From the NCBI GenBank assembly GCA_004335835.1, contig RWJK01001312.1, positions 97,296-161,295 of the forward strand: a DNA stretch of 64,000 nucleotides, in the 5' to 3' direction. Under the pieces are notes generated by a model. That model had not been told where the DNA came from and did no database searches. It worked only from the letters and a program-made list of their open reading frames with translations. Of this stretch, positions 1 to 64,000 are shown one piece after another (positions within the stretch are counted from its first letter, which is position 1; each line of letters begins with the position of its first letter). Position numbers and translations under genes: made by a program. This stretch comes from Scenedesmus sp. ARA3 (lineage: Eukaryota; Chlorophyta; Chlorophyceae; Sphaeropleales; Scenedesmaceae).

Positions 1-7
1 ACAGCGT

Positions 8-467
8 GTGCGTGTACTTGTGTCGCAGGTGCATCAAGGTGCCAGGCGGTGCCAGGGCACACATGTATTATCCCCTCTTATCCACAATTGTGCGCGTGTG
101 TACTTGCAGAATTGCGTGGCAGGTGACGCCGCACCCGCAATATGTGGCCGTGACAATCGTTGCCCCGTTACACCACTGAGCAGCTGCTGGCGTGCAATAA
201 CAGCATGCGCGTGTACTTGTGTCGCAGGTGCATCAAGGTGCCAGGCGGTGCCAGCCACCCACATGTACTATCCTCTCATATCAACAGCGTGTGTGTGCAC
301 TTGCACAGTTATGTTGCAGGTGACGCCGCACCCGCAGTGTGTGGTGGCGGTGACAATCGTCGTCCCATCATACCACTGAGCAGCTGCCGGCGGGCAATAA
401 CAGCGTGCGCGTGTACTATCCTCTCTAATCAACAGCATGTGCGTGTACTTGCACGTTTGTGTCGCAG
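8..467 (+). repeat. Acceptor-side tandem echoes of the downstream terminal exon
   Basis: A roughly 197-199 bp unit is repeated, then a shorter 148 bp step leads to the true exon. The block starting with CGTGTACTTGTGTCGCAGG occurs at 11 and again at 210. The exon head that follows the acceptor CAG recurs at 123 and 320 and then at 468, where it becomes the real exon. Both echoes keep the acceptor and the reading frame for about 15 codons and then hit a TGA. They are interpreted as intronic relics of duplication across the 3' splice site. Confidence 0.75.
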
Positions 468-632
468 GTGACGCCGCACCCGCAGTGTGTGGTGGCGGTT
501 ACCATAATGGGCTCTGCTGCCAACTCTACTGGCCAGGACTTCTTCTTCAATGGGCTAGCCGTTGTGCCCATCACACAGTCAAACCTCAATCGAATCGACC
601 AGCGCTCCAAACGCGCCTTCCGTTTTGAGTGA
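468..632 (+). CDS. Terminal exon of an unrecognised gene (5' part outside the window)
   Basis: The exon follows a TGTCGCAG acceptor and gives 54 codons plus TGA in phase 0. It encodes VTPHPQCVVAVTIMG..., then a hydrophobic FFFNGLAVVP stretch and a basic tail ending KRAFRFE. I do not recognise the family. Only the C-terminus is present, because earlier exons lie upstream of the window. Support comes from the sustained non-repetitive reading frame and from the two degraded copies of its first 15 codons upstream, which are the echo pattern seen at proven exons elsewhere in the window. A TGTAA at 1497-1501 could be its poly(A) signal, which would imply a 3' UTR of about 860 nt. Confidence 0.5.
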   Translation: MTPHPQCVVAVTIMGSAANSTGQDFFFNGLAVVPITQSNLNRIDQRSKRAFRFE

Positions 633-3048
633 AGTGGATCCTGGACCGTGGATGATTATGCACGTGCTGTCTGCTTTTTGCGATCAGCATCTGTTTATGT
701 AGGTCCCACATGGAGCGTGCATGCCGCGCGGCTGCAAGGACACAGTACTTTTTGGACTTCAAGTTGCTGTGCCAAGACCAGAGGGTGCTGGCCCTAAGCA
801 TCCTTGATGCTTTGTGTTACAACTGTGTGTGAGAAAAATCCAGTATGCATTGTGCAGTCAATGTGCTCTGAGAGAATATGTACACGTGCGTGCAAGCGCA
901 CACCTGTCATCTTCAGTTGGGTTCTGTGCCATGAACGGCACGCGTTGCCGACGCGGCATGTTCGTGTTGCAGTGGCTGGCCTCGACCGACCTGCGCAGGG
1001 TCTGCAGCTCAAGTTGTCAAAATGCCGTCATTCGCGTTGCTGCATTATGCTGTCACCATTCCAAGCACCTAGTGATTTATTGTGCATGGCACCGATATGT
1101 TGTGCCAGGGATGGCTGTTGCTGCAGCTCTGACTACGGGGCCCATCCACTGGGTGCCAACCTGTTATTCAATGGCAGGTTGCATGGCTTTTGAGCCGCAG
1201 TTGTCACAAGGCCACGGGGTTGGGGGGCTGACTATGGGGCCCATCCGGTGGGCCAGTGGCACTGGGTTCCAACCTGCCATGCACAACAGCGGTTTAACGC
1301 CATGGTGGCCTTTGGTGGTGCACTTCTAGACATGTGACTGACGCAATATGCTACATTGTGCTACTGCAATGCGTGTTACCTGCAATTCTTTATGCTACCA
1401 GCTGGGTGTACTGCTGTTGTCACCCCATGCATATGGCCAGCAGGTGGCTGAGCCTGACCAATGGTGTCATCAGCTTGGGCTGCGTAAATATGTATATGTA
1501 ATCATAATTTATTTGATCATTTTGAAACCAACGTGTTTGCGACTCAGCGCAGAGCAGCAACATCACTTCGTATGTTATGTGCATCAACAACATGTTTCCT
1601 GGCGTGCAATGCTCGCGACATCACTGGATAACAAATCATCAATCAATACCGATATCAAAAATGCCACTGCGACAGAGAGGCGGGGGAGTCACCCGCCACG
1701 CAGCTTCTGGCTCCTGCTTTTCTGGCGATTCTGGCACACTGGAGTGACCGTCTTCAGTGCGTTCGTACGGAGTCGAACCAGCCGTGATAAAAGATGATAC
1801 AGAAAACAAAATTTTCAGTGATAATACGTGCGACATGATTTGACTCGGTGGTGCAATTTGGTGTGACCAACACGCCCAACGCAGTATCAGTGACGAAGCA
1901 TGGGCGATTCGGACAAAGCTTGAAGCACCTTGAGGACTGATGATTGAATTCCTTCACTAAGATTGGGGCAAGAGCTGGCAGAAAGTCACACCGTCACTGT
2001 CACTCGGGTTTGGTTGGGCCGCAACCCCCAGCACTACATAAGGTGCCAAGTGCGCAGCACCAGCTCAATCTGTTACACTGACTGTCGCCCAACACGCTGC
2101 GCTTGCAATCCTGATCATTGTTGCGTCGTGCGTGCTGCTGTTAGCGCCGGTGAGGCTGATCACTTGGCAGCATGCCAGCCGAAGCCAGCGGCATGATGCA
2201 GCACAAATCACGAGCAATTTAATGTCGACAAGCTGCAGTAATTTGGTAGCCCCAGCTCGCAAGCCAGCAGCCCGCAGTTTGCCGCTTGAATGAACTGCTG
2301 GTGCCCAGCTCGCACGTACCAGCATCATCGCTGTATTGTTCGAACAATCTTTATATAATACGCAGGGCATGCTGTCAGGCAGATACGTCAATGTACAGGG
2401 CGTGCTTTACTTGTGAAATCTGAAAACCGGCAGCTGCGCTTTTATGAACGTTACAGAATTTTGATGCGCAAAAAATCACAGCACTGCATTCGACCCGAGA
2501 TGTGAAGCCTTGCTGTCTCTGCTCCCTGCGCTCACCACAGACTATCGCCTCCTACTGGCCCCATCACCAGGTGCCCTTGGCGTGTGCAGCAACGAGCCGA
2601 ACCGGTGAGTTCGTCAGCAGCTGTGACAAACAGCAGTGCTGATGGAAAACAGGTACTCCATGATCAGCAGCCTCAGGAGCCGTGCCTGCCACGTGCTCTC
2701 AGGCTGTACAGTATTGGCCAGTGGCCATGGCAGAGCATGCAGCTGCAGCAATGCGCACCAGGCAGCTGCAGCGCAGCTCGCTGCCAGATACATCGCGGCG
2801 GTGTGTGCAAACAGCACCCTAAGAGCTTCTGCAGCAGTGCAGAGGCCTTCTGAACATGTGTGCAACAGTGTCGGTTGCGCTGCAGCGAGTAGTGGTTTGG
2901 GCGTCACGCGTACGGCTCACGGAGCCTGCATGCTATCACAGCAATGGGACCCATATACATGGGATGCTATGCAGCAGCAGCACACTGCTTCCCACATACA
3001 GGCGCAATTGCCTTCCTACCTGCCACCCCAATTACACTTTCTTACTGC
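633..3048. other. Intergenic / untranslated region, no gene supported
   Basis: No reading frame here combines an ATG, codon bias and splice signals. It holds the presumed 3' UTR of the first gene and a degenerate direct repeat at about 1131-1190 and 1219-1285, both containing GGGGCCCATCC and an AACCTG...ATGGCAGG-like stretch. An AT-richer stretch lies at about 1480-1980. The promoter of the secreted protein gene probably lies near the right end. Confidence 0.5.
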
Positions 3049-3466
3049 CCCTTGTGCCTGCCATGCCTCCCCTGCCGCAGGGACCCTCTCTTGACTACCA
3101 CACCCCAGGCAGTACTTCACACCCACACCTCAACCACAGATTGTCATCATGAGCCGCTTCCTTGCAGCAGCGCTGCTGCTGGCAGCCCTGCCGGCCCTGC
3201 TTGCTCAGCCGAACTGCCGCTCTGACTACATCCTGCTGCTGCCCGCCGTGCCTCCCCTGCCCTCACCACAACCCAGGCAGTAATACACACCCACACCCCA
3301 ACCAAACAAGAGCCGCATCCTAGCAGCAGTGCTGCTACTGGCAGCCCTGCCAGTCCTGCTTGCTCAGCCAAACTGCCGCTCTGACTACATCCTGTTGCTG
3401 CCCCCTGTGCCTCCCCTGCCCTCGCCACACCCCAGGCAGTAACCCACACCCACACCTCAACCAAAA
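3049..3466 (+). repeat. Start-codon echoes: repeated 5' leader plus signal-peptide region
   Basis: The segment containing the leader, start and signal peptide of the secreted protein occurs three times with a period near 159 bp: start codons or their equivalents at 3149, about 3308 and 3467. A faint fourth leader copy lies at about 3049-3140. The copy at 3149 is an intact 44-residue ORF (3149-3283, TAA stop) that begins MSRFLAAALLLAALPALLAQ. The middle copy has AAG in place of ATG. Only the last copy continues into the mature protein. Confidence 0.8.
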
Positions 3467-5858
3467 ATGAGCCGCATTCTTGCAGCAGGACTGTTGCTGG
3501 CAGCCCTGCCAGCCCTGCTTGCTCAGCAGGCACCCAGACCACAGGAGCCAATCCCAGAGTCTGCTGTCAGCATCGCCCAGGACGGCATTGAATTTGCTTT
3601 CCGGCCATTCAACGCCAGCAACCCTAAGGCAACCACCTGCGAAACAACCTGCAGCTCCACGTATGGCTGGGCGTCCTTGTATGCCGGCACTCAGAACCGC
3701 ACCCTGTGCACAATGAAGGTTGGCAGCAGCATCATGGTTGGTGAGTTCAAGCTGCTGAGAAGTTGCCACTGCCGTGTGCTGCATGGCATGCGGCAATTGG
3801 CAGTCTCACAACTAGTTGTATGGCATGCAGCATTCGGCAGCAGTTTCAAGGCATGCAGCATCCGGCAGCAGCCGGCTCAAATCAAAGTTTTTTTGCCATG
3901 CAGCATCCAGCAGCATTGTGATGTCTGTCCCAAGCAGCAGCTCCCACAACGAGCCCTCTGCTGCCAGGCGCTGCCAGCAGTGTTGGTCGAGGCTGGATGC
4001 TTGAATGTTGTGGACTCCCAACAGAATGTTGCTTTGTGAATCAATAAATCGCAAGCTGAGCAGCGAGGTGCAGCAGCAGGGGATCTCATAGCAGCATGTT
4101 TCCAACAAGCAAAGCATGACATCAAGTCTGGTGCTGTGTGAGCATGGCAGCATCGATCAAAGCAGCTGCCCAGCTGGCCTGGCTGGCTGGCATGCAGAAC
4201 CAGCAACGCATTGCCTAAACAGCGCAGCCCAGCTGTTCAGCTGAGAGTCACATGTTTCCCCAGTTGTAGAAAGTAACACCATGCCATGTGTGTTGTGTCT
4301 GCTGTGCATGCACAGGTACCGCGCAGCGTGTGGGCAGCGCCTATATGTGCCAGTATAGGGTAAGTCACGCAGCATGCCTAGGAATGAGACTGAATGCATG
4401 CTGCTGGCTGCGACCGAGCACTATGCAGCTGCACTGCGCATGCCAGCAGCTGCACCTGCAGGTGGTTAGCACACGTCACTCTTGCATCAGGCATGCAGCA
4501 ACACACCCACCAGCCTGCAAGCTGTTGCAGCAGCAACAGCGGCATTGCCACCTGGCACGACGCAGCAGTGCACTGTTAGGGGCACAGCAGTATGATCTCA
4601 GGCAGCAGGAGCAGCAGCGAATGCATTGCAGACGGCATTGTACCCCAGCATGCTTGCTGACGACAGGCACTGCCCAAAATGCTCACTCTGCTGCATACTC
4701 ACACATCCTCTGCCCTTCATTTGCTCAACAGGCCAGCGCTACAGCAAGGACCCCTGTCAGCGTCCGTCGTGGCTTCAGTTGCGGTTGCGCCTACGCGTGC
4801 GCGGTAAGTAACTATGCCATAAGTACAGCCGGCTTCATAGTGGTGGTGGAGGCAGGATATGTTGATATGTGTGGCACACAGCCATTGCTCTGCCTGGCAG
4901 CTGCATGGGATATTACAGCAGCTGTTGCGCAGCAGGCAGTGTGACGATCTTCACTCTAGAGTCAATCCTTCCGTGCCTTCGTGGGCAGTGCAGGTTTTCA
5001 AATGTAACCGTGTCGCATGTGTGTTGGCGGCACGGCCTTGGTGGTTGCTGTACAACACATATGTCTGCCAGCCCGTGACCTCATGTGCTCATTTAATGGC
5101 CGTCCGCTGCTGCTGCTGCCGCCGCTGCTACTAGGCCGCTGACTACGAATATGACTGGGTAAGCAGGCGCCGGCCATGCATAGACTCTTAAGCTTGCAAT
5201 ATTGCCCTGCTTGGGCATCATTGCAGTTCTTGATGCAGTGTTGGCAGCAGCTGTGGGCATACTGTGCTTGTTTGTGCTTTGATGTGCAGCGTTGCCGCAG
5301 CAGCAGCAGAAGCAGCAGAAGCAGCAGCAGCAGCAGCAGCAGCACTGCCTTGATGTCACTGCAGCAAGCACGTATGGCAAGCACCCACTGTACATGTGGT
5401 TCCCACATGTGCTTGCAACTGACACGACTGGCATCAAACCTTGCAGACAACAACCTGGCTTCAACCCTTCCACTTTCTATGCAACAGCTGTATCTGTGTA
5501 TACACCACGAAGCAGCTGCACAACACCCCCACTCACAACTCATATTCGCATGTGCTCCTGCCTGCAGAACTACGACAACAACAACACCCCAGGTGGCGCA
5601 CCCAAGCCCGGCAACACAAACGTCGACTACGAGGCCTCCAAATGCCGCAAGACCTTCTGGAACCAGTCCCCTGCTCCTACTGCTGCAACCGGCCCCAAAT
5701 GCACCTGCGCAACCGGCTGCATGTGCCGCGCGAGGATCGGCACCACTGGCAAGAACTATGTGACTGGCTGGGTGGCCAACAATGGCAACAGCTGCATCAC
5801 GCACATGGGAGCGCAGCGTAGGTACGATCTCTTCTTCCAGTGCCGCCCCAAGGCTTGA
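3467..5858 (+). CDS. Small secreted cysteine-rich protein, 5 exons, 234 aa
   Basis: Exons are 3467-3740, 4316-4359, 4732-4803, 5135-5158 and 5568-5858 (TGA). All have GT-AG borders and the phases join to 705 nt exactly. Exon 4 is a 24-nt micro-exon encoding AADYEYDW. The protein starts with a clear signal peptide (MSRILAAGLLLAALPALLAQ) and is probably exported to the wall or medium. The mature part holds two resembling halves. Residues around 55-107 contain a CETTC segment, a later Cys and an AQR...Y.CQY ending. The last 55 residues contain CTCATGCMC, another Cys and AQRR...FQC. I do not recognise a named domain, so the function is unknown. The ATG at 3467 is chosen because only this copy of the repeated signal-peptide region continues in frame. 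Confidence 0.75.
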
Positions 5859-7415
5859 AATCAGCCATGAGCTCCGGGCTTGAAGAACGGCAGCTGGTGA
5901 TTGGAGGCATGTGAGTGAGGAAGGCTGCTGAGTGATGCACAGTAGCGTAGCAGATGCTTGATCAGAGTAGTGGTGGGTGAGCTGGCAGTAAGTGCAGCAA
6001 ACACAGTGTTGAATCAAGTGTGGACCATCCTAACGCAGCTCACTCAGCACATGCACTTCATACTTGAGGCTGCGGATGCACCAACTGCACTGCAGTTGCT
6101 GAAAGCAGCTGTTGAGGTACAGTACACACTGTTATTGGCGCAGTACTGCGTGCTGCACTGCGTCTGGCTATGCAGCCGGCTCATGCAGCAGCAGGTAGCC
6201 AGCAGTTTCTTGGCTCGTATGCATGAGCTATGTGGCAGTGCATTGCAGCAGCATGCGTTCCACTGCAACTTGAGTAGGCCTAGGAGTTTGAGACGTGATC
6301 TTGTGGTATACATTGGTCACTAATAGCACAACCTGTTGTCAATGCGACAGTGACTTCAGGCAGCTTGCCTCTATGAAAGTGTTGCTTGCAACAACTCTTG
6401 GTGCAGCCGTTGCTGCTGTGCATAGCTTGCAGATGCTGCATGTCGCAAGGCATTGATTCTTATGCATGATGGATGTTGCGGACAGCAGGCAACTTGCAGA
6501 TGCAATGGCGTTTCTTTGATAGTAGAACCAGGCATAGCTAGGTGAGGCTCTTTATGAAGAGACTGATCAGTCGCCAATAACACTGCGCTGTTGCAGTCGA
6601 TAACGTGGATGCATTCATCACCAATTGCATTGTACCAGTCTGCATTGAAGAGTGCTGTGTGTGACAGGATTGGACTGCGCAGTCAGAGGCATGCCTCTGT
6701 TGTCCACGCTGTGTGTCACACATTTAGGTTCCGAACCCTGCTGCCCAGCTGCAGTTGTGGTGTCTAGGAGAACATATGCATGTGTCAGCAGAGCCCGCAC
6801 AATGTACGCACCACCAAATCAATTAACATGGACGTCCTGAAGCATACAAGACAGCAGGTTGGGAAGCAGCGTTGCAGTGTATACGTAACCCACGAGAGCC
6901 ATCACACAACAAAGCTTCACACACCAGACCTGGCTTGTGCCTTGCAGCCCTCAACACGTGAACTGGCTATGGGTGAAGGATGAGGCGATGCAAGGCTTCC
7001 AAGCGCCGCATGTACCGTGTGAGCTGTGCAATGGGCAGCAACACATCAGGGCCCAGCCGCCTGCAAAGTGCAATACTCCTCGTTGAGTGGAGCATGTAAT
7101 GTAATGTAATGCAATAACACAGGCAAACGCCATGCATGCAGCCATCAGACACATGGTAAGCAAACATGCAAGACCCTTCAGTGATCCAACCAGGGCATCA
7201 CACCAAAGAAATGCATGCGCATGGATCTGGGCATGCAGCAGCAGTGCATTTACCTCACATTGCAAGTTGGCGTGGGCAATCTAGCAGAACGGCGTGCAGA
7301 TGCAGCCCAACGTGATCATGATGTCAATGTTTAGCAGCCCGCTGCACCAAAAATGCGGCCCCAATCGGATTTGCGCTACACTCTGCACTCAGCAACACCA
7401 TTGCATGCACCTGCT
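5859..7415. other. Convergent intergenic region
   Basis: This lies between the 3' ends of the secreted protein gene (+) and the SCD1-like gene (-). No coding frame is supported. It contains three overlapping TGTAA pentamers on the + strand at 7095-7109, a possible poly(A) signal cluster for the secreted protein gene, although they lie 1.24 kb past its stop. Confidence 0.4.
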
Positions 7416-10400
7416 TTACAGCCATGCATCCGCAGCTGCGCCCACAGGCTTACTGCAGTTCCACACAGAAACTAGCCCGCTGCTGTGCCCTGCTGCCAAC
7501 ACATCTGCCACGGGATCCATTGCCATCACAGACACAGCCGCTGCGGCAGCAGGCTGCGCCTGGCTGACCAGCAGCTGAGGCATGCGCATTGGGCTGCAAG
7601 ACAGCACATCAGGCAGGCCCCACACAGCGCATGTCCTGTCAGCTGCACCTGGTAGGCATTGCAGCAAGCAGCCAGGGCAGAAGGGCGTGTTGTCAGTAGC
7701 ATGGCAGAGTAAGGGCAGCTGAAAAACACCGGCAAGCGTGCTGAACGTGTATGGCATCGCTAAGCTGTACATAGATTGTACAGCCCTCCACCTTCTGCAT
7801 TTCATATGCACATGCACAAAGCAATCCCTGCCAGCCCAGCAGCTGCATGTGCCAAACCCACCTGACACCACTGTCTCATCGCCCTGCGCCAGCAAGTACA
7901 CAGGAGAGGCGTGCTGCTGCATCAGCGCATGCAGCTCTCCCCGTAAGCCCCACACGCCAACAGTGCCATCCGCAGCGCCTGTCACCAGCCGCACACAAGC
8001 CCCACCGCTGCTGCTGCTGCTGCTGGTCTGGCAAGACACTGCTGATGCTGCTGTCACAGCGCCGCCGTGCCCTACACAGACTGCCTGGCAAGCACCAGAT
8101 GAGGCATCCCACAGGCGAGCAGTCCAGTCATCACTGCCAGTGAGCAGCAGTGGCAGCGCCCTGCTGCACTGCTGCCCTGCAGCAGCTGCTGCCGCTGCTG
8201 CTGCTGCTGCTGCTGGCAGGAAGGAGGTTTGTGTGACGCGGCCTTGGTGCCCTTGGCATGTTGCTAGCGGCTTCGATGGCTGCAAATCCAGCAGGGCAAC
8301 AGCAGATGTACACAAAACGAGCGCACATCGGAGCTTTGTAGCGCACACGACGGAGGTGCAAAGGCAAAAAAAGAACAACCGTTTGAGGAAGTGTTAGGGT
8401 TAACCCTCATCATGAGCTGTTGCTGCAGACTGGCTGGTCAGGTCTTGTGTTTGCTGCACATGAGCTGCTGCAACCCCTCCACGCTTCTGCCCGATTAGAG
8501 CCAAAGCGCAACAAGTTTGTTTGCAGCAGCTCCCGCTGGCCACTGTGCACACAGTGCATACAGCACTTCCACAGCAACTGCAAGCCTCAAACCTACGCAA
8601 CTCTGCTTGTACTATGTGTCCTGCTGTATTGATGCTCACCTGCCGCATGTCCCACACGAGCACGGTGCCGTCTGCACAGCCTGCTGCTGCCAGCACGCCA
8701 TCCTCACGCACCGACAGGCTGCAGACACCGCCCGCACCGCCACTGCAGCTGCCGCTGCCGCCACTGCTGCTGCCGCCAGCATCAGATGGAAGATCTGCAG
8801 GGGAGAAGCCCAAGCTTGCAGCAGCTCTCTTGGGCTTCCGCAGGTCCCAGAGGAGCACGGCTGTGGCTGATTTGCTGCTGCTGCTGCTGCTGGGCCTGCT
8901 GAGACCAGTCAGCACTGCATTTGGATTGCGCTGCAGCAGGTGCAGTGCAGAGACAGAGCTACCAAGACCTGCAGGCAGCACACCATCAACAGTTATGCCC
9001 TGAAATTCAGGCCTTTGGCTGCCGGCATTTTCAGTCACCAACTTAATTGCATGTCTAAACAACAAAAGCGGCACAGTCAATTTGCTTGCATGCACATCAA
9101 GGTGCACACTGCTTCCACATAAGAGCCAAATTTAAGCGGCACAGGTTGTGGGAAAAACCCGGGGCAGGCTGTTGTAAACCAATGGCGCTGCTTTGCCTTC
9201 TGCAGCAGCGCTCACCTGACAGCTCCACACTAGCTGCTGCGCCGTGCAGGTCGACCACCCACACTGCCTGCGGCCGCGCATTGCGGATTGCTGCCCTGCT
9301 GCCATCCCGCCACAGCTTCACAACAGGCATGGCAGCAAAGCCAGCTGGCCAGACACTGCTGCTGCTGCTGTCGCCACCACTTGATGTGCTGCTGGTGTTG
9401 CTGCTGCTGCTGCTGCTGCTTTGCAATGATGGGATGGTCATGGCGGCTGACAGCTTCATGGTGCCGCTGCTGGTGTCCACAACCTGCGGTTTCAGCAGCA
9501 CCCACTGGCCAGACACACACTTTGATAGTGTCTACGGCTGCGTTACTGGTGTGACCGCTGCAGCATCCTGCACAGGACATGCAACGCACCTACAGCTGCT
9601 AAGCGATACTTGGGTGGTTGAATGCCCCAGCAGCAACAGCGCATGCACAACCGTCACTCCTGCTGTCCCTGCAGTTGTTGCCAAGTGCTGGCCTCACCTT
9701 GAGACTGCCATCCAGGCTGACAGACAGCACAGTGAAGTTGCTGGCATCGATTGCCACCACTGCCTTGCTGTGCAGTGCCGCCCACTGCAGTGCACCTGCC
9801 TGCTGCAGGCCACCACCCCTCCCCTCAACTGTGATATGCGCCTCAGCTGCCGCTGCAGCTTCAGCAGCCGCCGCTGCTGCTGCTGCTGCTGTCTCTGCAG
9901 CTGCCTCCTCTTCAGCTGTGGCGCCTGCCTTTGCGCTTGCACTGCACAAGGAGCAGCTTCTAGATGCACGCCTGCTAGCCTTATAGCTATACTGGTACTG
10001 TTGTGTCCCATCCCTTGGGCTTAACCTAGACAAACCTCTAGGACTCATTGGCCTGCTAAACCCTGCGCCACGTGGGCTCCTGGGGCTGCTGGCAAGTGCA
10101 AAAGGTGTAGTGCTGCTGCTGGTGCCGCTGCTGCCCTGTTTTGCGCCTGGCTCTGTGGCTGCTGGGACACAGCATGCCAGATGTGCTGGGCCTGAGGGGC
10201 TGGCAGTGCCAGGCTGCCTGGGGCTGCTGTGTGCAGCGCTGCTGAAGGGTCCTGCGCTGGGCTGGGTTTGCTGTTGCTGCTGCTGCTGCTGCGCTGCACA
10301 TGGGTCAAGCAGCCTGATAGGTGGTGCGATTTGCAGTTCATGCGTCGCTGCTTCCACTGCTGGCAGCTGCCCGCTGGCTCTCCCACCTTCTGCGGCACCA

Positions 10401-12865
10401 CTGCTACCAAACACATCCAAGCCACACGCCTTGAGGCCAGACACCACATGCGCTGGCAGCTGCTTGGCGACTGCCGCTAGCCCTCCACTTGCTGCATCAT
10501 CACTTGTGACAGCATGACCAGCTGCAGCGCGTATCAGTTGCAAGGGCTGTGATGTGCCAAGTAGCTCATGGCTTGCCATGCTGCTCATGTGTGCCAAGTG
10601 AGCTCTCAGGGCTAGCAGGGTGTCAGGCTCTGGTGCTGAGGGCTGTGTGAGGTGCTCTGCCGACAGCTGCATCAGCAGCAGCCATGCTGCAGGGCCTGCA
10701 GTGCAGCAGTTTGAAAGCCATCGTGACATGACAAAACGCAGGAGCATGCATGCATGCATATGCATCTATGATGCAATGCACGAGGGCACACAAACAAAAG
10801 CACCACAGCGGTTTTAGGCATCTGTGCTACCCACCAGGGGTGCCCACGCTGCACAAGTAGCACGCAAATTCAGCTCAGCAACAATGCAACCGCACTCCAG
10901 ACTAATCTCAACTGGTCAACTGGTCCCCAGTGCTGCTTTAACCATCAATCCATGGAAGCAGCGCCGCCACAACTGCATCCACTCTCATGTTCACCCACCT
11001 GAAATGCCGACCCCACACATGTAGCGCGCAAAGTCAGCCAGGCACAGCAGCACCACATCCCTGATGCTGGCCAGCTCCTCCGCCTGCAGGTAGCTGCTGC
11101 TGACAGCAAAGCTGAAGGCGCCAGCCCACAGCCACTCCGTGTGCAGCACTGGATTGCCAGCAAGGGTTGACAGCAGCTGCCGCTTGGCGCCGAATGCTGC
11201 AAAATCAGCATCAAAATCGTAGCAAAGTAGCACAGCCCAAACAGCTTTCAGTCAAGATGTGTTGTCAAAGGCTTGGCTGCAGCGTAGCTTGCATTGTACA
11301 CACGGTAAGTGCTGCTGGCCCCACAGCACGCAAGCAGCAGCTCAACATGGTGGCCTGGGGCTCCCTCTGCTTACCTGGTTGGCAGCTGGCGTGCTGAAGT
11401 TAGCCACTGCTGGGCATGTATTATGCAGCGAAACTAGGTGGACTGCATGTACTGCCTCTCTCTCACCCATAGCTGGTCATACAGCAGGTAGCTCAATTGC
11501 TGGGCTAGCGCTGCATAACAGGAACTGGCAAGCTTACCTGGTTGGCAGCTGATGGCGCAGGCCAGCTCCAGTGCCGCCAGCACCACCCGGTAGTCCTCCT
11601 GCACTGCCGCCACCTCAACGATGGAGTTGAGCATGTCAGCAAGCACATCAAACGCAGCAGCGCCCACGCGCCGCTCCCAGCTGCAACCTTTAGCAGCTGG
11701 CGTCGGCGGCCTGCTGCTGCTGTTGCTTTCTGCTGTGCTGTCAGCAGCATCAGCAGCCCCTCTGGAAGCCTGGCTGCAGCTGCTGCAGGTTGTAGCTGCA
11801 GCTGCTGCTGCTGCATGCTTGTCTACATCTGGGGAGCCTGCAGTGCTTGACGTTGCTGCAGCTGGCTGTGATACCTGCGCTGCCTTGATGCCATTGCCGT
11901 TACATGGTGATCCTGCACAAGCCACCCCACTACTACCCGCTGCTGTTGAACTGGCTTCAGCCTCTCCTGCCTCCTGCCGCTTGCTTCACAGGCCAGCTGC
12001 TTCAGGCCTTCCACAGCAGGCCTGCTGCATGCTGCGCTACCAGCTGTGCTTGCAGGTGCCGAAGCTGCCTCAGCATCCCTACAAGTAGTGCTAGAAACAG
12101 CACCTCTTTCGGTATGCCAGCTGGGGTCGGTGGTGGGGCTGTGAGATCTGCTGCTGCTGCCAGCCTTCAGCTTAGCAGACATGGAGCGGCTCATCACAGA
12201 TGCACTGAATGCAGACGCCATGGCTGATGCTGCATTGGCAAATGACTCCATGCTCTGGCTGACTTTCATGCCTGAAGGGCTGCGAGATCGAGCACTGTGG
12301 CTGCCACCAATGTTGACCCCAAAGAGTTTGCTGCTTTTTGAACTGCCTGGCTTGCCACTGTGCCTGCTGCTGCTGCTGCTGTTAGGTGGCAGCGATGATG
12401 TAGCCAGTGGATTGCGTGGGCTGCCAGGCGCTGCTTTGCCTGCTGCTGCTGGCCCTGGCGCCACCCCAGAGAAAGAAACAGACAGGCCGCTATTGCCGTT
12501 GCCTGACTTGCTGCTGCGGCCTCTGCTGGCAGCTTCCGCATTGCTGGCGCTGCTGGGCGCTGTGTTGGCTGCTGTTGCATCTGTTGTCACAATCTCCTTG
12601 AGCCGGCTGACGAGGAACCAGCCATTGCCTCCAGTCTGCAAGCACAGCAGGGCACACATGTCAGTGCCAGTGAGAGTGACAAACTAGTGTGTTTGCAGCA
12701 TGCTGAAGTCCCTCACACAACGCCCCAAAAATGGCAGTAGCAGACGCAAAAACGCCATGAAAAGAAAGCTCTCAACTGTTTAGCTCAAGGAGCTGTACAT
12801 ACCTGCAAACACAGCAGCCGCCTAGCAGCTTCCAGCTCCTCATGCGCCTCCTCCTGCTGCAGCGC

Positions 12866-12897
<32 letters not shown>

Positions 12898-15800
12898 CAG
12901 CATCTCCGCAAGCCACCGGCTGCATCAGCTGCACCAGCAGCCCTGTCTGCCTGCGCACCACATCCGCCTCAGCAGAGTACTCTCCTAGCTCCACGCCCAA
13001 GCCGCTGCTGCAGCTGCCAGTACAGCTGCTGCTGCTGCCAGCCGGGCCATAACTCGACGGCGCAGTCCCTGCGCCGGTTGCTGCGCCTGCTCCTGCAGGA
13101 GACGGGATGGTCTCTAGGCCGTTGTCACGCAGGTTTGGCCGCTGCTGCAGCAGCAGCGCCTCAGTGGTGAGCAGGTCCGGCACAGGGCTCCTGCGCCGTA
13201 GGTCAATCCGAGACCCCTGCAGACAGTGACAATGCAAAAGCGACGTTTTGTTGAGACTGATGCGCAGCACACACACCAACAGGCAATGCGCCATGTCCTC
13301 ATACTGAAGCTGCGTTGCCGCCCCTGTTGGTCGACCCCCACATCTGCCACAGCTAACTGGCCGACAGCACAGCAGCACAAGCTCATGTAGACAAGCAGCC
13401 CCAAATCCATGCAGCTAGCTGGTGACATACAACACTGCAAGCACCTTGCACTGCATGCAGCCGCGCCTGCCCACCATGAGCTCTGAGATGGCCCTGCGCT
13501 TGCCCGCACTCTGTCGCTTCTTGCTGTTGGCGTTGGCGGCACGCCGCAGCCGCAGGCCCGGGCCCTCGCCCTGCTCCACTAGGATCAGCGCAGGGAAGTT
13601 GCGGTACAGCAGCCCAGGCCGCGGCACCAGCGGCGACACCTGCCGCTGCGGGTTGGTGAAGACCTCTGCACGGTTGTGTGCAAAGAAAGAGAAAAGCCGT
13701 TGCAGCAAGTTATGTATGGTTTGAAGTTGAGTTATAATGCAGCGCGATGTGCCACGGCAGGAGCATTTCTACGCTTCCTGTCTGCAGGTGCTCGCCCTGC
13801 TCCACCAAGAACAGAGCAGGGAAGTTGCGGTACAGCAGCCCAGGCCGCGGCACAAGTAGCGACGCCTGCCGCTGCGGAATGGTGAAGACCTCTGCATGGT
13901 AGTTGAAAGAAAGGCAGCAAAACGTTGCAGCATACGTGCGGTTTGAAGTTAGGTGTGGGATAGTTGGCAGAGTCATGTTCCACAGCAGAAGCGTCACTGC
14001 GCTGCTTGCATCTGCAGGACACTGCAAACTCGCCCACCTGTTCCCTTGTCCAGCTTCAGCATGGCGAGCCTTGATGCATGATGTGCTGCCTCCAGCGACA
14101 ATACTACGCTTGTGGGCTGCAGGACACTGCAAAACGCCCACCTGTTCCATTGTCCAGCTTCAGCATGGCGTGCCGCGATGCATGGTGTGCTGCCTGCAGT
14201 TGCTCTTCTGCTGCCCTCCACTGCCCTAAGGAGTCCTCTGCTGCAGCTAGCCAGTCTTGGCTGTTGTAGGGGCAGCCGCCCTCCTCCACAAATGACAGGA
14301 AGGGAAGGCCCTGCATCATGTGCTGCAGCAGGGCTGGGTCGCAACGCCTGCATATAATGTCCAGAAATAGCAGGGCAGCAGCAGTGCAGCACAGCCACAG
14401 GAAGACCATCAAGCAGTCAGGGCCCAAGCAGTAGCACCGCACTTGCCTGGATCTGATAGGTTGGCACCGGCACTGATGGGATGTCAAACAAATTGTGATG
14501 CTACAACCTTTTATTGGAGCAATCAGAGACATCACATGCTGCAAGGCAGAACGGCATATGTGCTGCGTGCATGTGCACTGCCTGTGTGCGGATTTGGGCG
14601 GTGCACTCACCCACACAGCGCAGTGTGATGCTCCAGCACTGCAGCCATGTCCACTCTGCACGGCGGCTGCTGCGGCCCCAGCAGCACAGAACTCCTCACT
14701 GGCGGCACAACAGGCAGCGCCACACCGCCGCCGCTACCGCCGCCGCTCACTGCCGCACTCGACGCACGCTTCTGCATCTGCAGCAGGCCTTGCTGTACGC
14801 CGCTGAGCGCCCTGCAGGTGATGCTGCGGCTGCCGTCGCAGCTGCCGGGTATCAGGAAGCCTTGGTATCCATCCAGCACGCTGCGGAAGAATTCCATGAA
14901 GATTCGCAGCAGTAGCGCCTGCTTGCTGGGCCCCCAGGGCTGCCCTGCCATCTGCTGTGCTGCAAGGATCCAGGGGTCTGTGTGCTGCGCTACTGCATCA
15001 GCGTCTGCAATAGACGGCTGCAGCAGCATCCTGCAGCCCAGGAAGCATGACAGATGGAGCAGACAGTGTGCAAGGATACATGGTGTAGCGGTGCGCGTTT
15101 CAGGTAGCAGTGAGTGCAGGATGCTGCTGCATGCTTTACAGGGGCGGCATTGTAGTGCTACTGCACGTTTGTTTTCAGGCTTGAGGCAAACCAGGTTAAA
15201 GGTACACCAGAGGACCATGCAGTGTGCACCAGGCGATGACGAGGCAGACTTTGATGGGGGCTACTGCACCCACCTGACCCTGCTGCGCAGCTGCAGCATG
15301 TATGGATGTGCCAAGCAGCGCTGCAGTATGGTGTCTGTCCTGCTGGGCCGCAAGCTGTCTGCATCCAGGTCCACTTCAACAAGCGCATCCAGCACATGCG
15401 GCTCGACATACTCGCCGCTATGAAGGCCCATGAGGAATGGCGTGGGCGCCTGCATGCATGCAGTCCGATTGCAAGTCGATCGCAAGTCTGCGTGTTAGAC
15501 GATGGGAACACAGTTCATTTTGGGCGAATGACAGGGGCATTGGGCACAGCGAGGTGCAGGCTGCTGCTCTGGCTTCTGTTGCAGGAGTGGCTGTCACTGC
15601 TTTGAATGTGGCAGGTAGCACAGGTTGTTTCTGTTGGGGTGGGCCAACAGCTGCCTCCGCTGTGCTGCACAGCTCACCTCCAGGTAGTCTGTTCATTTAA
15701 ATGTAGTGCAGTGTGCAGGACACAAGCACACTGCACTAGAGTTCAGTTGAAACAGCATCTGGCTGCACAGCTCACCTCCAGGTAGTCTGTCAAGCTGTAT

Positions 15801-17851
15801 GGCATGACTGGGATGTACACGTGGTGGTACTGCAGCGGCTGCAGCAGCCGCATCACGCCCTCTGCAGCAACTGTCAGCAGCCAGTGATGGCGCGACTGCG
15901 GCAGCAGACACAAACAGCGAAAGAAACTCAATTGCACACACCACAGATATGTGCAGCAGCAAGCAGCTCAATGCTTGCAGGACAGCAACATGTACAGCGA
16001 CTTGGCACCTAGCAGGGCAAAAGTGCCTTGCAGCGGCTGCAGCAAGTAGCACTTTCTGTATGTAACAGTATGTGTAACAGCATGCTCACCCTCAGCAGCA
16101 CGCGCTGCTCCAGTAGCACAGCAGCAAACATCCCCACCAGGTTGTCTGGCCTCAGCACCTCCAGCAGCGGCTGCAGCGGCACCTCCCCTGGGGGAGGGCC
16201 TGCAGCCAGTGGCGGCCACAGCAGGCGCTGCATGCCCCCCAGCCGCAGGCACACCTGCGGGCGATGAAATCGGCAGTTGTCACAGCAGTTTGTGGCTTGC
16301 TGTGTATCAAAAACAGCATGGGAAGCGGCTGAAGCAGCAGCCTGTATGTTGGCAACATGCAGTGCCATTCAACAGGCCATGCTCTTCATGAAATGCATAC
16401 TTGACTGAGGACTGGCAACCACGCAGTTGCCGATTACTCCTGGCCTTGCCACGCCTGCCTTGCTGGTGCTTGAAGCCTGCAGCACTTCCAACTGCTCACC
16501 TTTGGTCCATTTGCACGCGGCTGTGGCACTGCCAGCAGGCTGTTGATGACTTCAGGCAGCGGCACGCTGCTGCCACGCACAAAAGCAGTGTTGTACAGCT
16601 CCCGCAGCACCTGCAGGCACCGCAAAACAATGACTCTGGGTAAATGAAGTATATCATTGAGCAGAACTGCAGCGCTCAGGCATACTTTCATTGTCTGCTT
16701 TGCCGTTGCTGCTTGGCAAGGAGCCCAGCCATGCTGCAGATGCCTCAGCATGCAGGCCCTGCTGATGGGGCTGCCACTAAGTAATCGGAATGATGCAGAA
16801 TAGCCTGTGCATAGCACTATTGCTGGCACATGGCTGCCGCCGTCGCCTTGCTGCTGCTGCAAGTGGTGCTCCGCACTGTGCCACCTGCCTTGTCTGCTGT
16901 TGTCAGGTAGGGCTGATGTGACAGTAGGCAGATGGCCTTGAGAGCCACTGCCCCCAGCAGGTCTTCATGCTTTGTGGCCAGAGCATGCGGCACCCTATCG
17001 TAGAACGACAGGCAGCTGGCATATACCTTGGTGCCATCGCCCTCTGCAGGAAACATGCATACGCATCACAGCGGAGTTGTCAGCGTGTGGTGGGGTGGCT
17101 GGTGCAACCAGCGGTGTCCTGCTGCGGCAGTGCAGCTGCTGCTGTTGCGTCCTGGACTGCCTTGCAGATGCTTTACCCCCAGCTTCGATTGTGCTGTTGC
17201 TGCTGGGTGGTGTGCAGGCATGCGCAGAGCTCAAAGCATCATAGGCAGCTGCTGCCATCTGTGTTGCTGTCGCTGCTGTTGGTGGCAAGAGCTGCTGTGA
17301 CCCACCTGTGAGGACGACTGCAAAGGTGTGGGGCACAGCGTTTGTTACTGCAAGGTCCTGATGTAGAACAATGTCCACGCCAGCAGGCAGGCAGCACTGC
17401 GGCAGCAAACAAACGTGAGCATGCACAACACAGCTGACAGTGAAGTGGTCTGCACAGACTGCAAAGCGACGTATGCTTTGCAGGACAGCTGCTGCTGTAA
17501 TGGTAAGGAGCAAATGGCACGTAGAGCTGTGTCTGACAGCATGTAGCAATAACCACCGCTACGCATGCTGTAGCACAAGCAGTGTTTTGCAGGGCAGGGC
17601 AGGATCTAACAGAGTTCGTGCCTGGGCAAGCCCCTGAGGGTACTTACTGTGGGAAGCTGCGGGGGCGGCCGCTTGCTCTTGTTCAAAAACTCATCAATGT
17701 GTGGCAGGCAATCAATCAATTCAGGTTTGTAGCGAGCATCGCTGCCAAGGAACCCGGGCTCGCCATGCACGGTTTGCAGTGGCTTGCTGTGTGTCAGACC
17801 AATCACAACAAAGTGCTCCCACAGACAGCCTTGCTGGGCCATATGAAGCAT
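7416..17851 (-). CDS. SCD1-like: SCD1-like DENN-domain / WD40-repeat protein, about 19 exons, about 1,920 aa
   Basis: The N-terminus (EHFVVIGL..., then LPAGVDI..., VVLTEGDGTKVYASC) matches the u-DENN start of plant SCD1. Next come c-DENN (LLEQRVLL, HHVYIPVMPYSLTDYLE, APTPFLMGLHSG) and d-DENN (IFMEFFRSVLDGYQGFL), about residues 1-485. A long Ser/Ala/Gln-rich middle follows, then WD40 repeats (VLLWDLRK, GTVLVWDMR, ARLWDASSG, VGVWGLRG, CAVWGLPD, VSVWN) to a TAA at 7416. Arabidopsis SCD1 has this order and acts in RAB GEF-linked exocytosis and cytokinesis. The alga's protein is longer because of low-complexity insertions. Exons, high to low: 17648-17851, 17306-17396, 16877-17043, 16500-16610, 16090-16254, 15776-15895, 15274-15449, 14611-15030, 14142-14347, 13445-13665, 12803-13216, 12041(or 12104)-12635, 11538-11912, 10999-11196, 9698-10695, 9216-9504, 8640-8999, 7862-8279, 7416-7648. 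The 9216/8999 junction does not phase, so one small exon or a border is missing there. An alternative start 9 nt downstream is possible. Confidence 0.85.
11375..11395 (-). repeat. Donor echo of the SCD1-like exon ending at 11538
   Basis: On the minus strand the exon end CAGCTGCCAACCAG and its donor GTAAGC recur 163 bp downstream, inside the following intron. This copy supports the donor at 11538 and the direct join to the exon starting at 11196, which is in phase. Confidence 0.7.
13784..13891 (-). repeat. Acceptor echo of the SCD1-like exon 13445-13665
   Basis: This is a copy of the first ~105 nt of the exon, with its acceptor, lying 226 bp upstream in the preceding intron. It reads VFTIPQRQASLLVPRPG in the same frame as the real VFTNPQRQVSPLVPRPG, with a few substitutions. 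It then departs from the exon sequence after a VEQGE-like end. Confidence 0.8.
14038..14085 (-). repeat. Donor echo of the SCD1-like exon 14142-14347
   Basis: The exon end (HAMLKLDNGTG) and its GTGGGCG donor are repeated 104 bp downstream as ...MLKLDKGTG followed by the same donor. Confidence 0.75.
15678..15700 (-). repeat. Donor echo of the SCD1-like exon 15776-15895
   Basis: The minus-strand exon end ACAGACTACCTGGAG (here with an altered first part) and its donor GTGAGCTGTGC are repeated 98 bp downstream of the real donor. Confidence 0.65.
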
Positions 17852-18343
17852 GAAAGTTGATCAAAGAAGGTGTAGGCACTGCTAGGTGCCTCTTGCCTGC
17901 TGTTGTGGTGTGTAAGTGCTCATAATGGTGCATGTGGAGGCAGACAGTCAGCTGCAGGTCAAAGTTACGTGACCCAGCGCCGCACAGCCCTTTGATGGGC
18001 CCATAAACTGTTATGCTATTCCCATGATGTCTTTAGACCAGCAAATTTGCAGCCATGAGGGTAGCGAGGCCAGACATCGCAGAGGTTTATGAGTTTATGA
18101 CAGTGACTCATTCAAGCCCCCATGCACATGCTCAGACTTTGCAAAACATCCATTCATCACATATCCACGTCTCAGCGAGCCAGGATCAACTCCACTGCTC
18201 TAACGACCTTGCTTTGTTTGGGTTTGCTTGTGAAACGCTGCAGCCTGTGGAGCTGCAATTTCATGATATTATAAGTATACAACTTGCTTTGCTTTGACAA
18301 AGCGCACATAGGCGGTCCTGGGCGCCAGCTCAGCCTGCACGTA
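17852..18343. promoter_or_regulatory. Divergent (bidirectional) promoter region
   Basis: These 492 bp separate the start codons of the SCD1-like gene (-) and the PP2-A10-like gene (+). A TATA-like TATAAGTA lies at 18270-18277, 67-74 nt upstream of the + strand ATG. No coding frame is supported inside. Confidence 0.45.
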
Positions 18344-20002
18344 ATGTCTAGCAGGCCAGATGCCTCATGGTGGGCCCGCAACCGGCAGTATGTGGCGCTT
18401 GCATGTGCTGCCACTGCTGCCGGAGTGGCAGCCTACCAGCTGGCGCACCCTCGCGTGAAGGCCACGCAAGCAGCACTGCAGCGGGCAGCTGACACCCTGG
18501 ACAAGTATAGCAACGCAGCAGCGTCAGCAGGCGAGGCCCTGGCCATTCTCAGTGCCGACATCAAGCAGTTCCTGGCCTCTGATGCAGACGAGCTGCCGCC
18601 GAGCTTGAGGCAGCTAGGCAAGCTGGTGCGGTCGCAGGAGATGCAGGACACACTGGCATCATGCATAGCTTCTGCAGTGAAGGGCATGCTAGCAAGCGGC
18701 AGCCCTGCTGCTGATGGTGCACCAGGCGAGCCGTCAGTTGTTGACAAGGTCATAGAGGCTGTGCTCAGTGACAGGGGCCAGAGCTTGGTGGGCCTTGCCG
18801 TGCGCACAGCTGCGCAGACGTCGTCAGAGACGTTCTGTGCTGCACTGCAGACAGGCATAGAGGCAGCTATGGGGTCAAGCAGCAGCAGCTGCAGCAGGGG
18901 GCACCACCAATCAGAGCAGCATCCAGATGTCAGCCCCGCTGCGTCACCAAGGCACTACCAGCAGCAGCACAGCCCTAGCAGGCACAGACATCAGCAGCAG
19001 CTGCAGGGCCTGCACCCAGCAGCAGCAACCCTAGTAACAGTGCTCAGCAACCCCCAGATGCTGAACCTCATAGATGCACTTGTGTCCACAACAGTCGGCA
19101 GTGCAGTGGGAGCGTACATCCGCCAAGCAGGGCAGGAGAGCATGCTCATATCTTTCATGGATACGCTGGCAAAGCCAGGCAACAAGGAGATCATTATCGA
19201 GGTGATGTCCAGCGTATCGGCGGCATTCTGCCGCGAGGCAGCTGCAGCATGCGTGGCGCCAGCCTCCACTGTTGCCAGCCCGCGGCCAGCCTCTCGCCTG
19301 GCGCAGCAGCAGCAGCTGCCGCAGCCGCTGCCGCAGCCGCTGCTGCAGCACGCACCGCATGGCACTGCTGCTGCTGCCGCCAGCGGCAGCGCCGCCGCGC
19401 TGAAGCAGCTACAGCCCAGCCGCAAACCTGCAGCAGCAGGCAGCGACAGCGAGGATGTGGACGACGGCAGCAGCAGCAGCAGCCAGCCCAGCACGCCGCA
19501 GAGTGGCCCCAGCACTCCAGAGCCCTCGCTTGCAGCAGAGCCAGCTGCAGGTGGCGGCCTGCGGGGCTTAGCTAGCCGCAGCTCCTTTGCAGGAAGTGCA
19601 GTGGCTGGCCTCATCCTGCGCCGCAACAGCTTCCCAGGAATGGGTGGCGGCTGGGGCTATGGCGGCGCAGCCGGCAGCAGCAGCGGCGGCAGCGGCGCTG
19701 ACTGTGTGGTGGACCCTGCAGCGCTCGGGCCAATGAGCACGCTGGTGAGCCTGTTTGTGCAGGCTGCGCGCTTCCAGGAGTTCCGAAGCCTCATGGTGGA
19801 TGTGAGCCGCAGCAGCACGCGCGAGTTTGTGCTCAGCCTGCTGCCAGCCAGCTGGAGCCTGGCCGCGCGCAACGGCAGCGGCGGCAGCAACGCGCTGGCG
19901 AGTGCGGCGCTGACGGCTGCGCTGTACCGCGTGTACAGCGCCATGTGCGTGATGCTGTTCCTGATGGTGTATGCGCTGGGGCCAAAGACACTGGAGCAGT
20001 AA
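18344..20002 (+). CDS. PHLOEM PROTEIN 2-LIKE A10 family protein, intronless, 552 aa
   Basis: This is a single ORF from ATG at 18344 to TAA. The frame is open 20 codons further upstream, but only with a TTG. An N-terminal membrane anchor follows RNRQ (YVALACAATAAGVAAYQLA). The core reads LSADIKQFLASDADELPPSL and SVVDKVIEAVLSD, then a helical region around VSTTVGSAVGAYI, and a hydrophobic C-terminal segment near AMCVMLFLMVYAL. This order (anchor, D(I/V)K.FL.SD.DE(I/L)P.SL, SVVD.VI, C-terminal membrane segment) is what I recall for the plant proteins annotated PP2-like A10. Despite the name, I see no lectin domain. Low-complexity Ser/Gln/Ala inserts (residues ~180-230 and ~310-450) lengthen it. 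Biochemical role unknown; probably an organellar or endomembrane protein. It is one of two intronless genes here. Confidence 0.7.
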   Translation: MSSRPDASWWARNRQYVALACAATAAGVAAYQLAHPRVKATQAALQRAADTLDKYSNAAASAGEALAILSADIKQFLASDADELPPSLRQLGKLVRSQEMQDTLASCIASAVKGMLASGSPAADGAPGEPSVVDKVIEAVLSDRGQSLVGLAVRTAAQTSSETFCAALQTGIEAAMGSSSSSCSRGHHQSEQHPDVSPAASPRHYQQQHSPSRHRHQQQLQGLHPAAATLVTVLSNPQMLNLIDALVSTTVGSAVGAYIRQAGQESMLISFMDTLAKPGNKEIIIEVMSSVSAAFCREAAAACVAPASTVASPRPASRLAQQQQLPQPLPQPLLQHAPHGTAAAAASGSAAALKQLQPSRKPAAAGSDSEDVDDGSSSSSQPSTPQSGPSTPEPSLAAEPAAGGGLRGLASRSSFAGSAVAGLILRRNSFPGMGGGWGYGGAAGSSSGGSGADCVVDPAALGPMSTLVSLFVQAARFQEFRSLMVDVSRSSTREFVLSLLPASWSLAARNGSGGSNALASAALTAALYRVYSAMCVMLFLMVYALGPKTLEQ

Positions 20003-20179
20003 GCTACGTTTAAAGCTTGCTGCAGCATGGCAAGTGTGCTGCTCAAGCAGCAGCTGCGCTTTGGGCGCGTGTGGCGTTGCTGCTGTGATATTGTCGAGCA
20101 GTAATCTGCTGCAGCACGACATGGTGCGTCGCAGCTGGGCAGCAGCAGCTGTGCTGTGGCCAGATGGTGGTGCAGCTGC

Positions 20180-20184
20180 TGTAA
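20180..20184 (+). promoter_or_regulatory. Candidate TGTAA poly(A) signal
   Basis: TGTAA lies 178 nt past the stop of the PP2-A10-like gene. TGTAA is the usual polyadenylation signal in core chlorophytes. The assignment to this gene is inference. Confidence 0.4.
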
Positions 20185-21632
20185 TGGTGTGGTTGGTACA
20201 ATGACGGCTTCGGTGAAGAGCATGCGACGAAAAGTTTTGGGGGCCTGAAATGCTCTATTGACAGGGCGACCCTTCTTGGTGGTGGCTATTTGTGACCGGG
20301 CGGTGTAGACCTTAGTGTGGGTGCGTGTGTTTGATTTGTATGTGCTTTGACTTGCTGTGTTGTGTGCGCTATCAGTAGTGTTAGGCAATGTACCATCTAC
20401 GTAGCATGTCAGTGTATTGGGGCTGTGTCCTGGAACTTGCGTGGCATTTGTGTATCTGCTGTTATGATTATGCGTGCCATGATTGACTGACATTGAATCT
20501 GGGTTCATTCTGGGTTCACTCTTTGTCATCATGGCGTGTTGACTGTGTGTGCACCTGACAGCTGCGCTGTCGGCAGTTGCTTGCTGTGCTCAGCGCTGCT
20601 GTTTTTTTGTTCTGATTTGGCGACAAGTGAACGGCTGATAAGTGCTTCATGGCAGCGCTGGTGTATCAGACTTAAACTTGCGCTGCTATGACCGAGCGTG
20701 CCTGCCACTGGCACAGTACATGCTGCTGACATGGCCGCCATTTTGCTTGGGGGACACGTGCATCTGCTGTGCCTGCTTGCCCTCTTACAACAAGCAGCCA
20801 GCCAGCGCGCACAGGTGCGGCATGCACACAGCAAGCAGACTGTCAGGCGATGCTGTATTACTGCACCTTGTATTTTGTGATGTTTGCATCAGCAGTGCCC
20901 GGCCAGCCGTTCGCTGCTGCAGGTTCAGCTTGCAGCGCTGAAACTGTGTGTGTTGTGACGCCTCAAAGTCTCCCCTATGTGGTGCCCTGCTGTACGTTCA
21001 AATGCGGATCATCGTGTGGTTTATGCAATGCGTGTGTAACCTGGTGCTTTGTGAGGCAGTACGGCTGCTTTGAGCTGCAGTATTCTTGTGTCCCACCCAT
21101 CAGTGAACCCAGCAGAGTAACTCACCGACAGGGACACTGTCAGCGCAAGTGGCAGTTACATTACAGCGAAATATTCGAATCACCAGTTCTGACCTTCCGT
21201 GCTTGCACAGAAGGTTATGAAACACCACGGTTGGGTCTCGTAATCAAGACACTGCTGAGGAGGCCTGCACAGGACCTTGGTTCACCGGTGTCTGCTGTCA
21301 GGCGTTGCTTGTTGGTTGCTTGAAAAAGTATGCGGTGTAAAGGGTGTAATGTGATTATCTCTCAGATAACTGCAAGGTCGACTTCCTTCAGACAATCAAG
21401 TTACTGACAGAGCATGCCTGACACCAGCGTGCAAACCCCGGTCACGGCAAGCGACTATTTCACCATGTATCGCTTACTTGACTAATAATCGAGCTTAATC
21501 ATTGGTGATCATAAACATCTACGGACCAGGGTGCTGTAAGTGTGCAGCAGACACCCTAACGCTGCAGCGGTCACCCCCAGCAGGCAGTGCTGCCACATAC
21601 CCCAAACTGCTGTCGCTGTTTGATTTTTCAAG
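20185..21632. other. Intergenic region upstream of the NAD(P)H dehydrogenase
   Basis: No gene is supported. A 184-codon open frame at 20769-21323 has no ATG start and no recognisable protein. The sequence is less CTG-rich and more AT-rich (20200-20560 and 21330-21520) than the genes around it, fitting untranslated and promoter DNA. Confidence 0.4.
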
Positions 21633-22905
21633 ATGCAGGCATTATCAGCAAAGAATGCTCAGGCAGCTGCAGGGCCCCCTAGGCAGTGCGCAGTGCCAGC
21701 ACGCACAGGTTCACGCTGCTCAAGGCGCCCAGCGCAGCCAGCACGCAAAGCACAGCCAATTTTTGCCAGTGCTGATAAAGTATCGCCATTGAAAGCTCAG
21801 GTAACATTTACTGGCCTTCATGCGTGACCTATGCCGCGTTATGTGTAGTTTGGTCAGCGTCATCGCTTGCTGCTGCACTGTTGCCAGCTGTGTGGAAAAC
21901 GAAGGCATCAAGATCCTGTGAACGAATATCCTACCTAAAAAATTTGCATACGAAGCACGTTGGCTTGTCCCTGTACTGGTGCTCATGATCAGTAATGTAG
22001 AAGCCACACACAACTGCTCAAACCAACAACGCTGCTGCTCAGCGCCACAGGCGGGCTGGTCAGATGTGCATCAGCAAGCTGCAACCCACACACATTGCAA
22101 CAGCAGTTAACTGAACACCACTTGTGACAGCTGCAACAAGCAAGTGGTCTCATCTGTGCGTCCGTTGTGCTGCCATACCCTTGCACGCGTCTCCCTGGTG
22201 CCGCTGCTGTTGCTGCTGCTGACATCACCATTGCTGTGGCTGCTGCATCCCTTGGCTCACTCTCCACATCCTTTATCCCCTAATCTACTGTCTTGCATCT
22301 TCTGCCTACTGTCCTGCAAGCAGGCTGTGGATGAGATCGCTGTGTACACGGAGGTCAGCACGCAGTCAGTGGCAGATGCACAGGTCAAGCTGGAGAAGCC
22401 GCGTGTAGTGGTGCTGGGATCAGGCTGGGCATCTGCATGCTTCTTCAAGGCGCTGCCAAAGGACATCAAGTGAGTCTTGAAATTGGCGGATGCCTGCGGA
22501 TGTCTCAAATGGCCTACTAGGCTAGCACCTGGGGTAGTATAGATTCTGGAACCTGCAACAGCGGCAGTAGCAGCGCTGGCGCCCAGCCAAGCCAAAGCCC
22601 CCAGCAGCCGCTGCTACGCGCGTTGAGACGTTCAGCAATGAATGGTGCAATAGCAGCAGCAGCAGCACCGGAGTGGCTGTGCTGGCCAGACCAGGCAGAG
22701 CAGCTTGGCAATGCTTCTGGAGCAGCGGCCCATGCAGCATGGCGTTACATTTGCTGTTTTCTTTGCACACAATCAATCAGCGTGCAGGCACGGAGTACAT
22801 TCTGCATCAGCTGCAGTGCATCAGCAGAGAGCGCTGGCAGCGGCAGCAACTTAGGATACACCTGGTGGTTCTGGCACTGGCGCTGACACCTGCAGTATGT
22901 GTCTG

Positions 22906-22937
<32 letters not shown>

Positions 22938-24795
22938 GTGCAGGGAGAAGTATGAGGTGGTCATGGTGTCACCCCGCAACTACTTCCTGGTGAGCTGCAG
23001 TGATGGGCGTCAATTCAATGAAATCGGATTATCAGGGCATGTGCACTCGCAGTGCTGCAGCCGCTACTCCGCTAATGTCAATAGCAGTGCAGCTACGCTG
23101 TGCTCTGTTTGTATTTGATGCAGCTGTCTCCTAGTCAGCAGCAGCGCTTCATTTGCACCTAGCAAGGTAGCATGGCTCATGGCACGGTCGCGGGGGTCTG
23201 CATGGCGCAACAATTTGTACCTCAATAGCGTGCTGCGTGCATGCCACTCAGCAGATACCAGCAGGCTGCTAGGGTGCATGTTGCAGCTGTTGCAGCACCA
23301 ACCGTGCAGTGCTAACACCTTCAGCATGTCGGAAGGTCAAAGGAGAACAGGGTGCACAGGGCACCAGCCGTGCAGTGCCTCACCTTCACAGAGCTGCAGC
23401 TGTTGGTAGCTGTTGGCAGCTGTTAGAGATTTGCTGTCAAGCTGGCAGCACCTCCATCTGAGTGCCGTAGGTTGCTGCATCAGCACCTTCATCATCGACT
23501 AAGTCATTGGATGGCGGGTTTTGCGTTGTCGCAAACCCTGTTCTCTTTTGACATAGTGTGATGCTGAAGGTGTTGGTACTGCAAGCTGCGCCACGCAGTG
23601 TGGTGCACTCTTTCAGCTTTGAATCTGCCACTGTGACTTCTGCAGTGGCAGCAAGCCTAGCAGCTGCCAGTTGCTGCAATCGACTCGGCATGCACATCGG
23701 CTGTTTGCAGTGCTGGTCTGCATGCCCTGGCCGTGCGTGCAGTGCATAGTACCTTGCTATCGGCAATCAAGCGTGCCAGGCATTATCACCAGTGGTTGTC
23801 GCCACGCTCAACCCTGTGGTTCGCTGCCGTGGCCCTGCCCCAACCTATAAAAGCCACATTCGAGCTTTCAATCAGCGCCTTGCCCCATTGCCATTGAGCT
23901 ACAGCCTTGATTGCTTCCCACGTGTGATTGCATGTGAGCTGCTGCTGCTGCTGCTGCTTGCAGTACACGCCGCTGCTGCCTGCTGTTGCCGTGGGCACCA
24001 TGGAGGAGCGCAGCATTGTGGAGCCAGTGCGCAACCTGGTGCTGGGCAAGGTGAGGCACAATGCCAGGGGCAGGTTTCACGCTTCAAACACCATTCTGTC
24101 TCTCGCGTGTGGAGCCAGTGCGCAACCTGGTGCTGGGGAAGGTGAGGCACAGCAATTGATTCAAATAAAGCATGGATGATTGTTCTACGATGTAGTTGCT
24201 GCCTTGGTTGGTGAAACCAGTGCGCAACCTGGTGCTGGGCAAGGTGAGGCACAGCAATTGATTCAAATAAAGCATGGATGATTGTTCTACGATGTAGTTG
24301 CTGCCTTGGTTGGTGAAACCAGTGCGCAACCTGGTGCTGGGCAAGGTGAGGCACAGCAATTGACTCAAATGAAGCATGGATGATGGTTCTATGGTGTAGT
24401 TGCTGCCTTGGTTGGTGAAACCAGTACGCAACCTGGTGCTGGGCAAGGTGAGACACAATGCCAGGGGCAGGCTTCAAGCTTCAAACACCATTCTGTATCT
24501 TGTGTGTTGTGTGTTGAGCCACTGCGCAACCTGGTGCTGGGCAAGGTGAGGCACAGCAGTATAATTGGTTGAACGCCAGTTGCCGCCTGCTGGCCGCAGG
24601 GCTGACGTCCAGATGCTGGAAATGTTTTGGTGGCTATGCGTTGCAGCGGTGCGGCCGATGTGCATCATGTCCTGCTTGTGAAGTGCAGAGTTGAATGAAG
24701 GGCCTGGACAGGTTGATTAGCTTGCTGTACAGCAGGCTGGGAGTGGGCTGCTTGCTTGCTTCAGCTGGTACAGCATGACAATGTACACGCTGCTG

Positions 24796-24833
<38 letters not shown>

Positions 24834-24901
24834 GCGACTACTACAAGGCTGTGTGCAAGGCCATCGACCGTGTCTGTCATACGCTGACATTGTGTGCACC
24901 G

Positions 24902-24944
<43 letters not shown>

Positions 24945-27900
24945 GGGCAACTACTATGAGGCTGTGCGCAAGGCCATCGAACCTGTCTGTCACACGCTGA
25001 CATTGTGTGCACCCTTCTGCTGCTCCGCTGCTGCTGCTGCTGCTGCCGCTGCTGCTGCTGCTGCTGCTGCCAGGGCGACTACTACGAGGCTGTGTGCAAG
25101 GCCATCGACCATGTGCTGACATAACACTTTTCTGCTGTTGCCGCTGCTGCTGCTGCTGCTGCTGCCAGGGCGACTACTACGAGGCCGTGTGCAAGGCCAT
25201 CGACCCGGTGCGCAAGGAGCTGGTGGCGTGCTTCCCAAAGGACGCTGGGCTGGATGAGGCATGCTTCAAGATTGCTTATGACATCCTTATCATTGGGGTG
25301 AGCTTGTAGAGGGTTGGCACACACTTGTATGGCTTTAGCTTTCTGGTTCAAGGATGAAGCGTGCTTCGAGGGGGCGTACGCCATCCTGATCACCCCTGGG
25401 GTGAGTTCTGAGGCCTGTTGCTTTGGACCATTTGCCCGCCTTGCTTCATGCAAGCATGCAAAAATGCTGCCCTCTGGCTGTTGACCCTGCTGTTCTGACA
25501 TGTCTGCACTGCAGGTGGGCAGCGTGAACAACACGCTTGGCGTGAAGGGCGTGGCCAATCACTGCCAGTTCCTAACTGCCCCTCTCACTGCTGCTGACCC
25601 TGCTGCTAACATTGCTGCCGCGCCTGTTTTCCTCCAAATCCTGCGGCAGGTGGGCAGCGTGAACAACACGTTTGGCGTCAAGGGCGTGGCCAATCACTGC
25701 CAGTTTCTAACTGCCCCAATGACTGCCGCTGATACTGCTGCTTCAACTGCTGTAATGTGAACATCACTGCAGGTGGGCAGCGTGAACAACACGTTTGGCG
25801 TGAAGGGCGTGGCCGAGTACTGCCAGTTCTTCAAGTCCATCGAGGACGCCAACACGCTGCGCAAGCGCATCAGCGAGTGCTTCGAGCGCGCAGCGCTGCC
25901 CTACGTGAGTGGGCCTGTGCTGTATCTTGTCAGCAATTTGCTCTGCCCATAATAGCAGCTAAGAATTGGTTAGTGCTGCGCAAGCGCATCAGCGAGTGCT
26001 TCGAGCGCGCCGCGCTGCCCTACGTGAGTGCGCCTGTATCCGCTGCAAGCAGCATCAGCGGAGAGCATGTGCACAGAGCACAGGAGACGACGCAAGTGAT
26101 CTTGCCCGGGCACAGATTGGAGCTGCTCTGTAGAATTCCACCTGCTGCGTGCTTCTCTTGTGCCCTACGCACAGCAGCGGATGGTGCTGCAGGCATGCTG
26201 CTGCCGAACATGGTGGAAGCAGGGTGAAGCGTACCCTGGTGGCATATTTTACCTGCTGGTGTTCACTGACCGTGCATGTTCTGTCTGTTTGCTGCTGCCT
26301 GGCCTGCGCAGACACCCGAGGAGGAGCGCAAGAAGCTGCTGTCCTTCGTCATCTGCGGCGGCGGGCCCACAGGCGTGGAGGTAGCCGCAGAGATCCACGA
26401 CTTCGTGTTCAACGACCTCAAGGTGCGGCCACAGTCGGTGACTTGCGTTATAACCACTATATAACCTTGTGGGTGGCGTTTTGGTCATGTTGTTTTGGAA
26501 AGCCAGATGCGTGGAGGTGGCGGCTGAGATCCACGATGTTGTGTTCAACAACCTCAAGGTGCGGTCGCAGGGTCGGTGCTTTAGGGAATTAGGTTACGTC
26601 TTCGTGTAAAGAACACGGTGTTTTAACTGTGACGTGCAACCACTATGACGTGCAATAACTTGCCGCTTTCATACTTGTGGATGGCTGTTTCGCTATGGTG
26701 TTCCCAAAGCCAGTGCGTGGAGGTGGCGGCCGAGATCCACGACTTCGTGTTCAACGACCTCAAGATGTGGACACAGGGTTTGGTGGTTTAGAACAGAGTT
26801 AAACTCGTGGATGGCTTCTCTGCTTGTTTTTTAACCGATGTGCTGCGTGGAGGGGTGACTGAGATCCACGACTTTGTGTTCAACGACCCCAAGGTAATGC
26901 ACTGTTGTGTACCAGCACTGGAACTGTTGCATCGCGTGAGCTCTGCCCCACAGCCCTCTGCTGTTGCATGTGTATCCCCCGCATGAACACTACACATCAA
27001 TCTGAGCTGCTGAAGGATGTGCATCTGTCTGCAAGACGCACCGCCATTTGTTGTTGATCTTAACAGCCGTGCACCTGGTGTCTCGCCTGCAGGCGCACTA
27101 CCCTGAGCTGCTCAAGGATGTGCGCATCGGCGTGATCGAGCTCATGGCTGTTTGCCTGCAGATCCGCCACCCTCTGTCGGCGCTCTGAAGATCCACAAAA
27201 CTGCTGTTTTGCCTGCAGGCACACTACCCTGAGCTGCTCAAGGACGTGCGCATCCGCGTGATCGAGCTGATGGACTACGTGCTGTCTACCTATGACCGCA
27301 AGATCGGCGAGTTCACGCACAAGCAGTTTGAGCGCGCAGGTGCGTTCACACACAAGTGGGTCCTGGCAGCATCAGACGGTGTACCAAATGCATGTGCATG
27401 CGTCGGATCATCGTACTAGCCGTCTTATTGACAAGTATCATACACCATTGCAACTCCCACTGCACCAACAAACCCACCTGCAACTGCTGGCGCCGCTGCT
27501 GACAAGTAACGCTGAAAAATGTGTCTGCATGCCGCAGGCATTGAGCTGGTGCTGAACACGCGTGTGGCCAGTGTGCGTGACGGCTATGTGTCTGTGGTGC
27601 CCAAGAGCGGCGAGGAGTTCGAGATCCCCTTTGGCTCCTGCGTGTGGGCCACTGGCATTGCCATGAACCCGCTCATCAAGGAGCTGCAGCAGCAGTTCCC
27701 CGAGCAGACACACTTCAGGTGAGCTGTTCTGTGAGGTGTGGCTATTCTGAGGGGGCTTGAAGCAGTTGTTTAAAATCGCCATGAACCCACTGATCAAGGA
27801 GCTGCAGCAGCAGTTCCCGCAGCAGACGCACTTCAGGTGTGGGAGCTGGTAGTCTTGTGGTGTCATGTGTGCTGTGCGTGAGGCATTTGTACACAATGCC

Positions 27901-30900
27901 ATGCACAGTGCTGCCTGCATCTGCTGCCACAGCGCAGCATCACCCCTGCCGTCATCTCCCTGGCCAGGCATGGCATGCAACTGCACAGACCAACGAGTTG
28001 CTGCAACTGCAGCATCTGGGCCTTTGGAGATTGATGTTGTGCTGCCGCTGCTGCTGCTGCTGCAGGTCGGCGCTGACTGATGAGTTCCTGCGCGTGAAGG
28101 GCAGCGACGGCAGCATCTGGGCCTTTGGCGACGCCTCAACAATCGAGCAGCCACGCGCGCTGCAGCGCGCAGACGAGCTCTTTGAACAGGCCGACACAAA
28201 CAAGGTGCGGCGGCTAAGCTTGATATGCATAGGGTTCATTTTGGGTGGGCGGGATGACACATCAGGAACAGCAAGTGCGCTGCAGCACGCAGATGAGCTC
28301 TTCGAGCAGGCCGACACCAACAAGGTGCGGCGGCTAGGCTTGATGTGGATAGGGTTCATTTCGGATGGGCGGGACGACACATCAAGACCGCTCTGGCATG
28401 CGTGCGTGCTGCGCTCTGCAGGGGCGGATAGTGGGCAAGGAGCTGCAGGCGCTGCTGAACGAGGCCAGCAAGGATCCATCCCCTCTTGTTGCACTTGCCA
28501 TGCACCTCATGCCTTTTCTGATGGTTGATTGTTGCACCTGCTGGATTATTCTGAACACATTTGCCTTGCAGGACGGCCTGGTGGGCCTGAAGGAGCTGCA
28601 GGCGCTGCTGACTGAGGCCAGCAAGGAGTTCAGCCACCTGGAGGAGCACGCGCGCTTCCTGGAGGCCAAGAACAAGCGGTGAGGCTCGACACAACGCTCT
28701 CTCGGTACAGCTGCTGTGTTTGGACTCATATCTGCTAGCTACAGCGCGTTGCGGACATCCTGTGTGTGCATGGGGGCCCTCATGACAGCTGGCTTACACA
28801 CGAAATTTACAGCTGCTTGTGTGTCGGGCTGCCAAGCAAAGCGTGAAGCATGCACACGCCATGAAGACTGCAGTCATGCGGCACGCGCAATGCATCTAAA
28901 CACAACTCAAGGCTCACATGCGTGCCCAAACTTTTCTTACACTGCTGCCGCAGGTTTGGCGGGCTGCTGCAGCGTGCGCTGGCCGGCAGCAATGGCGCTG
29001 AGAGACCCCCGCAGACTGTGGAGGAGACTGCACACTAAGTGGTGGCGTCTAACCACAAACTGCATCTGTTTGCCCAAACGCTGCCTGCCGCTGCAGGTTT
29101 GGCGGGCTGCTGCAGCGTGCCCTGGCAGGCAGCAACGGCGCGAGAGCCCTATGCAGACCATGAATGAGACTGCAAAAATATCACAATTCCGGTAGCATTC
29201 AAACACAAAGCACATCTGTTTGCCCAAATGCCGCAGGTTTGGCGGGCTGCTGCAGCGTGCGCTGGCTGGCAACAGCAATGGCGCTGAGAACCTATGCAGA
29301 CTTTAGAGGAGACGGTATGGGTGTCACCCTCAGTAATACATCTAAACACAAAGCGCGTTTTGCCCAAATGCCGCAGGTTTGGCGGGCTGCTGCAGCGTGC
29401 TCTGGCAGGCAGCAACGGCGCTGAGAGCCCCATGCAGACAGTAAAGGAAACTGCAAATTCTTCAATCTGTTTGTCTGATAGCTGCCTGCTTCTTCACTCT
29501 GCCGCAGGTTTGGCGGGCTGCTGCAGCGTGCCCTGGCTGGTAACAGCAATGGCGCTGAGAGCCCCATGCAGACCGTGGAGGAGACGGATGAGTTGACCAA
29601 GGAGCAGTTCAAAGCGCTGCTTGAGAAGATTGACTCGGGGCTGCGCGCGCTGCCGGCAACAGCACAGGTGGGCAGAGGTGGCTGCTTGATTACTTACTTT
29701 TCATTGTCAAACTGGCCAGGAGTTGTGAGTCATCCAAGGGTTGTTGCACATGTTTGTCTTTTCAAGATTCGGACACGTACTGGTTCAGTGAACGAGTTGT
29801 TCATTTGGGTAAGGCACTTGTCCATAGTTTGGGATGTTGAGACGGATGAGCTGACCAAGGAGCAGTTCAAAGCACTGCTTGAGAAGATTGACTCGGGGCT
29901 GCGCGCGCTGCCAGCAACAGCACAGGTGGGTGGCGGCGTGCCGGCAGACCAGTTTAGCAGCGCGGCTGCTAGCACATCATTGGACGCACACTGTTAGGCA
30001 CTGCCGGGCAGGCAAAAGCTGCAGGCGATGATTGCGGTGGCGCAAGATGCGTGCAGTGCTGTGAGCTGGACTAAGTAGCCTGCTGCTGTGCTTCTGCTGA
30101 CTGTTGAGCAGAACTCGCGCTGAGGCACATGTGTCCTGCCCTGACCAACTGCTGCTGTTGTCGCTGCTGCAGGTTGCCAAGCAGCAGGGCGAGTACCTAG
30201 CAGAGGTGCTGAAGCGTGGCAGCTTTGACCAGCAGGCGAAGGTGCTGCAGCCAAACGAGAAGCAGGCGCCATTCAAGTGAGTGAATGGGGATAAATGTTG
30301 CTGGGGCAACATGAGGCACATCTGCGCCTTTGCCTTTGCAGCAGACACAGCAACTACGCCTCAGCAAAGTTCAGACAGGGGCGATGCGTCGTCTGGCACA
30401 TAGTAGATATGTGTTCCCTGTGTGCTGCAGCCTTGCGCATCAAACAAGACATGTACAGTACATGCATGTGCTGCATGTGCCCTGCCTGCGCGCTCAACCC
30501 CGGCTCTGAACCCTGTACCCTTTGCACCCTGCTTGAACCTTAAACACATACTCCACCCGCAGGTACAACCACAAGGGCTCGCTGGCGTATGTGGCAATGC
30601 ATTGGCGCTCAACCATGTGACTGAACCTTTCACACTTGCGCTTTGCCTGAACCATAAGGTCATACCATCCAGGACCCACATGCAACTCTCCTCTCAGTAA
30701 TAATCCTTTAACCTCAAAAGCTCATACCCACCGCCACCACCAAGCCCTGCAGGTACAACCACAAGACCTCGCTGCCATACGCGGGCCCTGCTTGAACCCA
30801 AAACCCTGAACCCTGCACCGCCTGCACCCTGCTTGAACCCTTATAAAACTCCCCGCAGGTACAACCACAAAGGCTCTCTGGCGTATGTTGGTGGTGACCA

Positions 30901-31066
30901 GGCCGTGATGGACATCCCAAAAGTGGGCCCTATCTTTGGCACAGGGGCTGGCATCATGTGGAAGGGCTATGAGACCTTTGCGCAGATCAGCCTGCGCAAC
31001 CAGCTGCTGGTCATCAGTGACTGGGTGCGCACCAAGCTCTTCGGGCGCGACATCTCGCGCGTGTAA
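21633..31066 (+). CDS. Type II NAD(P)H dehydrogenase with EF-hand, 14 exons, 612 aa
   Basis: This enzyme oxidises NAD(P)H with FAD and reduces quinone without pumping protons. Exons: 21633-21800, 22324-22469, 22944-22989, 23964-24050, 25169-25297, 25773-25904, 26312-26422, 27219-27339, 27538-27718, 28066-28204, 28572-28678, 29508-29667, 30173-30276, 30859-31066; total 1,839 nt, all phases consistent. The first ~55 residues are Ala/Arg/Ser-rich with no acidic residue before the DKV near residue 50, like a plastid or mitochondrial transit peptide. FAD site: [10 protein letters not shown] (~80). NAD(P)H site: [12 protein letters not shown] (~250). An EF-hand loop [12 protein letters not shown] is formed across exons 10 and 11 with all key positions (D1, N3, D5, G6, E12), as in NDB-type enzymes. 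The C-terminus [24 protein letters not shown] is the family's membrane-binding end. Location (plastid chlororespiration or mitochondrion) cannot be decided here. Confidence 0.92.
22907..22938 (+). repeat. CTG microsatellite abutting the exon 3 acceptor
   Basis: About ten CTG triplets in gene sense run directly into GCGTGCAG, the acceptor of NAD(P)H dehydrogenase exon 3 at 22944. Confidence 0.8.
24112..24561 (+). repeat. Five donor echoes of NAD(P)H dehydrogenase exon 4, about 102 bp period
   Basis: The exon 4 end (PVRNLVLGK, from CCAGTGCGCAACCTGG at 24024) with its GTGAGG donor recurs with CCAG/CCAC starts at 24115, 24217, 24319, 24421 and 24529. The copies at 24217 and 24319, with their whole spacer, are almost identical, so at least one duplication is recent. 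The copy at 24529 has CCACTGCGC. Confidence 0.9.
24786..25168 (+). repeat. Three acceptor echoes of exon 5, each behind its own CTG tract
   Basis: Copies of the exon 5 head ([12 protein letters not shown]) begin at 24833, 24946 and 25074 before the real exon at 25169. Spacings are 113, 128 and 95 bp. Each copy keeps an AG acceptor preceded by 8-14 CTG units. Echo proteins read [24 protein letters not shown] and [12 protein letters not shown], so the frame is intact in all. Confidence 0.9.
25351..25406 (+). repeat. Donor echo of exon 5
   Basis: A degenerate copy of the exon 5 end ([13 protein letters not shown] for [13 protein letters not shown]) plus a GTGAGT donor, 103 bp downstream of the real donor. 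Confidence 0.8.
25515..25772 (+). repeat. Two acceptor echoes of exon 6
   Basis: Copies of [14 protein letters not shown] start at 25515 and 25650; the real exon starts at 25773. Both echoes share NHCQFLTAP where the exon has EYCQFFKS, so they are closer to each other than to the exon. The first interval is 135 bp, a multiple of three, so the two echoes form one open frame. Confidence 0.9.
25973..26029 (+). repeat. Donor echo of exon 6
   Basis: The last 51 nt of exon 6 ([16 protein letters not shown]) and donor GTGAGT are repeated 119 bp downstream, nearly identical. Confidence 0.9.
26508..26900 (+). repeat. Three donor echoes of exon 7
   Basis: Copies of [16 protein letters not shown] end at 26558, 26764 and 26893 (real end 26422). 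The first keeps the GTGCGG donor, the second has ATGTGG (dead donor), and the third has GTAATG. Divergence increases with distance. Confidence 0.9.
27000..27160 (+). repeat. Acceptor echoes of exon 8
   Basis: A good copy of [12 protein letters not shown]...VIEL starts at 27093 with its own CTGCAG acceptor, 126 bp before the real exon at 27219. An older fragment (CTGAGCTGCTGAAGGATGTG) lies at about 27001-27020. Confidence 0.8.
27776..27842 (+). repeat. Donor echo of exon 9
   Basis: A copy of [20 protein letters not shown] with a GTGTGG donor, ending 118 bp after the real exon 9 end. Confidence 0.9.
28262..28482 (+). repeat. Donor echo of exon 10 and acceptor echo of exon 11 (split EF-hand relics)
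   Basis: The exon 10 end [12 protein letters not shown] and its GTGCGG donor recur at 28285-28324, 120 bp downstream; the following ~55 nt of intron is copied too. At 28424-28482 a degenerate exon 11 head ([15 protein letters not shown]) follows a CTGCAG acceptor. Intron 10 therefore carries relics of both halves of the calcium-binding loop. Confidence 0.85.
28954..29507 (+). repeat. Four acceptor echoes of exon 12
   Basis: Copies of the exon 12 head ([21 protein letters not shown]) begin at 28954, 29097, 29237 and 29377; the real exon begins at 29508. Spacing is 143, 140, 140 and 131 bp. All four keep a CAG acceptor and high identity over about 65 nt. Confidence 0.93.
29838..29931 (+). repeat. 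Donor echo of exon 12
   Basis: The last ~88 nt of exon 12 ([19 protein letters not shown]...) with donor GTGGGT recur, ending at 29925, 258 bp after the real exon end. Confidence 0.9.
30490..30858 (+). repeat. Two acceptor echoes of exon 14 with a GAACCCTG-rich leader
   Basis: Copies of YNHKGSLAY start at 30563 and 30753 behind CGCAG/TGCAG acceptors. The real exon starts at 30859. The intron leader, rich in AACCCTG/ACCCTGCTTGAACC, is also copied at 30507-30545 and 30800-30842. Confidence 0.85.
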
Positions 31067-31111
31067 GAGGCTTGTGTGTGAGTGGCTTGCAGCAGGCTGC
31101 AGCAGCGGTGA

Positions 31112-31160
31112 AGGCTGGGTGTGCACCAAACTCTTTGGGCGCGACATCTCGCGCGTGTGA
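31112..31160 (+). repeat. Stop-codon echo of the NAD(P)H dehydrogenase
   Basis: The last 15 codons ([14 protein letters not shown]) and a stop (here TGA) recur 94 bp past the real TAA, inside the presumed 3' UTR. Confidence 0.9.
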
Positions 31161-31170
31161 GCGGCGTGTC

Positions 31171-31175
31171 TGTAA
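31171..31175 (+). promoter_or_regulatory. Candidate TGTAA poly(A) signal
   Basis: TGTAA lies 105 nt past the dehydrogenase stop, just after the stop-codon echo. If used, the echo is part of the mRNA 3' UTR. Confidence 0.4.
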
Positions 31176-33594
31176 CGGGCTGGGCTGTGAGGGGTTTGCC
31201 ACAGGCTGACTGCAGCAGCAGTCTGGCGACGCGTCGGGGCCTGGCAGCAGCTGAGAGGGAGGTTGTGGAAGCTGAGAGGGGTTGACCAGCGTGCCTGCAC
31301 AGCTGGGGTGCGCTCCTGTGCATCATGAGGGGCCGGCTGCATGTTTGGTGTGATGTGGCGATAAGGAGAAGCAGAGCGGAGTGCTGCAACACAGTGCAAT
31401 TGCATTGTTGCAGCAAGCAACCTCTGCCTGCTGGCTGCTTAGCGTGGCCGGCACGGGTTACAGCGATTGATCGTGCTGAGTGGTTCATCTCTGCGGCAAA
31501 GGTTTTGCAGGACGGGGCGGACCAGGTTTGCACCCTGCAAAGTTGGCTCGCCAGCATGTTACTTCCCTTCTCATGATGATGTGTTTACTGTGCTTGATCA
31601 CTGCACACCGTGCATGGTGCTTGGTGGGTTTGGAGCTGACCTGATTTGGTTTGGGGGCATGCCTTACCACAACAGATCTAACAAACAATGTGCCGGCAGC
31701 TGGCGGTGCCAACTGGCACAGCTCTGCTTCATGAGAGCCGGCAACAACATATCCTTTGGCTTGCTGTCCCTGCCTAGTAGCTGCAGGGTTAGCGTGATGT
31801 GGAGTGGCTGTACACACATATCGTGCAACAAAGGAGTGCGCAGATGCATGCTTGGGCATGCCACATGTGTGTCTGCATGCTGGGACATGTTCTGTGCTGC
31901 GTTGTGTGGCTGTGCCGGCACTCACAAGGTCACTGCATGGAGAGCTGCTCTGAGTGAAGCCTGAGCATGGCTGTTACCTGTTGTGTAGGGGGCGACACAA
32001 ATTTGAATGTCAAACATGTCAAACATTAGACCTGGGTTCGAGTGGCACGGCTGCAGAACTACGCTGCTGGCCTCCATGTGGTTCTAATAGGCGTTCGACA
32101 CCCTGCACCTGCTGTCGGCAGCACAGCTGCTGCAATGCAGCTGCTGGCTTCTGTGGCGGCTGTTTGATGCGGGTGACAGCTGGCACGCCTTGCAGCAGCA
32201 GCAAAGTGTGGAAGCTGGGCAGCAGCTCCCGCATGTGCTGTTGTTATGGTGGGTTCTAAAACCCACGTGTATGTGGGGATTGGGCATGGGATCAGGCAGC
32301 TGTAGCGACAGGAGCCAAACAGATAATACACAAGCAGTGATATCACATTGGGATTCAGCCTGATGGGAGAGTTCAGCTGTTAGTGATAGTAACATTTTCC
32401 TCAACGAGCATTTGCTTGGCACTTTCGTATGCACTCAGTACATTACAGGCTGTGATGCACGCGCTGCAGATGTTTCACATATTGTGTGGTTAGCAGCCTG
32501 TTGTGGGTGCACATCCTGTGACACACAACTTGCACATCCTGCTTTGTAATAATAATAGTCTTCTTGTAAGCCATACCTTGTCATCGGCAACCGCGCCCCG
32601 TACGGAGCGGAAACTACGACTATTGCATTATGCCTCTCTATCCTGCTTTGTAACACGGTTTGATAACTGCTTGTGGGCTGGCAGCAGGGAGTTGGGTGCT
32701 ACGGTGCTACGCTGTGCACAGGAAGGTCTAGAGAGATCTGCACCTCAGCATCGTACCATGACAGTGCACTGCACGTGCTGCTGCAAGTTGCTGCTTACAT
32801 GCACTTGAATTCATTTCTCGGCCACAAGATGCAAGCCTGCTGGTGAGTCTGGCCGCACGTCAGCGGCAGGCTGCTGCCGCCGTATTGCAGTACATTTGAG
32901 CGCCTTTCTATGGTGCAGGACATCAAAGTATGTTACAACATCAATACCGGCAGTCAAGGGGGCGACCCTGCCAGGCAGTGCCTGTGCAAGCGGGAGACGC
33001 ATACAGACAAGGGTCAGCACTGACTCTGGCTGGCTGTGATCATGATATCATATCATATGCAGTGCATGGCGTGCAGCTGCCGCTGCCTTGCAAAGCATTA
33101 ATGAAATGCTGCAGCAACGCTGCATGCCAAGGCTTGCAGTCAACAGCCGCAAGCACAACATGCAACAGCTGCTGCTGTGACTGATCAGGCGGTCCCTGCG
33201 CTGCGCACGCTGGCTTGCTGCCCAACGTTTCCCACCGGCCATGTGCAACAGCTGCTTGTACTGCACAGCCCGAAACCAAAGTGCCATGCACACGCAGCCC
33301 TGCTGCTGCAATCAGCAGCTGCAGGTGCCCAACATACATAGCCAGTGGCAACTGCTGCACAATCTTTGCTGCTATATGTCTGCAGTCACATGCGTGACGC
33401 AGCTGACAGCCGTTACTTGCCCAGCACTGCTGCACAGCAGCTGCCACTGTATACATCAAGTGCCGCAGGGGCACAACAACAAACAACCCTGCTCAACAAT
33501 GCAAAATGACAAATTCTAGACAAAGCCAGTGACAAAGCCAAGCCAATGCGCTGCTGCCGCTTCCACTCCTACACTACATGCAAATTACCACAGA
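31176..33594. other. Intergenic region, no gene supported
   Basis: These 2.4 kb between the dehydrogenase and the histidine gene have scattered short open frames only, without family signature or splice-consistent chaining. An AT-richer patch lies at 32330-32600. Part may be the 3' UTR of the minus-strand histidine gene. Confidence 0.4.
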
Positions 33595-33790
33595 CTACTG
33601 CTGCGTCAGCACGCCCTTGCTGGCCATCGCGCCCCGCCACTACTCTTTTACGGAAATTGCCACTCTGCTGCTGGTGCTGGTGCTGCTGCTGCTGTTGCTG
33701 CTGCCTACTGCTGCGTCAGCACGCCCTTGCTGCTGGCGACCTGGTCCCGCCGCCGCTCATCATACTCAGTGGCGCGCCGCAATCCGCTGC
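33595..33790 (-). repeat. Two stop-codon echoes of the histidine gene, 110 bp period
   Basis: The minus-strand gene end ([10 protein letters not shown] and TAG) recurs with stop positions at 33705 and 33595, each 110 bp further downstream of the real stop at 33815. The nearer copy still reads [24 protein letters not shown]; the farther copy keeps only the last ~10 codons. Confidence 0.9.
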
Positions 33791-33814
33791 TGCTGCTGCC
33801 GCCGTCGTTGCCGT

Positions 33815-34651
33815 CTACTGCTGCGTCAGCACGCCCTTGCTGCTGGCCACTTGCCCGCGCCGCCGCTCATCATACTCAGTCGCCCTCCGCAGCGCGCGCG
33901 CAAAGGCCTTGAAGGTCGCCTCCACGATGTGGTGGCTGTTCTTTCCTGCAAGCTGGCGTATGTGCAGCGTGGTGCCGCTTGTGTTGGCAAAAGACATGAA
34001 GAAGTGCTCCACCAGCTCTGTGTCAAAACTGCCAATCTTCTGGCTAGGGATGGTGAGGTCACAGCTGAGATGTGCACGGCCAGACAGGTCCAGCACAACA
34101 TGGGTGAGGGCCTCATCTAAAGGAGCGCTGAACTCGCCAAAGCGGTGAATGCCTTTGCGGTCCCCTAGGGCTTGGGAGAAGGCGCTGCCGAAAGCTAGGG
34201 CGATGTCCTCTACTGTGTGGTGGTCATCGATCCAGGTGTCTCCCTGGGCGTTGACGTAGACGTCGAACAGCCCGTGAGAGGCGATTTGGTCCAGCATGTG
34301 GTTCAGAAAGCCTACTGGGCTGTTGGCGATGCACTGACCAGTGCCATCCAGGTTGACCCGCACTTCTACACTGGTCTCCTTCGTTGAGCGCTTCACGACT
34401 GCAACGCGGGGTCCGGATACTTCTGGGAGCTCCACGAGCGGGTTCTGCGCGTGCTGCATGCTGCTGGCACCGTTGTTGCTGACTGATGGAGCTGCTGCTG
34501 CTGGGGCAGCAGCACCTGCTGCTGCAGCTGCCACTGAGGTCCGGCTAGAGATAGCGCGCGCGGGTACAAAGTGCTTAGAGATACAAAGGGGCCTGTGGCA
34601 GCCAGTAGTGCTGCAGCTGCCTGCTGAACGCTGCAACAGCGAGGTGTGCAT
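33815..34651 (-). CDS. HISN5: Imidazoleglycerol-phosphate dehydratase, intronless, 278 aa
   Basis: This enzyme catalyses step 6 of histidine synthesis, dehydrating imidazole glycerol phosphate to imidazole acetol phosphate (HisB-type, EC 4.2.1.19). A single ORF runs from ATG (complement of 34649-34651) to TAG. Residues 1 to about 75 are Ser/Ala/Arg-rich with an Ala tract and fit a plastid transit peptide. The conserved core follows: [32 protein letters not shown], the metal-binding [32 protein letters not shown] and [19 protein letters not shown], ending in a short basic tail. The length matches plant enzymes. No introns are seen, unlike most neighbours. Its stop region has been tandemly copied twice into the downstream DNA. 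Confidence 0.95.
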
Positions 34652-35133
34652 GGTGGGGTTCTTGCGGCAGGGTGAGCAGGCACGACAATAAAAGAAATAT
34701 ATTTCTCACTGAATGCGGTACTGCGATGTTCAGAGCTCCAGCCACCGCAAACGAACGACAGCTCGTCAAGTGCTCTGTGGGAGACATGCGGGCAGGCGCT
34801 TTATGACAGTGACACATTCAGCCCAGTTGTAATTCACTTCAATCACCGCGTTCAGTTTCATTTGAGCCCACTTGAAGCGTTGTGCACACTCGGCTGTCGG
34901 AACAGCAGTGCTCAGGCTAGGCACAGCATTACTGAAGCAATTTACCGAAGCTTGCACACCTCTTGCCCTAAAGGAACTTGCCGTACCATTCCAAAACGTA
35001 ATAGCAACTCTAGCTGTTGTCAAAGCGTTGTCCAGGGAAGGCACTACATTGAGCTGTACACAGGCCTGTAGTACAGTACCGCAATAGAGCTCCCTCAGGC
35101 CTGCCGCAGTGCCAGACAACAGCAGCAGCAGCC
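34652..35133. promoter_or_regulatory. Divergent promoter region
   Basis: These 482 bp separate the ATGs of the histidine gene (-) and the next + gene. An AAATATATTT element at 34696-34705 lies about 45-55 nt upstream of the minus-strand ATG and could be its TATA box. Confidence 0.4.
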
Positions 35134-37316
35134 ATGGCAGCAGACCCGCTAGCGAACTCTGGGCACTTCTTTGGCATGACGTGAGTGGCGCAACACGCAA
35201 GCAGCTGAATTCTGCAGGCTTGGAGTCGTGCAGTAGTAGTGGCGATGCTGTGCTGACCAGATGATGTCCGCAGGCAGCTCTGCAGAGATGCCAATTCTTG
35301 ACACACAACACATTGGCTGAAAAATAGGAGCAAACTGCATGTAGAGGCAGCTGTCAGGTGCAGCCATGGACTGCAGAAAGTTCAGTACCAGGCAGTAATT
35401 GCCACAGTCAGTGACTGCTCACTGTACTTCGCATGTCATCATGATTGAGCAGCACTGCAAAAAAAGCTTTCGAGCAGCGCGCTGGCGGCCGCGGAAAAGC
35501 AACACTCGTCCTGGACAACGACTGAATGTGCCCCGTGCTGTGCTGATGTCTTTGTTGCCTACTTGCAGCACGCTTGGCGCCACAGACCCGTTCTTTGATG
35601 CGGCGTCCACCACCCCCCAGTACCCTTTCCATTACATTCCAGAAGAGGCTTACATGGAGGCAAGCTACTTGCACTGTCAGCCTGAACATCGTATTTTCAG
35701 CTGCCAGCAGCTTGGCAGGCCATCTGGCGTTGCGTGCAAGCTGCGCGAACACTGGACGGCGCTGCAATGGCACAACACCTTCAGCTGCTTCCTGCAATGC
35801 TGCCATGGCAGCTGCTCAATTGTTGTCAGCAGCGACATGTTACACGAGCATCTGCCAGCAGCTCACCCAACAGCAGTTGCCCACCAGGATGTCTGCAGAG
35901 CAAGCACAACAAACCAACCGCCTCCTGCTGCTACTGCTGCTGCTGCTGCTGCTGGTGCTGTGCTATGCAGGTGTTTGAGTGCCACAAGCTGGGCGCCAGC
36001 AGCAGCATCGCAGCCACGCTGGAGGTGGATGGCGACAGCAGCGTGCTGCGCGGCAAGCTGGGGGAGATGCTCAACGACCTGCTGGGCCGGCAGGCAGTCA
36101 AGGTGGAGCTGCAGGTGCGGCACGTGCAGCTGCCTGTGTGTGCTTGCACAGCAGTGTGTCCTGCAGGAGTGGAACCACTGCACCTGAGAAGGCTGGGTGA
36201 CTGAGCAGCAGCACCAGGGCACAAGGTGTGTGGGCGCTTGTTCTGACAGAGGCTGCAAGTTGAGCACCTCTGCAAATGCTGGCTGGTGCAAACAGCTCCA
36301 ATCTCCTTACCACATGGTGCCGTGCGGTGTTTGCGCTGCGTGGTTTTATGCCCTGCAGGCCTGGTTCGCCTTCCTGTCGTACGACCGCGGCTGCATCATG
36401 TGCCGCGAGGAGTACTGCCAGGCGGTCAACTAGCATCCCAGGCATGGGCCACACCCTTAACTCACCTGCTGCCGGCTGCTGTCAAGCGTGATCCGCAGGC
36501 CTGGTTTACGTTCCCGACAAGATGCTCTTATGATGGGCATTATTCCCCACCTCACCCTCCTGTTGTGCTGTTTGTTGTGATTGCTGGGTGGCCTGTGCCC
36601 TGCAGGCCTGGTTCACCTTCCTGTCGTATGACCGCGGCTGCATCATGTGCCGCGAGGAGTACTGCCAGGCGGTGCAGCTGCTGCGGCAGTTCTCGGCGCA
36701 CCCCCAAAAGGCGCGGCAGTACAGCAGCTACGACCACTGGCGGGCGGACCACCTGCAGCATAGGCGTGTGGAGTGGAACCCGCAGACGTCGCTGCAGGAG
36801 CCCATCACAGCATCACAGCAGGTGCGGGGCATGCACAGAGTAGTAGTGCCCTGTATGTTGCCTGTAACAGGCTGTAGCCAAGTGAAAACAGAACCCGCAG
36901 ACGTCGCTGCAGGCGCCCATCACAGCATCACAGCAGGTGCGCTGTTGCCACTGTTTTGTGACATGTTGCGTGAAGGGTGGAGTTTGCGCAAGGCGGTTGT
37001 CACAGGACAGGCAGCACTGCTGCACAGTGCGCCCCTACTTGGCATGAAAGCCTTGTCTGTAAGGAAGGTATTTGTAAGCAGGCGGCACACATGATATGTG
37101 ATCGGCAACCCTGCATGTGCCTCCAGTATCTCCTGCGACGTCGTATTTGTGTCCCTGCTGTTGCTGCCGCTGCTGCTGCTGCTGCAGGTGGGCTGGCATG
37201 CGGCCAAGCCGCACATGGAGCCTGTGGAGAAGCGCTTCCCGCTGTCACACACCGACGTCACCAAGAAGGAGGGCCGCAACGCAGCCACGTACTACGGCTA
37301 CATGACGCTGCTGTGA
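35134..37316 (+). CDS. Small protein with possible FAM183/CFAP144-like ciliary C-terminus, 5 exons, 208 aa
   Basis: Exons 35134-35180, 35569-35659, 35971-36114, 36606-36821 and 37188-37316 (TGA) total 627 nt with consistent phases. Exon 2 ends in a GC donor (GAG|GCAAGC); no GT donor fits. The N-terminal half (MAADPLANSGHFFG..., VFECHKLG..., AWFTFLSYDRGCIMCREEYCQAV) is soluble and not recognised. The C-terminal half has an HWRADHLQHRRVEWNP segment and a PITASQQVGWHAA...EKRFPLSHTDVTKKEG segment. These remind me of FAM183/CFAP144 proteins of the ciliary axoneme (IGW..., R-F-..-S-..-T-K). The similarity is by eye and weak. No signal peptide or membrane segment. Confidence 0.7.
36359..36605 (+). 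repeat. Two acceptor echoes of exon 4 of the CFAP144-like gene
   Basis: Copies of AWFAFLSYDRGCIMCREEYCQAV start at 36359 (75 nt, then TAG at 36431-36433) and, shorter, at 36499. The real exon starts at 36606. All follow CCTGCAG or CGCAG acceptors. Confidence 0.9.
36889..36942 (+). repeat. Donor echo of exon 4 of the CFAP144-like gene
   Basis: A copy of the exon end (NPQTSLQ-PITASQQ region) with donor GTGCGC, ending 115 bp after the real donor. Confidence 0.85.
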
Positions 37317-39722
37317 TGCCATGCCATGTACTACACTACACTACATAGTATGTGTGCTGTCACCACACGCAGCTGCTGTGATGCCATGCCGTGTATGTGT
37401 GCTGTCACCACACGCAGCTGCTGTGCGTGCCACGCCTGGCAAGGTCACCGCTGTTGCACAGTTTGAGGGATACAGGCGTTGCAATACAAGTTATCTGAGT
37501 TTACCGGGCGCTATTGCTGGGCATAGCATGTTCAACGTGGGATGAATGGGGCAAATGGGGTATCATTGTGGCGGCACACTGTGCTGAGCCCACGTGGCAG
37601 CTGTCGATACTGTGAGGCTGGGCAGGTCCTGCCATTTTGCTGCAAATCGCAACAGGCTGCCTTTGCAGTGTTGAATCATACAAGTCACCACCCAACATTG
37701 AGACATCATGTTGGGTGTCGCATGTGATTGGAAGGCAGGCCATGCTGCCTTGCAAGACAGGCTGCTTGTACAGTACTTCAAGTATAACATTTGCAGGTAT
37801 TACGTCAGCTGGAGACCGTCAGCCGTGGCACTTCTGTTGGCCATGTTGGCATTTCATGATGTATCACACAGGTACAAACGTTTACATGAAGTGTCCTTTG
37901 TTACATCAGCAAGCATACAATCATGCACGTACAATGTCCCTGTTCACTGCTGAATGCAGTGTGCCTGCGCGTTTATTCATACAGCGCAGTCTGCCACAGG
38001 TTGAACTGGTTGAACCTGAACAGCGGCTTCTGTACAGCTCCCAGCTGACACTTGTAACACGCATGCTGCACGGCACCAACATCCACACCTGCATACTGAA
38101 GGGTTAGGGTTAGGCGCGGAAAGCCTGCCGCAGTATTGCACCCATCCACAACCACAAAACTTGAACTGGTCAGCAATGCAACACAGCAACCATCAGCAAG
38201 CCCCAGCACTGCCAACAGTTGTCAGCTGCTGTGGCTGATTGACAGCTCGTCTGTTTGCATCTTAAAATGACAGAGCACACGGCACAGTACGCGATGATAA
38301 TTTGGCGGAGCTGCAGCGCAAAGCGGTACTGTACAGCGCCTGAAACGTCTGCTCATCAGATTCGCTGCCATGACTGCTGGCAACAATGCTGCGTTGCCCA
38401 CACCCATCACACCTGCACTGCACAAGATTGTGATCAACACGTACGCCGTTAGGCCGCAGTGTACTGTACTCCGCAGCTATGCACATGCCTACGCCTGCTA
38501 CACCTGCTCTAACTAAGCTGCATAGAAGGATACACTGCACTGCATTGCTGCCAGTTGTGCAACCCTGTCATCAACCAACATGCACACATGACATTCCTTC
38601 TCTCCTCCCAAACCGCCATGCCCATTCCTGTACAAACACCGTTTCCAGGTAAGAACTGCTGCTGCTGCAAGCTGTGTGCAGCCTGCCACTGACTGCTCCT
38701 TGTGCTTTGCCCTCAGCCCTGCCATCCCCTGGTCTGCCACAGAACTTCACCTGCGCTTAACCCAGGCGTATACACAGAGCATGCACAAATGGTGCTGAAC
38801 AGTGCTGAAATGTGCGGCGTTGCTGCACCCAGTGGCCTGTGCGGAACATATGCTTCTCACATAGACAACTGTTGCCACCACAGGCAACCCTAGCTACTAC
38901 CTGCATGCAGGTACATTGCTACATGCTATCCTTGACCATGCCTGTTAAACCAAGCAGAGAGCAATCATGCAAAAGGTCGCTTGCTTGTGCAAGCGCCGGG
39001 ATCACGAGCTGTATGGCTGAGATGCGCAGCCAGCAGCAACAGACGTTGAACATGCAGCAACACTGGCATATCAAGCACAGCACATACCCTTGACGCTGTG
39101 CAGCGTGTCAGAACAGCAAGCAGCACAACAGGAAGAGCTAAATGGGCAAAAGGCAGCAGCGTTGGCATGCATGCATGAGGCTTAGACAACGCCACATCTA
39201 AGATGAAGCAAAGGCAATCGCCTGGAGGCTGTCTATATAGATAGATAAAACTGCAGCGCCCGACTAAAGCGCAGAGCAACCCACACCTCGGCTGCGCCTC
39301 TTTCCATGCAACATGCAGGACACTTGCTGACAGTAACAGCTCATGCGGGTCGGCAGCTGGTGCAGCCTCGGCACTTCTCACCCAGCGCAAGCTACAAACA
39401 TCACAGAACTCCACCAGCACGCCCACCCAGCCGGCCCAAAAGCCCCGCACAGCACGAGCAGACCACCCTTCATGCGCAAAACAAGATGCACCCATCTTCT
39501 CTATCTACCTAACCACATCTAAATGCATCTACATCCATATCTATCTAATTTTACTGTTGCGACCCGTCTACACGTGATGTTAACTTCGCGCAGTAATTCC
39601 CACCGCAGGTGACACAGCTGCAACTGCCCTGCATTGCACAGCCCAGCACTAGCTGAACGCCCAGCACCAGCCGGCCGCCCTGCATGGCACAGCACTGCTG
39701 GCAATGTTTGTGAGCTAACCTT
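37317..39722. other. Convergent intergenic region
   Basis: This lies between the 3' ends of the CFAP144-like gene and the F-box gene. No coding frame is supported. Just past the stop, the block CTGCTGTGATGCCATGCC...GTGTGCTGTCACCACACGCAG is duplicated (37308-37370 and 37371-37422). Two telomere-like units (GGGTTAGGGTTAGG) occur at about 38100-38113. Confidence 0.45.
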
Positions 39723-39882
39723 TCATGCAGTGGCCTCTACGTGCATGTAACACAGCGGTAGGCTGTCCAGCACTAGCTGAGCGTCCCGCATGGCACAGCG
39801 CTCCTGGCGGTAAATGCTCATCATGATCACATGCAGTAGCCTCCACGTGCACGTCACACAGCGGCAGGCTGTCAAGCACGAG
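39723..39882 (-). repeat. Two stop-codon echoes of the F-box/LRR gene
   Basis: The gene end (SLPLCDVHVEATA, stop) is repeated 122 and 228 bp downstream on the minus strand. The farther copy keeps the TGA; the nearer copy has lost it. Confidence 0.85.
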
Positions 39883-39950
39883 CCACGCACCCAACACTAG
39901 CCAACCGCTGCAAGGCCCAGCACTGTTGGCTGCGTAATCAAATGCACCTC

Positions 39951-42900
39951 TCATGCAGTGGCCTCCACGTGCACATCGCACAGCGGCAGGCTGTCCAGCA
40001 CCGCGTACGCGCCCCAGCGCTCCATCTGCGCATGCAGCCACGTGGGGATCGCCAGCGCCACCAGCCCTTTGAGCTTTGCAAGCGCCCCCATGTCTGGCAT
40101 AAGCTCCAGCACATCCCCGACATGCCAGCGCAGCAGCCGCAGCTGCTTCAGGGTGGTCAGCCCTAATAGTCCTCCATGGCTCAGGCCTAGATTGCCAATG
40201 CCCAGCACGCTCAGGCTGGTGAGGCACCTCAGGCTTGAGCCTGAGGCTGAGGCTGTCAGGCCTGGTCCTGAAGCCAGTGCTGCAGCAGAGCTGCTGGTGG
40301 CACCTGCTGCAGCTGCAGCAGGAGCAGTGCTGTGGAGGCCCGGTGCTGCAGCAGCAGCAGCCAGCAGGGCGTCGTTGAGCTGGCTGTGGTGCATGTTGGC
40401 AAGCTCCAGCTGCTGCAGGTGCTGCAGCTGGCGCAGCAGCACCACCAGCGGCTGCTGCTGCAGCATGCTGCTGCTGTAGCTAGGTGCGCTGCTGCCGGCG
40501 GACGAGGGGCCTGGTGTGCGTGCTGCTGCTGCTGTTGGGGAGGGCAGCGCGGCCTGTGAGAGGCTGGGGTCCCAGCAGCGCTGCAGCCAGCAGTGCGAGA
40601 GGCTGAGGCTGGTCAACGCATCACTGCAGCAGCAAGCAACATGGCAAAGGACAGGGTTGAGCAAGTTGTGAAGTAAGGAGTACGATATGTGTGCGACCAT
40701 GATTGCTGCTGTGACAACCACAGCTGTTTCCAGGAGTAGGTGTTCAAACCAGCTGCATCGCAAGTGAACGGCTGCGCAAGGAAGCGCTCTCCATGGCAGC
40801 TGCAGCTGCTGCACTGAAGCCACGCTCACTCACCGGAATGGCACATAGTAAGGCACCTGCAGGGTGCATCCTGTGAGCTGCAGCTGCTGCAGCCCTTCTG
40901 GCATCTGCTCCAGCTTCAAAGTAACTGTTACATCTTGCAGGAAAGTAGGGCTGGCGCTGCCGCCGCTGGCTGCTACGGCTGCCACTGCAGCTGTAGAGGG
41001 GGCGACCTGCAGGCACAGGCTGGTGAGTGCTGTCAGCTGGCGCATGTCCCAGCAGGTGTCTGCGACTGCTGCAGGGGTGAGCTGGCTCAGCTGCAGGCTC
41101 TGCAGAGCTGGCCAGGCCTGCAGCAGACCTGACACGTCCCTAGTGCTTGAAGGCACCTGTGTGATGCAGCAATTGCAGGAAATGTGGCAGGCAATTAGCA
41201 CCACAGGGTGTAGGCTGCGGAAGAATACGTGTCTCATGACAAGATAGGGTGAGTTGGCAGGCCTGAGACGTCCCTGGTGCATGAAGGCGCCTGTGCAAGG
41301 CAGCAATTGCAGGAGATGTGGCAGGCAGTCAGCACCACAGGGTGTAGGCTGTGGAAAAATACGTGTCTCATGACAAGATAGGGTGGGTTGGCAGGCCTGA
41401 GATGTCCCTGGTGCTTGAAGGCACCTGTGCGGTGCAGCAGACGCAGAACATGTTGCGAATAGTTAGCGTCCACAGAGTCAGGGTGCAAAGAACTGTATGT
41501 GTCGTTTCAGCATGAGCACCAGCAAGCCGGCAGCAGTGCGGATGCAACTTCGCTGCACCCAGTTTGCGGCAGCGCAGCAATGCCTGTCAGGCGGCAGGAG
41601 CTGCTGCCACATGCCAGCAGATGCAACTCAATATCACTGTTGTTGCATAGCTAATGCTGTCCTGCAACCCAGCGACAAGCATCGCTCACCTTCTGCTGCT
41701 TCTTGCCGCGCTTGCCGCCGCAGCTGTGCCGCCTGCTGCTGCCCCTGTTGCTGCCGCCGCCCTCCTGCTGCTCCACCGTGAACTTCACCTGCAGCTGGGG
41801 GTCATGCGGGAACTGCATCGTGAACTTCACCATGTGCTTCAGCTGCGCCAGCACACTTAAATCAATCTGCACGCCGCTCCATTGGTCTGCTTTGGTCTGC
41901 AGCAGCTGCAGCGATGTGAGCCCAGTCAGGGAGGCAATGCTGGCTAGTGCTGCCTTGCACCAGGTGAAGCCGCCGCCAAGTGTGAGGCCCCTCAGGCTGT
42001 GCTTCAGCTTTGGGCTGAGGCCTGAGAGGTGGCTGTTGATGCTGGACATCCTGTGCACCACGATTGCGGTGCTGGAGTTGTGCAGGCTGCAGGAGCAGCA
42101 CACAGAATGGCAGCAGCGGTGTACACAGCAGCGGGTGAGCTATGCCTGGAAGAGCACATGCGTAGACACTGAGCTAGCAGAATCACTTGCACACGCTGTG
42201 AGGCCACCACAACAGGGAGAGCGGCATGGGTGTTGGCACTTGCTACCGCATCATCTTGACTTGAGTCGCATTGCTCGCACTTGCACCCAACTACAACCAC
42301 CCACCCGAGGTCCATCTGCTCTACAGCCTCCAGCTCCTGCAGCTCCTCAGGCCAGCCAGTGGCTGCGCTGACCGCCACAGTCACAGCCAGCCGCCGCAGC
42401 CGCCGCAGCTGCCCCAGCTTGCCCAGCAGCGGCGGGCTGGCCACTCCATGCAGCACCAGGCTGCTCAGGCCCTTGAGCTTTGTGATGTGCTTGAAAGCAG
42501 CTGCTGAGATGGCTGAGTCCAGCTCCAGGGTGAGGCTTTCGAGGCCTGTGAGCTTGCAGAGCTGCTCCAGCTGCTCCTGGGTGAGGCAGGAGGGGCCGCT
42601 GGTGTGGTAAGGCAGCTGCAGCAGGCGGGAAGCAGCCAGGGAAATCAGAAACAAATGCTTAGCGTCATGAAGTTGCCTTTGGAGGTGTGTGTGGGTTGAA
42701 TGAGCTGGTGTGGTAGGGCAGCTACAGGGCAGCAGGCAGGGCACATGAAATCGGAATATCTGGTTGCGTGTGGTTACCTTGGAGATCTGTGGTTTTTGTA
42801 GGGTTCTCACAAAGCAGAAGGTGGCCTGAGCAGCTGTGCTTAAGCGATCACTGTAGGTGGTGTGATGGGCCTACCCACTCTGCACAAGAGCAAAACCTTG

Positions 42901-44349
42901 CAATTGCTTGTACTTGCTTGTACTTGCAGGAGGCCGCAAGTTTGCACCAGCCGTCACAAGGCTATGCAGCCAGCACTGTGCAGGAGCAGTGCAGTCATAA
43001 GGCCGCACCTGCATCCACACTGGTGGGTTGTAGCGAGGCAGCTGGCTGCCTGCCTGCGGGCGCCCCATCAGCAGCTGCAGCTGCTTCAGGTGCTTGCAGG
43101 GTACAAGGGTGGTCAGCAGGTTCTGCAGCCAGAACAGTGGCAGCGGGAGAACGCAATTGTGTTAGCAAAGCTGGGTGCTACGCGTGGCCAACCCACTGCC
43201 TGCAACCCTTGCTGCAATCTTTCCTGCATGCCATCCTGCAAGCAGTTAACAGTGCTTGCTGCACGGTTGCAATGACCGAGCGCCATGCAGTTGCAGCAGC
43301 ACTGCTGGGGGCGACGAGGAGAAATTCCTGCAAGCAAGACACAACGAATTGCACGTCGCAGTGCTGCTGCCGCTCACCGACACAGCCAGGGGTGGCATGC
43401 TGGAGCCCTCCACTGCCAGCCGCCGCAAGCTGCCCAGCTGCATATTGTCTGCAAAGAACATCGGCCACATGCCCTTCTTGGGCGTCTGCGACACCACAAA
43501 CTGCAGGCTGAGCTCCTGCAAGCCGGCCAGCTGCTGCAGGCCTCCCATGGCCTCAGTGACGGCCTCATATGCGCTGCGGCCGCTGAGCAGCAGCTGCAGC
43601 TTGCGCAGCGCGGGGCTGTGCTTTGAGAGGCCGGTGAGGGCTGGCAGGCGCGCGTGGGGGTTGTCTGGCTTGCCGCCTGGGGCGTTCACGCAGAGCGTGG
43701 CGTGGGTGATGCCTGCAGGAGGGAGGCGGTGGGGTGCAGGCAAGGTGTAAGACGGTGTGCGCCGTCACAGCTGCGCATCATGTGTACAACGCGCTGGTTC
43801 GCAGGGAGGAGGGGGCGGTGATTGACAGCAGGCTGCACGAGACCCCTAGGAGGTGAGCAGGGCGTTGAAAAGGCAGAACCTGGCCAGTGCATTGCATTGC
43901 TGATGGAATGAGATACATGGTTGAGTGTTAAAACATAATATGTCACCTGCTGTTATGTGTTATATGTGCCTGCCATCGCTGTGCAGGTGTCTCATTGTTG
44001 TCACAGCAGGCCAGCCATGCACAGCTGCCTGCAGCTGGTGTCCCATGCTGCTCAACAACACGGCCTCGAGAACGCTTCAGGCGCGTTCCTAGTCTATATT
44101 TCAAGCATATCGAGCTTACAAACCGTGTAACTCACCCTCTCGAATATGTTTGGCCCATGTCTTGCACACTGCACTTGCTGAGGCTAAGTCCTCCTGGCAG
44201 GGCTGCAGCTGCTGGGCAATGAGGAACAGAATTTGAGGAGGCAGTTCTGCAGTGGAAGCATCGTGTTGCTGCCGGCTGGATCGCCTGCGCTTGTTGCGGG
44301 TGGGCTCATGCCCAGGGGAGGTGCTCTTCCTGTTGTTGCGTAGCTGCAT
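39951..44349 (-). CDS. F-box / leucine-rich-repeat protein, 7 exons, 788 aa
   Basis: Exons, high to low: 44136-44349, 43378-43712, 43009-43122, 42305-42615, 41690-42086, 40834-41156 and 39951-40623 (TGA). They total 2,367 nt with all phases consistent. After a basic N-terminus (KRRRSSRQQ) comes an F-box-like segment at about residues 34-70: ELPPQILFLIAQQL...ASAVCKTWAKHI. The rest is irregular leucine-rich repeats (LQELSLQFVV, LRRLAVEG, LESLTLELD, LRRLAVTVAV, LTSLQLLQTK, LQSLQLSQLT, LQQLQLTGC, LTSLSLSHCW, LKQLRLLRWHV), with Ala/Ser-rich inserts in the last exon. By family, such proteins are substrate receptors of SCF ubiquitin ligases; the substrate is unknown. The donor of exon 43009-43122 is GTGCGG. 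Confidence 0.85.
41157..41430 (-). repeat. Two acceptor echoes of the F-box gene exon 40834-41156, 134 bp period
   Basis: Exon heads equivalent to VPSSTRDVSGL lie with their first base at 41290 and 41424 (real 41156). The whole unit, including the intron stretch with ACGTGTCTCATGACAAGATAG, is copied at high identity. Confidence 0.9.
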
Positions 44350-44820
44350 GTCGGAGCTGACTCAATGTTGAATATGATTACAGCTACAATATGCAGTCTA
44401 CTTTGGCGTTGTTGTGGTGAGGTGCACAACAGGGAGCACGAAGGTGCTTTCAAATGCGTACAAAGAGAGCGAGACGCGATCGACAGCCAAGGGTGAGACA
44501 CATTGCGGCCAAAAAAACCGGTCAACAAGCATGACTTCAGTTGAATTCGTAAAAGCAACACAAAATTTCAAGAAATGTTACACGTTATGTTACATGTCAC
44601 ATACGTACGCGTCACAAACGCCTGCAAATTCAATGTGTATTGGAAAAAAATACCAATTTTGTACGATGAGCTTGACGAACGGCGCCCCACGCTGAGCTTG
44701 CACTAAGCGCGCGTCTGCAGACAGTGCACCCTCCAACTTGCTCTGGCACTGTAGCTCCTTGCTTGCAACGCCCCTTTAGTTACTTTCGAACTTCGTTGTT
44801 GAGTGGTTAGCTGCAGGATC
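44350..44820. promoter_or_regulatory. Divergent promoter region between the F-box and TPR genes
   Basis: These 471 bp separate two start codons on opposite strands. The middle (44500-44670) is markedly AT-richer than its surroundings, with TTATGTTACATG and GGAAAAAAATACC stretches. No coding frame. Confidence 0.45.
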
Positions 44821-47800
44821 ATGACGGGATCACTCAAGGACCAGGGGAACGAATTGTTCAAGCAGGGTGATTACTTGAAGGCAGCTGCTGTGTATACGAA
44901 AGCCATAAAAGAGGCCCCTAGTGCAGTGCTTTACAGGTGCGTGGCATAGGCTAGAAGCAAGCACGGCTGAAGCAGTTCATTCAAATCTTGACCAGCCCGC
45001 TCATCACTCAACTGCTTGATCCCAGCACGTGTTGCAGCAAGCATGGCTTACTCAGCGTCAACTTGCTCAAAGTTTCAAGCCTACTGATTTGCTGGCTCTG
45101 TCCCCTCAGCCTTGCTTGCTTCTCTCATGCCTGAGGTGTTGAAGCAGCAGTGCACGCATTCAGGCTGGCTGTTGCGCACATGCTTGGGGTGATCATGTTC
45201 CCTCGCATGCGCTTGTCGTCTGGCGTCAACCGTAATCATCTTCTCAATCGCCTCCTTCTGCAACTTTGTCCGGCTAGTACCCCTGCCCACGGCCCAACTC
45301 TGTTACCTGACTTGTTGCTGCAGCAACCGCTCAGCGGCGCTGCTGAAGCTCAACAAGGTTGCCAAGGCGCTTGCAGATGCGGAGGAGTGCGTGAAGCTGG
45401 ACCCTGCCTTTCACAAGGGCTACATGCGCATGGCGCTGGCACTGGAGAGCCAGCAGAGGCTGGAGGAGGTGGGGACTCCTGTGGCTTTGTAACCCTGAGA
45501 TGGGCGTGAGGATGCAACTGCCCCTGGCTATCTGCCTCGATTTGTGCATGTTTGCTGCACTGGCGCTGGTGCTGGAGAGCCAGCAGCGGCTGGAGGAGGT
45601 GAGGACTCCTGTGGCTTTTTAACCCTCAAATGGGCGCAAACATGCAATTGCTTGTTGATGTATGCGTTGAACGTGCATGCAAGGGCAAAGCTGTGTATGA
45701 TATGTGCTGTGCTGACGTGCGGGAATGCAAAAGTGTATCGAGCCAGGATGCAGGGCCGGCATGTAGGCAGCAGCTGCTGAGTGCTTCCTTCATTACTGTG
45801 CTGTAGTGCGCACTAAGGCACCGTCAGCTGCCACTGTCGTTGTGGTATTGCTTGGTCACCTCCTCTTCCTGGTTGGTTGACCATCGTGCTGCTGTTGGTT
45901 GCTGTTGTTGTCCAATTGGCCTTGCAGGCGGTGGACTGTTACCGCAAGGCAATGCAGGCAGATAACAACAACTCGGAGTATGCAGCAAGGGCCAAAGCGC
46001 TCAGCAAGGCCTTGGGCAAGAAAGTGCAGATTGAAAAAGCCCAGGTAGGCAATAAAGCATCTGCACAGCCGCTGATGCAGCATTGGTGCGAGCAGTTGTC
46101 AAGCTCTAAGCAGCGGCGACGTTTCAATGTGTTTCCTCAGCATGCAACAGCATCATGCCAGCAGCGAGGCTAAGTGCTGCCCCGATCACATGCACGGCTG
46201 CTGCTGGTGGCTGCAGTCGCAGCGCTCACCTGCTGAGACTGCAGCGCTACATTCTTACAGCATGCAACAACATCATGCCGGCAGCAAAATGCAACTCCGA
46301 TCACATGCACGGCTGCTGCTGCTGCTGCTGGTGCTGGCTGCAGTCGCGGCGCTCACCTGCTGAGACTGCAGCGCTAGCTTTTCATAGCATGCAACAACAT
46401 CATGCCGGCAGCGAAATATAACTCCGATCACATGCACTGCTGCTGCACCTGCTGCTGCTGCTGCTGCTGCTGCCTGCAGTCGCGGCGCTCACCCGCTGAG
46501 ACTGCAGCGCTAGCTTTTGCGGAGTCCAAGCTGGCCTATGCAGCAGAACTGGCCAAAGAACAGGGGCGCAGCTTTGCACCTGAGCTGTTCTTCCTGCAAG
46601 GTACGGCAAGGCTGCAGCTGCAGCATGGCACAACTGTAAGCAGCAGCCTTGCATGTTGGTGCTACAGCCTGTTCTGTTTTTCCTGCAAGTTACGGCTGCA
46701 GCGGCGGCATGGCACGGCTGCCAGCAGCAGCCTTGCATGTTGGTGCTGCAGCCTGTTCTGTTCTTCCTGTAAGTTACGGCTGCAGCGGCGGCATGGCACG
46801 GCTGTCAGCAGCAGCCTTGCATGCTGGTGCTGCAGGCCATGCCGCCTGAGGGGCCCCTGCACACATCTGCGCTCACGTGATGTGCATGTGCTTCACCTCG
46901 CAGTTCGTCTTGCCAGCTGCTCATGCTGTTGCCCACTGCCACCTGCTGAGCCTGTCGTCATGCGTGCGTTCCTGCTTGTGCATGTCTGCAGGTCGCAGCA
47001 GCAGCGGCGGCGGCGGCAGCAGTAGCAGCAGCAGCAGCAGCCAAGACGACAGCGACGAAGTAGCAGTGCGGGCAGAGCATGCCTTTGCAGCGCCAGAAGT
47101 GCTGGCGCAGTTTGTGCAGCAGATGCGTAGTAAAGCAGAGGAGTTGCACGCGACAGCAGTGCTGCTGATAGCGCCCAAGGCAGAAGTGCAGTTCCCGCAG
47201 GTGCGTGTGTGATGTGCAGCGCCAGTGGGTCTCTAGCTTACTTGCTTGAGGGTGCTTTGATTGCAGATCACCCAGGCAAGCATAGAGTGCAGTGCCTTGG
47301 TTCCGTCAAGGCAGCAGCGCTGGACACATCGCAGCAGAAGGAGCCGCAGCAGCAATTGCTGAGCCACAAGTGTGTCGTACAGCGTCCTGTTTCTGTGTCA
47401 TGTGTAAGGCAATATGCTCTTGCCGTCAAAGCTCGCCCTTATGTCGCCTGCGCTCACTGCTGCTGTATGTGTTTTGTGTTCTGCTGCCATATGCAGACCT
47501 GGCGCAGTGCGGGGTGGCCTTTTGGACAGCACGATGGCGTGTTTGTGCAGCTACACGCATCACTGAAGCAGGCAATAGACAGCAGCAGCAGCAGCGGCCC
47601 AGACCAGCAGGCGCAGGATGCGGCAGCTGGTGGGCGCAGCAGCGAAGGCGTGCTGCGCAAGCTGTGGTTCATCAAGTTCCGGGAAAACAAGCCTCCTGTG
47701 TGAGTGCAGCTGTTGGTGTTCCTGCTAAACCCTAAACACCCAAAACCCTAAACCCCTATACCCTAAAGCCTCCTGTGTGAGTGCAGCTGCCAAACACAAA

Positions 47801-48489
47801 CATAATCGCTTTGTGGGGTTAGCTGTCCTGCACTGTGCTATATCATCACTGCTGTAGCGCATTGCAGCTGCTGCTGGCCACGTGTTTGCGACTGGTGTGC
47901 TGCTGGTGGGACGCAGGGCAGCAGCTGCGCAATGTCAGCCAGCAGGGCAGAGCAGCTACTCTAGTGTGACATATGTGACAGCAGCAGCAGCAGCCGCAGC
48001 AGCAGCAGCAGAGCCTGCATGTGGTGCTGAGAGCCTCGCAGTGTGCAGCTGGGCACCTCGCACGTTGGCCTTGCGCAGCGCTGCAGCTGCCACCTTGCCC
48101 AAAGCTGCCAGCTTGCCAGGTAGCCCGCAGCCAGTGCAGTTGTGGCAGTGCTGAGCCAACACCCATCGCCCGATGGCTGATGCGACAGCACATGCTGCTC
48201 CTCGGTTTGATCATGTCCAGGTGCTGTTGCATTGCATCTGGCTGGCGGTATGCTGTGCATGTTGCTTTATATGCTGCTGTGCTGTGTTGTCGTGTGCCTG
48301 CCTGGAGCTGCAGGTGATATGATGATGATGGTGATGAAGGTGCTGTTGCATGGTGTCTGGCTGACGGTGTGCCTATTTCTTCTGCACATACTGCACATAC
48401 TGATGCTGTGTATGCTGCTGTGTTCTGCCTGCAGGGAGCCGCAGGAGGTCAGCCAGGAGTTTGAGCTGCTGCCCCCGCTGCTGCGGTGA
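44821..48489 (+). CDS. Tetratricopeptide-repeat protein, 7 exons, 321 aa
   Basis: Exons 44821-44936, 45324-45468, 45928-46044, 46480-46600, 46992-47200, 47497-47699 and 48435-48489 (TGA) total 966 nt with consistent phases. Residues ~5-110 form three TPRs of the STI1/Hop type: KDQGNELFKQGDYLKAAAVY, NRSAALLKLNKVAKALADAE, and KGYMRMALALESQQRLEEAV continuing into YRKAMQADNNN. Such repeats bind peptide tails, often of chaperones; the partner is unknown. A Ser/Gly-rich acidic linker follows. The C-terminal part (EVLAQFVQQMRSKAEELHA, LRKLWFIKFRENKPPV) is not recognised. The last exon is short. Its donor at 47700 is supported by a downstream donor echo. If that splice fails, a TGA in the GTGTGAG ends the protein 18 residues earlier, just after PPV. 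Confidence 0.8.
45559..45640 (+). repeat. Donor echo of TPR gene exon 2
   Basis: The exon end (MALALESQQRLEE in the exon, LALVLESQQRLEE here), its donor and ~35 nt of intron (GGACTCCTGTGGCTTT) are repeated 130 bp downstream. The echo donor GTGAGG looks stronger than the real GTGGGG. Confidence 0.9.
46138..46479 (+). repeat. Two acceptor echoes of TPR gene exon 4
   Basis: Heads equivalent to SRRSPAETAAL start at 46217 and 46344; the real exon starts at 46480. Spacing is 127 and 136 bp. The intron spacer (CATGCAACAACATCATGCC, TCACATGCACGGCTGCTGCTG) is copied three times. CTG runs before the acceptors lengthen towards the real exon. Confidence 0.9.
46655..46785 (+). repeat. Two donor echoes of TPR gene exon 4
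   Basis: CTGTTCTTCCTGCAAG|GTACGG at the real border recurs as CTGTTTTTCCTGCAAGTTACGG and CTGTTCTTCCTGTAAGTTACGG, with an ~88 bp spacer containing GCAGCAGCCTTGCATGTTGG. Confidence 0.85.
47720..47790 (+). repeat. Interstitial telomere-like (CCCTAAA) tract and donor echo of TPR exon 6
   Basis: CTAAACCCTAAACACCCAAAACCCTAAACCCC...CCCTAAA (47727-47766), a degenerate plant-type telomere repeat, lies between the real exon 6 donor and its echo (AAGCCTCCTGTGTGAGTGCA at 47766-47785). Confidence 0.85.
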
Positions 48490-48683
48490 TTGCGCTGCCA
48501 TCACAGCAGCCGTTGCAGGCCTGCCATATAACAGGGTGGCGGTGGCCTTGCAGTGGTTCCTGTTGGCACCTCCGCTTGGGGCACGCGGCAATCAGTCACA
48601 AGCTGCTACTGCAGCAGCAGCAGCAGCAGCAGCGCGAGGGGGCGGCGGTTTCTTGCCAGCTGCTTAGGGCGCGCGGCACTCAG

Positions 48684-48717
<34 letters not shown>

Positions 48718-50696
48718 GCGCAGTTACAGCAGCTGCATCAATCAAAGGGGTCTGCAGGTGCCTCAAGGTGCAGCTGCCGTTCGTGCAGATTAGCAGGTGC
48801 AGCGCTTTCAGCTGCTCCATGCAGTGTGCGACTCATCACTGTCAAATATTAGTAACCAGAAGTGACAAATGATTATACGCCACTGCAGTGGCGGTGGGTG
48901 TCCAATGCAGCAGCTGGTGGTGAGGTGCAGGCCCAGTGGCTGACACCATGTACAGTTGTGCTGTTCTCTTGCAGGCTTTATGTCGTGTATCCACGGTTAG
49001 TTCGTGGCCTTCAGCTTTCAGACGTTGTGTTTGGCTCGACCTTCTATGGCGGCTCAGAGCTGGCCATTTGCGCTGCCACACACCCATTGCATACACACTT
49101 CATGGTACGCCGAGATGTTTGCGCCACAGGGGAATCATCTTCTGCTTGCCAAATTCCTAGCACGCCGCTGCGCTGTTCTCTCGACTGCATCCTGCACAGC
49201 AACTGTGCAACATGCTTGCTGCCCAGGAACTGCGGCAGCAAGGAGTGTTCTTTGCACCTGGGTCACACCGTTGGCTAAGTGTTGAGCAGCGTTGTCAACT
49301 GTAACATCATGTTATCGGATGATCCGCTGAAAGTTCTGCGGTACTCGGCTGAGGGTTTGACATTTAAAAACCCCAGATGTGACGTGCCATGCCAGCAGTG
49401 GCTCCTGGGCTAGCCAGTAGCCCTATTTGCAGCACGCATCTGGTATCCGGGTGAGTATGTGACTGTGATACGTCTTTGGCCTGTCTTTGGCCTGTGAACC
49501 AAGAGCCTCAGGCCTCGAGTTGGTTGGTGATGTTCAAAACATGCGAGGTTACCCAGGTACCTCCGAGTGTGACCAGAAGCCATGCCAGGTAGCTGCACAC
49601 CAAACTGCTGCACTTTGCAGTGCAGCTTTGAAACATCTTCGAGCCATGCAGTGTGCCAACAGAGTTGCAGTCGAGCCAGTAATACCCTGGCTGGGTTCAT
49701 TCAGGTGCTGCAACTCAGTGGTCAACTGGCAGTGCTTATGCAGCACCGCAAAAATAGAGGCATCCTGCCTAGGCAGCCCGCTGGGCGGCATACTGGCAGC
49801 AGCAGCAGCAGCAGCATGACACGATGACACTGTCAGTGCGACTGCTAGTGCAGTAGTGTACAGCAATTCAAAGTTGCATGCTCCACACCCAACATCAGCT
49901 GGAAAGCGGAAGGCACTAAGCTGCCTAGTTTGAACAGCAATTGCAGTTGCGCACCGTGCGTTGACGGTCAACGGCATTGGCTGCTCTTTCAGCAGCCCCA
50001 CCTAACAGACCAGTTGTCAGTTTCAAACACGAGACATGGCTTGCGTGACACAAGCACAATCAAAGGAACAAATCATCATGGAATGCCTGGCATCAATGGG
50101 TTGGTTCTTCATATGCTACACGCTATCAAAGCTACGCAAATCTTGGATCAGTTCAGCCATACAGGAACGTAGAGGAAGCCTCGCCTGGATGCTTTGCTGC
50201 TCTGCATGATGCATAATGGCTGCTGCTGCCCCGCATTATCAAACCTGCAGCATAAATTATACTGCCAGAAAGGCAGAACCATCAGCATCCCAGCTTGACA
50301 CATTGTATGCCCAAAATGCAGACATGTATGTTATGTAACACATCCCAGGCTGGCACTATGGCAGCTTTGCATGCGATGGCATGCACATCTGGCATGCACC
50401 TTGGGTGCCTGGCCTAGCAGAACTGTGACACATATTTGACGCATACCAGCAACATCGGGACGAAGCAAGCACCCGCAGCTGCAGGCACTGCCACATCAGC
50501 AAAAAATAACATCAAAATAACACCAGCAACAATGGTTGACGGCGCTCCCGCAAGCTGCTGCTGCTGCTGTCAGCTGCTCTGGCAGCATCTTGCAAGCCCG
50601 AATCAGCTCTCAGCTTAGGACGCGCTTCAGCCCCAGGTGCTGTTTGTCTGGCAACAACACGAACTACAACTGAAATGACGGCAGCTGCGGGCTGCA
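48490..50696. other. Convergent intergenic region, no gene supported
   Basis: This lies between the TPR gene (+) and the GDSL gene (-). It contains CAG tracts at 48615-48636 and 48690-48715, and an AT-richer 3' part (50010-50540). No frame chains with plausible splice sites. A TGTAA at 49300-49304 might serve the TPR gene. Confidence 0.4.
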
Positions 50697-51100
50697 CTAC
50701 TCTGCCAGGTTGCGGTCGATGGCCCTGGCAACCGCCCTGCCCAGCACGTCATATCCAAACTCAGTAAGGTGCAGGCCATCATCCAGCCACCTGCTGCGCT
50801 CCGCATCGTCCATGTTGTAAAAGTCCATAGTGGTGGCCTGCAGGACGCGGCAGAAAGGTACACGATGATGAAGACATGGAATTGTTGTGATGTGTATCAA
50901 CAGCCGAAAGAGCAGCTTGGTAGGGCAGAGGGCTGACAGGTCACAGCTGAGGCAGGTTGCGGGGCAGCATCTGTGGCCGGTGCCATGCACAGGCCGGGGA
51001 GCCTTGTTCACTGCATACGGTATGCTGCTGCTGCTGCCGTCGCCGCGAGTATAAGTTGCAAACCTGCGCACCTGCAGGTTTAGCACGGCCACCTTGGGGC

Positions 51101-51154
<54 letters not shown>

Positions 51155-52358
51155 AGACAGTAATGGTTGTTATGTGTGCGCACCTGCAGGTTTAGCACGG
51201 CCACCTTGGGGCTGCTGCTGCTGCTGCTGCTGCTGCTGCAGACAGTAATGGTTGTTATGTGTGCGCACCTGCAGGTTGAGCACTGCCACCTTGGGGCTGC
51301 TGGCGCGCCTGCTGTTCTCGCCTGCTGCCATGCCGCGCACCATGTCGGCCAGCTTCTTGCGCTCACCCTCCTTGTAGTCATCCCTGCGGCAGCAGCAGCA
51401 GCAGCAGCAAATGTGAGGTGACTGGCAGGGTGGCTCTAGCGAGCGGGATGAGGATGATTGTGTGCATGGCTGCAGTGGCCAGCTGCACCAGTTACGCCTT
51501 TTCGTTGCTTGCACGCACCCGCCGGATCCACTGTCAGTGACACAACCCCACAGCATGCAGTGCACCTGCTCAGCATCTGTACGGCCGCTGCGGCCAACAT
51601 CACCCCACTCACTTTGACACGAAGCCAGGCGCGCCAAAAGGAGGAATTGCAATTACATTTGAGCCTGCATCCAGCGCCCAGCCGTAGATCTGCTGCAGGC
51701 CTCCCTTCACTTCCTCTGCTGATTTGCCCATGCGCAGCAGGTCATTGATGCCCAGCATGACGATGACATAATCATAAGGTGTACCGTGGCGCTTGGCACG
51801 CTGAATGGCTCGCTCCGCTACTGGGGGGATGGTGGTCTGCTTGTGGAAACCCACTGCAAAGATGCCGGCACCGCCCACGCCTGCAGATGTTACGTGGCAA
51901 GTTTTGAGGTATGAGGGGCCGCTAGTGGAACGGCCGGCAGGCAGTGTGTCGGCACAGATTGGTGTATGGGGGCTATTCAAGTGCTGATTGCTGGAGATAC
52001 TGCGTGCAGGTGCCTGAGAGCTGAGCATCATCATAACGTCTCATGCGCAATGCAAGCGTGCTATGACGTACTTTAGACCAATTCGGGCAGCTGCCAGGGG
52101 TGCAGCTTCCTCACCTTCGTTGTCTATGGTGATGCGAGCGTTCGGCCGCAGCTTGCGCAGCTGCTGCTCCAGCTGGATTGTGTACGGGTGGTTTGTGTTT
52201 TTGCTTGGGACTGAACCCTCAGTGATCGAGTCGCCAATCGCCAGGATGCGAATGTCGGTGTCCTGCCGCAGGAGCCTGGCAGCATCTACTGCCCAGCTGC
52301 TGCAGAGGAGCGCGAACAGCACGGCTGCCGTGTACGCTGCTGCTGTTTTGTTCGCCAT
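50697..52358 (-). CDS. SGNH/GDSL-type hydrolase, secreted, 4 exons, 255 aa
   Basis: Exons, high to low: 52115-52358, 51613-51880, 51269-51383 and 50697-50837 (TAG), 768 nt, phases consistent. The ATG at 52358 gives a signal peptide (KTAAAYTAAVLFALLCSSWAVDA). SGNH motifs: block I GDSITEG with the nucleophile Ser, at about residue 43; block II NEGVGGAG, split by intron 1; block III GIND; block V DGLHLTEFG with the catalytic Asp/His. The fold is that of GDSL esterases and acetylhydrolases, acting on esters in the secretory path or outside the cell; the substrate cannot be read from sequence. A paralogue's last exon is at 63620-63850. Confidence 0.88.
51072..51262 (-). repeat. Two donor echoes of GDSL exon 3 with expanded CTG tracts
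   Basis: On the minus strand the exon end SPKVAVLNLQ and donor GTGCGC recur with borders at 51184 and 51072 (real 51269), spacings 85 and 112 bp. Each echo is preceded by CAG repeats (CTG on the + strand): about 9 units at 51211-51239 and about 16 at 51105-51152. Confidence 0.9.
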
Positions 52359-52746
52359 GCTGCGGGTGTTTTGGCACGCAGGTGGGATGCTGGTCCCTGC
52401 ACACAGCACCACAGCCATTTGAATGTGCAACTTGGAAGCACCACCTTGATGTGGTTAGCGTCAACATGATTACTTGGGTGTGCTGCTGTGGTGCCTGCTT
52501 TCGAACTGCTGACATCAGTTCCAGTGAGTGGTGACATGCACCTGCGTTGCAATGTGCTGTGATGAGGCTGCCAAGCAGCTGCATGGCGACCCCTTCTGGC
52601 CGTATAACGTCCTGTTTTGTAACCAAAACTTGCTGATTCTGCTGTGCTCAGCACTGCTGCCAGTTCTGCATGCGTGCAACTCGCATTTGCTGCTGCTCAG
52701 CATGCCGCGCGATTTCACCTGTGACCTGTATGCCGAGGTGCAAGCT

Positions 52747-53567
52747 TCACTCACCTCTTACACAAATGCAGCAGAGGTAGAAATATACCAGTTGATTTTT
52801 ATTGGCGTAATGACAGGTTAAAGCTCCTTTGCTTCTTTTCACTGCTTTGATACTGTGCACGTCGGACGCGTTGGCGGTTCGTAAGCAATTGCAGGCTGGC
52901 AAATACTTGAGATGTGCTTCAAATGCTACAAGGAACGCTTTGTATACATAACCGATGGGCTGCAGTCCTGCCACCTCTACCGCGTACGCGTCCCACTCGG
53001 CGCCTGTCCGTAATGGCTGGTGTTTGGCAATCACGACTTCTGGCCCACCAAGTCTTCGAAATAGATAATTTGTAGCACCAAACTTTCTTATAAATTAGTG
53101 TTGGCCAGCTTGACCTCCATGACCGGTAGGCTGCAGGTAACATTAGGACATCATTACTGCGGGGGGATGTTCCTACGCCACGTGAGACGGTGCCTGCCAT
53201 GCGTCCAAGCTCACCATCTCCCAAATATTTGCATATTATTCAAGCTACTTAATATACCTGCGTTCAGACCTTCTGGAAACGGCATCAGCCTGCCAGGCTG
53301 GCTGACTCTGCCAGTTCTGGGCGCATCATGCTGCCGCACTGCGTCCTTGTGAGCCTGCATCACTGCTTTGTTATGCACGTGTGCCGTGCTCACCGTGAGC
53401 CGGGCACCAGGGCGTCTGAAATTGAGCGTTTGTTGTGTCTCAGTCTCCACATTCAGTATGACGCTTGCATTGTGGTTCTGCTTGTCGAGCAGCTGCAGCG
53501 GCTGCAGCCCAGTGGGCACACTAGCAGCAGGCATGGTGCCCGGCACCTTCATAGCAGATGCTTCCAT
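52747..53567 (-). CDS. Possible small gene of unknown function (model incomplete)
   Basis: On the minus strand an ATG at 53567 opens a non-repetitive frame (MEASAMKVPGTMPAASV, LLDKQNHNASVILNVETE, RRPGARLT) that ends at a good donor, GTGAGC, at 53394, 174 nt, phase 0. About 300 bp further, a frame reads KFGATNYLFRRLGGPEVV, AKHQPLRTGAEWDAYAVEVAG and GYVYKAFLVAFEAHL (about 53080-52900). It looks coding, but I cannot join it to the first exon in phase. No family recognised. It could be two or three exons of one small protein, or a decayed gene. Confidence 0.3.
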
Positions 53568-53949
53568 TGATTTCCCAAGATGAGATTCAGTTTCGGCACA
53601 AATTCAGCGCTTCACATACAGCAGACCTCTTATTCACCTCACCACAACGCGCCACATCAGCACTGCATGTCCTTGAGCAGGCCACTGCCAAATTGTGACA
53701 GCAGCAGGGCCGCTGTTGAGCTCTGCAGGTGGCTGGTCCAGCGTTGCACTGCTGCCTGCCATTTTTCCCGGCGGCATCTGACGTGAAATGTGCCGGAGCG
53801 TCACCCGTGATCACTCAAACGACATGACACGTTCCACAGTCCAGAGCCCGCCTGACACGCACTGCAGAGTCAGTGTGTCCGCCGATCGCTTGCACTAACA
53901 GGTTGAATCAGTTAATATGCATTCACGGACTCGTTGCGCTGTAGCCAAG
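53568..53949. promoter_or_regulatory. Upstream region of the first GILT-like gene
   Basis: These 382 bp lie between the possible minus-strand gene and the first GILT-like ATG. An in-frame upstream ATG at 53917 would add 11 residues before the signal peptide. No other feature seen. Confidence 0.35.
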
Positions 53950-56641
53950 ATGAAGCAACCAGCAGGTGCTGTACTTCTGCTGCTGTGCCTCAGCTTCGCC
54001 TGCTGCAGCTCAGCAGCTTTCAAAGATGACAACATCGTGCGCGTGGAGGTGGACATCTTTGTCATGAGCAAGTGCCCGTGAGTGGCAGCAGCATCACCTT
54101 GGCTGATGCTCAACTGAGCACTTGCAAGGATACCAGGGCATCAGGATTTTCTGCAACAGCCATACCGCACTGCTCCCTTACACACCCCGTTATGTATGCA
54201 ACTTTGTCAGCGGTTGATCACACCTGCATCCTGGGTCGCAGATGGCTGTTGCAGCGTCCAGCAGCGGCGCAGCGGTCCTAGGCAGACCTGGCCTGTTGCG
54301 CTCGCACCATTGCTGCATGTATTGCTGCTCCGCAGCGTGGCATTGCAGCCAGCCTATTACAAAGATCCATCAATATCTATATCTAATCACAGCAGCCGTG
54401 AGTGAGCAGGGTGTTGCGGCATGTGTGCGGCTGTGCTGTCTGCAGGGATGCGCTGTTCGCTGAGTCAGCGCTGGCGCCTGTCCTGCAAGAACTCAAGGAC
54501 TCTCTGTCCATCAACATGCACTTCATCGGCCAGAAACAGGTGGGGTTGCTCCCAGTTTCCGGTGTTCCTGCAAGATGCGGTTGTTCATTGAGCTGATGGC
54601 GGAGTTCCCTGTGGAGGCGCCATCTGAAGAGATGGTGGTTGCCCACCACGCTCATTGCCGCAACGTTTGTTTATGTGTGTTGTCCTAGGTTATGCTCTAT
54701 GTGGGTGTGCATAGTGTCAGCACGTCCTGCATGCCGCAAGCCGAGCAGATTACTGGCAGCGCCAACAGCATTCTGCAAAAAGTGCTTGGAGGGTTGGGTT
54801 TGTGGGTGTCCATTCACTTTGTTGTGATGTCCCATGTGCATGCTGCAGGACGATGGCACCTATTCCTGCAAGCATGGGCCCACAGAGTGTGCAGGCAACC
54901 TCCAGCAGCTGTGCGTGCAGCTGCACAGCAAATCGTACCAGCGCTACGACTGGCTCTACAAGTTTGTGCTGTGCGGAAACAAGCAAGGCTTGGATGCCAT
55001 TGGCACTTTCACCACAGCAGCATCATGCCTCAAGGTGGGTGCACAGCTGCGTGCGGGCGCTGCTGCAAGCATCCATAAACTTTACAGACGCACGGAGTGT
55101 GCGTTTGCAAGCAGTTGTGCGAGTGACTGTCAGTTTTGGTTGCGCAGCGCAGGCAGATGCTTGTTGCTGTAAAAGCAGAGGCTTGACGCGGTACTCTTGA
55201 AAATATGACAGCATGCGCGTGTACTCGTGAGCTAGCAGAAATCCTCATACCTACAGCTGCACAAGTATGCTTGAGTTGCCTGCAACAAGGCAGCCACCTC
55301 TTGCCACTCACATGATCTAGCAGAAGTGTAAACACATCAGCCAAACATGCATGCTGAAGACGCCTGCAACAAGGCAGCCACCTCTTGCCACTCACATGAA
55401 TTAGCAGAAGTGTAAACACATGCAGCTAAACATGCATGCTGAAGATGCCTGCAACAAGGCAGCCACCTCTTGCTACTCACATATTCTGCTTTGCAGGAAA
55501 TTGGAGTGCCACTTGCTGCTGGCACAAAGATGATGGGCTGCATGTATGGCCCCGGCCATGACGAGTTGCTGCAGCAGGACATGCACAACACAGCAGCACT
55601 GGGAGTGGCAACCAGTGCCACCATTCAGGTGAGCGGCAGTATTGCAACAACGCAGAGCTGCACGCTTGTTGAGTTGTTGTGTGTTGCAGCAGCACCATGG
55701 CGCAGAGCTGCATATTGTGTTATGTTGAGTCGGCGCCAGAGTGGTTGCAAGGCGCAGCACACACATCAAGTGTGCTGGTTCGGCGCGTTTCAACTGGCTG
55801 GGTTGCACAAATAAACACAGACTACAGTGCATGCTTGCCTGCGCAGCAGTTGTGCAATTAGTACTGGAGCCTCGCACCTCAACAATTCTGCAAGCCATCA
55901 CAGCTTCCTGGTTGCCGCTCAAAGCATCTGCATGCGATGCGTGAGAGGGTTGACCATTCGAATTGTGGGTGAACAGGGAACCACAAACATCAAGCCTGTG
56001 CAACGGCAGCTGTGCACCAAATGCACAACTCACCACAAAAATCACAACACAAGCATGTACTATGTGTCCTGCAGGTGGATGGCAACACAATCTGCGTGCG
56101 GGATGGTGGCGAGTGGAAGGAGTGAGTGCGCTGCTCCAGCTGGGAACAGCTGGTCCTGGTGTAACATCGTCACATAACAGCCTTTCAGCGCCAGAGCCAG
56201 CTTCAGCCCTGCTTACATGTTGTAAATTGAAAACTCTCCCTTTACAACAGCATGTATGCTGCAGTGCCAGCAGCCATCCTGCATAGCAGCTCAACTCCGT
56301 GTGCATGCATACACCGGCAGATCTAGTACAGCCTGCAGTTGCCGCTGCTTGCCAGAGCATAACCGTCAGCTGGTCAAAATGACTGCATGTGTGCTGTGCT
56401 GTCCAAACACTCATCATGCTATCATTCATCAAACTGTCCAAACCTCTCAAACTAAAAGCAGCCAGCCAGCCCGGGTAACAACCTGTCTGTTTGTGTCTGT
56501 TATGTGCCCTGCAGCTGCCCCGCTGGCTACGAGCCTGAGAACTTCAAGGAGATCTTCTGTGCCACCATTGCATCCAAGAACAGGGGCCGCCTGCCAAAAG
56601 CCTGCAGGCCAGCTGTCCCAACGCCGCTGGCTGAAGTTTGA
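53950..56641 (+). CDS. GILT-like secreted thioredoxin-fold protein 1, 6 exons, 237 aa
   Basis: Exons 53950-54077, 54446-54539, 54849-55034, 55497-55628, 56075-56121 and 56515-56641 (TGA), 714 nt, phases consistent. A signal peptide (KQPAGAVLLLLCLSFACCSSAA) leads to the strand VDIFVMSKCPDA at about residues 32-45. The GILT active site CXXC is here CPDA, so the second Cys is missing. The GILT signature is intact: CKHGPTECAGNLQQLC. Family members reduce disulfides in lysosomes or vacuoles or are secreted. With one active-site Cys this protein may bind or isomerise rather than reduce; that is inference. All six exon borders match the paralogue at 57343-59674 in position and phase. Confidence 0.85.
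55278..55496 (+). repeat. Purely intronic triplicate upstream of GILT1 exon 4
   Basis: GCCTGCAACAAGGCAGCCAC followed by CTCTTGCCACTCACATGA... occurs three times (about 55279, 55368 and 55447; spacing ~89 and ~79 bp). The equivalent intron of the second GILT gene has a single copy (CCGCAACAAGGCAACCACC at about 58577), so the expansion postdates the gene duplication. Confidence 0.85.
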
Positions 56642-56643
56642 AA

Positions 56644-56648
56644 TGTAA
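56644..56648 (+). promoter_or_regulatory. Candidate TGTAA poly(A) signal
   Basis: TGTAA lies 3 nt past the stop of the first GILT-like gene, so close that it may be fortuitous. Confidence 0.25.
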
Positions 56649-57342
56649 CAATGTGACAACGTGGCCGTGGCAAGCCAGCAGCACTCGGATGTCTGCTTTG
56701 CTGCCACAAGCCGTTGGTTGCAGAGTTGGGAACAGGCCACCACAGTAGTGACGCTAGGCAGACCACCAGAGAGGGAGCAGCTACCCCAGCTGTCATGCCC
56801 AACAACGGTTCACTAGCGAGGAAGGGACCGTCCCTGCTGAGTGATATAGCAGGTGATCCACTGCACTCTCAAGTGCATCACCTGCTGTGGCCCAGATGGC
56901 GTTGTTGTTACGGCTTGATTGGTAACACGAGACGGATAACTTGCTGTGTTTATTTCTCAGCGGCGACCCTTATTGCGCAGGACACATGCTCCTGTCACAG
57001 CTGCACAGTACTGCTGTAGTGCGGGTGGGCTGCAACTTGCAGTACAGGTGGGCTGCACCTTCAGCCAGACATGCCAGACAGCAGCAGAGGCACTGCTGGC
57101 TGTGCAAGTGGCTGGGAATTGTCGCTCATCGTTGAGTGCTGCATTTCAGTTTGTTTAACAAACTTTGCTGCAGAGCAGAGCGCCGCCCTTCACCACTCAC
57201 CCAAACATGTCGAGTAGGTGACATGTGACAAGTGCCACAGTCGGCAAGTACTGAAGATCAAACTCCGACACGCACTGAACGCATCAACAACATGTCGGTC
57301 GATGTTTCTGGACTGACACGAGACGCTTCCGCTGTTGCCAAG
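56649..57342. promoter_or_regulatory. Intergenic region between the two GILT-like genes
   Basis: These 694 bp must hold the 3' end of the first gene and the promoter of the second. The 5' flank of the second start (GCTGTTGCCAAGATGAGC) resembles the first (GCTGTAGCCAAGATGAAG), so the duplication extended past the start codon. No further coding seen. Confidence 0.4.
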
Positions 57343-59674
57343 ATGAGCAAACCCGCAGCTGTGGTTATCCTGCTCTGTCTTGGCTTCGGCTGCTGCAGCG
57401 TAGCAGGCAACAACTTTACGAGAGTCAATGTGGACTTCTTTGTCATGAGCAAGTGTCCGTGAGTCGCAACAGCACTTTTCCCCGATGCCCAACCTGGTGC
57501 TTGCGAGAGTACGATTTTTGCATTTCTGCTACGCCGTTGGCTGCTCGCACAACTGGTCCACAACTAACTTTCGTATACATTTAGACGATTATGGATGCTG
57601 TATGTTCTGGTAGCTGATGGTGACCAACAGCAACAACATGGCAGCAGTTGTCCAAGGGTCACTTGGCCTTTTGGGCTGGCAGCATACGCTGCATGCATGG
57701 CCGGCACACCCGGCTACTCCGATAATAGAGATCAATAAACATCAGCTTCAGTAAAGCTGACGAGCAGGATGTGCCTCTGTGCTGCGTGCAGGGATGCTGT
57801 GTATGTGGAGAACTTGCTGGACCCTGTCCTGCAAGAGCTGAAAGGCATCTTGGCTTTGAACATGCGCATGGTCCCTGGAGAGAAGAAGGTAGGACTGAGT
57901 TGTTGAAGCTTCTGCCTGAGTTGTTCTATGTGGGAAGCTTGTCCTGTGCATATCGCATAAGTAACTTTTGGTGATGTCATGACTGTCACTGCTGTTAGCG
58001 CGAGGATGCTGCAAGCAGCAAGCAGTATGCCAGCAAACAGCAGCAGCATACTGGAATACACTAAGAATAGGATATACACGTTTGAAAAGTACCCGAGCTT
58101 GTCATACCATATTGAACACAAACTCCCCAAGCTTGCAAAACCCGTGAACCCCTTGACTCAAAGGTCTCATGTATGCTGCAGACTGACGGCAGTTATGCCT
58201 GCAAGCATGGAACCACAGAGTGTGCCGGCAACATCCAGGATCTGTGTGTGCAGCAGTACACCAGGGTGCCGCAGCGCTACAACTGGCTGTACAAGTTTGT
58301 GATGTGCTGCAACAGCAAGGACATGTATTGCATTGGAGACCTTGAGACAGCCACAACATGCCTCAAGGTGAGGCCTCAGTGGTGTGCAGTGCCGCTGATA
58401 GCAGACTGACCTACCAAGAATAAACGTATTTTCTTTGCATTCATCGGCGGATGCATGCAGGAACAACCGTTACTTGTTGATGTGCAGCAACAGCAGAAGC
58501 TCAGTGTACATGTCAAAGGGACAACAACCGCAGGCGGCGGAGTGACCGCAGCTGCACACGCACACCCAAAGGTGTCCGCAACAAGGCAACCACCTTATTT
58601 CACTCACTTTTCTGCTGCGCAGGAAGCAAAGATACCAGACGTTGCTGCTACCAAGATCATGTCCTGCATCGCTGACCCTGGGAAGGACGAGATGCTGCAG
58701 AGAGACTTGCGCAACACAGCAGCACTTGGAGTGCAGAAGAGCTGCACCATCAAGGTGGGCCGAAGCATTGCAGCAGCGCCAGCAGAGGTTGGCTGAGGGA
58801 GGTGTACTTCTGCCAGAACAAACTCCTTTAAAAGTTTTAGGCTGCAGCGGCGCCTGTGCTTTTGTCCGCCATCTGCTGTGGTTTGGTACGCAGCTGACCG
58901 TGAAGCACATCTGATTTTTAACGCGATCACGGGGTGACATACGTCTCAACTGCACAGCGCAGCAGCTGTGCGACAGATGCGTGACAACGTTTGGCATGAT
59001 AAGATATGTGTGTATGTCGTGTGCTGCTGCAGGTTGAGGGCAAATACATCTGCCTGAGGGACGGCGGCCAGTGGAAAGAGTGAGCATGCTGCTGCTGCCA
59101 GCTGGGCACATCCTGTACTGCTGCTATGCAACACGTGGTGCCGATGCAGCAGCACGTTAAATATGTGCTAGCAGTGCTGGCAGCTGCACCAGCTCTGCGC
59201 AGCAATCATGTATTTGAGCAGTTTGACAGTGCAGTGCCATTGGAGCCTTCAGGAGCTGCTGCTGTGCTTTTTATTGGCGTCAGGGGGTTGCAATGCAGGC
59301 ATGCATGCGTGCTGCGTGGCAGACATGGCGAGTTGAAAGTGATGATATGCTAACAGCTGTTGTGATGTCAGCAAGCCATGCGGAGACGCTGCAAGCGTTA
59401 ACGCATAAAGACGCTGCCACAAGAGCCAGTGACCATACCCAGCCTGCTCAAGTAGCATTACACATAACAAACTTGGTATCACACACAAGCAACTCTTGAA
59501 TGGAGGGACTAACACTGTGTCACTTGTTGTTTTTGTGTGTGGTGCAGCTGCCCCGGCGGCACCAACCCTGAGGACTTCAAAGCGATCTTCTGCGCAGCAT
59601 TCGCAGCGAAGAACAACGGGCGCATGCCCAGAGTCTGCCAGGTGCCACGCAAGACACCGCTGACTGCGCCCTGA
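57343..59674 (+). CDS. GILT-like secreted thioredoxin-fold protein 2, 6 exons, 234 aa
   Basis: Exons 57343-57458, 57792-57888, 58182-58367, 58623-58754, 59033-59079 and 59548-59674 (TGA), 705 nt, phases consistent. Exons 3-6 have the same lengths as in the first copy (186, 132, 47, 127). Signal peptide SKPAAVVILLCLGFGCCSVA; strand VDFFVMSKCPDA; GILT signature CKHGTTECAGNIQDLC. It again has CPDA instead of CXXC, so the loss predates the duplication. C-terminal motifs CLRDGGQWK and CPGGTNPEDFKAIFCA match the first copy. The copies differ at many residues, so the duplication is not recent. Confidence 0.87.
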
Positions 59675-60260
59675 ACGCAGCACTCTGCTGCTGCTACACG
59701 TGCAAGCCCCTTGGATGTCATGTGCTGGTGGTTGTCACTGCCAGATGTGGCTTGAGCGCAGCACTGTGCTGCTACACGTGCAAGCCCCTTGGCTGTCATG
59801 CGTAGGTGGTCAGCATAACGGTTATCACCGCTAGCTGTGGCTTGAGCGCAGCACCACTCTGCTGCTTCACGTGCAAGCCCCTTGGCTGTTATGTGCTGGT
59901 GGTTGTGCCTGCCAGCTGCGGCGTGAGCGCAGCACTGTGCTGCTACACCTGCGAGCCCCTTGGATGTCATGTGCTGGTGGTTGTGCCTGCTAGCTGTGGC
60001 GTGAGCGCAGCACTCTGCTGCTACATGTGCAAGCAGCTTGGCTGTCATGTGCTGGTGGTTATCACTGCTAGCTGTGGCGTGAGTGCAGCACTCTGCTGCA
60101 ACACCTGCAGGCCCCTTGGCTGTCATGCGTAGGTGGTCAGCATAACCGTTACCACCGCTGGCTGTGGCGTGAGTGCAGCACGCCGCTGTTACACGTGCAA
60201 GCAGCTTGGCTGTCATGTGCTGGTGGTCGCCCCTGCTAGCTGTGGCGTGAGCGCATGAGC
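59675..60260 (+). repeat. Minisatellite, about 8 copies of a 76-91 bp unit
   Basis: Units contain GCTACACGTGCAAGCCCCTTGG, TGTCATGTGCTGGTGGTTGT and AGCTGTGGCGTGAGCGCAGC. They start near 59690, 59769, 59867, 59940, 60021, 60099, 60188 and 60264, with variant units carrying GCGTAGGTGGTCAGCATAACGG. It starts right after the GILT2 stop, so it probably lies in its 3' UTR. Long open frames on both strands are by-products of the repetition. Confidence 0.85.
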
Positions 60261-63200
60261 TCCACTGTTACACGTGCAAGCCACTTGGCCGTCACAAGCA
60301 GCTATCATGTGCGGATGGTTCTGGCCAGATATCAAGTGTGCCAGTTCCAGTAAGAAGTCACCTGCTGTCATGGGCTTGGAACAGGACGCAACGGCAGCTG
60401 AGGCCGCAAGATGCCAGCTGCAGCTAGGGCCGCATGGATGCCAGCTGCAGCACTTGGTTGCGGCTGTGCAGCGTGCATTTGGAGGCCGTGGTGGCTGGCG
60501 TGTGCTGTGCATGATGCGCTGTGTGATGCGCGACATGTAGATGATGTATGTATTGCTTGTGATCATTGGTCTGCGAATTGCTGGTCTTGTTATCAGGTGT
60601 TTGAGTTTTGGGCTGTGAATAGGTTGTAGACATCGCTGGAATCAGGATACAGGCTGTAGCCAATGTTGAACGACAGATGTTGCGCACATGTGGTCAATTA
60701 GGGTTCTCAGGCCCTGTTCAGGGACTGTGTCTGTGCTGCAGTTGATTACAGCATACCATGCTCTGATTACGGCATGCATGGCAATGCTGACGCCACCTGT
60801 GACCATGCAGTGCATGCTGTACATGAATTTTTGTACATGTTGGGGTAACGGGGCTATGCAGAAATGCTGCAAAAGCAGTCTTCACTACCACGGTTCTTGG
60901 AGGACCATACAAGCGCCAGCTGCAGTTGGGGGAACCATACTACTAGAGCATGATGGAACAGATGCAGCAATGCTGAAGGTAGAGCCGTTGGCATATTAAT
61001 CAGATAAGCAATGCATGCATGCGGAAGTTGCTGCATTGACAAGTGGCAGTTCTCCGCCATCTTAGCAGCTGTGCTGTGTTGTACAGCCGCCTGTCGGCCA
61101 CAGGCTGTCAGGTGGTTGTGTTGTGTGTTTTTGGTCCACATATACTTATGGTGTTCCTCAGAAGGCTCTTGGCGCAGCCGTACAGCTCTGCAATTTGACC
61201 AAAAGGTAATGCTGCAGCTGTGGCGTTGATGCTATGGCTTGATGGGTAACATGATGATGATGATGCTGCAGCTGTGTCTTCAACACTTTGTGCCTGAGCA
61301 TGATGTTACATAAGAAGAACGCGTGCGCAACGCATCAAAACGCATGCATTTGAGCATGCACAACCGTACATGGAGATGCAGATGAAATGCGGTTATGCAG
61401 ATGATCGACTGCAGCTCCTACAGCACTGCGCCACTGCCGGCAATGGCAGGACCACCTCAGCAGACACGGATGTACCGTACGCGCTGTGACAGCGCAAATG
61501 TGTCACCACACACATTTGTTAGCCCACACATGGATCAGCACACATGATGACGGCCGATGTTGTGAAGCGTGCCATCAGTTCAGCAGGCTGACGCAAACAG
61601 CATGAGCATTAACCGCAGCAGCCACATCGATGTAGGTGGCCCCTGGCTGTTGTTTGCAGCTACCGCAGTAGCAATGCGGCACAGTTGCAGTGCCTAGGAG
61701 ACCTGCACGGGACTCCATGCAACGAGCAACAGTGCATGAGTTGCAGCACACACAAACGTGACGCAGCACCTACGCAGGCGACGCTTTTTCCAACATCCAT
61801 TTGAAATGCATATGCGCAGCTGCAGCAGGCAGTGCACCCTTCTAAAAGGACACGCACATTGCGTGAAGACAGCAACATCCAGAGGTACATCATAAGGCAG
61901 ACATAACATATCTAAGATGGTCCCAGGACCTACATGTAACTGTCCTCTCTCATATCGCAGACATGCCAGAATGGCGTTTCATCAGCTCGAGGGCAATCAT
62001 CCCCAACCAACCCACCACAGAACAACCAGGAAGGAACAAGTAAATCCGTTTGTATGTAGATGCATATGCATGGTGTGTTGTGGCGCACCCAGTAGTGCAT
62101 GCTGCTGTCACCGTACAGCAGCAGATGTCTGGCTTGTGATAGCAGCCTTGGCAAGTGCTCTTCAATCACAACCCAAAGCAGCAGCGCATCCTTCAACAGT
62201 CCAACGGCACAGCGCTCACTGCGCCTGTGCAGTGCCTATAGCAAGCAGAGACTACCAGAACACGTGCCAGCAGAATAACACCACACAAGCAAATGCAACA
62301 TAAACACGCTGCCACCATGCCCACAGAACCACAAACCTCACATATCAGCCTGGCCAGTCAAACACCCGGCAACGTGTGCTCTGCTGTGCCCATATGAGCT
62401 AAGCTGCAGTGCCTACAGCAGCACAGCTGAGGTGCCTTTTCTTTCTGCACAGCTCGATTCTCGTTCAACATCCAGAAGTTGAAACCACCTTCCTGCTGTT
62501 GCTGCCTCAAGTGTGCATGCACACAATGGGGAGTGCAATCATGCAGATGCAGTCATGGCCAATGTGTGCCGCAGTGTGTGCTGCTTTGATGCAGTCAGAA
62601 TAAAGTAAATGAAGGACTGCATGCCGTTGCAGCAAAGCAATAGCAAAGCACACAGGTGCCCAGGCATCTCCGCAGAGCACAGCAAACAGAAAGTGCAGAT
62701 CTCAACTAGTAGGGTGCGCGACAGGCGCATTGTGCAAATCTCTGCTGCTGCCACTGCTGCTGCTGGCGGCATGGTTGAGTAAACGGCTGGCAGTCTCATA
62801 AAGAGAACGTGAGACAGCATGTATGTACATGAATACAGGCAATGTAAGTATGCTGCTCAGCGCGCTCCTGCTGCACAGTCATGAGCACAGCAGCAGCGCG
62901 CACCGTACCCAAAGCAACACATATCTCTGCACAGTACTAGTCCACTGCTGCCAATGCACAACATCTGCACTCCATGCCGACACTGGGGCGACAAGATCTG
63001 GCACAAGATATGAGACAGAATGTCTACCAGTGCTGCTGCCACCTGCTGCTGCTGCTGCTGCAGTGAGTTTGTGCCTGTGCCTGCAATTCAATGCTGCTGA
63101 GGATCAGGATATGTAGCCACTCTAGCAAGCCTTTGCAGGCCTGACATGAAATTGGTATGCTGTTCATAAGTATCAATCATTGACACCTTCATGGAGTGTG

Positions 63201-63504
63201 TTCTGAAGTACGTGATACAAAGTAGGTATGCAGGTATCAACAACACACTGAATGCGCTACGGGTACACACAGTTCCATTGCAAACATCAGTATATACACC
63301 TGCCACTGTAAAGCGGAGTAATGAGTTCAACACACAATCCGGCCATGTGGAAGCACTGCTCCACAACTCCGACAGGCAAACATTTGGAGCTCCCATAGAG
63401 GAAGCGCGCTGCACCAGTCACCCTTGTGCAGATGCACGCCGCGTATCGGTATGCCGCGTACCGGTATGCCAGTATGTCATGTTCATCCACGCTGCTACCT
63501 CACT
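60261..63504. other. Intergenic region, no gene supported
   Basis: This is 3.2 kb without a supportable gene on either strand. Local features: short ATG repeats at about 61251-61263, and a CTG run at 63043-63060. Frames are short and lack family signatures. Confidence 0.4.
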
Positions 63505-63740
63505 CACGGCCGTGTGCGAGCTGCATTGCGCCAAATGCTGTAGCTGGCCTCTTGTGCTGACACCTGTGCGTAATCCAGCAGCCCCAGCTGCGGCAGATTA
63601 CACAGCTGACTCATCACCCTCACGGCCGTGCGCGAGCTGCATTGCGCCAAATGCTGTAGCTGGCCTCTTGTGCTGATACCTGTGCGTAATCCAGAAGCCC
63701 CAGCTGCGGCAGATTACACAGGTGACTCATCACCTCATCG
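63505..63740 (-). repeat. Stop-codon echo of the second GDSL gene, 116 bp period
   Basis: The end of the gene (MSHLCNLPQLGLLDYAQ..., stop) recurs nearly unchanged, with the block CACGGCCGTG(T/C)GCGAGCTG at 63505 and 63621. Confidence 0.85.
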
Positions 63741-63850
63741 TACACGTACTGCCCCAGCTGCTCGTATGCAAACTGCGTCATGTGTAGGCCGTCATCCAGC
63801 CACCTGGAGCGCTCCTCCGGTGACATTTTGTAGAAGTCTAGGGGACCGGC
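63620..63850 (-). CDS. Last exon of a second SGNH/GDSL hydrolase (partial)
   Basis: 231 nt, phase 0, ending TGA, after a CTGCTGCTGCAG acceptor on the minus strand. It reads GPLDFYKMSPEERSRWLDDGLHMTQFAYEQLG, clearly paralogous to the last exon at 50697-50837 (MDFYNMDDAERSRWLDDGLHLTEFGYDVLG). The block V Asp/His are kept. The C-terminus is about 30 residues longer and includes sequence that was tandemly copied. Earlier exons lie beyond the window. Confidence 0.8.
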   Translation of the reverse strand, partial: AGPLDFYKMSPEERSRWLDDGLHMTQFAYEQLGQYVYDEVMSHLCNLPQLGLLDYAQVSAQEASYSIWRNAARARP

Positions 63851-63901
63851 CTGCAGCAGCAGCAGCAGCAGCAACATTCTCATCAGCAAGTCAAGGGCAG
63901 A

Positions 63902-63940
63902 GGGGTCGGGAGACATCTTGTAGAAGTGTAGGGCGCCGGT
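63902..63940 (-). repeat. Acceptor echo of the second GDSL gene's last exon
   Basis: On the minus strand, ACCGGCGCCCTACACTTCTA and onward reads TGALHFYKMSPDP, a copy of AGPLDFYKMSPEE, directly after a CTGCAG acceptor, 90 bp upstream of the real exon. Confidence 0.8.
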
Positions 63941-63942
63941 CT

Positions 63943-64000
<58 letters not shown>
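63941..64000 (+). repeat. CAG microsatellite at the window end
   Basis: Almost 20 uninterrupted CAG units (CTG in the sense of the minus-strand GDSL gene) run to the window edge. They sit directly upstream of the acceptor echo. Confidence 0.95.

Follow-up and report, generated by a model that had tools for sequence, protein, structure and literature searches.

A tandem duplication over an intron–exon boundary of the potato RdRp gene gave rise to a new intron (Ma, Lan, Niu, 2016; PMC4974935), and in the case presented there the duplication crosses the boundary and former exon sequence ends up within an intron, as in the algal genes considered below. Intron gain by AGGT tandem duplication, as described, likewise begins with a short local duplication that touches exon sequence. 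Duplications formed at paired nicks in plants, said to have been described by Schiml et al. in 2016, are reportedly a plausible source of short duplications, coding borders not being their predicted site. In the published account of new Daphnia introns, staggered-break direct repeats within introns possibly add length and diversity (PMC4202315), and the examples of Rogers and Bendich (2025; PMC11782384) include direct repeats near exon/intron borders. The small tandem duplications reported at DNA breaks (PMC8355091) are also a plausible source of short duplications.

Here we analysed a 64,000-nucleotide stretch of DNA (the window) from Scenedesmus sp. ARA3, a green alga resembling Tetradesmus obliquus. 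Exon borders were fixed from homologues, independently of the repeats, for 33 window exons and 19 exons of two paralogues, giving 104 coding borders. The NDH2 model comprises 14 exons, with 613 of 629 residues identical to the T. obliquus protein P0001, and the transcriptome-derived P0002 leads to the same 14 exons. The GDSL model has four exons (253 of 255 residues identical to P0141), the DENN gene was modelled on P0121 and P0122 with 14 exons taken, and HisB is a single exon (Pfam IGPD, E 2.9e-62) whose borders come from our own gene finder. An ungapped self-scan of the window at lags of 30–430 (segment score at least 18) returned 127 segments, and control lags of 5030–5430 and 12030–12430 returned none. 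A separate locus, L019, gave 23 matches at control lags of 2030–2430 too, and other repeats are present there.

The exon-edge copies, hereafter echoes, are real: a significant copy lies on the non-coding side of 20 of the 66 window exon edges and on the other side of none, as the first-pass annotation had claimed for tandem-like copies. In that count masked letters were able to match one another; with such matches barred, one of the 20, the 3′ edge of DENN exon 5, scores 15.0, below the 15.5 cut used for listing copies. Across window genes and paralogues, 49 echoes (including a weak one at 26992) occur on the non-coding side of 31 of the 104 coding borders. A single marginal wrong-side match, between the 3′ edge of NDH2 exon 11 and 29280 (score 16.5, extending 0 nt from the border), is taken as chance. 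Sidedness is nevertheless no independent evidence for a mechanism, because every reading of the gene that preserves the protein must place the extra copy in non-coding sequence. With 34 copies listed in the window and 39 local-repeat clusters (21 on homology-supported exons, 14 on exons of our own gene finder only, and four on no exon), an earlier count of about 50 copies is plausible. Echoes were also said to occur in nearly every multi-exon gene; they are present in NDH2, DENN and GDSL, but at uneven density, with 14 of 28 edges echoed in NDH2 and 6 of 38 in the remaining window genes.

NDH2 (plus strand) carries echoes on both kinds of splice edge. Exon 3 (23964–24050) is followed by five donor-edge echoes ending at 24141, 24243, 24345, 24447 and 24545 (array 23964–24545), with mosaic spacers of at least two kinds in the order a, b, b, b, a′, c. 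Exon 4 (25169–25297) is preceded by three acceptor-edge echoes starting at 24833, 24946 and 25074 (24833–25297) and followed by a decayed donor-edge echo at 25352–25397. Upstream of exon 5 (25773–25904) lie a pair of acceptor-edge echoes whose starts are 25515 and 25650 (together 25515–25904), and in the donor-edge echo of this exon at 25975–26023 the exon part is identical at 48 of 49 positions and homology stops 14 nt beyond the splice site. Donor-edge echoes of exon 6 (26312–26422) end at 26558, 26764 and 26893 (26312–26893), and exon 7 (27219–27339) has an acceptor-edge echo at 27093–27147 and the weaker second one at 26992–27022. Single donor-edge echoes belong to exon 8 (27538–27718; echo 27775–27836) and exon 9 (28066–28204; echo 28265–28324, a plain tandem whose spacer also matches), and single acceptor-edge echoes to exon 10 (28572–28678; 28422–28489) and exon 13 (30859–31066; 30563–30592). 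Exon 11 (29508–29667) has four acceptor-edge echoes starting at 28954, 29097, 29237 and 29377 (28954–29667) and a donor-edge echo at 29839–29925, identical at 84 of 87 positions, in which homology stops 5 nt beyond the splice site. The stop codon is echoed at 31090–31160.

On the minus strand, DENN has an acceptor-edge echo of exon 13475–13665 at 13791–13891 and donor-edge echoes of exons 14142–14347 and 10999–11196 at 14038–14095 and 10835–10882; GDSL exon 51269–51383 has two donor-edge echoes with ends at 51184 and 51072 (51072–51268); and single-exon HisB (33815–34459) has two stop-codon echoes (33595–33781). A plus-strand gene with weak SPMIP11/FAM183 matches, its borders placed by eye and gene finder, shows acceptor- and donor-edge echoes at 36359–36936: the acceptor-edge echo at 36359 is about 97% identical over 78 bp at a lag of 247, and the donor-edge echo ends at 36936. 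Between the near-identical outer copies at 36359 and 36607, a decayed middle copy near 36499 was read by eye. Three copies surround a probable start codon at 3098–3527 (plus strand), also read by eye. Stop-codon echoes are confirmed in NDH2 and HisB; the start-codon echoes that had been reported alongside them were seen by eye only.

The copies have a typical spacing of about 120 bases. The period of about 85 to 260 bp given by the first-pass annotation needs correction: the distance to the nearest copy runs from 71 to 296 bp, and consecutive spacings are 85–155 bp in 40 of 49 cases. At random loci, cluster spacing was 90–150 bp in 37 of 70. The description of the copies as tandem holds for some, which are full tandem repeats, but many are not strictly so, the intron-side match exceeding 35 nt in 19 of 49 echoes and reaching at most 15 nt in 25. 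At random loci, gapped extension covered at least 85% of the lag (full tandem) in 35 of 119 repeat pairs and less than 75% in 77; because the ungapped scan had found only four full-length pairs among the 119, the exon-only share is smaller than that scan suggested. Identity falls just past the splice consensus, from 0.81 at +1 to +5 to 0.38 at +11 to +15.

One account is neutral, in which random tandem duplications arise everywhere, those in exons are purged and the remainder decay neutrally, staying visible longest beside a constrained exon. Such a model covers both the sidedness and the intron growth described below. The 19 echoes with matching spacers also agree with it, since their divergence (13.3% in the exon part, 18.7% in the spacer) is about what one versus two neutral branches would give, and the relics evolve near neutrally. 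Several observations speak against it. First, none of the 21 clusters in homology-supported window genes is purely non-coding; all 21 touch an exon. From the geometry, between 39% (with introns collapsed to 250 bp) and 62% of clusters should be purely non-coding (P 3e-5 to 1.5e-9); halving the time for which purely intronic pairs remain visible still leaves 24–45% (P 0.003, under the most lenient geometry, to 3.5e-6). Second, the spacing shows a preference, and the spread of e/p is narrower than uniform breakpoints would give (SD 0.105 against 0.216, 0 of 20000 simulations), with P 0.005 under the bounds e at least 34 and spacer at least 23, but P 0.68 once it is assumed that no spacer is shorter than 44 bp. 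Finally, exon parts 97–98% identical lie beside spacers without detectable match (25904/26023, 29667/29925 and exon 8 of paralogue L024), a pattern that plain neutral tandem duplication cannot produce. We regard the neutral model on its own as unlikely. The first-pass mechanism, essentially this model, keeps its relics, their non-coding side and the link to intron growth; its premise of duplication at every site, with exons differing only by purging, is not upheld by the 0 of 21, and the preferred spacing and the drop in identity past the splice consensus also speak against it. At 16 random loci, 53 of 60 spaced-repeat clusters had a copy in a predicted exon against 31–36 in five random placements; predicted borders were involved in 52 of 60 against 35–45.

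Exon-limited copying would account differently for echoes that match the exon alone. Here a template switch or staggered-break repair would move a 30–100 bp exon edge with its splice consensus into the intron, the spacer being unique filler or original intron. Exon-only echoes do occur among those of high identity (7 of 13 with exon parts at least 93% identical, 4 of 5 at 95% or above), and the one spacer tested, the 171 bp at 29668–29838 beside NDH2 exon 11, had no second place in the genome search, a result that also sets aside introner or transposon insertion for that spacer. A splice motif lies at the repeat end in both copies of 25 of 114 pairs, against 1–8 just outside and 11–16 inside (score cut 6). 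However, this reading leaves unaccounted for why pieces end at coding borders, including stop codons that have no splice motif, and why exon-only and plain tandem echoes are equally spaced, and we think it improbable, if a serious contender. Exon-part divergence is the same in both classes (0.133 in the 19 echoes with more than 35 nt of intron-side match, 0.131 in the 25 with at most 15 nt), so greater age alone does not account for the exon-only class. In a weak test, spacer-to-spacer similarity exceeded the 95th percentile in 9 of 18 of the matching class and 7 of 22 of the exon-only class.

The echoes might instead be functional decoy or alternative splice sites under selection. Among the relics, 18 of 26 still have GT and 19 of 20 still have AG, identity runs through the splice consensus, and stop-making changes between adjacent echoes number 3 against 9.9 expected. 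Yet splicing at the relic site would preserve the frame in only 18 of 49, the one third that chance alone would give; a net frameshift is present in 9 of 33 relics; a complementary far-end splice site (9 of 49) is no commoner than in control windows (14%), which also excludes tandem exon duplication or cassette exons; and the echoes are absent from P0002, a relative's transcript-derived protein. Polarised with the paralogues, echo lineages have 49 silent and 89 replacement or stop changes against 24 and 7 in the exon lineage, so they evolve almost without protein constraint, as relics should. The unpolarised silent share of 0.50 had looked coding-like, and the polarised relic lineage, at 0.36, is near neutral. 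We consider selected splice function very improbable. Silent changes between adjacent echoes (48 of 111 against 27% expected if neutral) are in excess, which, with the scarce stops, fits re-copying from the exon, and also some constraint.

An assembly or gene-model artefact is scarcely credible. Only one assembly is involved, and our own gene finder reads echoes as exons, but the copies differ mutually by about 13% on average, the borders were set with homologues taken from other assemblies and a transcriptome, and in one public T. obliquus protein, from elsewhere, an exon-edge peptide appears twice. A peptide present repeatedly in P0001 occurs once only in the window model, a possible lead on copy number differing between individuals.

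Intron length rises by 96 ± 13 bp for each echo (r 0.75 over 45 introns), in line with the proposed link between echoes and intron growth. The median intron is 431 bp with an echo and 262 bp without, and the stretches from a border to its outermost echo make up 35% of the intron sequence of the genes examined. A published table (PMC5966456) lists mean intron lengths of 230–302 bp for relatives and of 462 bp for T. obliquus. Simple duplication and decay does not fully explain this growth, because many copies match the coding half only. Of 19 borders that can be compared in paralogue L024, 8 have echoes, and at six of these the window gene is echoed too (P 0.022); in each case the echo resembles its own exon; all four echoed borders of L025 are common to the window gene (P 0.21). 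Such sharing can be coincidence or reflect hotspots. No birth event was seen, and searches at two loci found no recent duplicate differing by one echo.

The arrays, their association with borders, their spacing and the unequal conservation of exon halves and spacers are direct observations. We tentatively favour, at somewhat below even confidence, a model in which stretches of about 120 bp straddling coding borders are duplicated and the exon half then repeatedly recombines with, or is re-copied from, the constrained exon while spacers drift. In its favour stand the border association in the window and at random loci, the drop in identity past the splice consensus, the equal exon-part divergence of the two classes, the divergence ratio where spacers match, the mosaic spacers of the exon 3 array, the decayed middle copy near 36499 and the echoed borders of the paralogues. 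A duplication spanning the border would add a surplus exon edge to the intron or UTR. Selection fixing the true edge and its splice consensus would keep edge copies alike, so that they could misalign in replication or recombination, recombination between 40–90 bp copies being an assumption. Rounds of re-copying from the exon, expansion and deletion would then act on the edge copies, as in an exon-anchored, minisatellite-like array, and the spacers would drift or be shuffled. Arrays that lack an exon piece would be without a fixed anchor, diverge at twice the rate and drop from view, which would explain why the arrays that can be seen lie at coding borders. The intron would gain roughly one unit per surviving echo. 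More doubtful is a duplication process itself aimed at borders: it would preferentially place units of about 120 bp, each composed of an exon half and a spacer half, at exon edges and keep the exon half matched to the exon, and introns of this lineage would then grow in quanta from their own exon ends. On the favoured reading, echoes are a readable, ongoing source of intron length, and arrays compared among strains would give duplication, re-copying and loss directly. In practice, gene finders mistake echoes for exons, as ours did, and the public protein bears its peptide twice.

Whole-unit concerted evolution of a minisatellite does not describe these arrays, in which exon halves are alike and spacers often are not. 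In AGGT intron gain, as described, the new intron is as long as the period and the duplicate sits directly against the splice site at the other end. Here, of 46 intronic echoes, none comes within 30 bp of the far splice site, the minimum being 115 bp. The exon-shared repeats given for Daphnia (PMC4202315) are 4–12 bp at the opposite intron end, whereas the exon parts of nearest echoes are 30–101 bp, intron-internal, in old introns and at a preferred spacing. The repeats in Rogers and Bendich (2025; PMC11782384) are presented as intron-insertion footprints of 4–30 bp (mean 11.4), and the echoes are long, multiple and one-sided. Break-associated duplications, in the account cited above (PMC8355091), do not predict coding borders as their site. 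The potato RdRp report (PMC4974935) concerns one case; here there are many, intron number is visibly unchanged, and the copies often comprise the exon part only.

Exon borders were set independently of the repeats by placing homologous proteins on the DNA with a spliced aligner, giving 104 borders, counted over 33 exons in the window and 19 in two NDH2 paralogues. The closest proteins come from Tetradesmus obliquus (613 of 629 residues identical for the window NDH2, 253 of 255 for GDSL, and 432 of 436 for a paralogue on another contig against P0027), and the source is that species or one very close to it. The genome assembly searched (87.3 Mb, 1567 contigs) holds the paralogues L024 (C284) and L025 (C47) as two more NDH2 genes, each with its own echoes, here meaning spare copies of an exon edge in the adjacent intron or UTR; L025 lacks one intron, its exons 7 and 8 being fused. 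A protein from a relative's transcriptome (P0002) gives the same 14 NDH2 exons, free of echoes.

A self-scan of the window at lags of 30-430 returned 127 direct-repeat segments scoring at least 18, against none in either of two control lag ranges, and local direct repeats occur in 16 of 16 random genome stretches, with densities from 1 to 60 per 10 kb. The first-pass annotation held that copies of coding borders fall on the non-coding side, and this is borne out: 49 such echoes lie at 31 of the 104 borders, against one marginal match on the opposite side. Among window edges only, a significant copy is present on the non-coding side of 20/66 and on the other side of 0/66; the densest gene is NDH2, with 14 of its 28 edges echoed. 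Because a duplicated border piece leaves the protein unchanged only if the outer border is used and the spare copy is non-coding, this sidedness is expected and uninformative on mechanism. By eye, three copies surround a TGCAG/GTCGCAG-type acceptor at 1-505, upstream of the final exon of a gene truncated by the window start, and acceptor, donor, and stop echoes are seen in a gene at 35134-37316, which weakly matches SPMIP11 and FAM183, under curated cut-offs, and possibly encodes an axonemal protein.

The echoes are of two kinds. In 19 of 49 the intron-side match exceeds 35 nt, with a divergence of 0.187 there versus 0.133 in the exon part, about the ratio given by two free branches versus one free and one constrained. 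In another 25 the intron-side match is at most 15 nt, and exon-part divergence is no higher (0.131). Across all 49, the final 30 bases of the exon show ungapped identity of 0.81-0.88, followed by 0.81 at +1 to +5, 0.51 at +6 to +10, and 0.38 at +11 to +15. The closest copies share 48 of 49 exon bases at 25904/26023, 84 of 87 at 29667/29925, and 59 of 61 in L024 exon 8, and their spacers showed no similarity above chance (percentiles 0.43, 0.33, and 0.64) in a low-power test passed by 9/18 echoes of the intron-matching kind and 7/22 of the short-match kind. With near-identical exon parts beside unmatched spacers, the short intron-side match in these copies should not be decay, a conclusion that the low power of the spacer test weakens. 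Copying limited to the exon would produce such pairs; we consider it a live alternative, though rather improbable. In the random loci, gapped extension spans 85% or more of the lag for 35/119 pairs, 12/50 at identity of at least 0.90, and 3/12 at 0.95 or above.

Neutral purging alone, as first proposed, has duplications arising everywhere and being lost from exons, so that border-crossing ones leave relics. The divergence ratio in the 19 echoes agrees with this, but the identity drop past the splice site, the preferred spacing, and the placement of clusters do not, and we judge it improbable but still live. All 21 clusters in homology-supported spans touch an exon. With units of observed size placed at random and wholly exonic ones left out, 39-62% should be purely non-coding, or 24-45% if purely non-coding pairs have half the visible lifetime; the probability of 0/21 ranges from 1.5e-9 to 0.003. 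Purely non-coding arrays do exist, the clearest being a plain 84-85 bp tandem repeat at 55228-55487 that touches no predicted exon. An array at 59655-60294 (period about 78-171 bp, 29 pairs) overlaps only a weak predicted exon, and a short interstitial telomere-like CTAAACCC repeat lies at 47725-47767. Predicted exons contain a copy from 53 of the 60 spaced-repeat clusters in random loci, versus 31-36 under random placement, an association inflated insofar as the gene finder calls echoes exons; median coding scores are 0.120 and 0.073 for repeats versus -0.030 for spacers, so that repeats are coding-like and spacers are not.

Echo spacing has preferred values, which random duplication would not be expected to give. 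Consecutive spacings of 85-155 bp account for 40/49, and the best lag of 70 random-locus clusters falls at 90-150 bp in 37, 151-197 bp in 9, and 198-268 bp in 17. Exon part and spacer are about equal in length (exon part/period 0.51, SD 0.105, among 26 nearest echoes lying no more than 200 bp away, versus SD 0.216 for uniform breakpoints), a result sensitive to the limits assumed: moderate ones give P of 0.0004 to 0.005, whereas a 44 bp minimum spacer alone reproduces the observed spread. Acceptor-side spacers span 44-82 bp, as expected if a copy needs a branch point and pyrimidine tract, and four of the 18 spacers on the donor or stop side fall below that range.

Relics are not maintained as coding sequence. 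With the paralogues as outgroups, the relic branch carries 49 silent changes against 89 that replace a residue or make a stop, and the exon branch 24 against 7. Even so, only 1 of 33 relics has an in-frame stop, and 9 have a net frameshift. Paralogue echoes resemble their own exon. L024 and the window gene share six echoed borders (8 and 8 among 19, P 0.022), and all four of L025 are common to the window gene (P 0.21). The echo-to-exon stretch of exon 5 is alignable between paralogues, which suggests, short of proof, an old echo common to them. Spacers in the NDH2 exon 3 array run a,b,b,b,a',c, an order expected if copies recombine through their exon halves.

The proposal that echoes feed intron growth fits the data in part: a fit over 45 introns gives 96 +/- 13 bp of extra length for each echo, a correlation that may also reflect the greater room in longer introns. 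Echo-free introns have a median of 262 bp versus 431 bp for echo-bearing ones, and stretches from a border to its outermost echo make up 35% of intron sequence. At 28572-28678 (NDH2 exon 10), a 16-residue peptide is single in the window gene and doubled in tandem in the T. obliquus protein P0001, possibly a strain- or annotation-specific echo called as an exon. Since an unsupervised gene finder reads many echoes at 23964-30276 as additional exons, public annotations of such genomes may hold spurious repeated peptides.

The best account, which we favor tentatively, is that a duplication would span a coding border and the exon-edge copies would then mediate repeated re-copying. A literature search, with most subscription journals outside its coverage, found no account of the echo pattern. 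Related literature covers a potato duplication across an intron-exon border (PMC4974935), a review of intron gain (PMC3443670), Daphnia neointrons (PMC4202315), direct repeats at intron borders (PMC11782384), Sphaeropleales genomes (PMC5966456), and small tandem duplications at DNA breaks (PMC8355091).
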